Part shown: positions 1 to 64,000 of the stretch, piece after piece | Layout of the letters: every line of letters starts with the position of its first letter | Position numbering within the stretch: position 1 is the first letter of the stretch | Source of the DNA: Streptomonospora litoralis | GTDB taxonomy: Bacteria > Actinomycetota > Actinomycetes > Streptosporangiales > Streptosporangiaceae | Reading direction: 5' to 3' | DNA: 64,000 nucleotides | NCBI RefSeq assembly: GCF_004323735.1 | Contig: NZ_CP036455.1 | Span: 1,917,101-1,981,100, forward strand | Position numbers and translations under genes: made by a program | Notes under the pieces: generated by a model | The model's database searches: none | What the model saw: the letters and a program-made list of their open reading frames with translations, nothing else | Told to the model about the DNA's origin: nothing

Positions 1-1050
1 ACCAACTTCGACTCCCCGCTGCAGCTGCTCTGCCCCGAACTCGCCCGCCTGGCCGCGCTCGGCGCCTTCGGCCGGCTGGCACCGGCCATCGGCCGATTCG
101 TCTCCGACGAGCGCCTGCGCCGGCTCTTCTCCTTCCAGGCCCTTTATGCGGGTGTCGCCCCCCGGCGCGCGCTGGCCGCCTACGCCGTCATCGCCTACAT
201 GGATACGGTCGCCGGCGTCTACTTCCCCGAAGGCGGGATGCGCTCGCTGGGAACGGCCATGGCCGACGCGGTCACCGCGGCCGGCGGCGAGATCCGCTAC
301 GGCAGCGCCGTCAACCGCCTGGAGCGCCGCGGCGAACGCGCCACCGCGGCCGTCACCGCCGACGGCACACGCTTTCCCTGCGACGCCGTGGTGCTGACCC
401 CCGACCTGCCGCTGGCCTACCGACTGCTCGGCCGCACCCCCTGGCGTCCGGTCCCGCTGCGCTTCTCACCATCGGCGGTGGTGCTGCACGCCGGCACCGA
501 CCGAGGCTGGCCCCAGCTGGGCCACCACACCGTCTCCTTCGGCGCCGCCTGGGAGCGGACCTTCGACGAGATCATCCACCAGGGGTCCACCATGACCGAC
601 CCGTCGCTGCTGATCACCCGACCCACGGCAACCGATCCCGGACTCGCCCCGCCGGGCCGCCAGCTGCTGTCCGTGCTGGCGCCCTGCCCCAACCTGCGCA
701 ACGGCACGACCGACTGGCGCCGCTTCGGCCGGCGCTACCGCGACCACCTCGTCGACACCCTCGAAGCGCGCGGACTGACCGGTTTCGGTTCGGCCATCAC
801 CGCGGAGCACCTCATCACCCCCGAGGACTGGTCGGCCGGCGGCATGGCGTTCGGCACCCCTTTCGCCACCGCGCACACCTTCGCCCAGACCGGGCCTTTC
901 CGCCCGCGCAACACCGTGGCGGGCACCGTCAACGCCGTTCTGGCCGGGTGCGGCACCACGCCGGGCGTCGGCCTGCCCACCGCCGTGGTGTCGGGCAAGC
1001 TCGCCGCCGCACGTATCGCCGGGACCGCCGTGGGCCGAGGGAGGGGCTGA
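1..1050 (+). CDS. crtI: Phytoene desaturase CrtI, 3' part (5' end outside window)
   Basis: The frame is open from base 1, so the N-terminal FAD-binding part lies outside the window. What remains (about 349 residues) matches the C-terminal half of CrtI-type phytoene desaturases. It has the conserved stretch around [10 protein letters not shown] (residues about 74-83 of the visible part) and the C-terminal [15 protein letters not shown] region typical of these flavoenzymes. Family role: FAD-dependent, membrane-associated stepwise desaturation of phytoene to lycopene. The stop codon overlaps the crtB start (TGATG), so the two genes are translationally coupled. A crtE gene would be expected just upstream, outside the window. 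I am sure of the family; the number of desaturation steps cannot be read from sequence. Confidence 0.93.
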
Positions 1051-2021
1051 TGGGGACCACCGCCGAACTCGACGCCGCCGGTATCACCGATACCGGCCTG
1101 CGCGCCGCCTACGCCCGCTGCCGCGAGCTGCACGCCCACCACGGGCGCACCTACTATCTGGCCACCCGCGTCCTGCCCGCCGCCCGCCGCCCGGCCGTCC
1201 ACGCCCTCTACGGGTTCGCCCGCTGGGTGGACGACGTCGTCGACGGCACCGGCGCCGACGGCGTCCCGCCCCGAACCGCGCAGCGGCGCGCCCGGATCGA
1301 CGCCGTCGACAGCGAGGTCGAAGCCGTCCTGGAGGAGCCGACCGACCCTGTCGACCCCGCCGGCGCCGCCCGCGAGCCCGTCGTGCGCGCCCTGGCCGAC
1401 ACCGCCCGTCGCTACGCCATCCCCGCCGGGTACTTCCGCGCGTTCATGGCCTCCATGCGCGCCGACCTCACCGTCGACCACTACCCCACCTACGCCGACC
1501 TGCGGAGTTACATGTACGGCTCGGCGCAGGTCATCGGCCTGCAGATGCTGCCGGTCCTGGGCACCGTCGTGCCGCGGCAGCGTGCCGCACCGCACGCCGC
1601 CGCACTGGGCGAGGCGTTCCAGCTCACCAACTTCCTGCGCGACGTCGCCGAGGACCTCGACCGCGGCCGCGTCTACCTGCCCGACGACGTGCTGGCGGCC
1701 CACGGCGCCGACCGCGCTCTGCTGGAGTACTGCCGCGGCAGTCGCACACAGGACCCGCGGGTGCGCGCCGCGCTGGCCGAGTGCGCCGCGATCAACCGCG
1801 ACCTCTACCGCCGGGCGGAGCCGGGCTGCGCCATGCTCGACCCGGTCTCGCGCCCCTGCATCCGCACCGCCTTGCTGCTCTACCGCGGCATCCTCGACGA
1901 GATCGAGGCCGCCGACTTCGATGTGTGGACCCGCCGGCACCGGGTGCCCAACTCCCGTCGCCTGCGGGTCGCCCTGCCGGCGCTGGGGCGGTCGCTGGCC
2001 GCCCGTGTCCGGACCGGGTGA
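1050..2021 (+). CDS. crtB: Phytoene synthase CrtB
   Basis: The 323-residue protein is the usual length for bacterial phytoene/squalene synthases. It carries both Asp-rich motifs that bind Mg-diphosphate: DDVVD at residues 61-65 and DVAED at 198-202, with the flanking [14 protein letters not shown] signature. Role: head-to-head condensation of two geranylgeranyl diphosphates to phytoene, the first committed carotenoid step. The ATG at 1050 overlaps the crtI stop, which decides the start over an in-frame ATG about 100 bases upstream inside crtI. The Rieske gene follows after 59 bases, probably in the same operon. Confidence 0.95.
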
Positions 2022-2080
2022 GCTCGCGCCGTCGTCCGCCACCTCCGCCCAGCACACCGTCCAGCGAAGGAACCCGTCCG

Positions 2081-3082
2081 ATGGAACTCGACCCCGCTCC
2101 CCGCCGACTCCCGCTGCGCCGCCTGCCGGCCTCCACCTGGACTCGCCAAGAGCCCACCTGGCGCGCCGCCGCCCCCGGCGTCATCGACGCCGCGCTGAAA
2201 CGCGCCCTCGCCCGCCCCTCGGGGAACTGGTTCGTGCTGGCGGCCAGCGGCGAGATCCGCGCCGACCGCCCCTTCGGCCGCGTCGTCGCAGGCACCGAGA
2301 TCGTGGCCTGGCGCGGCTCCGACGGCACCCTGCACGCCGCGCCCGGGGCCTGCCCGCATCTGGGGGCTCCGCTGTGCCGGGGCGCTGTGGCCGAGGGCAG
2401 GCTCGTCTGCCGCTGGCACGGACTCTCCCTGGACGGCGGCGGGTTCCCCGGTTGGGAGCCGTTCCCCGCCTACGACGACGGGGTGCTCGCCTGGGTGCGG
2501 TTGGACGCCGCGGGAGGCGAGGAGCCGCTGCCCGGGCCGGTTGTGCCCGCACGCCCGCCGCACGTTTCGGCCGTCACCGCCGTCGAGAGCCTCGCGGGCC
2601 GCTGCACCCCCGAGGACGTCGTCGCCAACCGGCTCGACCCCTGGCACGGCTCCTGGTTCCACCCGTACTCGTTCGTGGGCCTGCGGGTCACCGAGACGCC
2701 GTCGGGCGCCGACCCCGACCCCGACCGCATCGTCGTCGAGGTCGCCTTCAGAGTGGCCGGCCGCTGGGGGGTGCCGGTACGCACCGAGTTCGAGTGCCCC
2801 GAGCCGCGCACGGTCGTCATGCGCATCATCGAGGGCGAAGGGCGGGGCAGCGTGGTGGAGACCCACGCCAGCCCGCTGGGTGTGCGGGACGGAGTCCCGC
2901 GCACCGCGGTCATCGAGGCGACCGTGGCCGCCTCCGACCGCCCCGGCTTCGCCCTGGCCCGGCGCGCGGCGCCCTTCGTCCGCCCCCTCATGCGCGCCGC
3001 GGCCCGCCGCCTCTGGCGCGACGACCTCGCCTACGCGGAGCGCCGCTACCTGCTGCGCACAACGGGGCGCTGGCCCGGATAG
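2081..3082 (+). CDS. Rieske [2Fe-2S] protein of the carotenoid cluster (DUF5914-like)
   Basis: This is a 333-residue protein with a Rieske cluster motif: Cys91-x-His93 and Cys110-x2-His113 (CPHLGAP ... CRWHG). The C-terminal half (about 135-333) has no second recognisable catalytic domain and resembles the DUF5914 region of actinobacterial crt-cluster proteins. It lies directly after crtB, in the place held by crtV in Streptomyces crtEIBV operons. The start is set by the ATG after a GAAGGA site. Established: Rieske clusters are one-electron carriers, and a Rieske domain is fused to a CrtU-like domain in the cyanobacterial carotenoid enzyme CruH. Inferred: this protein could pass electrons to CrtU or another ring-modifying step. 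It could equally be a stand-alone oxygenase component. Confidence 0.8.
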   Translation: MELDPAPRRLPLRRLPASTWTRQEPTWRAAAPGVIDAALKRALARPSGNWFVLAASGEIRADRPFGRVVAGTEIVAWRGSDGTLHAAPGACPHLGAPLCRGAVAEGRLVCRWHGLSLDGGGFPGWEPFPAYDDGVLAWVRLDAAGGEEPLPGPVVPARPPHVSAVTAVESLAGRCTPEDVVANRLDPWHGSWFHPYSFVGLRVTETPSGADPDPDRIVVEVAFRVAGRWGVPVRTEFECPEPRTVVMRIIEGEGRGSVVETHASPLGVRDGVPRTAVIEATVAASDRPGFALARRAAPFVRPLMRAAARRLWRDDLAYAERRYLLRTTGRWPG

Positions 3083-3149
3083 CGGTATTCGTGGCGGTGA
3101 GCCCGGGGCGGGTGTCCGCACGTTCGTTCCGCCGTGACCCGCGGGTGGG

Positions 3150-4180
3150 GGCGGCTCGGGTTTGCTGTGCGGCCTTGTTGGCCTGCCGGGGTGCGGGTGG
3201 TCTGACGGGGAACGGCGGGCACCGAGGGCGGCGCCGGGTCCGGCCGGCGGCCGACGCATCCGGTGCCCGCCGGTGGCGGCGGCCGGCGGGGGCGGCGTTC
3301 GGTCGCCGCGGGCCGATCGGTGCATCGAACGCGTGGTTTTTTCCAAATTCCGGCCGCTGTCTGGTTAAAACCCTGCGTTGGGCGGCACCGGTCCCGCTTG
3401 ACCCGTCTATCGCGAACTTATGGTCGCAGGAAAGCGTATTCCGCGGCCATAAGTTCGCGATCATCGCCGGATGGACCGGCATGCGCCGGATCGGGGCCCG
3501 GGGGCGACGACACGTCGCTCGTGGCGCCCGGGCGCCGCCGACGGGCACTCCACCGCCCGATGGGGTGGACTTTTGGGGGTCTATGCCCGTTTTGCGGGCG
3601 GCCTCGGCGGACGCAGCGGCCACGAGGCGCACGAAAAGTCGACGCCGGGGGCGCTTTTCGCGCCATTCGGCGCACCTCGTGCGCCACCTCCGCCGCGACG
3701 CGGAGGCGGACCCATCGGGAACTCGGGCATTGGTGGACAAAGCACCCTATGCTTTTTCGTATCGCGGAACGACGGTGCGAGGACGGCACCGCGGGGCGGC
3801 GCCGAGGCGGATGCCGCGGCACCTACGTGCATCTCGTGGCCCTCGGTGCGTCTCCATGGCCGCCGGCTGCCCCACATCAGGCCCGCGCCGACAACCGGGC
3901 GGCGGCCCCGGGGCTCGACCACCCGCGGCCGGGGCCGGTGACCACCGCCCCGACCACCCGGGCCCGGACCGTCGTCGCCGCCCTCGTTGGGTGGGTCAGC
4001 GGCGAGCACCCGAACCGATGGGCGCAGGCGCCACCCCGCGGTGCCCTTGCCGCCTCGTCGGGTGGGCCACCGGCGGGCACCCGACCCGGTGACCGCAGGC
4101 CCGGCCATCCGCCACCGTTGCCGCCGCTTTTCCGTCAAGACCACCTGCCACCCGGCAGACCGCAAGGCCGCCCCGCCCGA
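3150..4180. repeat. Dispersed repeat copy A, about 1.0 kb with long inverted arms
   Basis: This fills the gap between the Rieske gene and crtU. The left arm (about 3163-3290) and right arm (about 4045-4175) are imperfect inverted repeats of about 125 bases, both built around GGCCTTG, GGTGGTCT and GGTGCCCGCCGGTGGC. Inside are a perfect-stem hairpin (3409-3461) and a block (about 3490-3850) that reappears nearly unchanged, in reverse orientation, at 39.9-40.2 kb. Reading frames run through it but no start, RBS or recognisable product supports a gene. AT-rich patches (for example 3338-3370) differ from the surrounding genes. Nature unknown: decayed mobile element or structured non-coding element. 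Confidence 0.8.
3409..3461. repeat. Conserved palindrome (hairpin) of repeat copy A
   Basis: Arms 3409-3427 and 3443-3461 pair over 19 bases with one G/T-type exception (ATCGCGAACTTATGG on the outside). The loop contains a further GGAA/TTCC pair. The same hairpin occurs at 26510-26562 and 40299-40350. Confidence 0.88.
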
Positions 4181-4232
4181 GCCCCCCGCCCGAGCCGCCT
4201 CCCCCCCGGCCACCGCGCGACACGCCGCACGG

Positions 4233-5744
4233 TCAACGGGGAGGAGCCCCGCGAGCCCAGCGGGCCAGGGCCCGGGCGGCGGAGCCGCGTCCCTGCCGCG
4301 GCACGCTCCACACCGTGTGGCCGGGCAGGCCCCAGTGTGTGAGCAGAGCATTGGCCGCTAGTACGCCGCTGGTGGCCGCGCGTTCCATGAGGGCCACCGG
4401 GAGGTCGACGCGCACGTGGTCGCCCGCCACCACGACGTCCGGGTCGGGGGTGCGGACGCCGGCGCGCGCGGCGTGGCCGCCGGGAGGGAACAGCGGGCAG
4501 TCGGCGTGCAGCTCGCGGCGTTCGTCGACCACGCCCGCCTCCGCCGTCTCCGGGTAGACCCGGTGCAGCTGGGCGAGCAGGCGCTCGTGCTCCCTCCGCG
4601 CCTCGCAGCCCTCGGGCAGGGCGTAGGCGTGCAGCTCCACCACCGAGCCGCCGGTGCGGCGGGCCCAGCCGGCCGCCTCGTCCTCGAAGCGCTCCAGCAC
4701 GCTGACGTTGTCCAGCGTCGGATAACCGGCGGTACCCAGAAAGCCCGGCCGCGACGCATCCACCGGCCGGTCCAGCCACAGCCGCGAGACCAGGAACGGC
4801 GGCGCCGACGGCAGGCGCCCCAACCCGGCGAGCCACGCGGCGTCGGCCGGGGCCTCCCAGCGCTCGGTGAGCCCGCGCAGTCCCGGGACGTCCGCGGCCA
4901 GTACGACCGCGTCGAACTCCGCGGCCGGGGCGCCGGCGCACGCCACCGCGAACCGGCGCGTGTGCCCGCTGGCCACCGCCTCCACCGGCGCCGAAGTGTG
5001 CACGCGGGCGCCCAGCGACTCCAGCCGCGCGGCCAGCGGGTGCCACAGCGCCTGCGGGAACGGCGAGCGGGGTACGTCGAAGACCAGTCCCTCGCTCGAC
5101 CCCAGAAAGTAGATGTGGAACATGACCGCGAGTTCGGCCGCCGAGAGCCGGCGCGGGTCGGCGAAGAAGCTCCGGGAGAACACCTCGAACGCCAGATGGC
5201 GCGCGCTCGCCGGGAAGCGGATCGCCTCCAGCAGCTCGGGCGCCTCCAGGTGGTCCAGGCGGGCGTAGACGCCGGGGACGTCCACGTCCAGCAGCTGCAG
5301 GGCTGCGGCGATGTTGACACCGGCCAGCTCGCGGGCGGGGAAGCTGCGGCTGCGCGCCGCCAGCGCGAGCGCGTTCCACGGCGGCGTGCGCGGCAGCCCG
5401 GCGAAGCCGTCGCGGGCGCCGCCGGCGTGCACCAGCGGGTAGTCCGCGAGCGGGGTGAGGGCCTCCAGCTCCGGATCCGCGCGGGAGAGCAGCGCCCGCA
5501 GGTTGTAGTACTGCCGGAAGAACGCGTGGAAACCGCGTGTCATGGTGGCCGCCGAGCCGTCGCGCAGCCGGATCGGCCAGCCGCGCAGCCGCCCGCCCAG
5601 CCCTGCTTCGCGCTCCAGCACGGTGGCGGCCACGCCCCGCTCCGCTAGAGCGGTGGCGGCCGCCAGGCCCGCGATGCCGCCGCCGATCACCGCCACCCGC
5701 GGCGCGGGGTCGGGCAGCGCGCCGGCGGGCGCCTGCGGAGGCAC
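4233..5744 (-). CDS. crtU: Beta-carotene desaturase/methyltransferase CrtU (aromatic ring forming)
   Basis: This FAD protein of about 503 residues has an N-terminal dinucleotide motif GGGIAGLAAA (residues 21-30) followed by a glutamate-arginine stretch (VLEREAGLGGRLRG), as in CrtI-like desaturases. The middle contains FFRQYYNLRALL, and the end has the typical DPDVVVAGDHV substrate/FAD-closing motif. Family role: converts beta-ionone rings to aromatic phi rings by desaturation and methyl shift, giving isorenieratene. Downstream of crtT on the same strand. The start is uncertain: GTG at 5744, or TTG at 5780, which would overlap the crtT stop. Much longer open frame upstream is antisense to crtT and crtY and is not coding. 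Distinguished from CrtI by its neighbours and motif spacing, not by activity. Confidence 0.88.
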   Translation of the reverse strand: MPPQAPAGALPDPAPRVAVIGGGIAGLAAATALAERGVAATVLEREAGLGGRLRGWPIRLRDGSAATMTRGFHAFFRQYYNLRALLSRADPELEALTPLADYPLVHAGGARDGFAGLPRTPPWNALALAARSRSFPARELAGVNIAAALQLLDVDVPGVYARLDHLEAPELLEAIRFPASARHLAFEVFSRSFFADPRRLSAAELAVMFHIYFLGSSEGLVFDVPRSPFPQALWHPLAARLESLGARVHTSAPVEAVASGHTRRFAVACAGAPAAEFDAVVLAADVPGLRGLTERWEAPADAAWLAGLGRLPSAPPFLVSRLWLDRPVDASRPGFLGTAGYPTLDNVSVLERFEDEAAGWARRTGGSVVELHAYALPEGCEARREHERLLAQLHRVYPETAEAGVVDERRELHADCPLFPPGGHAARAGVRTPDPDVVVAGDHVRVDLPVALMERAATSGVLAANALLTHWGLPGHTVWSVPRQGRGSAARALARWARGAPPR

Positions 5745-5776
5745 GGCCGCAGCGCGCCGGTCGCGCCCGGGCGCCC

Positions 5777-6517
5777 TCAACCGCCGTCCCGCTCGGTGGA
5801 CCGCGCCTCGCGGGCCCGGCGGGCGGTGAAGGTGTGCACGATGCCGCGCTGCCACCCCGGCAGCGGCTGCGTGGCGACTTCCACCAACCCCGCCGCGCGC
5901 ATGCGCTCCCGCAGCGCCGCGGCGCCGTCGAACTGCAGCACGCTGCGCCACAGATAGCGGTACAGTCGGGTGCGGCGCGTCCAGATCAGCGCCAGCGGGA
6001 TGACCACGCCCCAGCACACCAGCGTCCACACCGTGCGAGCCGCGGCCGAGTCGGCCACCGAGTACTCGTGCAGCGCGATCGGCGCCCCCGGTCGCGCGAG
6101 CGCGCCCAGTGCCGCCAGTGCGGCGTCGGTGTCGGGGCAGTTGCGCAGCAGGTAACCCGCGAAGACGGCGTCGGCCCGTCCGCCCACGTCGTCGGCGGAG
6201 ACGTCCTCGGCGCGGGCGTGCACGAAGCGCACCTTCTCGTGCCAGGTCTTGCGCCGCGCCACCGCGAGCATCCCCGACGAGGCGTCGACGCCGACGATCT
6301 CGGCCCGGGGCAGCACCCGGGCGAGGGCCCGAGTGGAGGCGCCGGTGCCGCAGCCGAGATCGACCACCCGCAGCCCCGCGCCGCCGTCGGCGAGACCGGC
6401 GGCCAGCCGCCGCGCCGAGATCTCCAGGTGGCTGTGGTAGCCGGGATTGGCACCCACCATGCGGTCGTAGTCGGCAGCGGCCCGGTCGAACTCCTCGGTC
6501 ACCGGCCCGGATTTCAT
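5777..6517 (-). CDS. crtT: SAM-dependent methyltransferase CrtT
   Basis: The 246-residue class I methyltransferase has motif I VVDLGCGTGAST at residues 51-62 and an acidic residue (VGVDAS) after strand 2. A hydrophobic stretch around residues 160-175 (LVCWGVVIPLALIW) suggests membrane contact, fitting a lipophilic substrate. It sits just upstream of crtU, as crtT does in Streptomyces crtYTU clusters. Its substrate there is not settled, so a ring or end-group methylation is inferred only. ATG 6517 is chosen because it begins right before the conserved part; ATG 6538 is an alternative. The 79-base gap to crtY is a divergent promoter region. Confidence 0.85.
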   Translation of the reverse strand: MKSGPVTEEFDRAAADYDRMVGANPGYHSHLEISARRLAAGLADGGAGLRVVDLGCGTGASTRALARVLPRAEIVGVDASSGMLAVARRKTWHEKVRFVHARAEDVSADDVGGRADAVFAGYLLRNCPDTDAALAALGALARPGAPIALHEYSVADSAAARTVWTLVCWGVVIPLALIWTRRTRLYRYLWRSVLQFDGAAALRERMRAAGLVEVATQPLPGWQRGIVHTFTARRAREARSTERDGG

Positions 6518-6596
6518 GGCCCTGAGCGAACCGTCCATGGCTCCCCTGTCGTGGCTGCGTGGAACCGCGCTCCCCGCGCATGCCATGCTGTCGCCC

Positions 6597-7787
6597 ATGC
6601 GCCGATTCGACATCGCCGTGGTCGGAGGGGGCGCGGCTGGGCTGTCTCTTACCCACCGGCTGGCCGCCGCGAACCGATCCGGCGGTCCCCGGCTGTCGGT
6701 CGCGCTGGTCGACGCGCCGCCCGGCCCGCTGCGCCCGCCAGAGCGTACCTGGTGCTACTGGGAACGGGGTGCCGGCCGGTGGGACGCGCTGCTCGCCGCC
6801 TCGTGGGACCGGCTGCGCGTGCTCGGCGCCGACGGGGCCGAGCACGGCTCCTCCGCTGCCCCGTTCCGGTACAAGATGCTGCGCTCGGCCGACTTCGAGG
6901 AGCACGTGCGCGCGGCGACCGCGGACGGCGTCGTCGGCTACGGGGCGCGTGTCGAGGAGATCGCCGACGGCGACGACCGGGCCGCCGTGCGGGGCGTGGA
7001 CGCCGGCGGCGAGGCGGTGGAGATCGGCGCCCGCTGGGTGTTCGACTCCCGACCGCGCCCGCTGCCGCCGGCACGGACCGCCCTGCTTCAGCACTTCCGC
7101 GGCTGGTTCCTGCGCACACCCCGCGACGCCTTCGACCCGGCCGGCGCGGTGCTGATGGACCTGCGCACCCCGCAGCCGCCCGGCGGGGTCTCCTTCGGCT
7201 ACATCCTGCCGCTGTCGGCGCGCACCGCCCTGGTCGAGTACACCGAGTTCACCCGCGAGGCCCTCGACGAGGCCGCCTACGAGGCCGCGTTGCACGACTA
7301 CACCGGTCGGCTGCTGGGCCTGGCCGACTTCGAGGTGACCGCCGCCGAGCAGGGGGCGATTCCCATGACCGACGCGCGCATCAGCACGCGCGCGGGGCGC
7401 CGGGTGTTCCGGATCGGAGCCGCGGGCGGCGCCACCCGCCCCTCCACCGGCTACACCTTCGCCGGAATCCAGCGCCAGACGGCCGCGGTCGCCGCCGCCC
7501 TGGCGCGGGGCCGCACTCCCGTCCCACCGGTTCCGCACCGGCGTCGGCACCTGGCCATGGACGCCGTGCTGCTGCGGGCGCTGGACTCCGGCCGAGTGGA
7601 CGGGTCCGCGTTCTTCACTCGGCTGTTCGCCCGCAACGCGCTGCCCGACGTGCTGGAATTCCTCGACGGGCCGTCGAGCCTGCGCCGCGAACTCGCCCTC
7701 GGCGCGACGACGCCGGTGCTGCCGATGTCGGCGACGGCCGCCGAGTGCGCCGTGGGTGCGCTACTGGCGGCTCCCGCGGGGCGTTAG
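6597..7787 (+). CDS. crtY: Lycopene beta-cyclase CrtY
   Basis: The 396-residue flavoprotein begins almost at once with the dinucleotide motif DIAVVGGGAAGLSL (residues 5-18). It also carries the cyclase features FDSRP and YILPLS, and a GGATRPSTGYTF motif near residues 278-290 that is characteristic of CrtY/CrtL cyclases. Role: non-redox cyclisation of both lycopene ends to beta rings, using FADH2. Transcribed divergently from crtT-crtU; together with them it would give isorenieratene. An in-frame ATG 12 bases upstream (6585) is an alternative start. Confidence 0.93.
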   Translation: MRRFDIAVVGGGAAGLSLTHRLAAANRSGGPRLSVALVDAPPGPLRPPERTWCYWERGAGRWDALLAASWDRLRVLGADGAEHGSSAAPFRYKMLRSADFEEHVRAATADGVVGYGARVEEIADGDDRAAVRGVDAGGEAVEIGARWVFDSRPRPLPPARTALLQHFRGWFLRTPRDAFDPAGAVLMDLRTPQPPGGVSFGYILPLSARTALVEYTEFTREALDEAAYEAALHDYTGRLLGLADFEVTAAEQGAIPMTDARISTRAGRRVFRIGAAGGATRPSTGYTFAGIQRQTAAVAAALARGRTPVPPVPHRRRHLAMDAVLLRALDSGRVDGSAFFTRLFARNALPDVLEFLDGPSSLRRELALGATTPVLPMSATAAECAVGALLAAPAGR

Positions 7788-8196
7788 CCAACGGTTTTTC
7801 TCCGACGCGCCGCGGCGATGGCCGGCTGGTGGTCGGCAACGTGGATTATGCGCGCAGGTCAGAAAGCCGCCGGGTTCTGCGGGTAGTCGAATATCGTCGA
7901 ACGGTGATTGCAAGGATTGACACCGCCAGGTGCGATGCGTAACATTTTGTACACATGGAAAGCGCTTTCCGGATTTTCCGGGAGTGGTTGAACGGGTGTC
8001 GGCGGAGTGGAAAGGAAGTTCGGTTCGGGGTGCTCCCGGTGTGCCCCCCGCGCCTCCTTTCGCATTCGCCGCGTTTCGCCGCCCGCGGATTTCCGTGTGT
8101 CCGCGGGCGGCCGCGTACGCTGCCGCGATGCCCCTTGGCGGGCCGACTAGGAGGCCCACCGTCGCGGCGGTGGAGATTCGAGGAGGTAATTCCCCC
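7788..8196. other. 409-base intergenic region, promoter area of the pectate lyase
   Basis: No gene is supported here. It holds a LacI-type palindrome (7957-7970), an AT-richer stretch around 7940-7956 and the AGGAGGT ribosome site at 8181-8187. The long leader after the operator (about 225 bases) has no recognisable riboswitch. Confidence 0.6.
7957..7970. promoter_or_regulatory. LacI-family-type operator, 14-bp perfect palindrome
   Basis: GGAAAGCGCTTTCC is a perfect palindrome with the central CG pair and half-sites typical of LacI/GalR-family operators. Its only downstream gene is the pectate lyase. Binding by a sugar-responsive repressor is inferred; no such regulator gene is in the window. 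Confidence 0.6.
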
Positions 8197-10515
8197 ATGT
8201 CACATCCCCCTGCCCGCCGAGCATTGCTCCGGCGGTTCGCCCGCGCATCGGCCGCGGGCTGCGCACTGGTTCTAGGAGCGGGCGTGCTCAGCGTGTCCAC
8301 TCCCGCCGCAGCGGCCGAAGGCTGCGAAGTCGACTACACCGTCAACGAGTGGAACAGCGGTTTCACCGCCGGCGTCGAGATCACGAACCTCGGCGACGCC
8401 ATCGACGGCTGGACCCTGGAATGGGATTTCCCCGGGAGCCAGGAGATCACCGGGGCCTGGAACGCCGAGACCAGCCAGTCCGGCTCCACGGCCACCGCCG
8501 AGAACGTCTCCTACAACGCCGGAATCCCCACCGACGGGACGGCGTCGTTCGGCTTCCAGGCCACCCACTCCGGCGACAACCCCGCGCCGGAGAGCTTCAC
8601 CCTCAACGGCACCGTCTGCGACGGCAGTACCGACGGCGGTGGCGGCGACGACGGTGACGGCGGCGACGACGGCAACGGTGGCGGCGACGACGGCAACGGC
8701 GACGACGGCGACCAGCAGCCCCAGCCGTCCGGCTCGCCGGAGGGCTGGGCGTCGCAGAACGGCGGCACCACCGGAGGCGCCGGCGGCGAGACGGTGACCG
8801 TCAGCAGCGCCGACGCCCTCACCGAGGCCCTGCAGAGCAGCGGACCGACCGTCGTGCGCCTGGACGGCAGCGTCGACCTCGACGGAATGAACGACATCGT
8901 CTCGGACAAGACGCTGATCGGCGTCGGCTCCGACGCCGAGATCACCGGCGGCGGGCTCGACATCGACGAGGCCCACAACGTCATCGTGCGCAACATCGCT
9001 TTCTCCGACTGGGGCGACGACGCCATCAACGTCCAGGAGGGCTCCACCAACGTCTGGATCGACCACAACAGCTTCACCGGTGGCTCCGACGGCGCCGTGG
9101 ACATCAAGCGCGAGTCCGACTACATCACCGTCTCGTGGAACCACGTCTACGACCACGGCAAGTCCATGCTGCTGGGCCACTCCGACGGCCACACCGAGGA
9201 CGAGGGCCACCTGCGGGTGAGCTACCACCACAACTTCTTCGACGGCTCCGGTAGCCGCCACCCGCGCGTGCGCTTCGGCGAGACCGTGCACGTCTACAAC
9301 AACTACTACCGTGACAACGCCGAGTACGGCGTGGCCTCGACCATGGGCGCCGGTGTACTGGTCGAGGGCAACTACTTCGAGAACGTCGACAACCCCACCC
9401 ACGTGGGATACGCCGACTCCGACGACGGCCGCCTGGTCGTCCGCGACAACGTCTTCGACAACTCCGGTGACCCCGAGACGGCCGGCAGCGTGGCCGAGGT
9501 GCCCTACTCCTACGACCTCGACTCCGCCCAGGACGTGCCCGGCATCGTCACCTCCGGAGCCGGCCCCGGCAACGTCGACGACACCGGCGGCGGCGACACC
9601 GGCGGCGACGACGGCGGCAACGGTGACGGTGACGGGAACGACGACGGCGGATCCGACCCGCAGCCCTCCGCCGAGCTGGAAGGCTGGGCGACCCGGAACG
9701 GCGGCACCACCGGCGGCGCCGGGGGCGAAACCGTGACCGTCAGCAGCTCCGGCGCCCTGCTCGACGCGCTGCAGAGCAGCGGACCCACCGTCGTCCGCCT
9801 GGACGGCAGCGTCGACCTCTCCGGAATGAACGACGTGGCCTCCGACAAGACGCTGATCGGCGTCGGCTCCGACGCCACGGTCACCGGCGGAGGGTTCGAC
9901 CTGAACGGTGTCAGCAACGTCGTCATCCGCAACATCAACTTCGACGACTGGGACGACGACGCGATCAACGTCCAGGAGAGCACGACCAACGTCTGGATCG
10001 ACCACAACAGCTTCGGCACGGGCTCGGACGGCGCCGTGGACATCAAGCGCGAGTCCGACTTCATCACCGTCTCCTGGAACTACGCTCAGGACCACGACCA
10101 CGTGATGCTGCTGGGCCACTCCGACGACCACACCGAGGACGAGGGCCACCTGCGGGTGAGCTACCACCACAACCACTTCGACGGCACCTACAGCCGCCAC
10201 CCGCGGGTGCGCTTCGGCGAGCCGGTGCACGTCTACAACAACTACTACGACGGCGTCGACACCGGTGTGGCCTCCACACAGGGCGCGGGCGTGCTGGTCG
10301 AAGGCAACTACTTCCAGGACGTCGCCCACCCGACGCTGGAGGGCTACGGCTCCTCCAGCGACGGCCGGGTCGAGCTGAACGGCAACGTCTTCGACAACTC
10401 CGGCGAGCCCGAGAGCTCCGGCGGCGTCGCCGAGGTGCCCTACTCCTACGACCTCGACTCCGCCCAGGACGTGCCCGGCATCGTCAGCGGCGGAGCCGGA
10501 ACCGGAAACATCTGA
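8197..10515 (+). CDS. Secreted pectate lyase: CBM2 plus two tandem PL1 domains
   Basis: The 772-residue protein is exported. It has a twin-arginine-poor but basic N-terminus, a hydrophobic core and a cleavage site after PAAAA (residue 40). A CBM2 cellulose-binding module spans about 43-141, with Cys43 and Cys141 as its disulfide. Then come a Gly/Asp linker, PL1 domain 1 (about 182-460), a second Gly/Asp linker, and PL1 domain 2 (about 491-772). Both PL1 copies carry WIDHNSF, DGAVDIKRESD and RHPRVRFGE, the calcium and catalytic-arginine region of the family. The copies are nearly identical even at DNA level. Role: calcium-dependent beta-elimination of pectate while anchored to cellulose. The start is fixed by AGGAGGT 10 bases before the ATG at 8197. 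Confidence 0.94.
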   Translation: MSHPPARRALLRRFARASAAGCALVLGAGVLSVSTPAAAAEGCEVDYTVNEWNSGFTAGVEITNLGDAIDGWTLEWDFPGSQEITGAWNAETSQSGSTATAENVSYNAGIPTDGTASFGFQATHSGDNPAPESFTLNGTVCDGSTDGGGGDDGDGGDDGNGGGDDGNGDDGDQQPQPSGSPEGWASQNGGTTGGAGGETVTVSSADALTEALQSSGPTVVRLDGSVDLDGMNDIVSDKTLIGVGSDAEITGGGLDIDEAHNVIVRNIAFSDWGDDAINVQEGSTNVWIDHNSFTGGSDGAVDIKRESDYITVSWNHVYDHGKSMLLGHSDGHTEDEGHLRVSYHHNFFDGSGSRHPRVRFGETVHVYNNYYRDNAEYGVASTMGAGVLVEGNYFENVDNPTHVGYADSDDGRLVVRDNVFDNSGDPETAGSVAEVPYSYDLDSAQDVPGIVTSGAGPGNVDDTGGGDTGGDDGGNGDGDGNDDGGSDPQPSAELEGWATRNGGTTGGAGGETVTVSSSGALLDALQSSGPTVVRLDGSVDLSGMNDVASDKTLIGVGSDATVTGGGFDLNGVSNVVIRNINFDDWDDDAINVQESTTNVWIDHNSFGTGSDGAVDIKRESDFITVSWNYAQDHDHVMLLGHSDDHTEDEGHLRVSYHHNHFDGTYSRHPRVRFGEPVHVYNNYYDGVDTGVASTQGAGVLVEGNYFQDVAHPTLEGYGSSSDGRVELNGNVFDNSGEPESSGGVAEVPYSYDLDSAQDVPGIVSGGAGTGNI

Positions 10516-10562
10516 CCCTTTCACCCGGGTCCGCTCCGCGCCCCCAGGGAGCGGCCCCTCCG

Positions 10563-10590
10563 GCGGGGTCCGCCTTCGGGCGGGCCCCGC
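10563..10590 (+). terminator. Intrinsic terminator of the pectate lyase gene
   Basis: A 12-bp stem (one G-T pair) closed by a TTCG tetraloop (10575-10578) and followed by TTT, 47 bases after the stop codon. Confidence 0.85.
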
Positions 10591-10676
10591 TTTCCAGCGC
10601 CCTGCGCAGGGCCCTCGACGGTGCGGACACCCGCCGACCAGGATTGACGCGAAACCCTCCGGGGTAAGCGCCGGGT

Positions 10677-12185
10677 GTGGCAGCCGCGAACGACCGGGCA
10701 CCGCTGTGGCTCTTCGGCGACCAGCTGGGGCCGCACTTCCACAGCGCGCGCGGACTACGCGACCGCGAAGTGCTGCTGGTGGTCTCGCGCCGCGCGCTCG
10801 CCCGCCACCGCTACCATCGCCAGAAACTGCACCTGGTGCTGTCGGCGATGCGGCACCTGGCCGCTGAGCTGGGCGAGCGGGCCACGCTCATCGAGGACGA
10901 CACCTACCGCGCCGCACTGCGCAGGTTCGGTCGGCCGGTCGCCGTCCACGAGCCCGGCTCGCACGCCGCCGCCCGCCTGGTTCGCGAGCTCCACCGGGAC
11001 GGACTCGTCTGCGCGGTACTGCCCACCGCCGGTTTCGCTCTGTCGCGCGCCGAGTTCGAGCGCTGGGTCGGCGACCGCCGCTCGCCGCGCATGGAGGACT
11101 TCTACCGCGCCCAGCGCCGACGCTTCGACGTGCTGATGGCCGACGACGGCACCCCGCAGGGCGGCGAGTGGAACTACGACCGCGACAACCGCGCCGCCCC
11201 GCCGCGCCACCGCAGCACCCTCGGCGTGCCCGGGCCGTGGAACCCCGTCGAGGACGGGATCGACGACCGGGTCCGCCGCGACCTGGACCGCATGAGCGCA
11301 CAAGGTGCGATCGACCCCGTCGGACGCGACGGCCCGCGCCGCTTCGCCGCCACCCGAGCCGAGGCGCAGCGCGCGCTGCGGCGGTTCCTTGGGCGCCGCC
11401 TGCCCGACTTCGGGCCCTACCAGGACGCGATGCTGCACGACGACTGGGCGATGTCGCACGCCCTGCTCTCGGTCCCGTTGAACCTGGGCCTGCTCGATCC
11501 GCTCACCGTGGTCCGCAAGGCGGAGCGGGAGTACACCGAGGGACGGGCGCCGCTCAACTCCGTCGAGGGCTTCGTCCGCCAGGTGCTGGGCTGGCGCGAG
11601 TACATCTGGCAGCTCTACTGGCACCTCGGCCCCGACTACACCCGCAGCAACGTCCTCGACGCCCGCACCCCGCTACCGGAGTGGTGGCGCGACCCCGAAC
11701 CCGACGCGGTGGAGGCGGCCTGCCTGAGCGCCGCCCTCGCCGGAGTGCGCGACCGCGGCTGGGTCCACCACATCCAGCGCCTGATGGTGCTGGGTAACCA
11801 CGCGCTGCAGCGCGGCTACCGGCCCGACGAGCTGAACGCCTGGTTCGCCACCGCCTTCGTCGACGGCTTCCCCTGGGTCATGCCCGCCAACGTGGTCGGG
11901 ATGAGCCAGTACGCCGACGGCGGCATCGCCGCGACCAAGCCCTACGCCTCCGGTGGCGCCTACATCCGCCGGATGAGCGACCACTGCGACCGGTGCCGCT
12001 TCGACCCGCGCGAGCGCCGGGGCGAGGCGGCCTGCCCTTTCACCGCCGGGTACTGGGCCTGGCTGCACCGCAACGCCGACCGGTTGGCGGGCAACCACCG
12101 GATGGCTCGGGCGGTCGCGTCGATGCGCCGGCTCGACGACATCGGGGCGGTCGTGGACCAGGAGGCCGCACGGCGATATGTGTGA
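10677..12185 (+). CDS. Cryptochrome/photolyase-family protein with four-Cys [4Fe-4S] motif
   Basis: The 502-residue protein belongs to the FeS-BCP/CryPro (PhrB-like) photolyases. The N-terminal Rossmann domain begins WLFGDQLGP; the C-terminal helical FAD domain contains EGFVRQVLGWREY and VMPANVVGMSQYADGG. Cysteines 349, 437, 440 and 453 match, offset by one, the cluster ligands known for Agrobacterium PhrB (350, 438, 441, 454). Role: light-driven repair of (6-4) photoproducts, or blue-light sensing. Start GTG 10677, which fits the family N-terminus. It lies close to the carotenoid genes, as photolyase genes often do in light-induced actinobacterial clusters, but is separated from them by the pectate lyase. 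Confidence 0.9.
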   Translation: MAAANDRAPLWLFGDQLGPHFHSARGLRDREVLLVVSRRALARHRYHRQKLHLVLSAMRHLAAELGERATLIEDDTYRAALRRFGRPVAVHEPGSHAAARLVRELHRDGLVCAVLPTAGFALSRAEFERWVGDRRSPRMEDFYRAQRRRFDVLMADDGTPQGGEWNYDRDNRAAPPRHRSTLGVPGPWNPVEDGIDDRVRRDLDRMSAQGAIDPVGRDGPRRFAATRAEAQRALRRFLGRRLPDFGPYQDAMLHDDWAMSHALLSVPLNLGLLDPLTVVRKAEREYTEGRAPLNSVEGFVRQVLGWREYIWQLYWHLGPDYTRSNVLDARTPLPEWWRDPEPDAVEAACLSAALAGVRDRGWVHHIQRLMVLGNHALQRGYRPDELNAWFATAFVDGFPWVMPANVVGMSQYADGGIAATKPYASGGAYIRRMSDHCDRCRFDPRERRGEAACPFTAGYWAWLHRNADRLAGNHRMARAVASMRRLDDIGAVVDQEAARRYV

Positions 12186-12345
12186 CCCTACGCCTAACTC
12201 GGCGCCGCGCGGGTACCGGCCCGTTCAGGCTGGTGGGCGCGCCGAGCTATAGGGTGGCGCAGCGTCGGTCATGCCGCCCCCTCCACAAGAGAAGCGGCCG
12301 TATGGACGGCCCGTCGAAACCCGGCAAGAAAGGTAGGCACTAGCG

Positions 12346-13893
12346 ATGTCACAACAGAACCGCGAGCAGTGGGGGACCCGAGCCGGGTTCCTGCTCGCGG
12401 CGATCGGTTCGGCCGTCGGCCTGGGGAACATCTGGCGCTTCCCCTACGTCGCCTATGACAACGGCGGCGGCGCGTTCCTGGTTCCCTATCTCGTCGCGCT
12501 GCTGACTGCCGGCATCCCCCTGCTCATCCTCGAGTACGCGATCGGGCACCGGTTCCGCGCCTCGCCGCCGGCCGCGTTCCGGCGCCTGGCCCGGCCGGCC
12601 GAGCCGCTGGGCTGGTGGCAGGTCGGGATCTGCTTCGTGATCTCGGTGTACTACGCCCTCATCGTCGCCTGGGGTATCCGCTACGCGGGCTTCTCGGTGA
12701 CCCAGGCGTGGGGCGAGCAGACCGAAGCCTTCCTGTACGAGGATTTCCTGCACGTCGCCGACGCGCCGGGCGCCATCGGCTCCTACATCCCCGGCGTCGC
12801 GCTGCCCCTGATCGGGGTGTGGATCGTGGTGCTGGTGGTGCTCGCCCTCGGCGTGCGGCGCGGCATCGAGTGGGCAAACCGCATCTTCATCCCGCTGCTG
12901 GCGGTGCTCTTCCTCATCCTGGTGGTCCAGGCGCTGTTCCTGGACGGGGCCGCGGCGGGCCTGAACGCGTTCTTCCAGCCCGACTGGTCGTCGATCACCG
13001 ACGGCAGTGTGTGGGTGGCCGCCTACGGGCAGATCTTCTTCACACTGTCGGTGGGCTTCGGCATCATGATCACCTACGCCTCCTACCTGCGCCGCAAGTC
13101 CGACCTGGCCGGTTCGGCGCTGGTCGCCGGCTTCGCCAACGGCTCGTTCGAGCTGCTCGCGGGCATCGGGGTTTTCGCGACGCTGGGCTTCATGGCAGGG
13201 GTCGAGAACGAGCCGATCAGCCAGGTCGCCACCGACGGGCTGGGTCTGGCCTTCGTGGCCTTCCCGCAGATCATCAACAACATCCCGTTCGCGCCGGGGC
13301 TGTTCGGCCTGCTGTTCTTCGTCTCGCTGGTGATCGCCGGCCTGACCTCGCTGGTGAGCATCGTCGAAGTGGTCATCTCCTCGGTGCGGGACCGCACCGG
13401 GATGAGCCGGCTGCCTGCCGTGCTGATCGTGGGCGGCCTCATCGCCGTCGTGTCGATCGCGGTCTTCCCGACCGACCAGGGCCTCTACCTGCTGGATGCG
13501 GCCGACCACTTCATCAACCAGTACGGCATCGCGCTCGCCGGCCTGGTCATCGTCGTGGTCGTTGCCTGGGGCCTGCGGCGCCTGCGGTCGCTGCGTGAGC
13601 ACACCGACGCCGTGTCCTCGGTTCCGCTGCGCGGGTGGTGGCCCGTCGCGCTGGGCGTGATCACCCCGATCGTGCTCGGCTTCATGATGTGGGACAGCCT
13701 CAGCGCCGAGTTCGCGGAGAACTACGGCGGCTACCCGACATGGTTCCTGTACGCGGCGGGCTGGGGAGTCGCGGTCGGCGTCATCGTCGTCGCCGTGCTC
13801 ATCTCGCTCATCCCGTGGAAGCGCCGCGCCGGTGACGAGGACGACAGCAACGTCACCGCCGCCGCGGCCGACGACAGTGGAAGGGGGCAGTGA
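12346..13893 (+). CDS. metP: NSS-family sodium-dependent amino acid transporter (MetP-type)
   Basis: The 515-residue integral membrane protein has about 11-12 helices and opens with the family signature GSAVGLGNIWRFPYVAYDNGGG (split by the first helix break). Ion-site residues occur further along (for example SLSVGFGIMITYASY-like region, about residue 230). NSS proteins couple sodium influx to uptake of amino acids. The tiny gene overlapping its stop is a MetS-type subunit, which points to the MetPS methionine/alanine importer type known from Corynebacterium. The C-terminal tail is acidic and polar. RBS AAAGGTAGG precedes the ATG. The substrate is inferred from the partner gene only. Confidence 0.85.
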   Translation: MSQQNREQWGTRAGFLLAAIGSAVGLGNIWRFPYVAYDNGGGAFLVPYLVALLTAGIPLLILEYAIGHRFRASPPAAFRRLARPAEPLGWWQVGICFVISVYYALIVAWGIRYAGFSVTQAWGEQTEAFLYEDFLHVADAPGAIGSYIPGVALPLIGVWIVVLVVLALGVRRGIEWANRIFIPLLAVLFLILVVQALFLDGAAAGLNAFFQPDWSSITDGSVWVAAYGQIFFTLSVGFGIMITYASYLRRKSDLAGSALVAGFANGSFELLAGIGVFATLGFMAGVENEPISQVATDGLGLAFVAFPQIINNIPFAPGLFGLLFFVSLVIAGLTSLVSIVEVVISSVRDRTGMSRLPAVLIVGGLIAVVSIAVFPTDQGLYLLDAADHFINQYGIALAGLVIVVVVAWGLRRLRSLREHTDAVSSVPLRGWWPVALGVITPIVLGFMMWDSLSAEFAENYGGYPTWFLYAAGWGVAVGVIVVAVLISLIPWKRRAGDEDDSNVTAAAADDSGRGQ

Positions 13894-13994
13894 TGTCCAC
13901 CGGAGCCATCGTGATGATGGTCATCTCCATCGTGATCGTGTGGGGCGGACTGGTGGCGGCGATCTTCAATCTGCGCCGCAACCCCGAGGAGTAA
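13893..13994 (+). CDS. metS: MetS-type small subunit of the NSS importer (33 residues)
   Basis: The ATG overlaps the transporter stop (TGATG), so it is translationally coupled to it. The product is one transmembrane helix (about residues 4-26: MSTGAIVMMVISIVIVWGGL at the start) and a short basic tail ending RRNPEE. This matches the methionine/alanine importer small-subunit family in size and tail. In Corynebacterium MetS is required for MetP activity. The preceding AAGGGGG is a good ribosome site. Confidence 0.85.
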   Translation: MSTGAIVMMVISIVIVWGGLVAAIFNLRRNPEE

Positions 13995-14041
13995 AGGCAC
14001 GAAGGGGGAGGCGGGGGCCGACCGCACCGTCCCCGCGCAAT

Positions 14042-14082
14042 CACGGCCGCCCCGGCGCCGAACCGGTGCCGGGGCGGCCGTG
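14042..14082 (+). terminator. Terminator hairpin after metPS
   Basis: A 15-bp perfect stem (14042-14056 with 14068-14082) whose loop can pair further. There is no long T run, as is usual in actinobacteria. Confidence 0.75.
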
Positions 14083-14236
14083 TGCTGTACGGGCCTCGCT
14101 GCTCGCCACCGGAATCCGGCTGATCTTGTGCAAGAATTCCGGAGCGCCGAACCGCCTCATTCGCCACGGGAGCGCCGGCCGGCGCGCGCTGTTCCGGTCC
14201 GGTTCAGGGCCATGCCGTCGACGAGGACCCCCACCT

Positions 14237-15010
14237 ATGAGCGACCCCTACGGCCACCATGCGTACCCGCCCCGGTACGGACCGGGCGCCTACGAACCCG
14301 GTGCCCACGGTCCCGGCGTTCCTGCGCCCCAAGCCCCGCCCGCACTCGCGTATCCGCAACCGGTCTACGGCGCCCCACCGCCGCCCCCGCCCGGTTACCA
14401 AGCCCCCGCGGGGTATGCGGGATATGGGCCGCCCGGTGCGCCGGAGGCGCCCCTGTCCCCGCCGCCGGCGAGCTTCGGGGCGCGCGCCGGCGCCTACCTC
14501 ATCGACCTGGTACCGGCGGCGGCGATCGCTGCCGCCGCGCTCTACGGGCCTCTCTTCCTGCTCATCTGGCTGCTGGATCCGAACAACAGCGCCACCGGGG
14601 AGAACATCGTGCTGACCTGCATCCCGCTGGCCTTCCTCCTCTCCGCCTTCTGCTCCTTCTCCTACTACTGGATCCCCCACGCCCGCAGCGGTCGGACGCT
14701 GGGCAAGCTGGTGCTGGGCATCAGGGTGATCCGGATGAAGACCGGCGAGCCGCCGTCGCTGGGCTTGTCGGCGGGGCGGCAGCTGGTCGCCCTCGCGATG
14801 GCCTCGCTGTCGTGCATCGGCCTGCTGGTGGACCTGCTGTGGCCACTGTGGGACGGGCCCCTGTGCCAGGCGCTGCACGACAAGGCCGTGGGCACGCGGG
14901 TCGTCAAGGTGCGCGGGTTGACGGCCGGTCCCTACCCGGAGCAGGAGGCCGCCTTCCACGGGCCTTCTCCCTACAGCGGGCCCGGCGGAACGGGCGGCGG
15001 CCGGTACTGA
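14237..15010 (+). CDS. RDD-family membrane protein, Pro/Gly-rich N-terminus
   Basis: The 257-residue protein begins with about 75 residues rich in Pro, Gly, Tyr and Ala. The RDD domain follows: FGARAGAYLIDLVP (the R-D pair) at about 78-91, two hydrophobic helices (about 92-112 and 123-145) and then PHARSGRTLGKLVLGIRV. A last helix is followed by the conserved LHDKAVGTRVV. RDD proteins have no single function; some are sodium/proton antiporters. A close paralogue lies 0.7 kb downstream. Start ATG 14237; the only upstream purine run is AGGAC. Confidence 0.85.
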   Translation: MSDPYGHHAYPPRYGPGAYEPGAHGPGVPAPQAPPALAYPQPVYGAPPPPPPGYQAPAGYAGYGPPGAPEAPLSPPPASFGARAGAYLIDLVPAAAIAAAALYGPLFLLIWLLDPNNSATGENIVLTCIPLAFLLSAFCSFSYYWIPHARSGRTLGKLVLGIRVIRMKTGEPPSLGLSAGRQLVALAMASLSCIGLLVDLLWPLWDGPLCQALHDKAVGTRVVKVRGLTAGPYPEQEAAFHGPSPYSGPGGTGGGRY

Positions 15011-15234
15011 CACCGAGCGGGCGCTGCCGTGCGCCGCCCGCCCGGTGCGTCGGTGCAGGGCACGGGGAGGGCGGCCCAGGCCGCAGCGATATCCGCGGTG
15101 CGCGTGGTCGGAAGCCGTTCCCCGCGGATCGGGACCAGGCCGCGCCACGAGCCTTTTCGGCCGCTACACTGCCGAACCCGGTACCGCGTCAGCGCGAGCG
15201 AACAGCGGACGTCTCAACGCGCCGGGAGGCCCCC

Positions 15235-15591
15235 ATGCAGCAAACCGAGCGGACATCGGGCGACACCGACTTTCAGGCCCACGTCGCCGCCGCATTGGCC
15301 ACCAGCCGTGAGCTCGGCCCCGAATACGACGAGCAGATCGCCGGCGGTGTGCTCGACCACGCCAAGGCCCAGAATGCCCGCGACAGGCTGGACCGCCTCC
15401 GCGCGATCCGCGACAGCAGGTACACCCGGCTGGGTACCGTAGTCGGGCTGGCCGCCGCCGGGATCGTCTGGGGCTACACGGGCAACGATGCGGCGACCTT
15501 TCCCGGGCACGACCCGTGGGCGGTGGTGGCGATCGTGGCGTCCGGCGCCCACGTCGTCCGTTCACTGGGCTTCCGGCGCCGCAAGCGCTGA
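15235..15591 (+). CDS. Small two-helix membrane protein, function unknown
   Basis: The 118-residue protein has a polar, charged N-terminal half (about 1-65, probably helical, rich in Arg/Asp/Glu) and two hydrophobic segments (about 68-80 and 94-108). It ends in a basic RRRKR tail. GGGAGG lies 8 bases before the ATG. It sits between two RDD paralogues on the same strand. I do not recognise the family. The long open frame upstream belongs to no separate gene. Confidence 0.65.
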   Translation: MQQTERTSGDTDFQAHVAAALATSRELGPEYDEQIAGGVLDHAKAQNARDRLDRLRAIRDSRYTRLGTVVGLAAAGIVWGYTGNDAATFPGHDPWAVVAIVASGAHVVRSLGFRRRKR

Positions 15592-15702
15592 GTACGAACC
15601 GCTGCGAGCGTTGCCACGCGCCGTGTCCCGGCACCTGGACGGTCGGCCGCTGCACGGCCCGCGCAGCGAGCACCCGAATCCCTGTTCCCCGTCGAGGCCG
15701 CG

Positions 15703-16374
15703 ATGAGCCATCCCCATGCGCCCCGGATACTTCCGCCTCAGCCCGGCCCGGGCCGAGGTGCGGGCGGCCCGCCGCCGCCCGGCGGTCCCGGTGGAGGCTC
15801 CGGCGGCTACGGTTACGGCTATGGACCGCTCGGAACCGGCCCCTGGGCGCCGGTCTTCCCGCCTCCGGCGGGTTACGGAGCGCGGGCGGGGGCCTACCTC
15901 CTCGACGGGTTCCTGTCGACGCTGCTGTTCACGGCGGTGTTCTTCGGTCCCTACCTGCTCTTCGCCTGGCTGGCGGCTCCGGCAGAGGATCTCGCGGTGG
16001 GGATCGGGCTGGTGGTGTCCGTGCCGGTGCTGCTCTGCCTCGCTGGATTCTTGTCTTTCGCCTACCACTGGCTGCCCCATGCGCGCAGTGGCCAGACCCC
16101 GGGCAAGCGGGTCTTCGGTATCAAGGTGGTCCGGTTGGACACCGGTCGCCCGCCTTCGCCGGGCCCAGCGGCGGGCAGGCAGCTCGTGGCGTTGGCGCTG
16201 GGCGCGGCGACCGGCATCGGCACCGTGGTGGACCTGCTGTGGCCGCTGTGGGACGAGCCGTACCGCCAGTCTGTCCACGACAAGGCGGTGGACACCCGTG
16301 TCATCCGCGTCCGCGGCGTACCCGGAACCCTTGGCGGGGAGACCGGAACCCACGCGGGGCCCGGCGGCCGGTAG
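15703..16374 (+). CDS. RDD-family membrane protein, paralogue of the gene at 14237
   Basis: The 223-residue protein has a Pro/Gly-rich leader of about 55 residues, then the RDD core: YGARAGAYLLDGF, two hydrophobic helices, PHARSGQTPGKRVFGIKVVR, a third helix (VVDLLWPLW) and VHDKAVDTRVIRV. The core is clearly homologous to the other RDD gene, so local duplication is likely. An envelope or ion-homeostasis role is possible but not shown. Confidence 0.85.
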   Translation: MSHPHAPRILPPQPGPGRGAGGPPPPGGPGGGSGGYGYGYGPLGTGPWAPVFPPPAGYGARAGAYLLDGFLSTLLFTAVFFGPYLLFAWLAAPAEDLAVGIGLVVSVPVLLCLAGFLSFAYHWLPHARSGQTPGKRVFGIKVVRLDTGRPPSPGPAAGRQLVALALGAATGIGTVVDLLWPLWDEPYRQSVHDKAVDTRVIRVRGVPGTLGGETGTHAGPGGR

Positions 16375-16564
16375 CCGCCCGCGCCTGTCCGCCCGCACGC
16401 CGTCCGGCCGGTCTTGCCGGGACTCGTTCGTCGTCGCTGTCCGTGTAGCGCTCGCTTGCGCTTTTTGCTCGCCCATGGGTTTGCGTTTTCCCAGGTGAGA
16501 TCGGCCACAGAGGGACGATGAAGGTTCATTCGTGCAACGGTCGGGAAAGAGGAGGCGATCGGCC

Positions 16565-17188
16565 ATGTACGGACAGCAGCCGGGTTACCCGCCGCCCGTA
16601 CCTCCCACCCCGCCCAGGCGCAGTTCCCCGTGGAAGTGGATCGGGCTGGGCTGCGGGGGGACCGCGGCGGTGATGGTCGGCGGCGTAGCGTGCGCCGCGG
16701 TGCTCACTGCGGGAGCCGGTGGAGGGGGAGGTGCACCTGCCGGGGAGTCGGAGGCGCCTGCGGCGGCCGAGGGGGAGTCCGAGTCCCCAGCGACTGGGCA
16801 GGAGCGCGTTCCGCTGGGCGAGGCCGGCACCGTCGGCGACTGGCAGGTGACGGTGAACGGTGTGGACACTGCGGAGAGCTACGGAGACGAGTACCTCCGC
16901 GAACAGGCGCAGGGGGTGTTCAAGATCGTCGGTCTGGATGTCGAGAACACCGGAAGCCAGGCGAACTACTTCGACTCCTCCAACGTGATCCTGCTCGACG
17001 CCGATGGCAACGAGCACTCCAGTCAGGTGACGCTCGCGTCGGAGGACGTGTTCCTGGAGCAGATCAACCCCGGCAACTCCGTGTCCGGCGAGGTCGTGTT
17101 CGACGTACCCGCCGACGCGCAGATCGAGACGGTACAGGTCGAGGACATGATGTCGCTGGACGAGCCGCTGGAGTTCGAGACCGAGTAA
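16565..17188 (+). CDS. Membrane-anchored DUF4352 (telokin-like) protein
   Basis: The 207-residue protein has a short Pro-rich cytoplasmic start, one transmembrane helix (about residues 24-50, interrupted by CGG and VACAAVL), an acidic Glu/Ala/Gly spacer, and an extracytoplasmic beta domain from about 80 onward. That domain (VPLGEAGTVGDWQVTV, VGLDVENTGSQANYF) matches DUF4352/telokin-like proteins of Gram-positive surfaces. Function is unknown in the family. The RDD genes upstream have the same Pro-rich leader style. Confidence 0.75.
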   Translation: MYGQQPGYPPPVPPTPPRRSSPWKWIGLGCGGTAAVMVGGVACAAVLTAGAGGGGGAPAGESEAPAAAEGESESPATGQERVPLGEAGTVGDWQVTVNGVDTAESYGDEYLREQAQGVFKIVGLDVENTGSQANYFDSSNVILLDADGNEHSSQVTLASEDVFLEQINPGNSVSGEVVFDVPADAQIETVQVEDMMSLDEPLEFETE

Positions 17189-17214
17189 ACGAAGAAGACG
17201 CCCCGCAGCGGCAA

Positions 17215-17249
17215 CGCCGCGCCGCAGGCGGGTGGCCCGCGGCGCGGCG
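17215..17249. terminator. Bidirectional terminator between convergent genes
   Basis: An 11-bp perfect stem (17215-17225 with 17239-17249) lies in the 66-base gap between the DUF4352 gene (+) and the acylase gene (-). Confidence 0.75.
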
Positions 17250-17254
17250 GCTCA

Positions 17255-19846
17255 TCACTCGGCGGGCCGCAGGGTGAGCACGTCTTCGGCACCGCCCTCG
17301 ACGGCCTCGCGTGTGAACGGCATGGGCACTGTCTCGCCGCGCGCCCACAGCGGCGTCTGGTCCTGGCGGTGCGGGTGGAAGGCGTGGCCGGAGGGGCCGG
17401 TGAGGTCGATCCATCTGGCGGCGTCCAGGTCGCCCATGTCGATCGCCATCCGCATGGACGGCACGGTCGTCACGGCGTAGCCCTCGGTGTGCTCCCAGCC
17501 GGTGGCGTTGACGGTGCTGTCGCCACCGGATGCGGCCACGGGGGTGCCGTTGAACAGCCACTCGACGGGGCCGATTCCCGATGTCCCCAGTGAGGGGTGG
17601 GTCACGGTCAGGGTGTGCAGGTCGCCCCAGCGCCATTCGGCGGGGTCGCCGCCGAGGCGCTCGGTCAGCTCGTCGGCGGCCCGCTGCATGGCCTCGGCGA
17701 GCACGGCGTCGCGGCCGCCTTCGGCGCCCCCCTCCCACCACGGGGATCCGGGCTCGTCCAGCAGCCGGTCCACGACTAGCCAGGAGCGCGAGCCGGCATC
17801 GATCGCGTGGTCGGGGCCGAGTTCGTCGAAGACGACGTCGAGCAGGTGGGCCCACACGGCGTTGTAGAACGCGGCCGCCGCGGAGTCGGCGTCCTGCTGG
17901 AAGTCCCAGTCGGCCAGCAGGTCCCGCGCCCGGGCGGCGGTGCCCGAGACGTCGGCATCCAGCAGGTGGGGCACGACGGCGCGGGCCCCGCTGTTCTCGT
18001 TGTCCATCTGGATGTCGGCCATGTCGGCGGTGGTCAGCCCGCCCCGCTCCACCGCCTCGTCGAGCAGGGTGCCGATGCGGGCGGAGCGGTAGCCGTAGGC
18101 CCAGTCGTGGGTGAGCAGGTGCGCGTAGTCGGTGCCGACGGCGGCCTGGTTGGCGGTCACGATGTAGCCGGACTCGGGGTTTTGCACCACGGGCAGTTCG
18201 TCGAAGGGGACGGTGCCCTGCCAGTCGTAGTCGGAATCCCACCCGGGTGCGGGCCAACGGCCGTCCCCCTTGCCGCGGACGGGGATCGTGCCGGGCGCCT
18301 GGTAGGCGATGTTGCCCTCGGTATCGGCGTAGACGAGGTTCTGCGCCGGTACCTCGAAGGCGCGTGCGGCCTCGCGGAAGGACGCGAAGTCGTCGGCGGC
18401 GTTCAGCTCGAAGATCGAGTCGGCGGTGGTGCCGGGTTCCAGCGCGGTCCAGCTCAGCGCGACGCCGTAGCCGTCGCCGGACGCCTCGGCCGGCCGGTCG
18501 GCGGGCTCGCCGTCGGTGCCGACGGGCGGGTGGGCGCCGATCTCGCGCAGTTCGAGTCCCGCGCGGGCATCCGACAGCAGGGGGCCGTGGCGCGTGGAGC
18601 GGACGGTGAAGGTGACGTCCTCGCCTCCCGCCACGGAAACGGTCTCCTCGCGGGTGGTCAGCGGCTCGGGTTCGCCGTCGACGATGGCCGCGCCGCCCTC
18701 GATGCGCTCCAGGTAGAGGTCGGCCACGTCGGGTCCGAGGTTGGTGAATCCCCACGCGATGTCGGCGTTGTGGCCGATGACCACTCCGGGCAGCCCGGCG
18801 AATCCGAATCCGGTCACGTCGAAGGGGCATTCGGCGGTGACCTCGGTGCAGTGCAGGCCGGTCTGGTGCCACACGGACGGCATCTGCGCGCCCAGGTGCG
18901 GGTCGTTGGCCAGCAGCGGCAACCCGGACTCGGTGTGCTCGCCGGAGACCACCCAGGAGTTGGAGCCCAGGCCGGGGGAGTCGGGCCCCAGCATCGGCGG
19001 GATCCGCTCCAGCCCGGCGTCGACCTCGGCCAGCATCTCGGCGGCCCGCTGCGGCGGCAGGGCCGCGTCGCCGGTGCCGCCCGTGTCGGTTCCGGTGCCA
19101 GTGCCCAGGTCGGCGTGGAACCGCCCGTTGCGGATCTCGCCGCCGCCGACGATGGGCGGGTGCTCCTCTTCGGGGTAGGGCGGGTAGAGCTCCTCGACGC
19201 GCTCGCGCTCGATGCCGGACGCCAGCAGCGCGGCCCGCTCGGTCTCGTGCTGCATGTTGCCGCGCAGGTCCCAGGCCATCGCCTTGAGCCAGGCCAGGCT
19301 GTCGACGGGGGTCCACTTCTGCACCTCGTGGTCGGGGGCGAGCACCCCCAGCACGGCGAACTCCAGCCCGAGCTCACCGCCGTCGCGCCGGTCGAGGTAG
19401 GCGTTGACGCCTTCGGAGTAGGCGTCGAGGTAGGCGCGGGTGTCGGGCTGCAGCAGTTTGTACTCCCGCTCGGCGACGCGCCGCCAGCCCATGGTGCGCA
19501 GGTAGACGTCGGTCTCCACCTGCTGCTCGCCGAACAGCTCGGCCAGGCGCCCGGCCGTGGTCATCCGGTTGAAGTGCATCTGCCAGAACCGGTCCTGAGC
19601 GTCGACGAAGCCTTGGGCCCGGAACAGGTCTTCAGGCGTGTCGGCGTAGATCTGCGGGATGCCGTGTGCGTCGCGGTAGACGGTCGCCTCGCCCTCCAGG
19701 GCGGGCAGTTCGATCTCCCCCGCCACTTCGGGGAAGGCTCTCTGCACCGCCCAGAAACCGGTACCCGCGACGGCGACCGCCAGGACCGCCACCACGGAGA
19801 GCGCGACCAGCGACCACCGCCTGAAACGTGTTCTAGTTCCCGCCAT
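17255..19846 (-). CDS. Penicillin-acylase-family N-terminal nucleophile hydrolase
   Basis: The 863-residue precursor begins with a signal anchor (basic, then hydrophobic 13-33), so the enzyme acts outside the membrane. Then comes the family start of the alpha chain (VYRDAHGIPQIYADTPEDLFRAQGF, seen in two parts at 57-80). Self-cleavage is predicted at Gly294/Ser295 (GSNSW), where Ser295 becomes the catalytic N-terminal serine of the beta chain. ANDPHLG and HNADIAWGFTN follow, as in penicillin and acyl-homoserine-lactone acylases. Substrate is unknown: beta-lactams, N-acyl homoserine lactones or other amides are all possible. It is followed on the same strand by the nucleotidyltransferase gene's region but stands as its own unit. 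Confidence 0.9.
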   Translation of the reverse strand: MAGTRTRFRRWSLVALSVVAVLAVAVAGTGFWAVQRAFPEVAGEIELPALEGEATVYRDAHGIPQIYADTPEDLFRAQGFVDAQDRFWQMHFNRMTTAGRLAELFGEQQVETDVYLRTMGWRRVAEREYKLLQPDTRAYLDAYSEGVNAYLDRRDGGELGLEFAVLGVLAPDHEVQKWTPVDSLAWLKAMAWDLRGNMQHETERAALLASGIERERVEELYPPYPEEEHPPIVGGGEIRNGRFHADLGTGTGTDTGGTGDAALPPQRAAEMLAEVDAGLERIPPMLGPDSPGLGSNSWVVSGEHTESGLPLLANDPHLGAQMPSVWHQTGLHCTEVTAECPFDVTGFGFAGLPGVVIGHNADIAWGFTNLGPDVADLYLERIEGGAAIVDGEPEPLTTREETVSVAGGEDVTFTVRSTRHGPLLSDARAGLELREIGAHPPVGTDGEPADRPAEASGDGYGVALSWTALEPGTTADSIFELNAADDFASFREAARAFEVPAQNLVYADTEGNIAYQAPGTIPVRGKGDGRWPAPGWDSDYDWQGTVPFDELPVVQNPESGYIVTANQAAVGTDYAHLLTHDWAYGYRSARIGTLLDEAVERGGLTTADMADIQMDNENSGARAVVPHLLDADVSGTAARARDLLADWDFQQDADSAAAAFYNAVWAHLLDVVFDELGPDHAIDAGSRSWLVVDRLLDEPGSPWWEGGAEGGRDAVLAEAMQRAADELTERLGGDPAEWRWGDLHTLTVTHPSLGTSGIGPVEWLFNGTPVAASGGDSTVNATGWEHTEGYAVTTVPSMRMAIDMGDLDAARWIDLTGPSGHAFHPHRQDQTPLWARGETVPMPFTREAVEGGAEDVLTLRPAE

Positions 19847-19997
19847 GCGGCGACTCTAGACCCCGCCGCGCCAACCGAGCGGCGCGGGGTTGCGATAGCT
19901 CCCGCCACCTGCCGTCGCGGCGCCGCGAGCGGGTCCTCACGGCGCCCGCGCGGGCGGCGCCGGCGGCGGGCGAGCCCGGTGGAGGCGCCGACCCCGC

Positions 19998-20795
19998 TCA
20001 GCGGCCGGCAGCAGCCAGTGCCGCCCGCGAGCGCCAGTGCCGCTGGTAGGCGTCCACCAACCACGTGTCCGCCCACGCGCTCTGCGGTGCCTCCGCGAGA
20101 TGGGCGGCGGTCAGCAGCGCGGTCAGCCGGTCCTCCAGGTCGGCGGCCGCCTCCAGGGCCTCCTGGCGGGTGTGCTCGCCCCGGCGCAGCTCGCGCAGCC
20201 ACGTCGCCCACGGCTCGGGCATCGGCAGCGTCAGCCGCCCCGTCTCCAGCAGCTCGACGCCCTGCACACCCAGCCGGACCATGTGGTAAGCGAACTTCGT
20301 GTCGAAGCCGTGCAGCTCCACGAGTTCGGGCCGGTTGGTGTGGCGTCCGCCGCGCCTGCCGAGCAGGCTGTCGCGCTGGGCGCACAGGTAGCCCAGGAAG
20401 CGGTGGCCCACCCGGCGGGAGAGTATGCGCCCGGCCGCGCCACGCAGTTCGCGGCCCAGGTCGGTGATCTCGGTGATCTCCCGCTCGGGCACGAACAGCG
20501 GCAGCAGCACCGTCGGATTGCCGTCGAGCGCCAGCCGCATCCATTTGCGCAGCGAGTAGACCGTCAGGTCGAGATCGCCGGGACCCGAGCGCACCCCTTC
20601 GGGCCGCGTCCGGTAGATGTACTGCTCGAAGGAGCCCAGGCCGATCACGTACTCCGGCGGCTCCACGCAGATGCCCATCTCGTCGCGGTCGTCCTGGTCG
20701 GCCACGGTGATGCCGTGCACGCCCGACCCGACCTGGCACCGCAGGATGGTGCCCTGCTCGGCGATGCGTGCGAATTCGGCGCTGGAGTGCTTCAT
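19998..20795 (-). CDS. Predicted nucleotidyltransferase (COG3541-like)
   Basis: The 265-residue protein has an N-terminal GSGVHGITVADQDDRDEMG region (residues 23-41). This resembles the G-S and Asp-x-Asp nucleotide/metal motifs of DNA-polymerase-beta-like nucleotidyltransferases. Next comes a conserved VYSLRKWMRLALDGNPTVL-type stretch. The rest is helical. This matches a widespread family of predicted nucleotidyltransferases whose substrate is not known. The ATG at 20795 lacks a strong ribosome site; an upstream in-frame ATG (20915) would add a low-complexity leader and is less likely. Confidence 0.75.
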   Translation of the reverse strand: MKHSSAEFARIAEQGTILRCQVGSGVHGITVADQDDRDEMGICVEPPEYVIGLGSFEQYIYRTRPEGVRSGPGDLDLTVYSLRKWMRLALDGNPTVLLPLFVPEREITEITDLGRELRGAAGRILSRRVGHRFLGYLCAQRDSLLGRRGGRHTNRPELVELHGFDTKFAYHMVRLGVQGVELLETGRLTLPMPEPWATWLRELRRGEHTRQEALEAAADLEDRLTALLTAAHLAEAPQSAWADTWLVDAYQRHWRSRAALAAAGR

Positions 20796-20929
20796 GGGAG
20801 GCTGGCCCCGTCCAGGTCGGCGGATAGGGGGTGGCGCGGCGCGCCGCGGGCTGCTGCTCGCCACATGCGCGTGCGCTGGACACCACACTGCCGCGCACGC
20901 ATCGTCCAGTGCCACCCCTTTGCCGGGAT

Positions 20930-21253
20930 TCAGTCCCCGGCGCCGGATTCGTCGCGGTCGTGACGGGGCTGTGCGCTACGCAGCGCCGTACGCCACGCGG
21001 CCAGCAGGCAGACGGAGACGGTCACCCAGGACGCGACCAGCCCCCAGGCGGCGAAGGCGCTCAGCAGCCCCGCGTCGCCGCAGTCGTACTCGGGCGGGTA
21101 GCTCGCGAACGCGCGCGTGCAGCCCAGCGGCAGCAGTTCCAGGGTGAAGTAGCTCAGCAGTCCCCCCGCCCCGACGACGATCACGCCCAGGACCCAGGCG
21201 ATGGAGAGCAGGATCAGAGCCGCGAACAGCCGCCGGGCCGTGTTTCGGATCAT
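20930..21253 (-). CDS. Small membrane protein, two helices
   Basis: The 107-residue protein has a short basic start, a hydrophobic helix (about 10-34), an external segment with two cysteines (GCTRAF and DCGD), a second helix (about 64-86) and an Arg/Asp-rich tail. The paired cysteines could form an extracytoplasmic disulfide. Family not recognised. Codon pattern and GC fit a real gene. Confidence 0.6.
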   Translation of the reverse strand: MIRNTARRLFAALILLSIAWVLGVIVVGAGGLLSYFTLELLPLGCTRAFASYPPEYDCGDAGLLSAFAAWGLVASWVTVSVCLLAAWRTALRSAQPRHDRDESGAGD

Positions 21254-21484
21254 GGTGCCCCTCGGGTCGGGCCGTTGCCTCATCCGTCGCGGCCCGGCCA
21301 CAGGGCCGCGTGAGGACTCCGGGTCGAGCGTTTCAGGGGTAGGGAGCCGATCTCGGACGCGGACATGCGCTGCCGCGATTGAAACACACCGGGCGTTTCG
21401 CGGCACTTCGGATCGCGCCGCGGTGCCGATGACACCCGGCGGAACGCGGCGCCGCGGCCTGCGCCGCCCGCCGCCGCGCGGCCG

Positions 21485-21781
21485 TCATGCCCGGTCGCTG
21501 CGCCGTTCGGAGTGCCCCAGGCTGCGCTGTGGCGCGATCCGGTCGCGCACCAGCCGCTTGAGCTCGGCCAGTTCGGGAAAACCCTTCTGCTGCGCGCGCG
21601 AGTACAGCGGTTCGCCGTCGAGGCGGATCTCGAATACTCCGCCGGTACCCGGTATCAGCGCCACCTCTCCCAGCTCGTCCTGGAAGGTGGTCAGCAGCTC
21701 CTGCGCCGTCCAAGCGCCGCGCAGCAGCCAGCGGCACTGCGTGCAGTACTCGATCTCCAGGCGGGGCGTCGCGGTGGTCAT
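21485..21781 (-). CDS. SelT/SelW/SelH (Rdx)-family thioredoxin-like protein
   Basis: The 98-residue protein begins with beta-strand IEYCTQCRW. The Cys13-x2-Cys16 motif stands where selenoprotein W has Cys-x2-Sec. GGVFEIRLDGEPLYSR then matches the conserved middle of the Rdx family, followed by the C-terminal KGFPE..ELKRLVRDRI helix. Family role: small thiol oxidoreductase with unknown partner. It ends in a charged tail. It stands alone between the small membrane protein and the LLM flavoenzyme. Confidence 0.88.
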   Translation of the reverse strand: MTTATPRLEIEYCTQCRWLLRGAWTAQELLTTFQDELGEVALIPGTGGVFEIRLDGEPLYSRAQQKGFPELAELKRLVRDRIAPQRSLGHSERRSDRA

Positions 21782-21890
21782 GGTCCCATGGTGCCAACAG
21801 GCGCGGCCGCGCGACGCACGGGCGCCGCCCGTGCGTCGCGCGGCCGAGTGGCGAGTGGCATCCGCCGGAGTGACCGCCGCCGCGGCGCGC

Positions 21891-22880
21891 TCAGTCCGCC
21901 GGGAGGTCCATGGCCTTGGCGACGAGTTCCAGCGTGCGCAGCCGGCCGTCGAGCGAGCCCGCCTGCGGCGCGACGATCAGCTCGTCGGCATGTGCGTGGC
22001 CGGCGAACCACTCCAGGTACTCCCCGACCTCCGCCGGGTCGCCCACCGCCGAGTAGGTCGCCATCTGCATCACCTGCCGCCCGGCGGGTGAGTCCAGCGC
22101 GGCGTCGGCCTGCTCGGCGGTCAGCGTGCGCCCGCGTCCGAGCAGCTGCTGGGCCATGCGCCGCTTGGCCAGGCGCGACTCCTCGGCCGCCTGCTCGGAG
22201 GTGTCGGCGGCGGTGGCGTTGACACCGGCGATGACGTAGGGCTCGCTGTGCCGCTCGGAAGGCGTGAACTCGCGGCGGTAGGCGGCGACGGCGTCCTCCA
22301 GCGCGGCCGGGGCGAAGTGCGAGGCGAAGGAGTAGGGCAGGCCCAGCGCCGCCGCGAGCTTCGCGCCGAACAGCGACGAACCGAGGATGTAGAGCGGCAC
22401 GTCGGTGCCCTTGCCCGGGATGGCGTCGACGCCGGGGATGCGCGACTCGCCGGTCAGGTAGCCCTGCAGTTCCACCACGTCCTGCGGGAAGGTGTCGGCG
22501 GCGGAGGGGTCGCGGCGCAGCGCCCGCATCGTGTTCTGGTCGCTGCCGGGGGCGCGGCCCAGGCCGAGGTCGATCCGGCCGGGGTGCAGCGTGGCGAGGG
22601 TGCCGAACTGCTCGGCGATGGTCAGCGGCGCGTGGTTGGGCAGCATGACGCCGCCCGCGCCAAGCCTGATCCGCTCGGTGTGTGCCGCGATGTGGGCGAT
22701 GAGCACGCTGGTGGCCGACGAGGCGATGGTGGACATGTTGTGGTGCTCGGCGTACCAGATCCGCCGGTATCCCAGCCCGTCGGCGCTCTTGGCCAGGGCC
22801 AGGCTGGCGTCGAGACTGTCGCGGGCGGTCATGCCCTCGGAGATGTGCGCCAGATCGAGCAGGGAGATCGGGACGGACAC
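21891..22880 (-). CDS. LLM-class flavin-dependent oxidoreductase
   Basis: The 329-residue protein follows the family of alkanal-monooxygenase-like (LuxA) oxidoreductases: [12 protein letters not shown] at the start, YAEHHNM near residue 44, [11 protein letters not shown], then [14 protein letters not shown]. These form the TIM-barrel flavin site. The usual in-frame ATG would add a non-homologous leader, so GTG 22880, preceded by GAAAGG, is chosen. Substrate unknown; such proteins use FMN or F420. Faces the TIGR03086 gene divergently. Confidence 0.88.
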
Positions 22881-23200
22881 GGGCGTCGGCCTTTCATAGC
22901 GGCGGCGGAGGCACCCGGCGCATGCCGGGCGGGGGCGCGTCGGCGCGCCCCCTCGCATCCGCGGCAACAGCACATGCCGTCCGGTTTGTTCCGCATCGCC
23001 GGGAACACCGGAGAGTAGGCGGGTGTCGTGGCGCGAACGCGTCGGTACCGATGCCTAGGGTGCATGGTGCGGCGGTGCGCGGCCGCGCCCTGCCCCGCTT
23101 GCCGCGGGTTCTGCGGGTGGCCGTCGGCACCGCAGGCGAGGAGGCCGGCGCAGGCCGGTGGGACACGACGGCGGCGCCCGCGCGCCGCGAAGGAGACGCG
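22881..23200. other. 320-base divergent intergenic region
   Basis: Separates the LLM flavoenzyme (-) and the TIGR03086 gene (+). No gene is supported. A possible -10 element TAGGGT occurs at 23056-23061 for the + gene, and AAGGAG precedes its ATG. No clear operator seen. Confidence 0.4.
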
Positions 23201-23794
23201 ATGAGCACGATCCCGGACCTGGAGCCCGTGGCGAACCGGATGAGGGAGGCGGCCCAAGGGGTGCGCGACGGCGAACTGGACGCGCCCACGCCCTGCGAGG
23301 ACATGTCGGTGGGCGATCTGCTCGACCACGTCCTCTCGCTGAGCGAGGCGTTCCGCCGCGCGGCCGAGAAGACCTCGACCACCGCCCAGACGCCGCCGCA
23401 GCCCTCGGTGAAGAACCTGCCCGCCGACTGGCGTGCCGAGCTGGACCGCCGCCTGGACGCACTCGTGGCGGCCTGGCGCGATCCCGACGCCTGGCAGGGC
23501 ACCACGGCCGCCGGCGGCATCGAGCTCAGCGGCGAGGCCGCCGGCACGGTGGCGCTCAACGAGTTGCTGCTGCACGGCTGGGATCTGGCCCGGGCCACCG
23601 ACCAGTCCTACATCGGCGACCCGGCCAGCGTGGAGGTCAGCCACTCCTTCGTCTCCCAGGTGCCCGCCGACGACCCCAACGCGCGGGCGGGCCTGTTCGG
23701 CCCGGTGGTGCCGGTGCCGTCCGAGGCGCCGCTGCTCGACCGCGTCCTGGGCCTGAGCGGCCGCCACCCCGACTGGACCCCGCCACTGCCCTGA
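23201..23794 (+). CDS. TIGR03086-type / maleylpyruvate-isomerase-N (DinB-like) protein
   Basis: The 197-residue protein has the actinobacterial four-helix metal-binding fold. The N-terminal segment contains LDAPTPCEDMSVGDLLDHVL (the Thr-Pro-Cys and Asp-His region), and LNELLLHGWDLARATDQ near residue 115 supplies the second His-x3-Asp group. Established: the fold is shared with mycothiol-dependent maleylpyruvate isomerase and binds a divalent metal. Most members have no assigned substrate; a mycothiol-dependent step is plausible. The ATG follows AAGGAG at good spacing. Confidence 0.85.
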   Translation: MSTIPDLEPVANRMREAAQGVRDGELDAPTPCEDMSVGDLLDHVLSLSEAFRRAAEKTSTTAQTPPQPSVKNLPADWRAELDRRLDALVAAWRDPDAWQGTTAAGGIELSGEAAGTVALNELLLHGWDLARATDQSYIGDPASVEVSHSFVSQVPADDPNARAGLFGPVVPVPSEAPLLDRVLGLSGRHPDWTPPLP

Positions 23795-23918
23795 GGCCCG
23801 GCGACCGGCTCCGCCACGCCCGGCGCCGCCCGCCCGCGCCCCTCGCGGTCGGGCCCCGCGTTTGCCGAACCCGCCTCGGGCCAGTGGACCGGGGACGGCG
23901 ACGACGAGGGGAGGGCCC

Positions 23919-25118
23919 ATGCGAGCCGTGACGTGGCAGGGCGTGGAGGACGTGCGGGTGCAGGACGTTGCGGATCCCGCGATCGAACGGCCGACGGACG
24001 CGGTGGTCGAGGTGACCTCCACCGCGATCTGCGGTTCGGACCTGCACCTCTACTCACCCCTGGGGGTGTTCATGGAGCCCGGCGACATCCTCGGCCATGA
24101 GTCCATGGGCGTGGTGCGCGAAACGGGGTCCGAGGTCACCGGCGTGCGGACCGGGGACCGGGTGGTGATGCCCTTCAACATCTCCTGCGGGCACTGCCAC
24201 ATGTGCAGCCGCGGCTGCTTCGCCCAATGCGAGACGACCCAGGTGCGCGAGTACGGCAACGGCGCCTCGCTGTTCGGCTACACGAAGCTGTACGGCCACG
24301 TGCCCGGGGGCCAGGCGGAGTACCTGCGCGTGCCCCAGGCGCACTTCGGCCCGATCCGGGTGCCCGAAGGGCCGCCCGACGAGCGTTTCCTGTTCCTCTC
24401 GGACGTGCTGCCCACCGCCTGGCAGGCGGTGGTCTTCGCCGACGTCCCCCAGGGCGGCTCGGTCGCCGTGGTGGGGCTGGGGCCCATCGGGCAGATGGCC
24501 GCGCGCATCGCCCGCTATCAGGGCGCCGGCGAGGTCTTCGGACTGGACACGGTGCCCGAGCGGCTGCGGATGGCCGAGCGGCACGGCATCACAACCGTCG
24601 ACACCGGCGCCGAGGACGACCCCGTCGGATTCGTGCGCGACCGCACGGACGGACGCGGCCCGCACTCGGTGATCGACGCTGTGGGCATGGAGTCCCACGG
24701 CGCCCCGCTGGGCAAGGCCGCCCAGAGCATGGCCCAGCTGCTGCCCGACGGCGTGGCGGAGAAGCTCATCGAGCGCGCCGGGGTCGACCGCCTCGCCGCG
24801 CTGCACCTGTGCTTCGACCTGGTGCGCCGCTGCGGGACGGTGTCCATCAGCGGCGTCTACGGCGGCCAGGCCGATCCCATGCCGATGATGGAGCTCTTCG
24901 ACAAGGGCGTGCAGATCCGTATGGGCCAGGCCCACGTGCGCCGCTGGACCGACGACATCCTCCCCTTGCTGACCGACGCCGACGCCGATCCGCTGGGCGT
25001 GGACGACCTGGTCACCCACACCGTGCCGCTGGATCAGGCGCCCGCGGCCTACGAGAAGTTCCAGCACAAGCGCGACGGCGCGATCAAGATGGTGCTGCGG
25101 CCCGGCGCCGCGGCCTGA
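23919..25118 (+). CDS. Zinc-dependent alcohol dehydrogenase (formaldehyde/threonine-type MDR)
   Basis: The 399-residue medium-chain dehydrogenase has catalytic zinc ligands Cys38 and His60-Glu61 (ILGHE). Structural-zinc cysteines are 90, 93, 96 and 104. The NAD fold GLGPIGQMAARIARYQGA comes at about residue 188. This matches the glutathione-independent formaldehyde-dehydrogenase-like subgroup. It is the same length as, and aligns residue for residue at the zinc sites with, the dehydrogenase at 52.7-53.9 kb. An SDR gene follows 20 bases downstream, so the two may be one operon. Start ATG 23919 after GGGGAGGG. Confidence 0.9.
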   Translation: MRAVTWQGVEDVRVQDVADPAIERPTDAVVEVTSTAICGSDLHLYSPLGVFMEPGDILGHESMGVVRETGSEVTGVRTGDRVVMPFNISCGHCHMCSRGCFAQCETTQVREYGNGASLFGYTKLYGHVPGGQAEYLRVPQAHFGPIRVPEGPPDERFLFLSDVLPTAWQAVVFADVPQGGSVAVVGLGPIGQMAARIARYQGAGEVFGLDTVPERLRMAERHGITTVDTGAEDDPVGFVRDRTDGRGPHSVIDAVGMESHGAPLGKAAQSMAQLLPDGVAEKLIERAGVDRLAALHLCFDLVRRCGTVSISGVYGGQADPMPMMELFDKGVQIRMGQAHVRRWTDDILPLLTDADADPLGVDDLVTHTVPLDQAPAAYEKFQHKRDGAIKMVLRPGAAA

Positions 25119-25138
25119 GTGGCACGGGGGAGGATCCG

Positions 25139-26233
25139 ATGCGTCCGAGGACGACGGCGGCCGTCGGCGCGGCCGCCGCGGCCGCCGCGGCGGGAGCCGC
25201 CGCATGGTCGAACCGGCGGCCCGTTCCCGACATCAGCGGCCGGACCGCGCTGGTCACCGGCGGCTCGCGCGGCCTCGGCCTGCTCATCGCCCGCGAGCTG
25301 GGGCGGGCCGGGGCGCGCGTGCTGGTGGTGGCGCGCGACGGAGCCGCGCTCGACGACGCCGTCGCCGACCTCCGCGGCGAAGGGATCGACGCCTTCGGCC
25401 TGGCCTGCGATCTGGCCGACGCCTCGGAGGTCGCGGCGCTGTCGGCGCGGGTCCACGCCGAGTTCGGCGGAGTGGACGTCCTCGTCAACAACGCCGGCGT
25501 GATCCGCGTCGGACCGGCGGCGGCGATGTCGGAGGACGACGTCGCCCAGGCGATGGACGTCATGTTCTGGGGGCCGTTCCGCCTCACCCGCGAACTGCTG
25601 CCCGGGCTGCGGGAACGCGGCGGGCACGTCGTCACCATCACCTCGATCGGCGGCAGAGTCAGCGTCCCGCACCTGCTGCCCTACTCCGCCGCCAAGTTCG
25701 CCGAGGTCGCGCTGTCCCGCGGGCTCGACGCGGAGACGGCCGGCAGCGGCGTCCGCTTCACCACCGCGGTGCCCGGTCTGATGCGCACCGGCTCGCACGT
25801 CGGCGCGGAGTTCACCGGAGCGCCGCAGGCGGAGTACTCCTGGTTCGCACTCGCGGCGAGCCTGCCGCTGCTGTCGATGGACGCCGAGCGCGCGGCCCGC
25901 GCCGTCGTCTCGGGTGCGCTGCGGGGGCGGCGGCACCTGATCCTGACTCCGGCGGCGCGCCTGGCGGTGGTCGCCGACGGGCTCAGCCCCGGCCTGGTGC
26001 AGGCGTCGATGCGCCTGACGGCCCGGCTGCTGCCGCACGGGGCGTCCGGCGGCGTGCGGACCGGGGGAGAGGCCAAACGCGGCACCGGGGCGCTGCTGGA
26101 CACGCTGACGCGCCTCAACGACGCCGCGTCCCGGCGGTTCAACCAGATCCCCGGCCGGCGCGGGCACGGCGCCGTCGGCGCGACCGTCCCGCGCGAACGC
26201 GACCAGCGACAGGGCAGCGGGCAGAGCCCCTGA
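25139..26233 (+). CDS. Short-chain dehydrogenase/reductase with N-terminal membrane segment
   Basis: The 364-residue protein opens with a hydrophobic Ala-rich segment (about 5-23), which could anchor it. The classical SDR core follows: TGGSRGLG (cofactor glycines, about 41-48), NNAG, a catalytic serine in TITSIGG, and YSAAK (Tyr-x3-Lys). The C-terminal extension of about 90 residues beyond the core is unusual; it is basic and rich in Arg. Follows the zinc dehydrogenase closely with a GGAGG-like site. Substrate unknown. Confidence 0.85.
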   Translation: MRPRTTAAVGAAAAAAAAGAAAWSNRRPVPDISGRTALVTGGSRGLGLLIARELGRAGARVLVVARDGAALDDAVADLRGEGIDAFGLACDLADASEVAALSARVHAEFGGVDVLVNNAGVIRVGPAAAMSEDDVAQAMDVMFWGPFRLTRELLPGLRERGGHVVTITSIGGRVSVPHLLPYSAAKFAEVALSRGLDAETAGSGVRFTTAVPGLMRTGSHVGAEFTGAPQAEYSWFALAASLPLLSMDAERAARAVVSGALRGRRHLILTPAARLAVVADGLSPGLVQASMRLTARLLPHGASGGVRTGGEAKRGTGALLDTLTRLNDAASRRFNQIPGRRGHGAVGATVPRERDQRQGSGQSP

Positions 26234-26300
26234 ACCCCGCCTCTGTCCCGGGTGGCGAACATGGCGGCGCCGCTCCCGCCGCCACGCCCGGGGTACCGCA

Positions 26301-26640
26301 GCGCTAGGCATTAAGAACGCCGGTCTGCTGTGCGGCCTTGTTGGTCTGCCGGGTGGCGGGTGGTCTAAAGCGGCGCCGAGGACGGCGGACGGTCGGGCCC
26401 GCGCCCATCGGGCCGGGTGCTCGCCGGCGCCGGCGAGCCCGCCTCCGCGCTGCGGCGGCGGTGGCCCACCGGCGCCGATAGGTCCCCTATGCCGGTCCAT
26501 CCGGCGATGATCGCGAACTTATGGCCGCGGAATGCGCTTACCTGCGACCATAAGTTCGCGATAGACGGGCCAAGCCGCGCCGAGTCCGGCGGCCCATGGG
26601 AGCCGGACCGATCCAGCACTTCTTAAGCACGGCTTAGCGC
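26301..26640. repeat. Dispersed repeat copy B, 340 bases with terminal inverted repeats
   Basis: The left end (GCGCTAGGCATTAAGAA) and right end (TTCTTAAGCACGGCTTAGCGC) are imperfect inverted repeats. Between them lie a left arm like that of copy C (26320-26430) and the conserved hairpin 26510-26562 in the same orientation as in copy C. The long internal block of copies A and C is missing, so B looks like an internally deleted form. The last bases overlap the hemerythrin stop codon. The rest of the 26234-26633 gap holds nothing else. Confidence 0.8.
26510..26562. repeat. Conserved palindrome (hairpin) of repeat copy B
   Basis: The outer 15 bases of each arm (ATCGCGAACTTATGG, 26510-26524 with 26548-26562) pair perfectly. 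It reads as the reverse complement of the hairpin in copy A. Confidence 0.88.
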
Positions 26641-27197
26641 CGTCCGCCGACCGCGTCGCGCATGCGGTCGACCAGGCCCGCGCCGGGGTCGAGGATGCGG
26701 TTGGCGGGCGGCGTGTCGGGCGCCTTCGGGTGCGGGCGCGTCGGCGCCCGCTCCTTTGCCCGCAGGATCTTGCCGCCGAGATCCCGCAGTTCCTCCTTGC
26801 CGCACGCCTGGCGCAGCCGCGGCAGCAGGTCCTGCTCCTCGTCCTCCACGTGGTGGCGGATGTCGGACATCAGCGTGCTGAGCAGTTCCTCGAACCGGTC
26901 GTCGCCGGGGCCGAGCCCGGACAGCTCCTTCATGACCCGTTCGGCTTCGGCGTGCTCGTCGATCTCGTGGTCGGCGATCTCGTCGCCGTCGGGGAGCGTC
27001 CGGCGCGCCGCCGGGTACATGTACTGCTCCTCGGCCACCGAGTGGCGCACCAGCTCGGTGATGACGTGATCGACCATCTCCTTGCGCTGGGCGGGGTCGC
27101 CTTGGCCCTGCTCCAGCTGGGTGAAGACGTTCTCGACCTCGCGGTGGTCGGAGACGATCACCTCGATGAGGTCCCTGTCCGTAGTGTTCTCAACCAT
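26634..27197 (-). CDS. Hemerythrin-like (HHE) protein
   Basis: The 187-residue protein has HHE-domain iron ligands in four helices: DHREVE (18-23), HSVAEEQYMYP (about 52), DHEIDEHAEAE (about 76) and HHVEDEEQDLLP (about 114). The tail after about residue 130 is Pro/Arg-rich and ends with the stop inside repeat copy B. Role: non-heme di-iron oxygen or NO sensing/storage, commonly tied to oxidative stress. AAGGAG precedes the ATG. Co-directional with the SDR and DUF2795 genes upstream. Confidence 0.9.
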   Translation of the reverse strand: MVENTTDRDLIEVIVSDHREVENVFTQLEQGQGDPAQRKEMVDHVITELVRHSVAEEQYMYPAARRTLPDGDEIADHEIDEHAEAERVMKELSGLGPGDDRFEELLSTLMSDIRHHVEDEEQDLLPRLRQACGKEELRDLGGKILRAKERAPTRPHPKAPDTPPANRILDPGAGLVDRMRDAVGGRR

Positions 27198-27298
27198 GTG
27201 GACTCCTTGCGCGGCGCGCGCTCGCGCGCCGCGGTCGCGGGTGCGTGCTGTGTAGCCCCCGCTGCCCCGGCGCGGCCCTCGTATACGGGCGCGGCCGG

Positions 27299-28150
27299 TC
27301 AGCCGGCCCGGATCTCGCCGCCGGTGGGCGCCAGCACCTCGCCGGTGTAGTAGGACGACAGCCGGTTGCTGGCGAAGAAGACATAGGAAGGGGCGATCTC
27401 GTCGGGGTCGGCGGCGCGGCCGACGGGCGCCTGGCCGCCGAAGCCCTCCACGCGGTCCTCGCTCAGCGTGGAGGGGATGAGCGGAGTCCACACGGGCCCC
27501 GGCGCCACGCAGTTCACCCGGATGCTCTCCTGCACATAGTGCTGGGCCAGCGAGTAGGTCAGGTTGTGCACGGCCGCCTTGCTCGCCGAGTAGTCGATCA
27601 GCGACTTGTTGCCGCGCAGCGCGTTGACCGAGCCCGTGATGACGATGGAGGCGTCCGGCGCCAGGTAGGGAGCCGCCGCCCGCAGCGTCCAGAAGACGCC
27701 GAAGACGTTCACCTCGAACGTGCGGCGCAGCTGCTCCGTGCTGAGCTCGGCGAAGTCGGAGACGGGCTGCTGGGTGGCGGCGTGGGCCACCAGCACGTCG
27801 ATGCGGCCGAACTCGCGCGCGGTGCGCTCGACCATGTCGGTGCAGTGCTGCTCGTCGGCGACGTCGCCGCGGATGAGCAGGCTGCTGCGGTCCTCGTTCC
27901 GGACGAGGCCGGCGGTGTGCTCGGCGTCGGCGTCCTCGCTGAGATACCCGATCGCCACGTCGGCGCCCTCCTTGGCGAAAGCGGCGCACACGGCGCGCCC
28001 GATCCCCGAATCGCCCCCGCTGACCAAGGCCTTCTTGTTCGCCAGCAGGTCGCGTCCGGTGTAGTCGGCCATCTCGTCGCGGGGCCGGGGCTCCATGGGA
28101 CCCGTCTCGCCGGGATGGCGCTGCTGCTGTGCGGGTGGGTGCTGGCTCAT
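27299..28150 (-). CDS. SDR oxidoreductase (YghA/general-stress type)
   Basis: The 283-residue protein has an N-terminal extension of about 38 polar residues (Gln/Pro-rich), as in general-stress SDRs. The core has SGGDSGIGRAV (cofactor site), a catalytic serine in ITGSVNAL, and YSASKAAVHNL (Tyr-x3-Lys), with a C-terminal YTGEVLAPTGG. The NAG motif is altered to HAA (VLVAHAATQ). Substrate unknown; family members are induced by osmotic or general stress. GGAGG stands 5 bases before the ATG. Between hemerythrin and DUF2795 genes on the same strand. Confidence 0.88.
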   Translation of the reverse strand: MSQHPPAQQQRHPGETGPMEPRPRDEMADYTGRDLLANKKALVSGGDSGIGRAVCAAFAKEGADVAIGYLSEDADAEHTAGLVRNEDRSSLLIRGDVADEQHCTDMVERTAREFGRIDVLVAHAATQQPVSDFAELSTEQLRRTFEVNVFGVFWTLRAAAPYLAPDASIVITGSVNALRGNKSLIDYSASKAAVHNLTYSLAQHYVQESIRVNCVAPGPVWTPLIPSTLSEDRVEGFGGQAPVGRAADPDEIAPSYVFFASNRLSSYYTGEVLAPTGGEIRAG

Positions 28151-28293
28151 GCTCGCCTCCCTGCGGGGCGGTCGGCTGTCGGTTTGGTCGGCTGCCCGCG
28201 CGCCGCTGCGATGGCGGCGGTCGGCGCGCGGGTCGTAGCTGCGGCGGTAAGGGGCCGGCGGCGCTGCGTACCGGTCGGCCCCGGCCGCCGCCG

Positions 28294-28503
28294 TCATCCC
28301 TCGGACTCTCCGGTGGCCTCGGCGATGTCGCGGCTGACCTCGTCGGGGCCGCCGTACTGCTGCCGCGGCAGGTGCTGCAGCGCGTCGACCACGCCCTGGT
28401 CGGCCTGCCGGGTCTTGGCGTGCTGGACCAGCTCGTCGCGCGAGGACGGGTAATCCGCGCCGGCGAGCGCCTTCTGGACCTCGATGAACGTCGGTTGCGC
28501 CAT
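28294..28503 (-). CDS. DUF2795 small protein
   Basis: The 69-residue soluble protein matches DUF2795: the family core appears as VQKALAGADYPSSRDELVQHA, a helix-turn pattern, then VVDALQHLPRQQYGGPDEVS. These proteins are common in actinobacteria and often near stress genes; function unknown. GGGAGG precedes the ATG. Confidence 0.8.
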   Translation of the reverse strand: MAQPTFIEVQKALAGADYPSSRDELVQHAKTRQADQGVVDALQHLPRQQYGGPDEVSRDIAEATGESEG

Positions 28504-28789
28504 GGCGGCCTCCCTGTCGATTGCCGGTGGGTGGCGCGCTACCCCTGTTCACCGGGCCCATGCCCGCTACGAGGCCGGGACGGTGGGTGCCGCTGGCCGC
28601 AGTCCCGACCGTCGCCGCCGCCCAGGGTCGGCGACCGGTCGCGCTGCGCTATGTCACGGGCGTCACACACCCGTGTACCGCCCGAGTGGGAACACAACGC
28701 CCGATGGCTGCGCTGAAGCTCAGGCATTCCCCGACCGGACGTCGCTTCGTGACAAGTCGCTCAACCCACGGGAAGGCCGGAACGAGACA

Positions 28790-30076
28790 GTGGCGGTATC
28801 CAGCTCCTCTTCCACGACAGGCGAACTCGACGCAGGCAAGGCGCCGCCGTCCGCGGCGCCCCCGGAGCCGACCGGGCTCCAACGGCTCCGCGTGATCCTC
28901 GTCCTCGGGGCGCTCGTCGCCCTCGCCCCACTGACCATCGACCTGTACCTGCCCGCGCTGCCCGACATCGGCGAGGACCTGGGGGCGACCTCCTCGGCGG
29001 TGCAGCTGACGCTCACAGGCACGCTGCTCGGCTTGGGCCTGGGCCAGCTGCTCATCGGGCCGCTGTCGGACACCGTCGGCCGCAGGTTCCCGCTGATCGC
29101 GGGGACCGGGCTGCACATCGCCGCCTCGCTGCTCTGCCTGGTCGCGCCCAACATCGCGGTGCTGGGGGCGCTGCGCGTCGTCCAGGGCGTGGGGGCGGCC
29201 GCGGCGATGGTGGTCGCCCTGGCCGTGGTGCGTGACCTGTTCAGCGGCCGCGCCGCGGCGACGACGCTGTCGCGGCTGATGCTGGTCATGGGCGCGGCGC
29301 CGATCCTCGCGCCGAGCCTGGGCAGTGCGGTCCTGCTCACCGGCACGTGGCGGGCCGTGTTCGCCGCCCTGGCGGCGCTCGGCACGGTGCTGCTGCTGGT
29401 GGCGGTGCTGGCGCTGCGGGAGACCCTACCGCCGGAGCGCCGGCGGGCCGGGGAGGTGCGGCCGGTCCTGCGCACCTACGGCTCGCTGCTCACCGACCGC
29501 GACTTCGTGATCATGGTCCTCGTGGCGTCGCTGGGCATGTCGGCCCTGTTCTCCTACGTCTCCGGGGCCTCGTTCGTGCTCCAGGAGCAGTACGGGCTCG
29601 ACCAGCAGCAGTTCGGGCTCGTCTTCGGCGCCGGAGCGATCGCGGTCATCGGTGCGTCCCAGCTCAACGTGGTCGTGCTGAACCACATCACGCCGCGGCG
29701 CACCGTACTGTTCGCGCTCGTGGCGGCGGCGGTCATGGGAGTCGTGCTGACTGCCGTGGCCTTCACCGGAGCCGGCGGCCTGGTCGGCTTCATGATCCCG
29801 CTGTGGCTCATGCTGTTCGCGGTCGGGTTCGTGATGCCCAACGCGCCGGCGCTGGCGCTATCGGCCCACGGCGAGGCCGCGGGGACGGCGGCGGCGCTGC
29901 TGGGTGCGGGCCAGTTCGGCCTCGGGGCGCTCATCGCGCCGCTGGTCGGCCTGCTGGGCAACGACGGCCCGGCGATGGCGCTGACCATGACCGGCGGCGC
30001 GTTCGTCGCCCTGGCACTGCTGGCGGTCTCGCTGCTGAGCGGGCGCCGTGCCCGGCGCGCCGCGGCGCCCGCCTGA
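28790..30076 (+). CDS. Bcr/CflA-type MFS drug efflux transporter
   Basis: The 428-residue protein has 12 predicted transmembrane helices after a 30-residue polar leader. Bcr/CflA marks: LAPLTIDLYLPALPDI in helix 1 and GQLLIGPLSDTVGRRFP (the MFS motif A loop) between helices 2 and 3. Also ALRVVQGVGAAAAMVVA (helix 4) and APSLGSAVL (motif C). Role: proton-driven export of drugs such as chloramphenicol or bicyclomycin. The GTG at 28790 follows GGGAAGG and is preferred over upstream in-frame starts in the intergenic region. Confidence 0.88.
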   Translation: MAVSSSSSTTGELDAGKAPPSAAPPEPTGLQRLRVILVLGALVALAPLTIDLYLPALPDIGEDLGATSSAVQLTLTGTLLGLGLGQLLIGPLSDTVGRRFPLIAGTGLHIAASLLCLVAPNIAVLGALRVVQGVGAAAAMVVALAVVRDLFSGRAAATTLSRLMLVMGAAPILAPSLGSAVLLTGTWRAVFAALAALGTVLLLVAVLALRETLPPERRRAGEVRPVLRTYGSLLTDRDFVIMVLVASLGMSALFSYVSGASFVLQEQYGLDQQQFGLVFGAGAIAVIGASQLNVVVLNHITPRRTVLFALVAAAVMGVVLTAVAFTGAGGLVGFMIPLWLMLFAVGFVMPNAPALALSAHGEAAGTAAALLGAGQFGLGALIAPLVGLLGNDGPAMALTMTGGAFVALALLAVSLLSGRRARRAAAPA

Positions 30077-30152
30077 GGCCGCGGGCGGCCGCGGGGCGGT
30101 GTGTGAGAGCCCGCACCGGTGCGGAATCACAGGGGCCCGTACCGGTGCACGG

Positions 30153-30189
30153 CCGGGCGGCGGCGTGCGATCCCGGCGCCGCCGCCCGG
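30153..30189 (+). terminator. Terminator hairpin after the MFS gene
   Basis: A 13-bp perfect stem (30153-30165 with 30177-30189), 77 bases past the stop codon. Confidence 0.75.
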
Positions 30190-30277
30190 ATTCGTCCGCC
30201 TGCGGCGACCGCGCCGGGACCGGGAGGTGAAGGACGCGCGGACATGGGCGCCCGCAGGTCAGGGCCGCCACGAATCA

Positions 30278-30295
30278 GAACGGAATGATCCGTTC
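30278..30295. promoter_or_regulatory. Palindromic operator just before the TetR gene
   Basis: GAACGGA-ATGA-TCCGTTC-type dyad (7-base arms, 4-base spacer) ends 17 bases before the ATG, where it would overlap the promoter. Autoregulation by the TetR product is inferred. Confidence 0.65.
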
Positions 30296-30312
30296 CTTGC
30301 TAGTGTGGGGCC

Positions 30313-30963
30313 ATGACGAACCCGACCGAGGTCCCCGGTCTCTCCGGTCGCCGCGCTCAGGCGGTGCGCAACGACTCCGCGATCGTCGACGCGGCGCGCG
30401 CCGTTTTCCTCGACGATCCGAAGGCGCCCGTCGCCGCGGTCGCCGCGCGCGCGGGCGTCGGCATCAGCGCCCTCTACCGCCGCTACGGCGGCAAGGAGGA
30501 CCTGCTGCGCCAGGTCTGCCACGACGGCCTGCGCCGCTACATCGCCGAAGCCGAGGCGGCGCTGGCCGAAGAGGACGGCTGGCGGGCCTTCACCGGATTC
30601 CTGTACCGGATCGTCGACGCCGACGTCCACTCGCTGACGGTGCACCTGGCGGACGGCTTCACCCCCACGCCCGAGATGGGCGCCGATGCCGCGCGCGCCG
30701 AGGAGTCGGCCGAGATGCTGACCCGTCGGGCGCACGATTCGGGCCGGATGCACCCGGGCTTCACCGCGGCCGACATCGTGCTGATCCTGCAGGGCTGCGC
30801 GGCCGTCCGCTGCGCCGATCCCGAGCGGACGCGCGTGCTGCGCCGGCGCTATCTCGCGCTGCAGTTGGACGGCTTGGACACCGCCCGTGGCGCGACGCGG
30901 GAGGCGGGCCTGCCCGGTCCGCCCGCGAGCGAGGAGGAACTGGGGCTGCGCCGGCGGCGGTGA
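30313..30963 (+). CDS. TetR/AcrR-family transcriptional regulator
   Basis: The 216-residue protein has an N-terminal helix-turn-helix: IVDAARAVFLDDP, then VAAVAARAGVGISALYRRYGGKEDLL (about 24-63). The ligand-binding C-terminal domain is helical and variable, ending in a basic ELGLRRRR tail. A perfect dyad lies directly upstream. No co-directional target follows; the MFS pump upstream is a candidate target but its own promoter shows no copy of the dyad, so the regulon is unknown. Confidence 0.9.
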   Translation: MTNPTEVPGLSGRRAQAVRNDSAIVDAARAVFLDDPKAPVAAVAARAGVGISALYRRYGGKEDLLRQVCHDGLRRYIAEAEAALAEEDGWRAFTGFLYRIVDADVHSLTVHLADGFTPTPEMGADAARAEESAEMLTRRAHDSGRMHPGFTAADIVLILQGCAAVRCADPERTRVLRRRYLALQLDGLDTARGATREAGLPGPPASEEELGLRRRR

Positions 30964-31155
30964 CCGCGGCAGCGGCCCGCCGCACCTTCCACAGACGCAC
31001 CTCCCCAGCCGTACACCGGCCGCCTCGGCGCGGCCGCGCGCACCGGCGCGCGGCCGCGCCATCATGCTTCCCCTCCTTCACCCGACCCGCGATCGGGGCA
31101 CCGAACCGTTGACAGCGCGGCGCGCCGAGCGTGATACTCAGCATAACGGTTGATA

Positions 31156-31167
31156 AACCTTAAGGTT
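31156..31167. promoter_or_regulatory. Palindromic operator AACCTTAAGGTT before the ArsR gene
   Basis: A 12-bp perfect palindrome 12 bases before the ATG, with related CAACC/GGTT half-sites nearby at 31148-31152. It resembles operators of ArsR regulators paired with SRPBCC genes. Confidence 0.65.
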
Positions 31168-31179
31168 GAATGCACGGAT

Positions 31180-31536
31180 ATGGCAGATGACGAACTGAGC
31201 GCGACGTTCGCGGCGTTGGCCGATCCCACCAGGCGGGCCATCCTCGCCCGCCTGGCCGACGGCGAGGCCACGGTCAACGAGCTCGCCGAGCCGTTCGACA
31301 TCAGCATGCAGGCGATCTCCAAGCACCTGAAGGTGCTGGAACGGGCGGGACTGATCACCCGGGGGCGCGACGCGCAGTGGCGGCCCTGCCGTCTGGAGCG
31401 GGCGCCCTTGGAGGCCGCTTCGGGCTGGATCGAGCGGTACCGCGAGATCCAGCGCGACCGGATGGACCGCTTGGACCGGACGATCCAGGCGCTCAAGCGA
31501 ACCGACGACGCAGCAGACGAGGACACCGGGCGCTAG
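31180..31536 (+). CDS. ArsR-family transcriptional repressor
   Basis: The 118-residue winged-helix protein opens ATFAALADPTRRAILARLADGEATVNEL (split by helix 2; about 8-35). The recognition helix is ISMQAISKHLKVLERAGLI. There is no metal-binding CxC motif, so it belongs to the non-metal subgroup usually paired with SRPBCC (AHSA1) proteins, as here. Start ATG 31180; an in-frame ATG 30 bases upstream would place the operator inside the gene and is less likely. Confidence 0.9.
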   Translation: MADDELSATFAALADPTRRAILARLADGEATVNELAEPFDISMQAISKHLKVLERAGLITRGRDAQWRPCRLERAPLEAASGWIERYREIQRDRMDRLDRTIQALKRTDDAADEDTGR

Positions 31537-31592
31537 CGCGGGCACCAACCCCGTGCGCGGCGCGCGGCTGGCAACCCGGAAAGGGCGAAGCC

Positions 31593-32075
31593 ATGGCTGA
31601 CACCACCGACACCACCGAGATCATCGTCGAGCCGGGCCGGCACGACATCGTCATGACCCGCTTCTTCGACGCCGCGCCCGAGACCGTCTTCCGGGCACTG
31701 GTCGACCCCGAGCTGGTCGTCCAGTGGTGGGGCGCCGGCGGGGGCGACTTGGAACTCGCCGAGTTCGACGCGCGGCCGGGAGGCACCTATCGCAACATCA
31801 GCCGCGACGAGGACGGCAACGAGTACGTCTTCAAGGGTGTCTTCCACGACGCCGTGGAGGGCGAGCGGCTCGTGAACACCTTCGAGTTCGAGGGCCTGCC
31901 GGGACACGTGTGCCTGGAGATCACCCGCCTCGAAGCGGCCGAGGGCGGCCGGACCAGGTACACGCAGGTCTCCGTCTACGAGACGGTCGAGGACCGCGAC
32001 GGCATGGCCGCCAGCATGGAAGAGGGCGCCCGCGCGAGCCTGGACAAGCTCGCCGAGCTGGTGGAATCAGCCTGA
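31593..32075 (+). CDS. SRPBCC/AHSA1-domain protein
   Basis: The 160-residue protein has the START-like fold: ITRFFDAAPETVFRALVDPELVVQWWG-type start (here MTRFFDAAPETVF and VVQWWG), PGGTYRNISRDEDG in the middle, and a C-terminal helix SMEEGARASLDKLAELV. Such proteins bind small hydrophobic ligands in a central cavity; function is usually unknown. It follows the ArsR gene after 56 bases, and the pair is probably one autoregulated operon. Confidence 0.88.
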   Translation: MADTTDTTEIIVEPGRHDIVMTRFFDAAPETVFRALVDPELVVQWWGAGGGDLELAEFDARPGGTYRNISRDEDGNEYVFKGVFHDAVEGERLVNTFEFEGLPGHVCLEITRLEAAEGGRTRYTQVSVYETVEDRDGMAASMEEGARASLDKLAELVESA

Positions 32076-32382
32076 GCGCGCCCGGCCGCGCCCGTCCGCC
32101 TGCCCGGTGCAGGCACCGCGGAGGCGGGTCCGGCGGAGGGCACCCCGCGTGCGCTCGGCGGCAAGCCCGCGCACGTCCTGCGCGTTCGGGCTTCGCTGCC
32201 TCGGCCTTTGCAGGTTACGGCCCCCGGGTGGTTTCCGGCCGGGGGCGGTCAGGCACCCTCCCTGTGCCCCAGGCACCCGCAACCAGGCAGGTTGCGGCAA
32301 TGGGCCACCGCCGCGCGAAGCGCCGTGCGGCAGCTTGCCGCTGAACGCATGCCGGATGTCGTCGCCGGGGCCCGCCGCCGAC
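32076..32382. other. About 300-base gene-free stretch
   Basis: Lies between the SRPBCC gene and the FolC-like gene (convergent). Apart from the terminator at its right end it shows short inverted patches (for example CCCCCGGGTGG/CCGGGGGCGG near 32220-32247) but no gene. Confidence 0.4.
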
Positions 32383-32420
32383 GATGCCGATCGGACGGAG
32401 GCCGCCGTCCGATCGGCATC
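32383..32420. terminator. Terminator hairpin between convergent genes
   Basis: A 16-bp perfect stem (32383-32398 with 32405-32420) and 6-base loop, 4 bases from the FolC-like stop codon. It can serve both strands. Confidence 0.85.
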
Positions 32421-32424
32421 CGGG

Positions 32425-33669
32425 TCACACGCTGAACAGCGACTCCGTATCCGCGCCGATCGCATCCAGGACGCGGCCGGTGAAGTAGACGGTGCCCAGG
32501 ACCAGCACCCGCCGCCCCAGCCCGGCGAGCAGGTCCGGGGTGATCTCCTCGGCCCGCACGCGGCCCCAGGGCCGCGGCAGTTCGGCGGAGAAGTGCAGAT
32601 GGGCGTCGGGCAGCACCGCCGCGGTGACCTGAAGGCCCTCCAGCGCTGCCGCGGCGCCCGCCACGTCCTTGTGGTCGGGCAGACAGATCAGCACGTGGTC
32701 GACGCCGCCCAGGCGCCGCCGCGCGTGGTCGAGCGCGGCGGCCGTGCCGACACGGTCCACCGCGGAGTCGACGACGACCTCGCAGCCGGGCACCGCGTGG
32801 TGGGACAGCCGACCCGGCAGCCGCACGCTCGCCAGTACCTCGTGCAGGCGGGCGGGGCCGGGGGCGGCGCGTCCGGTCGCGGCGAGCAGGCGCCGCGCCG
32901 CCGTGCACCCGACTTCGGCGGAGGTGCGCCCGAGTCCCTCGGGCAGCAGTTCGGCGGGTACCCCGGCAGCGCCCGCCGCCACGGACTCGGGAAAGACCCC
33001 GCCGCCGCTGCGTGAGGCGAGCGCGGCGTGCGCGGCCGAGCGCACTCCGGCGTCCAGGGGGCCGTGCACGAAAGCGCGTGCGCCCGGCCCGGTGACCGCG
33101 GCCTTCTCCGCGGCGATCCGCTCCACCGAGTCGCCGAGGACACCCAGATGCTCGGCGAAGACACCGGTGAGCGCGACGGCAGCGGGATCGAACAGCCTCA
33201 GCTCGTCGCCGCGGCCGCCCACGCCCGCCTCCAGGACGAGCAGGTCGGCGCCCTGCTCGAGCCCGTAGAGCGCCCCCGCCGCCAGGAACAGGCCGCTGGG
33301 GGAGAGGTATCCGCCTTCGGGCGGCGGCAGGCGCCGCATCGCCGCCCCGACCTCGGCGGCGAGAGCATCCAGGTCGGCGGCGCCGACGGCGGTGCCGTCC
33401 AACCGGATGCGGTCGCGCGGACCACGGATCCCCGGGCTGGTCACGGTCACGACGCGGGCGCCCGCGGCAGCCAGGGTCGCCGAGGAGTAGACGGCGCAGG
33501 TGCCCTTGCCCTTGGAGCCCACGACGCCCAGCACGGGCGCGGCGGGTGCGGGCAGCCCGAGGAGGTCCAGCAGGGCTGCGGCGCGTCCGATGTCCCGGCG
33601 TTGGCCGGGCGCGCGGTCCCGCCACTCCGCGAAGAACACCCCCGGCGCCTGTGCGGCCACTTGCGCCAC
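32425..33669 (-). CDS. FolC-like Mur-ligase-family protein
   Basis: The 414-residue protein has the ATP-binding loop GVVGSKGKGT (about 48-57), TSPGIRGPRDRI where FolC has the folate-site loop, VLEAGVGGRGDELRLFD and TGVFAEHLGVLGDSVERIAAEKAA. It also has the C-terminal-domain marks VVVDSAVDRVGTAAAL and ICLPDHKDVAG. Folylpolyglutamate/dihydrofolate synthases usually have GTNGKGS, so the loop differs (Ser-Lys for Thr-Asn), and the protein may be a paralogue with a different acceptor. The start is GTG 33669, unsupported by a strong ribosome site. Confidence 0.75.
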   Translation of the reverse strand: MAQVAAQAPGVFFAEWRDRAPGQRRDIGRAAALLDLLGLPAPAAPVLGVVGSKGKGTCAVYSSATLAAAGARVVTVTSPGIRGPRDRIRLDGTAVGAADLDALAAEVGAAMRRLPPPEGGYLSPSGLFLAAGALYGLEQGADLLVLEAGVGGRGDELRLFDPAAVALTGVFAEHLGVLGDSVERIAAEKAAVTGPGARAFVHGPLDAGVRSAAHAALASRSGGGVFPESVAAGAAGVPAELLPEGLGRTSAEVGCTAARRLLAATGRAAPGPARLHEVLASVRLPGRLSHHAVPGCEVVVDSAVDRVGTAAALDHARRRLGGVDHVLICLPDHKDVAGAAAALEGLQVTAAVLPDAHLHFSAELPRPWGRVRAEEITPDLLAGLGRRVLVLGTVYFTGRVLDAIGADTESLFSV

Positions 33670-33889
33670 CTCTCCCTGCTCACCACGGCCCGGCTTCGGG
33701 CGCCGGACTCCACCGACGATCGAGCCTAAAACGTCGACGGGTGTTCTCCCGACCGGCTGCGGGCTGCGAAGGAACCTCCGCGGGACCCCGGGGACGGGGT
33801 TGCCACACCGCCGGCGCCTTCTCCGTATCCGCGAGTGCTCCGACGAACTCCCCGCAACGGTCTGAAGCGGCGCACAGTGGAGTCCGATA

Positions 33890-33913
33890 TAGGTTGTAAT
33901 CCTAACTAGGTTG
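33890..33913. promoter_or_regulatory. Repeated TAGGTTG motif before the PadR gene
   Basis: TAGGTTG occurs at 33890-33896 and 33907-33913, with CCTA between them, in an unusually AT-rich 35 bases ahead of the gene. A PadR autoregulatory site is inferred. Confidence 0.4.
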
Positions 33914-33964
33914 CTCTATCGTCTAGGTAGCGAACAAGAACGGAAGCCCCACAGCGGAGGAACG

Positions 33965-34297
33965 ATGGACCGCCGTTCGAGCTGGCTCAAAGGCGTCCTG
34001 GACCTGCTGGTGCTCGCCACCCTGGTCCGCGGCGAGAGCTACGGCTACGAGATCGCCAAGACGCTCGCCGACTCCGGCTTCGGCCGGATCCGCGGCGGCA
34101 CCCTCTATCCGGTGCTCAACCGGCTGGAGGAGTCCGGCTTGGTGGTCGCCGAGTTCCGGGCCGCCGAGAAGGGCCCCGGCCGCCGCTACTACCGGATCAC
34201 CGGCGCCGGACGCACCACATTGAAGGAGCAGGCCGACCTGTGGCTGGAGTTCGACTCCTCGGTGCGCTCCGTCCTCAATCAGGGAGGCATGGCATGA
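33965..34297 (+). CDS. PadR-family transcriptional regulator
   Basis: The 110-residue protein shows the PadR winged helix: LLVLATLVRGESYGYEIAKTL (about 14-34), GTLYPVLNRLEESGLVVAEF (about 46-65) and GRRYYRITGAGR. CGGAGG lies before ATG 33965. The stop overlaps the ATG of the following membrane protein, the usual PadR/HAAS partnership. Confidence 0.92.
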   Translation: MDRRSSWLKGVLDLLVLATLVRGESYGYEIAKTLADSGFGRIRGGTLYPVLNRLEESGLVVAEFRAAEKGPGRRYYRITGAGRTTLKEQADLWLEFDSSVRSVLNQGGMA

Positions 34298-35070
34298 CCG
34301 ACTACTTCGACGAGCTCGCCGAGCGGCTGCGCGAGCACGGGGCGCGCCCGGACGAGGTCCGCGCCACCCTCGACGACCTGGCCTCCTTCGCCGCCGAAAG
34401 CGGCGCCGACCCGCATTCGGAATTCGGCCCCGTGGGCGAGTTCGCCCGGCAGCTGACCGCCGGCGGCGGTGCGGAGCAGGCGCCGCCCGCCCCGCGCGGG
34501 CAGGACACCTGGCGATGGAGCGCCGACGTCTTCTCCGCACCGCGCAAGCTCGCCGAGTTCGGCGCCCAGGGCTGGGAGATGGAGGAGGTCGACCGGTTCG
34601 GCGCGTTCCTGAGCCGGCGCGACCCCGACAGTCCGCAGCAGTGGGAGTACCGCCAGGAGATCGCCGACTCCTACCGCAGCCGTGCGGCGCTCGCCCGGCG
34701 GCTCGCTCCCCAGGGCTGGGAGGAGTGCGGCCACTGGTCGGTGTTCGTCTATCTGAAGCGCCCCAAGGCGGCCAGCGAGGGCCCGGCGGCGCGGGTGAGC
34801 GACCCGCCGGCCGTGCCCCGGCGCCGGTTCTTCCTGGGCTGGGCCGGAACGGCGGCGGTGCTGGCCGCCCTGATCGCGGCTGGGTTCGCCCTCGTGCGCG
34901 GCACCACCCTCGCCGGCGAGGCCCTGGGCGGGGAGTCGGCCGGAGGCGCCGACGCCGCCGCGGAGCTGGCCGGAATGGCGGTGGGAGCCGTCGTCGGCGC
35001 GGGCGCCGTGCTGCTCGCCGTGTGGGCGGTGTCGGCCCTTGTCGCCCGCCTGCGCGCGCGGCGGGGCTGA
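34294..35070 (+). CDS. HAAS/DUF1700-like membrane protein coupled to PadR
   Basis: The 258-residue protein has an N-terminal helical segment (YFDELAERLREHGARPDEV, residues 4-22) of the HAAS type that contacts PadR regulators. The middle region holds two similar units of the type A-x-GWEMEEV...F-L-RRD and GWEECGHWSVFVYLKR (about 85-105 and 150-165), resembling DUF2812. Two transmembrane helices follow (about 175-197 and 225-248). It overlaps the padR gene by 4 bases. Likely a membrane sensor or effector for that regulator; the signal is unknown. Confidence 0.75.
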   Translation: MTDYFDELAERLREHGARPDEVRATLDDLASFAAESGADPHSEFGPVGEFARQLTAGGGAEQAPPAPRGQDTWRWSADVFSAPRKLAEFGAQGWEMEEVDRFGAFLSRRDPDSPQQWEYRQEIADSYRSRAALARRLAPQGWEECGHWSVFVYLKRPKAASEGPAARVSDPPAVPRRRFFLGWAGTAAVLAALIAAGFALVRGTTLAGEALGGESAGGADAAAELAGMAVGAVVGAGAVLLAVWAVSALVARLRARRG

Positions 35071-35083
35071 CTGTCCGCGGCGG

Positions 35084-35755
35084 CTACCCCGGTTTGAGGG
35101 CGCTCAACCGCTCCACGGCGCCGGCCTTGGAACGCTCGCTGACCTCGATGCGGAAACCCTGGTCGCGCACCTGCTCCAAGGGGCGGCGCAGGAAGCGCTC
35201 CCCGCTGCCGGGCTGGGTGCGCTCGGTCAGCCGTTCCAGGCCGCGCAGCGCCCAGCGCAGCGGCCCGAAGGTGGGGCGCACGTGGTCCAGCAGCAGCAGG
35301 CGGCCGCCCGGGCGCAGGACCCGGCGCATCTCGGCGACCGCGCCGGCCACGTCAGGCACCGAGCACAGCGAAAGGGTCGCCACCACGGTGTCGAAGTGGG
35401 CGTCGGCAAAGGGCAGGTGCTCGGCGTCGGCTTCGCGCAGCTCGGCCACGTGCTCCAGGCCGCGGGCGCGCCGCCGGGCGATGTCCAGCATCCGCGGGCT
35501 GAGGTCGACGCCGGTCAGCTCCACGTCGTCGCCGTAGAGCTCCAGGTTGCGCCCGGTGCCCACCGCCACCTCCAACGTCCGGCCGCGGGCCTGGCCGCAC
35601 ACCCAGGAACGGCCGTCGCCGATGACGGCGCGCTCCACGCGGTCCATCGACCGGTCGTAGCGCGCGGCCTGCCCGTCCCAGTGGGAGCGCATCGCGTCGA
35701 GCGTCGCGGCGGAGTCGTCGGGCTGTGCGGAGTGTTGGGAATGGGGTTGGGACAT
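35084..35755 (-). CDS. Class I SAM-dependent methyltransferase
   Basis: The 223-residue protein has motif I LEVAVGTGRNLELY (about 60-73), an acidic end of strand 2 (TGVDLSPRML), LPFADAHFDTVVATLSLCSV, then LRPGGRLLLLDHVRP. It resembles the UbiE/phosphatidylethanolamine-methyltransferase-like group, so a small molecule or lipid acceptor is likely; the substrate is not known. Start ATG 35755 lies before the conserved N-terminal SHWDGQAARYDRSMDRVE. Confidence 0.85.
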   Translation of the reverse strand: MSQPHSQHSAQPDDSAATLDAMRSHWDGQAARYDRSMDRVERAVIGDGRSWVCGQARGRTLEVAVGTGRNLELYGDDVELTGVDLSPRMLDIARRRARGLEHVAELREADAEHLPFADAHFDTVVATLSLCSVPDVAGAVAEMRRVLRPGGRLLLLDHVRPTFGPLRWALRGLERLTERTQPGSGERFLRRPLEQVRDQGFRIEVSERSKAGAVERLSALKPG

Positions 35756-36095
35756 GGCCGGCTCCGTTCCGCTGGCTGACTGGCGAGGAGCAGCCGACCG
35801 CTGCCGCCCCCGTTGAACCGCTCCTGCAGGAAACGCGCGCGGCGCCGCCCGGGTTCCGCCGAGGCGGCCGGGCGGCCGCGGGTGCCGCCCCGCGCCGCCG
35901 CGGGGCGGCACCCGCGGTCCGCCCACCTGCGGCGCGGCGCCGTAGCAGGAACGTTAGTGCCCGTGGCCGCATCCGGCCCGCGCCCGCCTCGGCGGGTCGC
36001 CCGACCCGATCCCGACCGGCGACAACGGGCCGGGTGACGGCAGACCGCGGCGGCCGGCGTTCGGGCCGGCCCCGCGGGAGCCGCGCGACGGAAGG
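35756..36095. other. 340-base intergenic stretch with a long hairpin
   Basis: No gene is supported. It contains the terminator hairpin 35876-35917 and very GC-rich flanks. It lies between the methyltransferase start and the end of the CMD-type gene. Confidence 0.45.
35876..35917. terminator. Long hairpin, probable terminator of the ECF41 operon
   Basis: A 16-bp perfect stem (35876-35891 with 35902-35917), 10-base loop. It sits 178 bases past the stop of the CMD-type gene on the minus strand. No T run. Confidence 0.6.
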
Positions 36096-36554
36096 TCAGG
36101 CCGGGACGGCGGAGCCGGGAACCATCCGGGTGGCCACCGCGATGCGGTTCCAGGCGTTGATGGTCGTGATCGCGATGATCAGGGCCGCCAGGGTGGGCTC
36201 GTCGTAGTGGCGGGCCGCCTCGTCCCACACCTCGTCACCGACCCGCTCGGCGCGGTCGGCGAAGCGCGTCATGTCCTCGGTCAGCGCCAGCGCCGCCCGC
36301 TCGGCCCCGGTGAACAGCGGCGACTCCTGCCACACCGCCGTCGCGAACAGGCGCTCGTCGCTCTCGCCGGCCTGCTTCGCGTGCTTGCCGTGCATGTCCA
36401 CGCAGAAGGCGCAGCCGTTGATCTGGCTGGCCCGCAGCTTCACGAGCAGCAGAGTGGACTCGGGCAGCGGGCTCTGAGCCAGAAACCCCTCCAGTCCCCG
36501 CATGGCCTGGTAGGCGGCCGGGGCCTGCTCGACAAGGTTCATCCGTGCGTTCAA
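36096..36554 (-). CDS. AhpD-like carboxymuconolactone-decarboxylase-family protein
   Basis: The 152-residue protein has the CMD/AhpD signature KLRASQINGCAFCVDMHGKHA (in two halves), with Cys-x2-Cys and a downstream His. This is the peroxidatic/relay site of AhpD-like proteins. Role: disulfide or peroxide reduction, or COE-type activity. GAGGAG lies 7 bases before TTG 36554, which is preferred over the in-frame ATG 12 bases later. It follows the ECF41 sigma gene on the same strand by 83 bases; ECF41 factors are typically linked to such COE genes. Confidence 0.85.
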   Translation of the reverse strand: MNARMNLVEQAPAAYQAMRGLEGFLAQSPLPESTLLLVKLRASQINGCAFCVDMHGKHAKQAGESDERLFATAVWQESPLFTGAERAALALTEDMTRFADRAERVGDEVWDEAARHYDEPTLAALIIAITTINAWNRIAVATRMVPGSAVPA

Positions 36555-36637
36555 CTTCGTGCTCCTCGCTGTTGTCGTGTTCCGGTGGGTGGATCCGCCC
36601 GTGCCCGCCTTCAGAGCGTGCGCCCGCCGTGTCGCCG

Positions 36638-37510
36638 TCACGCCGGTCCCGTCCGCTTCAGCTTCTCCGGGTTGAGGACGATGTCGATTTCACTGATGCG
36701 CCCGCCCGATACCGCGATCGCGGCGACGCTCTCGGTCCGCCCGTCACGTATCCCGAGCAGACCCGGCCGGCCGTTCACGGCCGCGTGGCGCAGCTCGTGC
36801 AGCCCGGCCGAGCGGGCCTGGATGCCCAGCAGGAAGCGCGCCACCTTGCGGGCCCCCAGGATGGGGTGGAGCGCACTGCGCACCGCCCCGCCCCCGTCGG
36901 AGCGCAGCACGGCATCGGGGTCGAGCAGCGAAACCAGCCCGTCCATGTCGCCGCCGCGGATCGCCGACAGGAACGCCTCGACGATCCTGCGGTGCTCGTC
37001 GGGGCCGACGTCGAAACGCGGCGCTCGGGCGGTGACGTGCTTTCGCGCCCGCGCGGCGAGCTGTCGGCAGGCCGCCGGACTGCGCCCCACCACGCGCCCC
37101 ACCTCGTCGAACGGCAGGCCGAACACGTCGTGCAGGACGAAGGCCGTGCGCTCGGCGGGGGAGAGGGTCTCCAGCACGACCAGCATCGCCATGCTCATCG
37201 ACTCGTCGAGCGTGACGCGGTCGGCCGGGTCGGCCTCGTCCACCAGCGGCTCGGGCAGCCACTCGCCGACGTACTCCTCACGCCGGCGGCGTGCCGAACG
37301 CAGGGAGTCCAGCGCGAGCCGAGAGACCGTGGTCACCAGCCAGGCGGTGATATCGGTGATCTCGCCGGTCGGGGTGCGGTGCAGCCGAAGCCATGCCTCC
37401 TGCACCGCGTCCTCCGACTCCTCGACGCTGCCCAGCAGCGAATAGGCGACCGAGATAAGGCGCGGACGCAGAGCCCGGTACCGGGCGAGGGCTTCGGTTT
37501 CGCTGTTCAC
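36638..37510 (-). CDS. ECF41-type (SigJ-like) RNA polymerase sigma factor
   Basis: The 290-residue protein is longer than classical ECF factors. It has region 2 (YSLLGSVEESEDAVQEAWLRL), then EWLPEPLV between the regions. Region 4 reads LSPAERTAFVLHDVFGLPFDEV, with the recognition helix at SPAACRQLAARAR. A C-terminal SnoaL-like domain contains LRSDGGGAVR. WLPEP and DGGG are hallmarks of the ECF41 group, where the fused domain replaces an anti-sigma factor. GTG 37510 is chosen because a perfect ECF41 promoter ends 8 bases ahead of it, leaving an almost leaderless start. Confidence 0.92.
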   Translation of the reverse strand: MNSETEALARYRALRPRLISVAYSLLGSVEESEDAVQEAWLRLHRTPTGEITDITAWLVTTVSRLALDSLRSARRRREEYVGEWLPEPLVDEADPADRVTLDESMSMAMLVVLETLSPAERTAFVLHDVFGLPFDEVGRVVGRSPAACRQLAARARKHVTARAPRFDVGPDEHRRIVEAFLSAIRGGDMDGLVSLLDPDAVLRSDGGGAVRSALHPILGARKVARFLLGIQARSAGLHELRHAAVNGRPGLLGIRDGRTESVAAIAVSGGRISEIDIVLNPEKLKRTGPA

Positions 37511-37518
37511 GTGATGAG

Positions 37519-37545
37519 GACGGGGCAGCGCGCGATTGTGTGACA
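37519..37545 (-). promoter_or_regulatory. ECF41-type promoter, TGTCACA-N16-CGTC
   Basis: On the minus strand the -35 element TGTCACA occupies 37545-37539 and the -10 element CGTC 37522-37519, exactly 16 bases apart. This matches the consensus published for ECF41 autoregulated promoters. Transcription would begin within a few bases of the GTG start codon. Confidence 0.85.
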
Positions 37546-37629
37546 CGGCCGGGCGCCGCCCCGGTGGGGGCGACGGGTGCGCGGAAAAATTCTGAGGTTC
37601 ATTGACGGGTGATCACCGAGACGGGAAGC

Positions 37630-37641
37630 TGGTATAGACCG
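37630..37641. promoter_or_regulatory. GntR/DasR-like operator TGGTATAGACCG
   Basis: Ten of twelve bases agree with the DasR site core TGGTCTAGACCA. It lies about 136 bases before the UPF0309 SIS gene. Inference only. Confidence 0.45.
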
Positions 37642-37776
37642 GACCGTACCGCGTCCGTTGCGGACGGTCCCACCACCGGGATACCGCAGAGTGCAGCCCC
37701 CGCACCGCCGTTCCGCGGATCCGGTCTCCACACCGCCCGCGGCGGGCGCTGCGGAACCACCGCTCGAAAGGACACC

Positions 37777-38508
37777 ATGACGGACGAAGCAGACTTCGGG
37801 GCACTGATGCGCGAACGCCTCGCGCTGGTCCAGGAGCGCAACGCGGCGGCGCTGTCCGAGGTCGCCGACGTGCTGATGGAGCGGGGCGTGCGCGGCGGCG
37901 GCGTCGTCCTCGCCGCCGGGGCCGGGCACTCCTTCAACGCCGTGAGCGAGGCCTTCCACCGGGCGGGCGGACTGGCCACCGTCAAACCGCTCCACGCACC
38001 CGAAGTCCTCCCCTACAACGGCGCCTCCTCCAGCACCGCGGCCGAGCGCCGGCCGGGGCTGGCGGCCGAGGTGCTGACCCGCGCCGCCCCCGACGCAGGC
38101 GACGTGCTGTTCGTCTTCTCGAACTCGGGCATCAATCCCTACCCGGTGGAGATGGCGCGGGAGGCCGCCGACCGCCGGATCCCCGTCGTCGCCGTGACGT
38201 CGCGGGCGTGCAACGCGGCCGCGCCCCCGCGGGCGGGCAGCACCCTCGGCGACGAGGCCGACCACGTACTCGACACCCTCGTCGAGCCCGGCGACGTCTC
38301 CTATCCGCCCGAAAACCCCGTCACGGGCCCCATGTCGAGCCTGGCCAACGCCTATCTGTGGAACCTGCTGCTCGCCGAGCTGCACTCCCGCGCCGCGGCG
38401 GCGGGCCTCGACCTCCCGCTGTGGCGCTCCTCCAACGTGCCGGGAGGCGACGAGGCCAACGCGGGGCTGCTGGAGCACTACCGGCCCCGCATCCCCGAAC
38501 TGGCCTGA
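37777..38508 (+). CDS. UPF0309-type SIS-domain protein
   Basis: The 243-residue protein has a single sugar-isomerase domain: AAGAGHSFNAVSEAFHRAGG (about 48-67), GDVLFVFSNSGINPYPVEMA (about 109-128) and VTGPMSSLANAYLWNLL. This pattern matches the UPF0309 family of SIS proteins, which bind phosphosugars (amino-sugar type is likely) with no known reaction. A DasR-like operator upstream would fit control by amino-sugar supply. AAAGGA precedes the ATG. Followed by a terminator, so monocistronic. Confidence 0.85.
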   Translation: MTDEADFGALMRERLALVQERNAAALSEVADVLMERGVRGGGVVLAAGAGHSFNAVSEAFHRAGGLATVKPLHAPEVLPYNGASSSTAAERRPGLAAEVLTRAAPDAGDVLFVFSNSGINPYPVEMAREAADRRIPVVAVTSRACNAAAPPRAGSTLGDEADHVLDTLVEPGDVSYPPENPVTGPMSSLANAYLWNLLLAELHSRAAAAGLDLPLWRSSNVPGGDEANAGLLEHYRPRIPELA

Positions 38509-38530
38509 CGGGCGGCGCCGAGGACCGGGC

Positions 38531-38555
38531 CGGGGCGGCCGCACGGGCCGCCCCG
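38531..38555 (+). terminator. Terminator hairpin of the SIS gene
   Basis: A 10-bp perfect stem (38531-38540 with 38546-38555), 5-base loop, 23 bases after the stop. Confidence 0.75.
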
Positions 38556-38657
38556 AGCGCCGCATGCTGCTAAAAAGGGTCCGGTGGCGGTGAGCGACCC
38601 TCTCCGATACGCGCCGCTGCCGCGCCGGCAGCCCTCCACCTCCCCAGGGGTTTCGCG

Positions 38658-39497
38658 ATGAACAGTCCAGGCGAAGACGACGCCTCCGAACAGCCCACGG
38701 CCGAGGAGATCCCCGACGTCGACACCACCGTTCCGCACACCGGACGGGTGTGGAACTACTGGCTCGGCGGCCGGGACAACTTCGCGGCCGACCGCGAACT
38801 CGGCGACCGCATCCGCGAGTTCCTGCCCACGGTCGTCGAGCTGGCCCGCGCCGACCGCGCGTTCCTCGGACGCGCCGTCACCTTCCTGGCCCGTGACGCC
38901 GGCATCCGCCAGTTCCTCGACGTGGGCAGCGGGCTGCCCACCGCGGACAACACCCACGAGGTGGCCCAGGCCGCCGCGCCCGACGCGCGCATCGTCTACG
39001 TCGACAACGACCCGCTGATCCACGCCCACGCCCGTGCGCTGCTGTTCGGCACCCCCGAGGGCGCCACCGACTACGTCCACGCCGACCTGCGCGACACCGC
39101 CGCCGTCCTGCGGGCCGCCGAGCGCACGCTGGACCTGAGCCGCCCCGTCGCGCTGAGCATGCTCGGCGTCGTCGAGCACATCACCGACGCCGAGGGCGCC
39201 TACGAACTCGTCGGCGGCCTGGTCGACGCGCTGCCCTCGGGCAGCTACCTGGTGCTCGCCCACGACACCGACGTCGTCCACGGCGCGGTCTCCGCAGAGG
39301 CGGTGCGCCGGTGGAACGAGAGCGCGACACCGGGGATCACGCTGCGCCGCCCCGAAGAGATCGCCCGCCTCTTCGACGGCCTGGAGGTGCTGGAACCCGG
39401 CCTCGTCTCCACCTCGCGCTGGCGCCCCGAGCCCACCGCCGACGGCGCCGCCCCACCCGAGGTCGACGCCTTCTGCGCCGTGGCCCGCAAGCCCTGA
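38658..39497 (+). CDS. DUF574-family SAM-dependent methyltransferase
   Basis: The 279-residue protein carries the actinobacterial family marks PHTGRVWNYWLGGRDNFAADRE (two parts, about 26-47) and FLDVGSGLPTADNTHEVAQ (motif I, about 92-110). VYVDNDPLIHAHARALL and LSMLGVVEHI follow. The family is greatly expanded in filamentous actinomycetes and is tied to developmental or secondary-metabolite regulation, with substrates mostly unknown. A weak GGGG site lies 9 bases before ATG 38658. Confidence 0.9.
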   Translation: MNSPGEDDASEQPTAEEIPDVDTTVPHTGRVWNYWLGGRDNFAADRELGDRIREFLPTVVELARADRAFLGRAVTFLARDAGIRQFLDVGSGLPTADNTHEVAQAAAPDARIVYVDNDPLIHAHARALLFGTPEGATDYVHADLRDTAAVLRAAERTLDLSRPVALSMLGVVEHITDAEGAYELVGGLVDALPSGSYLVLAHDTDVVHGAVSAEAVRRWNESATPGITLRRPEEIARLFDGLEVLEPGLVSTSRWRPEPTADGAAPPEVDAFCAVARKP

Positions 39498-39700
39498 CCA
39501 GGCGGGGCCGGGGCCCTGCAAGCCCGTAGAGCCTGCTCCCGTGGTCGTGTCACGTGCCGACCTCGACCGCGAAGTCACGATCAACACCGTGTCGAGGGGC
39601 CTCGGGGAGTGCGGCATCGACGCCCGGGGACCCTGGCATGCGCCGCCCCCCGCGGCCGCCCCCAGTGCGCCGATGCGGTATCCGCGGACCTGGGCCGTGG

Positions 39701-40622
39701 TTAAGAACGCCGGTCTGCTGTGCGGCCTTGTTGGTCTGGCGGGTGGATAGGTGGTCTTACGGAAAAGCGGCACCGAGGACGGCGGTGGGCCGGGCCTGCG
39801 CCCAACGGGCCGGGTGCTCGCCGGTGGCGCACCCGGCGGGGGCGGCGACGAGGCCCGATGCGGGGTGGTCGGCGGCGGTCATGCAGCGGGGTCGGGGCCA
39901 CGAGATGCACGTAGGTGCCGCGGCATCCGCCTCGGCGCCGTCCCGAGGCGCCATCCCCAAACCGTCATTCTGCTATACGAAACAACGCGGGGCGGTTTGT
40001 CCATCAATGTCCGTGTTCCCGATGGGTCCGCGCCCGCCGAGGCCGCCCGCAAAACGGGCATAGACCCCCAAAAGTCCACCCCATCGGGCGGTGGAGTGCC
40101 CGTCGGCGGCGCCCGGGCGCCACGAGCGACATGTCGTCGCCCCCGGCCCCCGTTCCGGCGCACCACCAGGGGCGTGCGAGCACCCGAGACCGCGCCCCGC
40201 CGCGCGGCCTCCGGCCGGTGCGGGCCGGGTCGGAACACGGCGCTACCACGTCGGCCAACCGGCGCCGGTAGGCCCTATCTGCGGTCCATCCGGCGGTCAT
40301 CGTGGACTTATGGCCACGGGAACGCTTTCCCGAGGCCATAAGTTCACGATCAACGGGAGAAGCCGGCGGGACCGGTGCCGCCCAGTGCAGGGTTTCGATC
40401 AGACAGCGGACGGAATCCGGTGCAAACCGCGCGTTGGATGCGCCGACCGGCCTGCAGCGCCCGAACGCCGCCCCCGCCGGGCGCGCCACCGGCGAGCCCC
40501 CGACCCGTCGACGGCGGTCCGGACCCTGCGCCGTCCTCGGTGCCCTTCGTTCCCCGCCAGGTGACCCGACACCCGGCAGGCCGGCAGGGCCGCCCAGCAG
40601 ACCCGAGCCGCCCCTCCCCACG
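39701..40622. repeat. Dispersed repeat copy C, about 0.9 kb, inverted relative to copy A
   Basis: It begins TTAAGAACGCCGGTCTGCTG, as in copy B, with left arm about 39711-39850 and right arm about 40480-40600 forming imperfect inverted repeats. The block 39890-40160 is the reverse complement of 3490-3850 in copy A. Over roughly 110 bases it differs at only a few positions, but it lacks an insertion of about 90 bases present in A. The hairpin is at 40299-40350. The remaining gap (39498-39700 and 40623-40926) shows only an inverted repeat at 40773-40796. Confidence 0.82.
40299..40350. repeat. Conserved palindrome (hairpin) of repeat copy C
   Basis: The outer arms are ATCGTGGACTTATGG and CCATAAGTTCACGAT. 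Relative to copies A and B, the fifth base has changed on both arms (C to T with G to A), keeping the pair. Confidence 0.85.
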
Positions 40623-40772
40623 CACCGCCACCGGCGGTCCCCGCTCCCTCGACCGCAAGCCCCTGCCCGCCCGCCTTCCGGAGACGGGCGAATCTTCGAA
40701 CTCCGGGAATTCGCTGGATAACCGCCTCAGTGCCGGTTCGATAATGGCTGCGGACTCCAACGTCTAGAAACG

Positions 40773-40796
40773 TGTTTTCGCAGGTCAGAGAAAACA
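40773..40796. promoter_or_regulatory. Inverted repeat TGTTTTC-N10-GAAAACA before the ABC exporter
   Basis: Perfect 7-base arms in an AT-rich stretch 131 bases ahead of the ATPase start. Operator function is inferred; no regulator gene adjoins. Confidence 0.5.
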
Positions 40797-40926
40797 TGAA
40801 CGTTACGTTCGCGTTTGCTTTCCAGGTTTCTCGCGTGAAGAATCGGAGTGTTCCTCGCGTGCTCCCGATTCCCGGGGTGCGCTCGCTGTGCCCGAATTCG
40901 CGGGCGAACCGATATTTGGAGGGACG

Positions 40927-41913
40927 ATGATCCGTGCCCGGGGACTGGCCCGGAGCTTCAAGGTCAAGCGAGAGACGATCCAGGCCGTCCGCGGCGTGGA
41001 CCTCGACGTCGAGGCGGGTCGGCTGGTGGCCTTCCTCGGTCCGAACGGCGCAGGTAAGTCGACCAGCCTGCGCATGCTCACCACCCTGCTGCCTCCCACC
41101 GCCGGGACCGCCACCGTCGCCGGACGCGACATCGCGTCCGATCCCAAGGGGGTGCGCGCCCGGACCGGCTATGTGGGGCAGCGCAGCGGTGCCGGCGAGA
41201 ACTTCCGTGTACGCGACGAATTGGTCAACCAAGGCGCCAACTACGGCCTCACCCGAGCCGCCGCCCGCCGGCGCGCGGACGAGGTACTGGAGACCCTCGA
41301 CCTGGCTCCGCTGGCCCGGCGTCGGCCTTCGACCCTCTCCGGCGGCCAGCGCCGCCGCCTCGATATCGGACTGGGACTGGTGCACCGCCCGCCGCTGCTG
41401 TTCCTGGACGAGCCCACCACCGGCCTCGACCCGCACAGCCGCGCGAACGTGTGGGAGCACATCCTGCGCCTGCGCGAGCGGTACGGCACCACCCTGTTCC
41501 TGACCACCCACTACCTGGAGGAGGCCGACACCATGGCCGAGCGCGTGGTCGTCATCGACGGCGGCCGCATCATCGCCGACGGCACCGCAGACCGGCTCAA
41601 GACCGAGCACGCCGGGGACCGCATCGCCGTCGCGCCGCAGGACGCCGGCGACTCCGCGGCGGTGGCCGAGACCTCGGCGCACATGTTCGGGAACGACAAC
41701 GTCGCGGCAGATCCCAGCGGTGCCGTGCGAGTCCGGGTGCCCCGGGCGGACGCGGCGCTGCCCGAGCTGCTGCGCACCCTGGAGGCGGCCGGAATCACGA
41801 CGGCCACCGCCGAGACCTCCCGCCCCACCCTCGACGACGTGTTTCTCACGTTGACCGGCCGGAGCCTGGACGAGGTCCAGGGCGAGCAGGCCGGAGAGGA
41901 GGCCGCGACATGA
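40927..41913 (+). CDS. DrrA-type ABC transporter ATP-binding protein
   Basis: The 328-residue ATPase has Walker A GPNGAGKST (38-46), the LSGGQRRRLDIG signature, Walker B LLFLDEPTTGLD and the switch histidine in TTHYLEEAD. The C-terminal extension (about 220-328) with DDVFLTLTGRSLDE is typical of daunorubicin-resistance ATPases (DrrA/CcmA-like). The stop overlaps the permease ATG. The pair would export a lipophilic compound. GGAGG precedes the ATG at 40927. Confidence 0.92.
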   Translation: MIRARGLARSFKVKRETIQAVRGVDLDVEAGRLVAFLGPNGAGKSTSLRMLTTLLPPTAGTATVAGRDIASDPKGVRARTGYVGQRSGAGENFRVRDELVNQGANYGLTRAAARRRADEVLETLDLAPLARRRPSTLSGGQRRRLDIGLGLVHRPPLLFLDEPTTGLDPHSRANVWEHILRLRERYGTTLFLTTHYLEEADTMAERVVVIDGGRIIADGTADRLKTEHAGDRIAVAPQDAGDSAAVAETSAHMFGNDNVAADPSGAVRVRVPRADAALPELLRTLEAAGITTATAETSRPTLDDVFLTLTGRSLDEVQGEQAGEEAAT

Positions 41914-42722
41914 GTGCTTGGGCACCGGCGGCTCCGGCTCCGGCCGAGCCGCCCCCCACGCGGGGCGGCTCGTTCCTGCACGACACCTGGACGGTGTTCC
42001 TTCGCGAGGCGGCCCCCGTCGTCCGCGAGCCGGCCGGCCTCGCGTTCACCATGGTCCAGCCGCTGCTGTTCCTGTTCTTCTTCGGGCCGCTGATCGGCGG
42101 ATCGGGCACCTTCCCCGGCGGGCAGTCGCCCTGGCAGTGGTTCGTGCCCGGGGTGCTGGTCATGATGTGCCTGTTCGGTCCGATGATGTCCGGCTACAAC
42201 CTGCTGGTGGAACTGCTCGGCGGGTCGCTGGAGCGGCTCCTCGTCAGTCCCCTGAACCGCACCGCGATGCTGATCGGCCGGACGCTCAAGGAGTCGGCGG
42301 TGCTGGCCGCCCAGGCGGTGCTGATCGTCGCCCTCGCGGTGCCGCTGGGCTTCGACCTGCACCCGGTGGGCGTGCTGGCCGGGCTGGGCCTGCTGACCGT
42401 CTTCGCCGTGGGGCTGGGCACGCTGTCGTTCGTCCTGGCGATGGCCTCACAGCCCAACGGTGAACTGTTCTACGGCATCACCCAGATGCTGCTGTTCCCG
42501 CTGCTGCTGCTCTCGGGTGTGCTGCTGCCGCTGGACTCCGGCCCGGCGTGGCTGCGCGGGGCCGCGGCGGTCAACCCCGTCGCCTACATCGCCGACGCCG
42601 AACGGGCGCTGTTCGCCGGCCGGTTCGCCGAGGCGTCGGTGCTCCACGGAGCCCTGGCCGCCGCCGCGGTCGCGGCCCTCGGGCTGGCCCTGGGGACCCG
42701 TTCGATGCGGCGCGGCGTGTAG
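41910..42722 (+). CDS. ABC-2-type permease (DrrB-like)
   Basis: The 270-residue membrane protein has six predicted helices. It has a polar N-terminus of about 25 residues, FTMVQPLLFLFFFGPLIGG in helix 1, and the ABC-2 motif near LLGGSLERLLVSPLNRTAMLIGR (about 90-112). The FPLLLLSGVLLPLDSGPAWLRG loop before the last helix is conserved in DrrB-type exporters. Overlaps the ATPase gene by 4 bases, so both halves of one exporter. Substrate unknown. Confidence 0.9.
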   Translation: MSAWAPAAPAPAEPPPTRGGSFLHDTWTVFLREAAPVVREPAGLAFTMVQPLLFLFFFGPLIGGSGTFPGGQSPWQWFVPGVLVMMCLFGPMMSGYNLLVELLGGSLERLLVSPLNRTAMLIGRTLKESAVLAAQAVLIVALAVPLGFDLHPVGVLAGLGLLTVFAVGLGTLSFVLAMASQPNGELFYGITQMLLFPLLLLSGVLLPLDSGPAWLRGAAAVNPVAYIADAERALFAGRFAEASVLHGALAAAAVAALGLALGTRSMRRGV

Positions 42723-42735
42723 GCCGCCGCGCGGT

Positions 42736-42765
42736 GGTGCGCCCCGTTCCGCGGCGGGGCGCACC
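42736..42765. terminator. Bidirectional terminator between ABC and gnd genes
   Basis: An 11-bp perfect stem (42736-42746 with 42755-42765) in the 51-base gap between convergent genes. Confidence 0.75.
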
Positions 42766-42773
42766 GGGCCGCT

Positions 42774-44216
42774 TCACTCGGTGTACTGTTCGGAGCGGTC
42801 GCCGCCCCAGAGGGTGTGGAAGACGCCGTCGCGATCGGTGCGGCGGTACGTGTGCGCGCCGAAGAAGTCCCGCTGGGCCTGGGTCAGGGCTGCCGGGAGC
42901 CGTCCGGCGCGCAGCGCGTCGTAGTAGGCCAGGGCGGCGGAGAAGCCCGGCGTGGGGATGCCGTGCCGGGTGGCGGTGGCCACCACCGCGCGCCAGTCGC
43001 CCTGGGCCCGGCCGATCTCGGCGGAGAAGCGCTCGTCGGCGATCAGCGTCGCCAGGTCCGGGTCGGAGGCGTAGGCGGAGCGGATGTGGTCCAGGAACAC
43101 CGCGCGGATGATGCACCCGCCCCGCCAGATCGCCGCCACGGCGCCCAGGTCGATGTCCCAGCCGTACTCCTGTGCTCCGGCCTGGATCATGTTCCAGCCT
43201 TGCGAGTACGCGACGATCTTCGAGGCGTAGAGGGCCTGTTCGACCTGGTCGGCGAAGTGCCCGGCGGCGTCGCTCGCCATCGCCTCGGCGCGGGGGCCGG
43301 GCAGTCCCGCCGCGGCGGCGCGCAGGTCGGCGTGGCCCGACAGCGAACGCGCGAACACGGCCTCGGCGATGCCCGAGACCGGAACACCCAGCTCCAAGGC
43401 GGTCTGCACGGTCCAGCGCCCCGTGCCCTTCTGCTCGGCCCGGTCGGCGACGACGTCGACGAACGGCGCGCCGGTCTCGGCGTCGGTGTGCGAGAGCACC
43501 TCGGCCGAGACCTCCATCAGGTAGGAGTCCAGCCGTCCGCTGTTCCAGGTGCGGAAGACCTCGGCGATCTGGGCGGGGCTGTAGCCCGCCACGTCGCGCA
43601 GCAGGTGGTACGCCTCGCCGATCAGCTGCATGTCGGCGTACTCGATGCCGTTGTGCACCATCTTCACGAAGTGGCCCGCCCCGTCGGTGCCGACGTGGGT
43701 GGTGCAGGGCGCGCCGTCGTCGGCCTTGGCGGCGACGGACTCCAGCATCGGACCGAGTGAGGCGTAGGACTCGGCCGACCCGCCGGGCATGATGCTGGGT
43801 CCGTGCAGCGCACCCTCCTCGCCTCCGGAGATCCCGGCGCCGACGAAGTGGATGCCGCGGTCGCGCAGCTCGCGCTCGCGGCGGCGGGTGTCGGCGAAGT
43901 GGGCGTTGCCGCCGTCGATGATGACGTCGCCCTCCTCCAGCAGCGGGGCGAACTCGGCGATGACGGCGTCGGTGGGCTCGCCGGCCTTGACCATGACCAC
44001 CAGGCGGCGCGGGCGTTCGAGCGATGCGACGAAATCCGCGGGCGACTCGGCGGGCAGGAAGGCCCCCTCGTCGCCGAACTCCTCGATCAGGGCCCGCGTC
44101 TTGGCCGGAGTGCGGTTGTGCACCGCGACGGTGTATCCGCTCCGGGCGAAGTTGCGGGCGAGATTGCGCCCCATCACGGCCAGGCCGGTGACGCCGATGT
44201 CGGCCGAAGTGCTCAT
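42774..44216 (-). CDS. gnd: 6-phosphogluconate dehydrogenase, decarboxylating
   Basis: The 480-residue protein is the full length of the long (dimeric) Gnd type. It has the NADP fold GVTGLAVMGRNLARNFA (8-24), VDGGNAHF-type substrate loop (IIDGGNAHFADTRRRE), GISGGEEGALHGPSIMPGG, the catalytic Lys/Asn region KMVHNGIEYADMQLI and the C-terminal RAQGDWRAVVATATRHGIPTPGFS. Role: oxidative pentose phosphate pathway, converting 6-phosphogluconate to ribulose 5-phosphate, CO2 and NADPH. Monocistronic, convergent with the exporter. Confidence 0.97.
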   Translation of the reverse strand: MSTSADIGVTGLAVMGRNLARNFARSGYTVAVHNRTPAKTRALIEEFGDEGAFLPAESPADFVASLERPRRLVVMVKAGEPTDAVIAEFAPLLEEGDVIIDGGNAHFADTRRRERELRDRGIHFVGAGISGGEEGALHGPSIMPGGSAESYASLGPMLESVAAKADDGAPCTTHVGTDGAGHFVKMVHNGIEYADMQLIGEAYHLLRDVAGYSPAQIAEVFRTWNSGRLDSYLMEVSAEVLSHTDAETGAPFVDVVADRAEQKGTGRWTVQTALELGVPVSGIAEAVFARSLSGHADLRAAAAGLPGPRAEAMASDAAGHFADQVEQALYASKIVAYSQGWNMIQAGAQEYGWDIDLGAVAAIWRGGCIIRAVFLDHIRSAYASDPDLATLIADERFSAEIGRAQGDWRAVVATATRHGIPTPGFSAALAYYDALRAGRLPAALTQAQRDFFGAHTYRRTDRDGVFHTLWGGDRSEQYTE

Positions 44217-44578
44217 GCTGCTGCTCCCGGTGAAGGTCTGCCCCGGCCCCGGCGCGCCGAAAGGCCGGGCCGTGCGCTGCTCTGCACAGTAAGCGCTGCC
44301 CCGCCCGGCGCCGGAGGATGCGCCCGGCGTTGCGCTGTGCTCGTGCGCACATCGGCCGCGCGTCGGCCGCCGACCGTGGGCAGCCTCCGCGGCCGACCGC
44401 CGCCGCGTTCGTCCGCGCCATCACCCCGCCCCCGGCCCCGACCGGTTCGGTCGGGGCCGACAGGGGCGGCCGGACGCCGATGTGGTCGCGGCGGTGTGTA
44501 GGGTTCCGGCGCGGAGCCGCGCGAGCGCCCGCACACCGATTGCGACAGCACCTCCACAGCACCTCCAGGAAGGTTCGG
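44217..44578. other. 362-base divergent intergenic region with a hairpin
   Basis: Lies between gnd (-) and the MpaB-type gene (+). A hairpin of 11 bp and 3-base loop occurs at 44434-44458. No gene or clear promoter was recognised; CAGGAAGG precedes the + gene. Confidence 0.5.
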
Positions 44579-45763
44579 ATGACCGACGAACCCGCCCTCG
44601 CCGCGTCTCCGCGGCGGCTCCGCCACCCCGAGCAGGTCGCCCGCGACCACGGCCGCTTTCGAGCGGCCCTGCTGGCCGAGGGCCTCGGCACCGGCGACCC
44701 GGTTGCCGACGACGCCTTCGCCGACCTCGCGGCCGGCGGCGCCGCCGCGCGCCGCGCCCTCGCCGCCGGCCTGCGCGAGGGCCTCTCCTCCCTGCAAGAG
44801 CCGCCGCCCGCGGGGATCGCGGCGCTGCTGAGGGAGTCGGAGGAGGCCGTCGCCGGCACCGACCGGGAGCTGCTGGAGCGGGGCGACGTCGCCAGCATCG
44901 CCGTCGACCCCTTCTGGAGCCGGATCGCGTTCGCCCTGGGGTCGCTGGTGCACACCTACAGTGCTCCCGCCATCGCCCGGGTCCTCACCGGAACCGGCAA
45001 GCTCACCGAGTCCGCCGGGCGGCGGCTGGGCGAGACCGGGCTCTGGCGCGCCGACGCCATCCTGCCCGGCGGGCTGCTGCCCGGCGCGGACGGCTACGTC
45101 GACAGCGTCCAGGTGCGGCTGCTGCACGCCCGTGTGCGCGCGGCCGCGCTGCGCAGCGGATGGGACACCGCCGAATGGGGCGTGCCGATCAACAGTGTCG
45201 ACGTGGCGCGCACCTGGCTGGACTTCACCGTCGTGCCGTTCCGCGCGTTGGAGAAGGTCGGTATCGTCCTGACGGATGAGGAGGAGCGTGATCTCTACCG
45301 GTACTGGCACTGCGTCGCCGCGCTGATCGGGGTCGACCCCCGTTTTTATACCGAGGTGGTCGACCATGCCTCGGCCGAGGGCCTGCTCGAACTGGTCGAG
45401 ACCACCAACGGCCCGCCCGACGAGGGCGCCCGCGCGCTCGTGCACGCCCTGCTCGACGCGCTCGCCACCGGGCCCATGGGCGCGGTGCTGCCACTGCGGG
45501 GCGACGCGGTCGAGCGGCTGCTGCACGCGCTGACCAGGCTTATCCAGGGCGACGAAGCCGCCGACGGGCTCGGCTTGGGCGCCGAGGACATCACCCCGTT
45601 CGTGCCGCTGCTGGCGATGGGCAACTCCCAGGCGCGGCGCTGGGAGCGGGCAACGGAGGAGTCGTGGGAACAGGCGCTGCACGAGCACACCGAGTTCCGC
45701 CGCACCGAGTTCGCCCATCTGCCCGGCACCGAGTACCGCTCCGCGGTGGAGGCCGAGGGGTAG
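44579..45763 (+). CDS. MpaB-family oxygenase (DUF2236)
   Basis: The 394-residue protein resembles the rubber-oxygenase/MpaB group: PFWSRIAFALGSLVHTYSAPAIARVL (in parts, about 112-137), DSVQVRLLHARVRAAAL, GVPINSVDVARTWLDFTVVP and LYRYWHCVAALIGVDPRFY. The histidines in RLLHARVR and YWHCVA are candidate heme ligands. Family role: heme-dependent oxidation, with substrates ranging from polyisoprene to unknown. ATG 44579 follows AGGAAGG. Confidence 0.8.
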   Translation: MTDEPALAASPRRLRHPEQVARDHGRFRAALLAEGLGTGDPVADDAFADLAAGGAAARRALAAGLREGLSSLQEPPPAGIAALLRESEEAVAGTDRELLERGDVASIAVDPFWSRIAFALGSLVHTYSAPAIARVLTGTGKLTESAGRRLGETGLWRADAILPGGLLPGADGYVDSVQVRLLHARVRAAALRSGWDTAEWGVPINSVDVARTWLDFTVVPFRALEKVGIVLTDEEERDLYRYWHCVAALIGVDPRFYTEVVDHASAEGLLELVETTNGPPDEGARALVHALLDALATGPMGAVLPLRGDAVERLLHALTRLIQGDEAADGLGLGAEDITPFVPLLAMGNSQARRWERATEESWEQALHEHTEFRRTEFAHLPGTEYRSAVEAEG

Positions 45764-46148
45764 CCCCCCGGGTGGCTGGCCGCCTCCGGCCAGCGGTGGG
45801 ACGCCGCTCGACGAGGTCATCTACGGTTGCGCTGCAAGACCGCCGTGCCCTTTTCGGTCCGGCGGCCGGTGCGGAGGCGCGCCGCCGGATTCCGTCCATC
45901 CCGCGGCGTGCCTCCATCCGCTGGCGCCCGGTTCTGCGCGACCGGTCCCGCCAACCCGGCACCGACCGCCGCCACGGAACGCGGCGCCGGACGGCGCGTG
46001 CCACGTCGCCCGGCGCATCGCCCATCAGTGGTTCGGCGCCATGCCCTCCGAGTGCGGCGATGACAGCTCATGTCCATCCGTTTTCCATATCGGCAAGTCG
46101 TGCTACTTTCTATATTGGAAAGAGGCAGAGCCGGATCGGGAGCCCAGC
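45764..46148. other. 385-base region: weak hairpin, then an operator-bearing promoter
   Basis: A short hairpin (8-bp stem, 45775-45794) may end the MpaB transcript. The rest is gene-free until an AT-rich promoter area from 46080. Confidence 0.5.
46081..46121. promoter_or_regulatory. Inverted repeat TTTCCATAT...ATATTGGAAA before a regulator operon
   Basis: Arms at 46082-46090 and 46112-46121 flank about 21 bases and surround a possible -10 (CTATAT). It lies 28 bases before the first gene. Autoregulation by the winged-helix product of this operon is inferred. Confidence 0.55.
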
Positions 46149-46628
46149 ATGGAGCAGGAGCAGGAGGCCCGCGCGGCGCTGGAGGACGTCCGGCGCCGCC
46201 AGGAGTCGGTGAGCCGCGAACTCGGCCGCTACCGGCCGACGGGCTGGATGACCGCGATGTATGTCCTGGGCATGTACACGGTGCTGGCGACCACCGAACT
46301 CGGGCCGGCCATCGCGCTGCCCGCGGCCGCCTGCGGCTTCGGGGTGATGGTCGCGGGGGTGGCTCTGGCCGTCCGCCGGGCGGCGCACAGCGGCGTCCAA
46401 CCGCGCCGCGTCTGGACACCCTGGCGCCTCGTCGCCGCCGTGTCCTGGCTCGCCGGGATCTACGGCGTTTTCTGGCTCGCAGAGGCGGCGGTGCGGGTCC
46501 ACCTGCCCGAATGGCAGGCACCTTTCGTCGCGGCCGCTCCGGCGGCCCTGGCGACCTGGCTGTTCGCAGAATGGTTGTGGTGGCTCGGTTTCGGCCCGCG
46601 GCGCTTCGCCGCGGAGGGGTCCGAGTAG
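46149..46628 (+). CDS. Four-helix membrane protein paired with a winged-helix regulator
   Basis: The 159-residue protein begins with a charged coiled helix (EQEQEARAALEDVRRRQESV, 2-21), then four hydrophobic segments (about 32-50, 55-75, 95-113 and 122-145). Similar small membrane proteins with this N-terminal helix lie next to actinobacterial winged-helix regulators. The TAG stop overlaps the following GTG start. Function unknown; a membrane partner of the regulator is plausible. Confidence 0.7.
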   Translation: MEQEQEARAALEDVRRRQESVSRELGRYRPTGWMTAMYVLGMYTVLATTELGPAIALPAAACGFGVMVAGVALAVRRAAHSGVQPRRVWTPWRLVAAVSWLAGIYGVFWLAEAAVRVHLPEWQAPFVAAAPAALATWLFAEWLWWLGFGPRRFAAEGSE

Positions 46629-47068
46629 TGGCCGAAGCGCGATTCGACGAGCTGATCCACGCCTCCACCCGGCTGTCCATCATGGCGATGGCGGCGGCCG
46701 GCCGCGCGATCGAGTTCCGCTTCATCCGCGACGAACTGGGCGTTAGCGACTCCGTGCTGTCGAAGCACCTGGGCGCCTTGGAGACCGCGGGCTACATCGC
46801 CGTGCGCAAGGAGAGCCTGGGCCGGGGGCGGCGGCGCACGGTCGTCGACATCACCGACGAAGGCGACGCCGCGTTCCACGGGCACGTCGCGGCCCTGGAC
46901 GCGATCATCGGCCGCACGCGCGCCCCGGGCGGCGACGCGGGCGGCGAACCGACCGATCCCGGTGGAGCCGGCGGCGGCGCCCGGTTTGCAGCGAACCGTC
47001 CCGAATCCCCGGATCCCGACGAGGGGTCCGGCGAGGGTTCGGGCGAAACCCGCGCCGAAAAGAGCTGA
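46628..47068 (+). CDS. Winged-helix (MarR-like, HTH_27) transcriptional regulator
   Basis: The 146-residue protein is read from a GTG overlapping the upstream stop. Its core ARFDELIHASTRLSIMAMAAAGRAIEF is followed by LGVSDSVLSKHLGALETAGYIAVRKE (recognition helix, about 44-65) and a wing RRRTVVDITDEG. After residue 95 the protein becomes a disordered Gly/Pro/Glu-rich tail of about 50 residues. Probably autoregulates through the inverted repeat at 46081-46121. Confidence 0.85.
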   Translation: MAEARFDELIHASTRLSIMAMAAAGRAIEFRFIRDELGVSDSVLSKHLGALETAGYIAVRKESLGRGRRRTVVDITDEGDAAFHGHVAALDAIIGRTRAPGGDAGGEPTDPGGAGGGARFAANRPESPDPDEGSGEGSGETRAEKS

Positions 47069-47234
47069 AACAGACGCGTCACGCTGCAGCCGACGGGGCA
47101 CGTTCTCCGCGTGGATCCCGGGCGGGCCGGTGAGGACGGCACCGGCCCGCCCGGCACTCCGCCGCGGGCCGCGCGCCGCTCTCCGACCCGCGGGCCGCGA
47201 CGTACCGGCACCTGCGGCGCACAGCGGACAGGAC

Positions 47235-48257
47235 TCACCCCATCCCCATCAGGAACACCACCCCGACGATGTAGGCGGCGAACATCGCGACGCCCTCGAA
47301 CCCGATCCCGTGCTCCTGGCGGCGGATCAACCCAGCCGCGACCAGCAGGTTGAGCACCACGCCCAGTCCGATGAGCAGGACGACCTCGGGCGTCATCGCC
47401 CCGTAGATCGGCCCCTCCCGGTAGACCAGGTCCGCGGCCGACAGGAACAGCACGTCGAAGCCGTTGCCGCCGATGATGTCGCCCAGGGCCAGGTGCAGCG
47501 CGCGGATACGCACCGCGTACAGTACGGTCACCAGTTCCGGCAGCGAGGTGACGAAACCGGTGACGACGGCGCCGACCACGCCGCCCGACAGCCCGGTCTC
47601 CTCGACCACCGAGAGCCCGGCCACGCCGACGATGTAGCCGGTGCCCGATACGACGGCCGCCATCGCGGCGAACTTCAGCCACATCGCCGCCATCGACTCG
47701 CCCGGCCGCTGCGATGCGGGATCGGGTTCGTCGCGGCGGGTGTTGCGCGTCGGCTTCACCCGCCACATCGGGTTGGCTCCCACCTTGCGAGACAGCCGCA
47801 GCCAGTACCAGTACAGGAAGACCAGCAGTACCGATGCCGGGTGCACACCCGCCACGGCGACCTGCGGCCCGGTCCCGGCCACCAGCACGGTGCCGAGCAT
47901 GATGGACAGCCCGATGGGGGCGAGCAGATTGGGCAGCGACGCCGCGGCGTGTTCGAGGTTGGCGCGCCGGTAGATCAGGTCCGCCAGCGCGATGAAGGTG
48001 GTCTGCAGGGCGATGCCGCCCAAGGCGTTGTTCATCGCGAAGGCGGCGTCGCCGCGCGCGGCACCGAGGATACTGGTGATCAGGCCGGGCAGCGCGGTCA
48101 CCGCGCCCACCAGCAGGATGCCGGCCAGCGTCTCGCCGAGCCCGGTACGGTCGGCGAGCCGGTCCACCAGCCGGGTGAACGGCCCGCCCGCGACGAGCAG
48201 CACCATCGCCGAGCCGGCCAGCACCGCGGCGCTGACCCACACCGGCCACCCGTCCAT
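47235..48257 (-). CDS. CaCA-family sodium/calcium exchanger-like protein
   Basis: The 340-residue membrane protein has about ten helices and two inverted alpha repeats. These are AVTALPGLITSILGAARGDAAFAMNNALGG (about 52-81) and GFVTSLPELVTVLYAVRIRALHLALGDIIGG (about 234-264). Acidic residues in each are the usual cation ligands. In repeat 1 the common Pro-Glu is Pro-Gly, so one ligand is missing or shifted, and the ion preference is uncertain. A charged cytoplasmic loop (RRDEPDPASQRPGES) separates the halves. Transcribed alone. Confidence 0.82.
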   Translation of the reverse strand: MDGWPVWVSAAVLAGSAMVLLVAGGPFTRLVDRLADRTGLGETLAGILLVGAVTALPGLITSILGAARGDAAFAMNNALGGIALQTTFIALADLIYRRANLEHAAASLPNLLAPIGLSIMLGTVLVAGTGPQVAVAGVHPASVLLVFLYWYWLRLSRKVGANPMWRVKPTRNTRRDEPDPASQRPGESMAAMWLKFAAMAAVVSGTGYIVGVAGLSVVEETGLSGGVVGAVVTGFVTSLPELVTVLYAVRIRALHLALGDIIGGNGFDVLFLSAADLVYREGPIYGAMTPEVVLLIGLGVVLNLLVAAGLIRRQEHGIGFEGVAMFAAYIVGVVFLMGMG

Positions 48258-48489
48258 ACCGCCTCTTTCCTGTGTGTCGGCGTCTGTCCCGACGCACCGC
48301 TACCCAGAGGCGCCGCGGGAACAGCATCGAGTGCGGCGAAGCGGGGTGGCGCCTCGAGCCGGTCGAGCGCTCCGAAGGCGACGACGGTTCGCAGACGATC
48401 CGGATCGGCGAGGAGATCGGCGACGCCGAGCTGACGGGGGAGAAGACCACGTGGGTTTCGCCTGCGCACCGGAGGCGCTCAAGATGTTG

Positions 48490-49186
48490 GTCGAGCACCG
48501 GCAGGGCGATTCGGATCTGGTCGAACGCGGCGGCGTGTTCTACCTGATGGCCACCTGCGAGGTGGCCGAGGCCGAGCAGTATGCGCCGGAGGGGTTCATC
48601 GGTGTGGATCTGGGCATCGCCAACATCGCCACCACCTCCACCGGCTACCGGGCGGCCGGGCGGGGCCTGAACCGCCACCGCAAGCGCCAGGCCGCCCTGC
48701 GGGCCAAACTCCAGGCCAAAAGGACCAAGTCCGCCAAACGCCGGCTCAAGAAACGCAACCGCCGCGAGCGGCGCCACGTTGCGAACACCAACCACGTCAT
48801 CGCCAAGCAGATCGTGACCGAGGCTGAACGCACCTCGGCCGGTATCGCCCTGGAAGACCTGACGGGGATCCGGCAGAGGGTACGGCTTTGCCGGCCCCAA
48901 CGGGTCGCGATCCATTCCTGGGCCTTCGCCCGGCTCGCCGCCTTCATCGCCTACAAGGCCAAGCGGGCCGGGGTGCCGCTGGTGCAGGTGGATCCGGCCT
49001 ACACCAGCCGGGAATGCGCCGAATGCCGGTACATCGACAAGAGGAACAGGGTCGCTCAGGCCCGGTTCGTGTGCCGGTCGTGGGGTCGTTGCCCACGCCG
49101 ACCGCAACGCTTCCCGCACCATCGCCGTACGCGGCGAGGCTGCGTGGAATGCGGGGCGTGCGTCACGCGTCCCTGCCGCCCCATAA
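48490..49186 (+). pseudogene. tnpB: Truncated, frameshifted TnpB (IS605/IS607 OrfB) relic
   Basis: The frame preserves the middle and C-terminal part of a TnpB nuclease. RuvC-I is GVDLGIANIATTS (Asp at 48607-48609), the bridge region is rich in Arg/Lys, and RuvC-II is GIALEDLTGIR (Glu near 48852). The zinc finger reads CAEC (about 49016-49027) but the second pair reads CRSW. A frameshift near 49085 moves RuvC-III (HADRNASRTIAV) into another frame, which ends at the TAA near 49186. Roughly the first 180 residues are gone. No tnpA is nearby. The protein cannot be active as written. Confidence 0.85.
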
Positions 49187-49189
49187 GGG

Positions 49190-49283
49190 GTGTCTGGACG
49201 GAGGAGCCCACCCGGCAGCCGGTCGGGCGGCTACCTCCAAGCCCGGCCCTTCAGGGCTCCTTCAGGGCCCGGGTCAAGTTGAC
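49190..49283 (+). other. Possible right end / omegaRNA 3' scaffold of the TnpB element
   Basis: Downstream of the broken tnpB lies CCTCCAAGCCCGGCCCTTCA followed by stacked GGGCC hairpins ending GGGTCAAGTTGAC. This pattern resembles the 3' ends of actinobacterial TnpB elements, where the guide-RNA scaffold is encoded. If so, the bases after 49283 would be the guide region. Resemblance from memory, not tested. Confidence 0.4.
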
Positions 49284-49605
49284 TATCGACCTCGCGCTGG
49301 ACGAGGGCGTCGCTGAGATTCCCGAGCCGCAGTGGGTCGAGAGCCGGGCCGATGCCGACTCCGAGGGAGGGGGTTCCGAGGCCGGCTCCCGTGGCGGGGA
49401 TTCCGGGGCCGACTCCGGGATCGAGTCGATATGGGTGCCGATCCTGATCGTCGTCGGTGTCGTGCTGTTCATCCGGTTCGTCGTGTGGGGCGCGAGCGGT
49501 GGACGGTCCCCCCGGCACCGCGGCGGCGTGATCGGCGGCGGGGGCGGCGCCGGCGGAGGTGCCGGCGGCGCCGGTGGTGGGTGCGGCGGAGGCGGGGGCG
49601 GCTGA
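49279..49605 (+). CDS. Fragment of a membrane protein with Gly-rich tail, function unknown
   Basis: The frame continues without a stop from the tnpB relic, so no independent start is evident; TTG 49279 is only a placeholder. About 108 residues: an acidic Ser/Gly/Asp-rich stretch, one transmembrane helix (SIWVPILIVVGVVLFIRFVV, about 50-69) and a basic then Gly-rich C-terminus ending in glycines. It may be the 3' remnant of a gene cut by the TnpB element. Family not recognised. Confidence 0.4.
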   Translation: MTIDLALDEGVAEIPEPQWVESRADADSEGGGSEAGSRGGDSGADSGIESIWVPILIVVGVVLFIRFVVWGASGGRSPRHRGGVIGGGGGAGGGAGGAGGGCGGGGGG

Positions 49606-49676
49606 CGCGCCCTCGCCCAGCCGGCCGTCGATCCGGTCGGCTGCGCTCACACCGGCGGCCCGGCCGGTTCCGGCTG

Positions 49677-50516
49677 CTATCCGGCGAACGCCTGGGTGCC
49701 CAGCACGGTGACCAGCTCCAGGCGCTCGGCGTCCGCGGTGCCGGGACCGGCCGTGTAGACCATGATGCGCAGATCGCTGCCCGCTACGGTGAGCACGTCG
49801 CAGTCCAGGGTCAGCGGCCCGACCTGCGGGTGGTCGACGGTTTTGCGCGCAGACCGGTGGCGGCCCACAGCCCCGGAGTCCCACAGTTCGGCGAACCGGT
49901 CGCTGTTCGCGCGCAGGTCGGCCACCAGTTGCCGCAGCCGTTGATCGTCCGGGTACCGGGCGGCGGCGGTACGCAGATCGGCAACCAGCGCCGTCTCGAA
50001 AGCGCGCCTGGATTCGGGCGTGTGCCGAACCCGCCCACCCGCTCCGACCAGGTTGCGCCATACCGAGTTGCGGTCGTTGCCGCGCCACCCCGAGGGGTCG
50101 CCCATCAGCGCCGCATAGGGCGGGTTGGCCAGTAGCAGGGTCCAGCAGGCGTCGTAGACCGCGACCGGCGTCCCGGTAAGCCGGTCCAGCAACCGCTGGA
50201 CACTGGGCGGAATGTGGGCGGGGACCGTCCCCGGTCCGGGCAGCGCGAGCCCGGCGAGTTCGAACAGGTGCTCGCGCTCGTCCGGTGTCAGCCGCAGTGC
50301 GCGGCCCAGCGCCTCGACCACCTGAACCGAGGGGTGCACCGCGCGGCCCTGTTCGAGGCGGGTGATGTAGTCCACCGAGATCCCGGCCAGCAGAGCCAGT
50401 TCCTCGCGGCGCAGACCGGCCGCACGCCGCTGTCCGCCCGCGGGCATCCCCACCGCCTCGGGAGAGACCCGGTCGCGCCAACGCCGCACTGCCCGCCCGA
50501 ACTCCGGTTCCGCCAT
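49677..50516 (-). CDS. XRE-family regulator with MmyB-like C-terminal domain
   Basis: The 279-residue protein has an N-terminal helix-turn-helix: RRAAGLRREELALLAGISVDYITRLEQGR (in parts, about 30-58) and PSVQVVEALGRALRLTPDER. The MmyB-type PAS-like domain starts near 105 (AVYDACWTLLLANPPYAALMG) and ends with TVAGSDLRIMVYTAGPGT. In Streptomyces such regulators are divergently paired with a reductase gene and may bind a ligand. That arrangement is seen here, with the SDR gene on the other strand 101 bases away. Confidence 0.9.
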   Translation of the reverse strand: MAEPEFGRAVRRWRDRVSPEAVGMPAGGQRRAAGLRREELALLAGISVDYITRLEQGRAVHPSVQVVEALGRALRLTPDEREHLFELAGLALPGPGTVPAHIPPSVQRLLDRLTGTPVAVYDACWTLLLANPPYAALMGDPSGWRGNDRNSVWRNLVGAGGRVRHTPESRRAFETALVADLRTAAARYPDDQRLRQLVADLRANSDRFAELWDSGAVGRHRSARKTVDHPQVGPLTLDCDVLTVAGSDLRIMVYTAGPGTADAERLELVTVLGTQAFAG

Positions 50517-50617
50517 GTTCCCAGTGTGCCCCCACACCGCGCGGACAGCCTGGTATCGGCGGTCCCAGGTAGCACAGGGCACTGGTCGGCCCGCCGCTGT
50601 CCAGCGACCCTGGAACC

Positions 50618-51325
50618 ATGACCACGACATTGATCACCGGAGCGAACAAGGGCCTCGGCTTCGAGACGGCCCGCCGGCTCGTCGCCGCCGGACACGACGT
50701 CTACATCGGTAGCCGCGATCCGGAGGCGGGGCGGCGTGCCGCCGCGCGACTCGGTGCGAAGGCGGTGCAGATCGACGTCACCGACGACGAGTCGGTCGCG
50801 GAGGCCGCGAAGACCGTCGAGGCCGAAGGCGGACTCGACGTACTCGTGAACAACGCCGGAATCGAGGGCCGCACCGGCGACAACGGTGTAGTCGGCGCGG
50901 CCGACCTCACCGCCGAGGCGATGCGGCCCCTGCTGGAGGTGAACGTCCTCGGCGTGGTGCGCGTGACCCACGCGTTCCTGCCGCTGCTGCGGCACTCCGA
51001 CCACCCGGTCGTGGTGAACCTCAGCAGCGGGCTGGCCTCCATGGCGCGAATCACCACCGAAGGCACGCCGGCGCACGCCTACACCGGCGTGGCCTATCCG
51101 GCATCGAAGACAGCAGTCAACATGATCACCGTGCAGTACGCGAAGGCGTTCCCCGAGATGCGCATCAACGCGGTGGAGCCCGGATTCACCGCCACCGACC
51201 TCAACGGGAACACGGGCATCCAAACCGTCGAGCAGGGCGCGGAGGTCATCGTCGGGATGGCCTGTGTGGGACCCGACGGCCCCACCGGCGGCTACTTCGA
51301 CGTCGACGACCGGCTCCCCTGGTAG
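50618..51325 (+). CDS. Short-chain dehydrogenase/reductase
   Basis: The 235-residue SDR has TLITGANKGLGFETARRL (cofactor glycines, 4-21), VLVNNAGIEG, catalytic Ser in VVNLSSGLASM, YPASKTAVNMITVQYAK (Tyr-x3-Lys) and VEPGFTATDLN. This is the carbonyl-reductase-like type, probably NADP-dependent (Arg after strand 2: IGSRDPEAGRR). Divergent from the MmyB-type regulator, its likely controller. Substrate unknown. Confidence 0.9.
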   Translation: MTTTLITGANKGLGFETARRLVAAGHDVYIGSRDPEAGRRAAARLGAKAVQIDVTDDESVAEAAKTVEAEGGLDVLVNNAGIEGRTGDNGVVGAADLTAEAMRPLLEVNVLGVVRVTHAFLPLLRHSDHPVVVNLSSGLASMARITTEGTPAHAYTGVAYPASKTAVNMITVQYAKAFPEMRINAVEPGFTATDLNGNTGIQTVEQGAEVIVGMACVGPDGPTGGYFDVDDRLPW

Positions 51326-51329
51326 GCGC

Positions 51330-51546
51330 CCGCCGGACCGGGGGCTCGCCACCGGCGGGCAACCGACCCGTCGACCGCGGGCTCCGGCCCGTCGCCGTCG
51401 TCGGTGCCCGCTGTTGCCCGTCGAGCGGCCCGTTGCCCGGCAGCCCACCGCCCGGCAGACCGGCGAGGCCGCACAGCCAACCCGACTTGCACGGCCCGAC
51501 CGCCCATGGGAGCCGGACCGACCCAGCACTTCTTAAACAGGGCTTA
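51330..51546. repeat. Dispersed repeat copy D (right part only), interrupted by IS630
   Basis: It has a right-arm block (about 51340-51480) like those of copies A and C. The terminal stretch CCATGGGAGCCGGACCGACC-CAGCACTTCTTAA then matches the end of copy B at nearly every base. The left part and the hairpin are missing. The IS630 element has jumped into the terminal GGCTTAGCG, which is intact in copy B. Confidence 0.75.
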
Positions 51547-52641
51547 GTGTTCTGCGCCTGAAATCCGTTTCAGATATCTGGCGAGGGAGTCGAGGACCTC
51601 TTCGGCGGTCTTGCGCCAGACGAACGGGCGAGGCTCGGTGTTCCACCGCTCGATCCAATCGCGCACGTCCTTCTCCAGCGCGGCCACGCTCTTGTGCACC
51701 CCGCGGCGGGTGAGCTGGGCAGTGAGATAGCCGAACCAGCGCTCGACCTGGTTGATCCAGGAGGAACCGGTCGGGGTGAAGTGCACATGGAAGCGTGGAT
51801 GGCGGGCCAGCCACTGGTGGATCAGCGGGGTCTTGTGCGTGGCGTAGTTGTCGCAGACCAAGTGGATGTCCAACTCGGCCGGGACCGCCTTGTCGATGCT
51901 GATGAGGAACTTCTTGAACTCGGCCGCGCGGTGCCGGCGGTGCAGCTCGGTGATGACGGTGCCGTCGGCGATGTTGAAGGCGGCGAACAGGCTGGTGGTG
52001 CCGTGGCGGACGTAGTCGTGGGTGACCCGTTCGGGCGCACTCGGCATCATCGGCAGCACCGGCTGGGAGCGGTCCAGGGCCTGCATCTGCGACTTCTCGT
52101 CCACGCACAGCACCACCGCCCGCTCGGGCGGGTTGTGATACAGCCCGACCACGTCGACCACCTTCTCCACGAACAGCGGGTCGGTGGAGATCTTGAAGCC
52201 CTCGGTGCGGTGCGGCTTCAGGTCGAAGTGCCGCCAGATCCGCCCGATGGTCGACCGGCTCAGCCCGCTGCGCCGCGCCATCGAGGCCCGCGACCAATGG
52301 GTGGCATCGGGCGGGGTCTGCTCCAGGGTCAGTTCGACGACCTGCTGGACCTGGTCGAGCAGGATCGAGGGCGGCCGGCCCGGCCGGGGCTCATCGGCCA
52401 GCCCGGCCAGGCCGTGCTCGATGAACCGGCCCCGCCACTTGGCCACGGTCGGCACAGAGATCCCCAACTCGGCGGCCACGTCCTTGTTGAACGCCTCGGG
52501 CTCCGCGCATGCCAAGACAATCCGGCAGCGCAACGCGTAGGCCTGGGTCGAGGTCGCCGCCCGCGCCCCGCGCACCAGCTCCCGGCGGTCGGCCTCGGTC
52601 ACCGTCAACTCGGCCTTCTTCGGCCGACCCGTCTTCACCAT
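51544..52641 (-). CDS. IS630-family transposase
   Basis: The 365-residue protein has an N-terminal helix-turn-helix (NKDVAAELGISVPTVAKWRGRF, about 52-73) and a second DNA-binding unit (SRASMARRSGLSRSTIGRIWR). The DDE domain follows: Asp in LCVDEKSQ, Asp in VCDNYATHKT and Glu in NQVERWFGYLT. The reading frame is intact. Its stop codon TAA lies outside the element: the TA is the target duplication and the final A is flanking DNA. A CDS start at ATG 52641 is 19 bases inside the right inverted repeat. Confidence 0.94.
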   Translation of the reverse strand: MVKTGRPKKAELTVTEADRRELVRGARAATSTQAYALRCRIVLACAEPEAFNKDVAAELGISVPTVAKWRGRFIEHGLAGLADEPRPGRPPSILLDQVQQVVELTLEQTPPDATHWSRASMARRSGLSRSTIGRIWRHFDLKPHRTEGFKISTDPLFVEKVVDVVGLYHNPPERAVVLCVDEKSQMQALDRSQPVLPMMPSAPERVTHDYVRHGTTSLFAAFNIADGTVITELHRRHRAAEFKKFLISIDKAVPAELDIHLVCDNYATHKTPLIHQWLARHPRFHVHFTPTGSSWINQVERWFGYLTAQLTRRGVHKSVAALEKDVRDWIERWNTEPRPFVWRKTAEEVLDSLARYLKRISGAEH

Positions 52642-52685
52642 CTCCGAAGCCTACACTTATGAAACGGATTTCAGGCGCAGAACAT
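51547..52685. mobile_element. Complete IS630-family insertion sequence, 1139 bp
   Basis: Inverted repeats of 25 bases (51548-51572 and 52660-52684) match perfectly and begin TGTTCTGCGCCTGAAATCCG. A TA is found on both sides (51545-51546 and 52686-52687), the target duplication expected for this family. One transposase gene fills the element. All parts look intact, so recent or still mobile. Confidence 0.93.
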
Positions 52686-52703
52686 TAGCGCCCCCGGCCG
52701 GGA

Positions 52704-53903
52704 TCACACGGTGGTGACGGCCACCTTCGTCCAGCCGGACTCGCGGCGGTCGAAGGCCGTGTAGGCGGCGACCACGTCGCGGAAGCCCATCTCCTGGGTG
52801 AGCACCGAGGCGATGTCCACCTGTCCGGCGGCGACCATGCGGACGAGTTCGGGCACGTACTTGCGGTGGTTGCAGTTGCCCATCTTGAGCGTGAGGTTCT
52901 TCTGCATCGCCGTGCCGATGGGGAAGGACGTCATCGTCGGCGGGTAGACCCCGATGATCGACACCGTCCCGGCCTTGGCGACCCCCTCCACCGACCAGCG
53001 GGCCGCCTGGGACGGTGCGTCGCCGGGCTCCCAGGTCCCGTCCTGCGGCGCGGTCTGCGGGGCGACCTGCGACAGCTCTTCGCGGAAGCCGTCGCCACCG
53101 CCGGAGGCCGGACCCTCCTTGGGGTGCTCGGCGTCGACCCCCACCGCGTCGATCACCCGGTCGGGTCCGATGCCGCCGGTCAGCTCGACCATCGCGGCCA
53201 CCGGGTCCTCGGCGGTGTAGTCGATCGGTTCGGCGTGCAGCGCCCGCGCCTGCTCCAGGCGGCTGTCCACCCCGTCGACGGCCAGTACGCGCCCGGCGCC
53301 CCGGACGCGGGCGCTGATAATGGAGAACAGGCCGACGGGGCCGCAGCCCAGCACGGCCACGGTGTCGCCGGGCGTGATCTCGGCGAGCTCGGCGCCGAAC
53401 CAGGCCGTGGGGAAGATGTCGGAGAGGAGGATGGCCTCCTCGTCGCTGACGCGGTCGGGCAGCCCCACCAGGCCGACGTTGGCGTAGGGCACGCGTACCC
53501 GTTCGGCCTGCATGCCGGGGAAGGACCCGGTCGCCTCAGGGCCGCCGAAGAAGGACGTCCCCGCGCGGCGGCCGCCCGGATTGGCGTTGTCGCACTGGGC
53601 GAAGTAGCCCGCCCGGCAGTAGCTGCACGTCCCGCATCCGATCGTGGAGGGGATGACCACGCGGTCGCCGGGGGAGAAGTTGCGGACCTGCGATCCCACC
53701 TCGGCGACCACCCCCACACCTTCGTGCCCGAGGACCGTACCGGGCACCATGCCGGGCATCGTGCCGCGCACCATGTGCAGGTCGGTCCCGCAGATGGCGC
53801 TGGTGGTGATCTGCACGACGGCGTCCTGGGGATGCTCGATCGCCGGTTCGGCGACGTCGTCCATCCGGATGTCCCCCACGCCATTCCATACGACGGCCTT
53901 CAC
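52704..53903 (-). CDS. Zinc-dependent alcohol dehydrogenase, paralogue of the 23.9 kb gene
   Basis: The 399-residue enzyme has catalytic zinc ligands Cys38 and His60-Glu61 and structural cysteines 90, 93, 96 and 104, the same positions as in its paralogue. The NAD fold is LGCGPVGLFSIISARVRGA (about 190-208). An insertion around residues 255-290 (EHPKEGPASGGGDGFREELS) resembles glutathione-independent formaldehyde-dehydrogenase-like members. GTG 53903 follows GGGAGGGAAC; an ATG 15 bases upstream is less likely. Downstream of hypF on the same strand. Substrate unknown. Confidence 0.9.
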   Translation of the reverse strand: MKAVVWNGVGDIRMDDVAEPAIEHPQDAVVQITTSAICGTDLHMVRGTMPGMVPGTVLGHEGVGVVAEVGSQVRNFSPGDRVVIPSTIGCGTCSYCRAGYFAQCDNANPGGRRAGTSFFGGPEATGSFPGMQAERVRVPYANVGLVGLPDRVSDEEAILLSDIFPTAWFGAELAEITPGDTVAVLGCGPVGLFSIISARVRGAGRVLAVDGVDSRLEQARALHAEPIDYTAEDPVAAMVELTGGIGPDRVIDAVGVDAEHPKEGPASGGGDGFREELSQVAPQTAPQDGTWEPGDAPSQAARWSVEGVAKAGTVSIIGVYPPTMTSFPIGTAMQKNLTLKMGNCNHRKYVPELVRMVAAGQVDIASVLTQEMGFRDVVAAYTAFDRRESGWTKVAVTTV

Positions 53904-54012
53904 GGTGTTCCCTCCCATCCGGGGCAGCGTGCGCCGGGCGCCGCCGCGCGGCCGGCGTGGCCCGCTCGGCCCGACGGCGTCCGTCGGTGCGGCCGCCTAC
54001 CCGGGGTACACG

Positions 54013-56349
54013 TCACGAAACGGCGTCCAGCGCCGCGGCCACCGCAGCCTGGCCGAAGCTGATACCGCCGTCGTTGGCGGGCACCCGGCGGTGGGTGAGG
54101 ACGTGCAGATCCGCCGCCTCCAGCCGGTCGCACAGCAGTTCCAGCAGCAGCGTGTTCTGGAACACCCCGCCCGACAGCGCGACGGTGGCCACGCCGGTGC
54201 GCGAACACACCCGCTGCACCGCCTCGGCGAGCACACCCGCCAGCCCGTTGTGGAAGCGCGCGGCCACGGCGGGGACCGCGGCGCCGCCCAGCACGTCCTG
54301 TGCCGCGGCGCGCACCAGGTCGGTGCCGCCGATGCGCAGCGGTGCCGCCTCTTCGCCCCCGATGCCGGGGTCGTCGATACGGGCGGGGTAGATGCCCGGC
54401 TCGCGCGGGTCGGCGCGCCGCTCCAACTCGATCGCCGCCTGGCCCTCGTAGTCGACGGCGTCGCCCAGTCCGGCCAGTGCGGCGACCGCGTCGAACAGCC
54501 GCCCGGCGCTGGAGGTCGGCGGAGCGTTGGTGCCCGAGCGGGCCATGCCCACCACCGCGGCCCAGCGCGCGGCGTTGCGCCGCACCACCGAGAAGCCCTC
54601 GGGTACCCGGCCGCCGTACGCCGCATCCAGGTAGGCGGCGGCCATGCGCCACGGCTCCCGCACGGCCGCCGCGCCGCCCGGCATCGGCACCCGAGCCAGG
54701 TGCCCGTGCCGCCGCATCCCCCTCAGGTCGCCCACCAGCAGTTCCCCGCCCCACAGGGTGCCGTCGCAGCCGTAGCCGAGTCCGTCCAGCGCCAGCCCGA
54801 CCACCGGATCCGAGCGCCCGTTGTCGGCCATGCACGCGGCGATGTGGGCGTGGTGGTGCTGCACGGCCACCGGTTCGGCGCCCGCGCGGCCCAGGGCGTA
54901 CTTCGTCGAGAGGTAGTCGGGGTGCAGGTCGTGGGCGACGGTTTGCGGATCGATCCCGAACAGAGCGGACAAGTGCGCGATCTGCTCGGTGTAGGACGTG
55001 TATGCGGCGTAGTCCTCCAGATCGCCGATGTGCTGGGAGAGGAAGGCGCGGTCTCCGCCGGCCAGGCAGAACGTGCTCTTGAGTTCGGCTCCGCAGGCCA
55101 GCACCGGCCGCCGCGCCGCCACGGGCAGCGTCAGCGGCGCGGGCGCGTAGCCCCGCGCGCGGCGCAGCGGGTACTCCCGGCCGCGCACCAGCCGCACCAC
55201 CGAGTCGTCGGTGCGCACGTGGATGGGCCGATCGTGGACGAGGAAGACGTCGGCGATCGTCCCCAGGCGGGCCAGAGCCTCCTCCTCGGTGCGCGCGATC
55301 GGCTCGTCGGAGACGTTCCCGCTGGTCAGCACGAACGGCCGCGGGTGTTCGGCGGCGAGCAGGTGGTGCAGCGGGGTGTAGGGCAGCATGACGCCCACCC
55401 GCGGGTCGCCCGGAGCCGTCGACGGGGCGAGTTCGGCTTCGGCCCCGGGCCGCCGGAGCACGGGCACGATCGGCCGCCGGGAGCCGGTGAGGACGGCGGC
55501 TTCGGCGGCCTCGACCTCGCACAGCCGCTCGGCGGCCTCCAGCGAGGCGGCCATCACCGCGAACGGTTTGGCGGCGCGGCGCTTGCGTGCGCGCAGCGCC
55601 GCCACCGCGGCCTCGTCGCCCGCATCGGCGGCCAGGTGGTAGCCGCCGAGCCCTTTGACCGCGACGATGCGGCCCGCGACCAGCGCCCGCGCGGCCGCCG
55701 CGACGGGGTCGGCCCCCGCCGGGTCCGCGCCGTCCGTGCCAGCCGCGTCTGCGCCCGCGGCGTCGACCAGGCGCAGTCGGGGCCCGCACGCCGGACAGCA
55801 CACCGGCTGGGCGTGGAAGCGCCGGTCGGCGGGGTCGCGGTACTCCGCCTCGCACGCCGCGCACATCGCGAAACCGGCCATGGTGGTGGCGGGCCGGTCG
55901 TAGGGCAGATCGGTGACGATGGTGAAGCGCGGCCCGCAGTCGGTGCAGTTGGTGAACGGGTAGCGGTAGCGGCGGTCGCCCGGGTCGAACAGTTCGGCCA
56001 GGCAGGCGTCGCAGGTCGCCACGTCCGGCGGCACCAGCGCTTGGCGCTCGCCCGCACCGTCGCTGGCCACGATGCGGAACCCGGAGTCGCGCAGCGGGGC
56101 CAGCGTCTCCGCGCTGACCCGTTCGATGACGGCGAGCGGAGGTGCCTCTTCCACCAGTTCCCGCCGGAAGCGGCCGAGCCCTTCGCGCGGACCCTCCACC
56201 TCGACGTAGACCCCGCGGGCGTCGTTGCCGACCAGCCCGCTGAGCCGGTGGCGCGTGGCGAGCGCGTGGACGAAGGGGCGGAACCCGACTCCCTGGACGA
56301 TTCCCTCCACGCGGATGCGGGAGCGCGTAAACGGCTCGCCACTGCCCAT
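54013..56349 (-). CDS. hypF: Hydrogenase maturation carbamoyltransferase HypF
   Basis: The 778-residue protein has the full HypF plan. It has an acylphosphatase domain with VEGIVQGVGFRPFVHALA (14-31), then two zinc-finger units (CDACLAELFD...NCTDCG and CAACEAEYRD...CCPAC, about 112-191). A YrdC-like domain follows with KGLGGYHLAADA, then the carbamoyltransferase (Kae1-like) domain with VAVQHHHAHIAACMADNG and ALSGGVFQNTLLLELL. Role: makes the thiocarbamoylated HypE that supplies cyanide ligands to the [NiFe] site. Divergent from the hydrogenase operon it serves. Confidence 0.97.
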   Translation of the reverse strand: MGSGEPFTRSRIRVEGIVQGVGFRPFVHALATRHRLSGLVGNDARGVYVEVEGPREGLGRFRRELVEEAPPLAVIERVSAETLAPLRDSGFRIVASDGAGERQALVPPDVATCDACLAELFDPGDRRYRYPFTNCTDCGPRFTIVTDLPYDRPATTMAGFAMCAACEAEYRDPADRRFHAQPVCCPACGPRLRLVDAAGADAAGTDGADPAGADPVAAAARALVAGRIVAVKGLGGYHLAADAGDEAAVAALRARKRRAAKPFAVMAASLEAAERLCEVEAAEAAVLTGSRRPIVPVLRRPGAEAELAPSTAPGDPRVGVMLPYTPLHHLLAAEHPRPFVLTSGNVSDEPIARTEEEALARLGTIADVFLVHDRPIHVRTDDSVVRLVRGREYPLRRARGYAPAPLTLPVAARRPVLACGAELKSTFCLAGGDRAFLSQHIGDLEDYAAYTSYTEQIAHLSALFGIDPQTVAHDLHPDYLSTKYALGRAGAEPVAVQHHHAHIAACMADNGRSDPVVGLALDGLGYGCDGTLWGGELLVGDLRGMRRHGHLARVPMPGGAAAVREPWRMAAAYLDAAYGGRVPEGFSVVRRNAARWAAVVGMARSGTNAPPTSSAGRLFDAVAALAGLGDAVDYEGQAAIELERRADPREPGIYPARIDDPGIGGEEAAPLRIGGTDLVRAAAQDVLGGAAVPAVAARFHNGLAGVLAEAVQRVCSRTGVATVALSGGVFQNTLLLELLCDRLEAADLHVLTHRRVPANDGGISFGQAAVAAALDAVS

Positions 56350-56945
56350 CTCGGTATCCTCCCCGTGCGTTTCCTTGGTTGGCGCCCGATTCACGGGTCC
56401 CGCAATTTCCGGACGCCTTTTGCCGGAGTATAGGACTCGCCGCCGCGGTAGAATCCACACGCAAAGCCGCGGCGGGTGGAACGGAAACTCCGGCCGGTGG
56501 CCGATTGTGCCGGTTTCGCCGCGTCCGCGCCGCATTCCCGGCGACGCGCGCGCCGCGGCGCGCCCGAGTCGCGCCGTCGGAGCCGGCTGATCCGGCCGGG
56601 CGGTGCCGGTGCGGCGGGTCGCCCCGCGCTCCTGCGGCGTGTCGACCGGAGGGCGCTGAGGTGCGTCGGTGCCCCGACCGAGCGCACCACCCGGGGTCTT
56701 CCTTGGGCGCGACCGCCGCCCCGTGCGGGGCGCGGTTCGCGGCCGCCCCCGCGGCACCCGGCGGCCGCGGAATCAGGCGTTTCGTCCGATTTCTCCGTGC
56801 ATTCCACGGGGTGCGCACTGAAACCTAAAAAAACATATATGGCAGTTCCACGGGTCGGGAAAAAGGTGTCCGCGGCGTGGTTTCGAAATCGTTGACACCG
56901 CATCTCGGCGCGTGCGACGCTGCGAATCCACTAGGGGGAATTTCT
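56350..56945. other. 596-base divergent region between hypF and the hydrogenase operon
   Basis: No gene supported. Two AT-rich islands stand out: 56390-56460 in part, and CTAAAAAAACATATATGG at 56824-56841. A candidate promoter lies at its right end. No riboswitch or clear dyad was identified. Confidence 0.5.
56892..56921 (+). promoter_or_regulatory. Candidate promoter of the hydrogenase operon
   Basis: A consensus -35 TTGACA (56892-56897) is followed 18 bases later by GACGCT (56916-56921), a weak -10 of the form usual in GC-rich actinobacteria. The first gene starts 25 bases on. Confidence 0.5.
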
Positions 56946-57566
56946 ATGAGTGCTGCGACCCGCCTCCGCGAATTCGCCGACGAGGCGGTGCTTGCGCGCG
57001 AGGAGCCCGGGCTCGGACTGGCCGCGGACGCCGAACGCGTCGCCCGCGCCTGCCGCGACATGGCCGTGCGCTTCGACCGCGGCGGCAAGCTCGTCGTGTT
57101 CGGCAACGGGGGAGCGGGCGCCGACGCCGACCACATCGCCGTGGAGTTCGTGCACCCCGTGATCGTGGGCAAGCGGGCGCTGCCCGCGCTGTCGTTGAAC
57201 AACGACACCGCCACCATCACCGAGATCGGCCGCAGCGACGGCTTCGAGCACGTCTTCGCCCACCAGCTCGGCCGACTGGCCGACCCCGGCGACATCGCGC
57301 TGGGCGTCTCGCCCGACGGTGACTGCGCCAACGTCGCGCGGGCCCTGGAGACCGCCGCCGCGACGGGCCTGCTCACCGTCGCCCTGGTGGGCGGCGACGG
57401 CGGGGCCGTCGCCCGCGGGGGCGCCGCCGACCACCTCCTGCACGTGCACAGCGACGATCCGATGATCGTCAAGGAGGTGCACGTGACGACTTACCACATC
57501 CTTTGGGAGCTGGTGCACGTGTTCTTCGAGAACCCGGCGCTGCTGGAGCGGGAGGCCAGCGCGTGA
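56946..57566 (+). CDS. SIS-domain protein, first gene of the hydrogenase operon
   Basis: The 206-residue protein has one sugar-isomerase domain of the GmhA type: DRGGKLVVFGNGGAGADADHIAVEF (about 44-68), LSLNNDTATITEIG, and PGDIALGVSPDGDCANVARALE where most relatives have a Ser/Thr-rich phosphate loop. It ends HVTTYHILWELVHVFFE. It overlaps the HypC-like gene by 4 bases (GTGA), so it belongs to the operon. Such SIS proteins bind phosphosugars; how that relates to hydrogenase is unknown. Confidence 0.85.
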   Translation: MSAATRLREFADEAVLAREEPGLGLAADAERVARACRDMAVRFDRGGKLVVFGNGGAGADADHIAVEFVHPVIVGKRALPALSLNNDTATITEIGRSDGFEHVFAHQLGRLADPGDIALGVSPDGDCANVARALETAAATGLLTVALVGGDGGAVARGGAADHLLHVHSDDPMIVKEVHVTTYHILWELVHVFFENPALLEREASA

Positions 57567-57889
57567 GCACCGAGCCCGAGCGCGGCGCGCCCGGCGACGG
57601 GGCCGCGCCGCTGCCCTTCCCCGGCATGCCCGCCCCCGCCGGCGACTTCATCGAGGTGCCCGAGTGGCACGAGGGTGACGGTGTTTGCGTCACCTGTTCC
57701 GACCAGGCCGTTGCGGTGCGGGTGCGCGCGCTGCTGCCCGGCGGTATGGCGCTGGTCGACACCGGCTCCTCCGTCGAGGAGGTCAGCGTCGCCCTGGTGG
57801 AGGCCGGCGAGGGCGACACGCTGCTGGTGCACGCCAAGGAGGCCATCGCCCGCGTGGAGCAGGAGGTGCCCGATGACCGCCTCGGATAG
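57563..57889 (+). CDS. hypC: HypC/HupF-family hydrogenase chaperone with N-terminal extension
   Basis: The 108-residue protein has a HypC-like beta barrel: CVTCSDQAVAVRV (42-54), LLPGGMALVDTGSSVEEVSVALVE and GDTLLVHAKEAIARVEQ. Canonical HypC starts Met-Cys; here the key cysteine (Cys42, with Cys45) follows about 40 residues rich in Pro and Gly. Unless it starts later the usual N-terminal processing cannot occur. HypC carries the Fe(CN)2CO unit between HypD and the large subunit. Sits between two SIS genes, overlapping both. Confidence 0.82.
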   Translation: MSTEPERGAPGDGAAPLPFPGMPAPAGDFIEVPEWHEGDGVCVTCSDQAVAVRVRALLPGGMALVDTGSSVEEVSVALVEAGEGDTLLVHAKEAIARVEQEVPDDRLG

Positions 57890-58607
57890 CGGCCTGGGCC
57901 GTGCCGGAGCCGCCGCAGATCCGCTGGGCCTGTACCCGTTCCTCGGCAGCGGCGCGCCGGGCGGCCTGGACGCGGTGACGGCCGAGGTGCGCCGCTCCAC
58001 CGCGGAGAAGGCCGAGGAGATCGTGGGCCTGAGGCGCCTGCTGCTGGCCGAGTGCGGCGACGCCCTCGCCGCCTGCGCCGCCGCCATGGCCGAGCGCTTC
58101 GCCGCCGGAGGCCGCCTGTTCACCTTCGGCAACGGCGGCTCCAGCACCGACGCCGCCGGTCTCGCCACCGCCTTTCTGCGCCCGGTGCGCGGCCCGTCGC
58201 TGCCGGCGCTGTGTCTGACCGGCGACTCCGCCGTGCTGACCGCGCTGTCCAACGACGTCTCCTTCGAGGTCGTATTCGCCCGCCAGCTCGCCGCGCTCGG
58301 GCGCCCCGGCGACATCGCGCTGGGGCTGTCCACCAGCGGCGGCTCGCCCAATGTGGCCTCCGCTGTGCGGGCCGCCGCAGAAGGCGGCATGCTCACCGTC
58401 GCCATGGCCGGCTACAGCGGCGGCCGCCTCGGCGAACTCGACGTCCTCGACCACCTCTTCGCGGTGCCCTCCGCCTCGGTCCACCGCATCCAGGAAGCCC
58501 AGACGACGCTCTATCACGTGCTGTGGGAGCTGGTGACCCGGGCGCTGGAGGAGACCTCCGGCCCGGGCGCCGGCACCGCGGCCGGCACCGAACGGCCCAG
58601 GAGGTAG
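57873..58607 (+). CDS. Second SIS-domain protein of the hydrogenase operon
   Basis: The 244-residue protein is related to the first SIS protein but has an N-terminal extension of about 55 residues. The core has AAGGRLFTFGNGGSSTDAAGLA (about 78-99), ALCLTGDSAVLTALSND, and GDIALGLSTSGGSPNVASAVRAAAEGG. The last has the complete Ser/Thr-Ser-Gly-Gly-Ser phosphate loop that the first copy lacks. ATG 57873 lies 17 bases inside the HypC-like gene. Possible heteromeric partner of the first SIS protein. Confidence 0.85.
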   Translation: MTASDSGLGRAGAAADPLGLYPFLGSGAPGGLDAVTAEVRRSTAEKAEEIVGLRRLLLAECGDALAACAAAMAERFAAGGRLFTFGNGGSSTDAAGLATAFLRPVRGPSLPALCLTGDSAVLTALSNDVSFEVVFARQLAALGRPGDIALGLSTSGGSPNVASAVRAAAEGGMLTVAMAGYSGGRLGELDVLDHLFAVPSASVHRIQEAQTTLYHVLWELVTRALEETSGPGAGTAAGTERPRR

Positions 58608-58610
58608 GCC

Positions 58611-59660
58611 ATGACGACCGGAACCGAGACCGAGGAAGACGTCGTTCACATCCTCTGGATCAACGCGGGGCTCAGTTGCGACGGCGACTCGGTGGCGCTG
58701 ACCGCCGCCACCCTGCCCAGCATCGAGGAGATCGTCCTGGGCGCGCTGCCCGGACTGCCCAAGGTGGCCGTGCACTGGCCGCTCATCGACTTCGAGTCGG
58801 GCCCCGAGCAGGGCGCCGACACTTTCATCGAGTGGTACTTCAAGGGGGAGCGCGGCGAGATCGACCCGTTCGTCCTGGTCATCGAGGGGTCCATCCCCAA
58901 CGAGAAGATCAAGGACGAGGGCTACTGGTGCGGGTTCGGCAACAACCCCGAGACCGGCCAGCCCATCACCACCAGCGAGTGGCTGGACCGCCTCGCGCCC
59001 CAGGCCACCGCGATCGTGGCGGCGGGCACCTGCGCCACCTACGGCGGCATCCACGCCATGGCCGGCAACCCGACCGGGGCCATGGGCGTCGCCGACTACC
59101 TGGGCTGGGACTGGAAGTCCAAGGCCGGGCTGCCCATCGTGAACATCCCCGGCTGCCCCACGCAGCCCGACAACTTCTCCGAGACCCTCCTCTACCTGCT
59201 CTACCAGCTGCAGGGCAACGCGCCGATGATCCCGCTGGACGACGCGCTGCGCCCCACCTGGCTGTTCGGCCACACCGTCCACGAGGGCTGCGACCGCGGC
59301 GGCTTCTACGAGCAGGGCGAGTTCACCACCGAGTACGGCAGCGCCAAGTGCCTCGTCAAGATCGGCTGCTGGGGCCCGGTCGTCAAGTGCAACGTCACCA
59401 AGCGCGGCTGGATGGACGGCATCGGCGGCTGCCCCAACGTCGGCGGCATCTGCATCGCCTGCACGATGCCCGGCTTCCCGGACAAGTTCATGCCGTTCAT
59501 GGACGAACCCCCGGGCGGCAAGGTCTCCTCCGCGGCGACCTCCGCGTACGGCGGCGTCATCCGCAAACTGCGCAACGTGACGATGAGGACCATCGACAAG
59601 GAACCCAAGTGGCGCCACACCGGAGAACGGCTGACGACCGGCTACCGGCCGCCGTGGTGA
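58611..59660 (+). CDS. hhyS: Group 1h (group 5) [NiFe]-hydrogenase small subunit
   Basis: The 349-residue subunit lacks a Tat signal and membrane anchor, so it is cytoplasmic. The proximal cluster motif reads Cys23-x2-Asp26 (GLSCDGD), as in the oxygen-tolerant group 5/1h enzymes where an aspartate replaces a cysteine. Other cluster ligands: AGTCATYGG, IPGCPTQP, VHEGCDRGGF, GSAKCLVKIGCWGPVVKC and GGCPNVGGICIACTMPGFPD. Role: electron relay of an enzyme that oxidises hydrogen at atmospheric concentrations. Three bases after the SIS gene; a GGAGG lies before the ATG. Confidence 0.95.
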   Translation: MTTGTETEEDVVHILWINAGLSCDGDSVALTAATLPSIEEIVLGALPGLPKVAVHWPLIDFESGPEQGADTFIEWYFKGERGEIDPFVLVIEGSIPNEKIKDEGYWCGFGNNPETGQPITTSEWLDRLAPQATAIVAAGTCATYGGIHAMAGNPTGAMGVADYLGWDWKSKAGLPIVNIPGCPTQPDNFSETLLYLLYQLQGNAPMIPLDDALRPTWLFGHTVHEGCDRGGFYEQGEFTTEYGSAKCLVKIGCWGPVVKCNVTKRGWMDGIGGCPNVGGICIACTMPGFPDKFMPFMDEPPGGKVSSAATSAYGGVIRKLRNVTMRTIDKEPKWRHTGERLTTGYRPPW

Positions 59661-59726
59661 TCCGCGCGACGCAGCGCGCAGCACCCTGACCGCACCAGCA
59701 ACCGCCGCAGAAGGGCCCATTCGCAC

Positions 59727-61523
59727 ATGACCGCGACCGGACCGACGAGCCGCGAACAGCAGGCCGCCACCGACTCCAACCTCGTCGACATGAACTGGGA
59801 CCCCATCACCCGCATCGTGGGCAGCCTGGGGATCTACACCAAGATCGACTTCAAGCAGAAGCAGGTGGCCGAGTGCTGGAGCACCTCGTCCATCTTCCGC
59901 GGATACAGCATCTTCATGCAGGGCAAGGACCCGCGGGACGCGCACTTCATCACCAGCCGCATCTGCGGGATCTGCGGCGACAACCACGCCGCGTGCTCGG
60001 TCTACGCGCAGAACATGGCCTACGGCGTCAAGACGCCGCCGCTGGGCGAGTGGATCATGAACCTCGGCGAGTCCGCGGAGTTCATGTTCGACCACAACAT
60101 CTACCAGGAGAACCTGGTCGGGGTGGACTACTGCGAGAAGATGGTCCGCGAGACCAACCCCGAGGTGCTGGAGCTGGCCGAGCGCACCGAGGCGCCGGGC
60201 GCCGCCGAGCACGGCTATCGCACCATCGCCGACATCATGCGGGCGCTCAACCCGCTCGAAGGCGAGTTCTACCGCGAGGCGCTGCAGCAGAGCCGGCTCA
60301 CCCGCGAGATGTTCTGCCTGATGGAGGGCCGCCACGTGCACCCCTCCACGCTGTATCCGGGCGGCGTGGGCACCTACCCGACCGTGCAGCTCTTCACCGA
60401 CTACCTGACGCGGTTGATGCGCTACGTGGAGTTCATGAAGCGGGTCGTGCCGCTCCACGACGACCTGTTCGACTTCTTCTACGAGGCGCTGCCCGGCTAC
60501 GAAGAGGTGGGCCGCCGCCGCATCCTGCTGGGCTGCTGGGGCTCGATGAACGACCCCGACCACTGCGACTACCGCTACGAGAACATGTCCGAGTGGGGCC
60601 GCAGGATGTTCGTGACCCCGGGCATCATCGTCGACGGCGAGCTGGTCACCAACGACCTGGTCGACATCAACCTGGGTATCCGCATCCTGCTGGGCAGCTC
60701 CTACTACGAGGACTGGGAGCAGCGGGAGAAGTTCGTGACCCACGACCCGCTGGGCAACCCGGTCGACCGGCGCCACCCGTGGAACCAGCACACCATCCCC
60801 AAGCCGCAGAAGCGCGACTTCGAGGACAAGTACAGCTGGGTGATGTCGCCGCGCTGGTTCGACGGCCAGGACCACCTGGCGCTGGACACCGGCGGCGGAC
60901 CCATCGCCCGGCTGTGGTCCACGGCGCTGTCGGGCCTGGTCGACATCGGCGGCTACGTGCGCGCCACCGGCTCCAGCGTCAAGATCAACCTGCCCAAGAC
61001 CGCGACCATGGGCGAGCGCAACTTCGAGTGGCGCATCCCGCGCTACAGCAACGCGCTGGAGCGCAACCGCGCCCGCACCTACTTCCAGGCCTACGCCGCC
61101 GCCTCGGCGCTGCACTTCGTCGACAAGGCGCTGGCCGAGCTGCACGCCGGGCGCACCAAGACCTGGGAGCCCTTCGACGTGCCCGACAACGCCATCGGCG
61201 TGGGCTTCCACGAGGCGGTGCGCGGCGTGCTCTCGCACCACATGGTGATCCGCGACGGCAAGATCGCGAACTACCACCCGTACCCGCCCACACCGTGGAA
61301 CGCCAGCGTGCGCGACTCCTACGGCACGCCCGGCCCCTACGAGGACGCGGTGCAGAACACGCCCATCTTCGAGGAGAACTCGCCGGACGACTTCAAGGGC
61401 ATCGACATCATGCGCGCCGTGCGCAGCTTCGACCCGTGCCTGCCCTGCGGCGTGCACATGTACCTCGGCAACGGGCAGACCCGCCAGGTCATGCACACTC
61501 CCACGGCCTTCGGCGGCTCCTGA
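59727..61523 (+). CDS. hhyL: Group 1h (group 5) [NiFe]-hydrogenase large subunit
   Basis: The 598-residue catalytic subunit has L1 motif RICGICGDNHAACSV (Cys80, Cys83) and L2 motif DPCLPCGVH (Cys571, Cys574), the four nickel ligands. A tail of 21 residues after His577 would be removed after nickel insertion. Family-specific blocks include WGSMNDPDHCDYRYENMSEWG. Role: hydrogen oxidation; the group supports survival of starved actinobacteria on trace hydrogen. Follows the small subunit by 66 bases. RBS GAAGGG. Confidence 0.97.
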   Translation: MTATGPTSREQQAATDSNLVDMNWDPITRIVGSLGIYTKIDFKQKQVAECWSTSSIFRGYSIFMQGKDPRDAHFITSRICGICGDNHAACSVYAQNMAYGVKTPPLGEWIMNLGESAEFMFDHNIYQENLVGVDYCEKMVRETNPEVLELAERTEAPGAAEHGYRTIADIMRALNPLEGEFYREALQQSRLTREMFCLMEGRHVHPSTLYPGGVGTYPTVQLFTDYLTRLMRYVEFMKRVVPLHDDLFDFFYEALPGYEEVGRRRILLGCWGSMNDPDHCDYRYENMSEWGRRMFVTPGIIVDGELVTNDLVDINLGIRILLGSSYYEDWEQREKFVTHDPLGNPVDRRHPWNQHTIPKPQKRDFEDKYSWVMSPRWFDGQDHLALDTGGGPIARLWSTALSGLVDIGGYVRATGSSVKINLPKTATMGERNFEWRIPRYSNALERNRARTYFQAYAAASALHFVDKALAELHAGRTKTWEPFDVPDNAIGVGFHEAVRGVLSHHMVIRDGKIANYHPYPPTPWNASVRDSYGTPGPYEDAVQNTPIFEENSPDDFKGIDIMRAVRSFDPCLPCGVHMYLGNGQTRQVMHTPTAFGGS

Positions 61524-61575
61524 AGGCGCCGCCGGCGACCGCAACCCGTGATCCGACACCTGCGAAAGGGATGTG

Positions 61576-62244
61576 ATGGCCTCGGAAAGCCGGCTGGACC
61601 GGACGAGTGAACGCGTCGAGCAGCTGCTGGACGAGCTCGCCGACGCCGACCCGGCGGTGGGCGAGCGCGCCGAGGAGGCCGTGGGGCTGATCGTGCGCCT
61701 CTACGGCAGCGCGCTGGAGCGCATCGTCGGGCTCGCCGCGGAGGGGGCCGACGGCTCCGCAGAGCCGGGCGGCACCGGCGCGAAAGCCCCGCTGATGCGG
61801 CGGATGGCCGACGACGAACTGCTGCGCGGCCTGCTGGTGCTGCACGACCTCCACCCCGAGGACACCGCCACCCGGGTCGAGGAGGCGCTGGAACGCGTCC
61901 GGCCCTACCTGGGATCCCACGCCGGCGACGTGGAGCTGCTGGAGGTCGGCGAGAACGAGGTGCGGCTGCGGCTGCGCGGCAACTGCGAGGGTTGCCCGTC
62001 CTCGGCGGTGACCGTCAAGGAGTCCATCGAGCGCGTCATCGCCGAGGCCGCGCCCGAGATCGGCGAGATCCGGGTCGACGGCATGGACGAAGGCCCGGCC
62101 GAACCCGACCGGGGCGAGGCGGGCTTCGTTCCGCTGGACTCGGTGCGCCACCGCCCGCCCGAGCACGCCATGACCTGCACCGTCCCCGCCGATCTGGCGG
62201 CCGATGGCCCCGCGGCCGAGGCGGCGGCCGGAGAGCGGGCGTGA
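61576..62244 (+). CDS. NifU-like (C-terminal domain) iron-sulfur protein of the hydrogenase operon
   Basis: The 222-residue protein has a helical N-terminal part (about 1-85), then a NifU C-terminal domain with ALERVRPYLGSHAGDVELLEV (in two runs) and NCEGCPSSAVTVKESIERVI. Cys137 and Cys140 are the [4Fe-4S]/persulfide site. The C-terminal tail is acidic. Role: likely cluster delivery to, or electron transfer from, the hydrogenase. A GTG three bases upstream (61573) is an alternative start. The stop overlaps the next gene's GTG. Confidence 0.88.
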   Translation: MASESRLDRTSERVEQLLDELADADPAVGERAEEAVGLIVRLYGSALERIVGLAAEGADGSAEPGGTGAKAPLMRRMADDELLRGLLVLHDLHPEDTATRVEEALERVRPYLGSHAGDVELLEVGENEVRLRLRGNCEGCPSSAVTVKESIERVIAEAAPEIGEIRVDGMDEGPAEPDRGEAGFVPLDSVRHRPPEHAMTCTVPADLAADGPAAEAAAGERA

Positions 62245-62972
62245 GCCGGGCCGCAGGGCCGGGCGCCGGGGCGGGGCTGCGCCGCTTCGTTCGCGAACCC
62301 GAGCGCCCGGCGCCGGGCGAGCACTGCGAGATGTGCGCGCAGCCGGTGGAGGAGACCCACTCCCACGTCGCCGACCTCGCCAAGCGCAGCGTGATGTGCG
62401 CCTGCCGCGGCTGCGCCCTGCTGTTCACCGAGCGGGGCGCGGCCGGCGGCCGCTACCTGACTGTGCCCACGCGCTACCTGCACGACCCCGACTTCACCGC
62501 GGCCGCCGGGGTGTTCGAGGAACTGCAGATCCCGGTGGGCATGGCGTTCTTTCTGTACAACTCCGAGCAGGAGCGCACCGTCGCCCTCTACCCCAGCCCC
62601 GCCGGCGCCACCGAGTCGCTGCTCCCGGTGGAGACCGCGGAGGCGGTGACGGGCTCCGGCGCCGCCATCGCGTTCACCGGCACCGAGGCCGCCGCCGACG
62701 TCGAGGCGGTGCTGGTGCGCCGCCGCGACGCAGCCGAGCAGGACGCCGGCGCCTACGAGGGGTTCCTGGTGCCCGTCGACACCTGCTACCGCCTGGTCGG
62801 CCTGGTCCGGTCCACCTGGAAGGGCTTCGACGGCGGGCAGGCGGCCCGGCGCGCTCTCGACGGCTTCTTCGCCGAATTGCGCGAGCGCAGCCGCCGCGTC
62901 GGCCCCGCCGATCCCGGTGCCGCGGCCGCCGCCTGCCGCGACGGCGCCACGGGCGAGGGGGCGAGCCGGTGA
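62241..62972 (+). CDS. DUF5947-family protein of the hydrogenase operon
   Basis: The 243-residue protein is translated from a GTG overlapping the NifU-like stop. It holds CEMCAQPV (Cys29-x2-Cys32), a His-rich EETHSHVAD and VMCACRGCALLF (Cys53, 55, 58), which suggest a bound metal or iron-sulfur centre. This pattern is typical of the DUF5947 proteins found with group 1h hydrogenases. The rest is mixed alpha/beta with a Glu/Ala-rich end. Precise role unknown; an assembly or electron-transfer factor is likely. Confidence 0.8.
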   Translation: MSRAAGPGAGAGLRRFVREPERPAPGEHCEMCAQPVEETHSHVADLAKRSVMCACRGCALLFTERGAAGGRYLTVPTRYLHDPDFTAAAGVFEELQIPVGMAFFLYNSEQERTVALYPSPAGATESLLPVETAEAVTGSGAAIAFTGTEAAADVEAVLVRRRDAAEQDAGAYEGFLVPVDTCYRLVGLVRSTWKGFDGGQAARRALDGFFAELRERSRRVGPADPGAAAAACRDGATGEGASR

Positions 62973-63616
62973 GCACACTCGAATTCACCTGCACGGGCGC
63001 CGACACGCGCCGCTTCGCCGCCGCACCCACCATCGACCTGCACACCCGCATCACCGACTCCTCGGGGAGCGGCGTCCACACCATCGTGCTGCAGTGCCTG
63101 GTGCGCATCCAGCCCCGCAGGCGCCGCTACTCCGACGCCGAAGCCGAGGGGCTGCGCGACGTGTTCGGCGAAACCGGCGAGTGGGCCCGCACCATGCAGG
63201 CCCTGACCCTCGCCAACACGTCGGTGATCGTGCCCGCCTTCACCGGCGCCACCGACGTCGACGTCCCGCTGCCGTGCAGCTACGACTTCGAGGTGGCCGC
63301 CGCCAAGTACCTGCACGCCCTGGGCGACGGCGACGTCCCGCTGCTCGTGCAGTTCAGCGGCACCGTCTTCCGCAAGGCACCGCAGGGCTTCACCGTCGAG
63401 CAGGTGCCCTGGGACCTGGAGGCCGAGCACCCGCTGCCGGTCGCCGTCTGGCGGCGCACCATGGACCACTACTTCCCCGCCGGCGGGTGGATCCGGGCGC
63501 ACCGCGACACCGTCGACGCCCTGCAGTCGTTCAAGTCCCGCAACGCGCTGCCGACATGGGACGACGCGCTCATGCGGCTGCTGGACAAGGCCGGGGAGGC
63601 CCGCGATGACCTTTGA
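62969..63616 (+). CDS. DUF6084-family protein of the hydrogenase operon
   Basis: The 215-residue protein starts at a GTG overlapping the upstream stop by 4 bases. It is rich in beta strands: IDLHTRITDSSGSGVHTIVLQCLVRIQPRRRRYS at the start, then FTGATDVDVPLPCSYDFEVAAAKYLHAL (in parts), FSGTVFRK, and DHYFPAGGWIRAHRDTVDALQSFK at the end. It matches the DUF6084 proteins encoded in high-affinity hydrogenase operons. No catalytic motif can be named. Confidence 0.78.
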   Translation: MSTLEFTCTGADTRRFAAAPTIDLHTRITDSSGSGVHTIVLQCLVRIQPRRRRYSDAEAEGLRDVFGETGEWARTMQALTLANTSVIVPAFTGATDVDVPLPCSYDFEVAAAKYLHALGDGDVPLLVQFSGTVFRKAPQGFTVEQVPWDLEAEHPLPVAVWRRTMDHYFPAGGWIRAHRDTVDALQSFKSRNALPTWDDALMRLLDKAGEARDDL

Positions 63617-64000
63617 CGCCGCCCGCCAGGTGGCCGACGCCGTGCTGCTGGAGGGCTACCTGCTGTACCCCTACCGCGCCTCCGCCGCCAAGAACCAGGT
63701 GCGCTGGCAGTTCGGGGTGCTGGCGCCCGAGGGGTCGGGCACCGCCGAACCCGCGGCCTCGACGACCGAGTGCCTGGTGGAGTCGGTCCGCGAAGGAGCG
63801 GCGCTCGACCTGCGGCTGCGGTTCCTGCGGGTGCGCACCCGATTGGGCCCCACCGGATCCGGCGCCGCAGACGCCGACGCCCCGGGGCACGGCGGCGCCG
63901 AGCCCGGATCCTCAGACGACGGCCCGGCCGACTGGGACGAGGGCGAGCTGCGCGAGATCGACGCCTCGGTCGCGCTCGGCGACACCCCCGGCCGGGTCGA
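63606..64000 (+). CDS. Hydrogenase-operon protein, 5' part (runs off the window)
   Basis: The ATG lies 11 bases inside the upstream gene. The first 131 residues are visible: VADAVLLEGYLLYPYRASAAKNQVRWQFGVLAP (in two parts, 9-40), a beta-rich section LDLRLRFLRVRTR and an acidic linker. The opening is characteristic of a protein that follows the DUF6084 gene in these loci. No known function can be read from it. Confidence 0.75.
   Translation, partial: MTFDAARQVADAVLLEGYLLYPYRASAAKNQVRWQFGVLAPEGSGTAEPAASTTECLVESVREGAALDLRLRFLRVRTRLGPTGSGAADADAPGHGGAEPGSSDDGPADWDEGELREIDASVALGDTPGRV

Follow-up and report, generated by a model that had tools for sequence, protein, structure and literature searches.

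What are the long inverted repeats that fill large gene-free gaps in this part of the Streptomonospora litoralis genome, and how did they come to be there? A first-pass annotation of the whole 64,000-nucleotide stretch analysed here (the window) recorded four dispersed copies without a recognised transposase, and proposed either a non-autonomous element family or a structured RNA family specific to the lineage. The best explanation, with a probability of about 0.85, is a family of non-autonomous, orphaned transposons with IS5-type ends and Foldback-like arms, partly homogenised by recombination.

Four copies and the family to which they belong

Profile matches show that all four copies are real and lie close to the positions first given. 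Copy A (3156..4173, plus strand) has the order U+ / H- / K+ / U-. Its left arm is one unit U of about 120 nt (3156..3280, plus strand), followed by a hairpin block H (3394..3484, minus strand; hairpin at 3409-3461), a core K without sign of coding (3484..3962, plus strand) and an inverted right arm (3996..4173, minus strand) made of half a unit (3996-4056) and most of another (4066-4173). Copy B had rightly been described as short, although its bounds are corrected here to about 26305-26636 (plus strand, the left one set by eye); it is a core-less element U+ (26311-26438) / H+ (26465-26582) / E+ (26590-26637), and folding places its hairpin at 26510..26562 on the plus strand. Copy C (39691..40622, minus strand) combines U+ (39701-39830), a core with an internal deletion (K-, 39850-40036 and 40029-40160), H+ (40255-40365, with a hairpin by folding at 40299..40350, plus strand) and U- (40484-40606). 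Copy D (51330..51546, plus strand) is indeed a remnant, an end fragment of U- (51346-51488) and E+ (51499-51547). As had been noted, the orientation of C is opposite to that of A, and the two have in common a near-identical internal block (133 nt, 97% identity); their outer stretches agree at 80 and 84%. What had been described as arms of about 125 bases are single units of a type of array which, in copies other than A-D, holds up to five whole or part units.

All four are members of a single dispersed family, of which the genome contains at least 63 cores and about 90 hairpins (182 half-sites). A 21-nt core motif has 59 genome matches with up to three mismatches, against none for the reversed pattern, and the hairpin half-site has 182 against 7, so that the family exceeds what chance would give. 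A single layout is common to 61 core-bearing elements in 60 genomic regions: an end block E, tandem units U(+) of about 137 nt, the hairpin block H, the core K and units U(-). These regions were selected for the presence of a core, so that per-element counts apply to core-bearing copies. With Foldback transposons the family shares long inverted arms that hold tandem repeats, and the core-bearing copies, at 0.69-1.94 kb (n=61), exceed the miniature size of MITEs, which is found in copy B (332 bp) and in a 223-bp element of region L110. Together the 61 elements occupy 75,473 bases, about 1.3% of the genome. Copy C, the sole copy tried, had no match in a plasmid or phage collection, and no publication describing this family was recognised in a limited literature collection screened mostly by title and abstract opening.

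Ends, target sites and the missing transposase

A 17-bp inverted repeat, TAAGCCGTGTTTAAGAA, terminates the better-kept copies, and 34 of its 35 matches in the 60 regions (up to four mismatches) fall at element ends. Both repeats are kept in 11 of the 61 core-bearing copies, one in 9, and none is recognisable in 41. Within the window, copy A (L099) has no recognised repeat at either end at up to four mismatches, B has its right repeat with one mismatch and a degenerate left one, C has one at 39691 (three mismatches) and none recognised at its far end, and D has one at 51546 on the minus strand (one mismatch). Nearly the same ends, as exact pairs, bound complete elements with an IS5-type transposase sequence twice in Pseudonocardia parietis and once in Nocardia alni, three of the 30 stretches found with such ends (inspected for 14; six from non-actinomycetes look like chance). 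The P. parietis protein matches the NCBIfam model IS5_3 (NF033580) with 248.9 bits against a cut-off of 110. The congener G005 carries six intact IS5-type copies with full-length, stop-free matches to the transposase, whose ends differ from TARGCCGTGTTTAAGAA by one mismatch in 11 of 12 cases and by two in the other. The IS5_3-like elements fetched from congener G002 showed no such ends within three mismatches. The family shares with IS5-family MITEs terminal inverted repeats that match a known insertion sequence. Inside the ends, protein and DNA comparison with the IS5-type elements found nothing convincing in common. Since both ends survive in only 11 of 61 copies, we infer the IS5-end route for the other 50 from kinship.

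No functional transposase gene was found inside the elements, in agreement with the first-pass annotation and as in MITEs. The own genome gave no match to this IS5-type transposase among 24 candidates scored, and no DUF4096 match; no autonomous partner was found in the same genome, and candidates for one lie in G005. The family's spread was probably powered by the enzyme of a different element, one now gone from the genome.

CTAG, with TA at its centre, is the usual target of the IS5 group. A C precedes the terminal repeat at 24 of 34 ends, a preference expected of IS5-family MITEs; the paired P. parietis, N. alni and G005 elements (except L225 and L229-L232), kept outside this tally, have it at 14 of the 15 ends inspected. 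Nine of the 34 ends form the stop codon of an adjoining gene, as called with our own codon-usage script, against a background of just 164 CTAG sites in 719,759 bases, of which 26 are TAG stops. For example, between the two genes that flank element L117, the congeners G001, G004 and G005 have no element, and the left gene there stops with TAG at that position. TA is present at both L117 junctions, against one TAG in these congeners, which have G, not C, before it. The arrangement is consistent with insertion at TA within CTAG at the gene's stop codon. A TA duplication is likewise consistent rather than proven, because the terminal repeat has TA as its own first bases and no alignment holds in the downstream flanks. 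Another element, L121, is missing from G001 and G005; at its left junction stands an additional TAA, which a plain TA duplication leaves unexplained. The site of copy B is element-free in G001, G002 and G004, the three congeners with both flanks readable; at the site of copy C no element was found in four congeners, G001 being among them without one. On the other hand, of nine congener elements examined, three lie next to genes that border an element in the own genome as well, a finding suggestive of either old shared insertions or hotspots.

The suggestion of a non-autonomous mobile family is therefore borne out by many copies with differing flanks, by the IS5-like ends and by element-free sites in congeners; copies abound outside the window and their contexts are not all identical. 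An IS5-type transposase acting in trans would have recognised the ends and inserted the elements at TA within CTAG, in many cases at a TAG stop codon, which would stay a stop since TAA, TAG or TGA opens the inserted end. The arms of tandem units would later have grown and shrunk by unequal recombination, and some cores may have been homogenised by gene conversion. The 9 of 1,485 core pairs that are at least 96% identical belong to blocks, none of which spans both partners from end to end; the copies in these pairs lie closer together than random ones (a median distance of 93 kb, matched in none of 20,000 permutations). With its source lost or never resident, the family would have been left orphaned and decaying, as the 41 of 61 copies without a recognisable end suggest.

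Origin and role of the inner parts

Another reading, compatible with the main one, may be held tentatively: the arrangement of arms, hairpin and arms would be an older, family-wide palindromic repeat, and IS5-type ends, acquired later within the present lineage, would explain the recent spread only. U-like arms, several of them in inverted pairs around other hairpins, occur in two other genera (G028 and G012) with borders free of IS5-type ends; in the congener G004, U-like arrays surround its own core and likewise lack such ends at their borders, and positions 237-290 of K match all seven G004 cores examined (4.5-11.5 bits). The relatives may, however, simply have lost their ends, like 41 of the 61 own copies. 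As for lineage specificity, among 200 family genomes H was found in the own genome alone (four candidates scored per genome), and 43 of 60 relatives have some match to copy A, mostly to short arm stretches (seven candidates per genome), so that absence in relatives holds at that sensitivity only. The family had been called lineage-specific, and this applies to H but not to the layout, since mirrored arms around an inner part recur in a congener and, in a short form, in two other genera.

It is unlikely, in our estimate, that the elements are fixed functional ones (structured RNA, terminators or DNA-binding arrays) that selection maintains close to gene 3' ends. Block H is a real, strong hairpin that folds far better than its shuffles (z of -9.5, -7.2 and -9.1 in A, B and C). 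Over 54 copies, the core-sense strand of its 19-bp stem has 71 G-T cells (47 of them in one shared pair) and 12 A-C cells, and another pair varies as C-G 25, T-G 15, T-A 11 and C-A 2 (Fisher p=0.004). Elements lie a median of 56 nt from gene 3' ends (71 sides) and 269 nt from 5' ends (51 sides), although this proximity is also expected from stop-codon targeting and from selection against promoter damage. Against a fixed function, orthologous congener genes lack the element, and the 23 versus 12 split in orientation relative to tandem genes is no significant bias (p=0.09). The RNA proposal finds no support beyond H being a real hairpin: when the 55 of 64 core matches that span over 380 model positions were folded to a consensus, covariation was not favourable on either strand (terms of 2.3 and 0.9), and Rfam gave no match in the window at gathering score (in 3100-4250, four matches far below it, the best with E 0.038).

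Two other identities of the core were rejected. As a protein-coding region, its best frame is open in 34 of the 55 copies over the first 372 columns, with no codon-phase signal (p=0.88); as a decayed transposase, its best protein match has E 1.4 and its DNA matches are short, none convincing apart from the ends. H is present in 38 of 58 aligned own-genome copies, and spacings first suggested a simple insertion into an H-less element; this was discarded because 15 of the 16 H-less copies listed carry there another sequence, different from H and with inverted arms of its own (surrounding pieces of L123 and L129 fold no better than shuffles). Congeners carry yet other hairpin stems of similar size, and H is most likely a captured palindromic repeat. 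Movement as REP/REPIN-type palindromes by a RAYT (Y1) transposase would fit high-copy hairpins whose stems differ between congeners, but it is highly improbable for elements so large, the better-kept of which are bounded by IS5-type ends.

Comparison with known systems

With IS5-family insertion sequences (NF033580) and MITEs the elements share the terminal repeat and a C before TA at most ends, and they differ in having no transposase gene, a length of up to 1.94 kb and modular cargo. BrickBuilt, a MITE of Porphyromonas gingivalis (PMC4596501), is likewise intergenic, has a narrow host range, IS5-like ends, internal tandem repeats and no transposase remnant, and keeps both ends in only 4 of 19 copies. 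Its units are of 23 nt in one run, whereas here mirrored arrays of about 137-nt units surround a hairpin block and a conserved core. REPINs (PMC3116915, PMC2817692) are also high-copy palindromic intergenic repeats, but the present elements are much larger and have IS5-type ends. Finally, Galileo, a Foldback-like element of Drosophila (PMC3688188), has long inverted arms holding tandem repeats, and its conservation between species is confined to the extremities. Its arms have been proposed as multi-site platforms for transposase or a host factor. Galileo is eukaryotic with a P-superfamily transposase, the present family is bacterial with IS5-type ends, and the resemblance is of form and probably not of kinship. 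By analogy, the family might be a bacterial Foldback counterpart, a rather doubtful proposal in which the mirrored arrays would serve as such platforms and the inner hairpin as an exchangeable cassette; the inner sequences differ among own copies and congeners, as if the hairpin matched a species-specific partner protein. The family is of biological significance as a natural record of non-autonomous elements that can outlive their source, of CTAG insertion in which stop codons can serve as harmless targets and of homogenisation among dispersed copies, in a transposon of gene-free gaps whose architecture is known mainly from eukaryotes.

Copies and shared layout

The four intergenic repeats described in the first-pass annotation have all been found at almost the same coordinates: A (3156-4173), B (26305-26636), C (39691-40622) and D (51330-51546). 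A and C are mutually inverted, as had been proposed, and their near-identical inner block comprises 133 nt at 97% identity, with outer stretches at 80 and 84%. Many further copies are present in the genome of this strain (5.81 Mb, two contigs): copy A as query gave at least 327 matching pieces (40 of 565 candidates scored), and a 21-nt core motif gave 59 matches against 0 with the reversed pattern, the hairpin half-site yielding 182 against 7 for its control. Since the copy A search adds four cores to the 59 motif matches (near 1139744, 2435005, 2732327 and 3031133), the genome holds at least 63. The regions of the 59 matches and of two of the four additional cores were fetched. Profiles seeded with copies from the window and improved on this fetched sequence were applied to 60 regions.

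A single layout is common to the 61 core-bearing elements recovered (75,473 bases in sum): end block E (identified in fewer than half), tandem arm units U(+), a spacer, hairpin block H(-) in most, a spacer, core K(+), a spacer, and tandem U(-). U repeats with a period of ~137 nt, each side having as many as five units, complete or partial, and B together with a 223-bp element in region L110 indicates that one-unit ends are able to stand alone. H is present in 38 of 58 aligned copies and absent from 20; other sequence with inverted arms occupies its position in 15 of the 16 H-less copies examined, L112 being the exception. Folded as single-stranded DNA, H gives z-scores of -9.5 (A), -7.2 (B) and -9.1 (C). 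Its 19-bp stem, read on the core-sense strand of 54 distinct copies, contains 71 G-T versus 12 A-C cells, 47 of the 71 falling in one shared pair, which hints weakly at folding of this strand, either as RNA or as single-stranded DNA. Congener hairpins are similar in size, their stems differ between genomes, and several begin with GATCTTGTA; long hairpins whose stems hold this motif lie in G001 (C43, 13972-14034 and 19945-20009), in L174 (13033-13097) and in three G004 elements (L135, 3038-3100; L137, 2926-2988; L138, 4366-4424).

Ends, insertion sites and gene context

Side-by-side comparison of the outer borders revealed a 17-bp terminal repeat, TAAGCCGTGTTTAAGAA, with 35 matches at up to four mismatches in the 60 regions, 34 of which fall no more than 60 nt from the border of an element (three of these from two core-less elements). 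Both repeats were found in 11 of the 61 core-bearing elements, one in 9 and none in 41. The preceding base is C at 24 of the 34 ends; at nine, the repeat opens with the codon that stops the called gene next to it. The tetranucleotide CTAG is scarce (164 in 719,759 bases), TAG stops accounting for 26 of these sites.

An empty-site comparison, as earlier proposed, was run at L117, L121, B and C and returned element-free orthologous sites. L117 reads ...CTC/TA-element-TA/GCC...; in the congeners G001, G004 and G005 its two flanking genes lie next to each other without it, and the left gene has its TAG stop, preceded by G, at the insertion point (for G005, the final 28 nt were placed by extension). 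The left flank, the sole one readable in G002 and G003, carries no element. G001 and G005 have no L121 element between the corresponding genes, and it is missing at the left flank, the one read, in G002, G003 and G004; an extra TAA stands at its left junction, where G001 has TACTAG. At the B site, both flanks are present without an element in G001, G002 and G004, and the flanking genes are missing in G005. At the C site, G001 retains both neighbour genes, with 1.29 kb between them recognised by none of the four profiles, and G002, G004 and G005 lack one neighbour gene and have no element in the gap; G003 was left out at B and C because of its short contigs. Three of nine congener elements (seven in G004, two in G003) adjoin genes that also flank elements here, two sharing neighbours on one side and one both outer neighbours.

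By flanking gene pair, 35 elements are tandem, 18 convergent and 8 divergent, against 321, 93 and 92 for the complete set of adjacent gene pairs called across the regions and the window; the convergent excess over divergent is borderline (p=0.055). The raw median distance to a flanking gene is 56 nt where its 3' end faces the element and 269 nt where its 5' end does. Copy D is abutted by an IS630-family element (51545-52687; NCBIfam NF033545, 263.6 bits) with 28-nt inverted ends, the left of which shares the terminal TA of D; GCGCC follows this element as it does the end of B, and thus it looks inserted at that TA. Elsewhere in the window (8564-10512), direct repeats of ~280-300 nt, spaced 936-939 nt and 70-79% identical, lie in sequence that holds long open frames and are perhaps duplicated coding modules.

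Related elements and IS5-type insertion sequences

Seven G004 elements carry U-like arrays as mirrored arms around their own kind of core, these cores being 82-91% alike. A same-strand match to K positions 237-290 is present in all seven (E 2e-4 to 0.03, 4.5-11.5 bits); with the reversed control there is a single match, at 9.4. Six of the seven (L133-L139) contain a stretch of ~205 nt resembling its own reverse complement, with weak IS5-type end matches (3-4 mismatches) around it in L134, L135, L137 and L138, which suggests a putative small nested element. Short elements with U-like arms, several surrounding hairpins, occur in two genomes from other genera (G028 and G012). The 17-bp end was not found at the element borders of G004, G028 or G012; in Streptomonospora sp. 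PA3 it occurs in five other stretches.

A scan of the genome contig collection with TARGCCGTGTTYAAGAASKS returned 30 stretches, three of which have paired ends around IS5-type transposase sequence, 1,033-1,068 bp apart: two in Pseudonocardia parietis and one in Nocardia alni, where the transposase sequence is divided between two frames. The P. parietis transposase scores 248.9 bits against NCBIfam IS5_3 (cut-off 110) and also matches Pfam DUF4096 and DDE_Tnp_1. Six copies in G005 match this transposase over its full length without a stop codon, and their ends differ from TARGCCGTGTTTAAGAA by one mismatch in 11 of 12 cases and by two in the other. G002 has many related transposase copies, and no such ends were found at up to three mismatches in the loci fetched. 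In the genome under study, 24 candidates were scored for the transposase with no match, and the DUF4096 search, positive in 5 of 14 control genomes, was likewise negative. Besides the ends, the elements have nothing convincing in common with these insertion sequences.

History and nature of the family

Mean pairwise identity of 55 cores is 83.9% (range 77.6-99.8%); nine of 1,485 pairs reach at least 96% and none lies between 92 and 96%. Different elements share ten blocks that are at least 200 nt long and 93% or more identical; none spans both partners end to end, and five span one (L081 or L092). Ten copies in groups at 97% or above lie a median 93 kb apart, nearer than random cores (0 of 20,000 permutations as close, assuming a circle). 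The partial blocks are read as exchange among copies, by gene conversion or recombination; the alternative is transposition followed by loss of ends. L123 and L124, inverted 21 kb apart with cores 99.4% identical, are a possible substrate for inversion. The structured RNA earlier offered as an alternative finds no backing in K, which has no sign of covariation; nor has K any sign of coding.

The copies are best read as non-autonomous transposons that have IS5-type ends and Foldback-like arms, a family orphaned here. The non-autonomous mobile family of the first-pass annotation is supported by the ends, the base before them, the element-free sites and the failure to find a transposase. Copies would be mobilised in trans with duplication of TA at insertion, their arms would grow by unequal recombination, conversion may act among them, and the source element has probably been lost. 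In form, the nearest known systems are BrickBuilt, a MITE of Porphyromonas gingivalis (PMC4596501), and Galileo, a Foldback-like element of Drosophila (PMC3688188).
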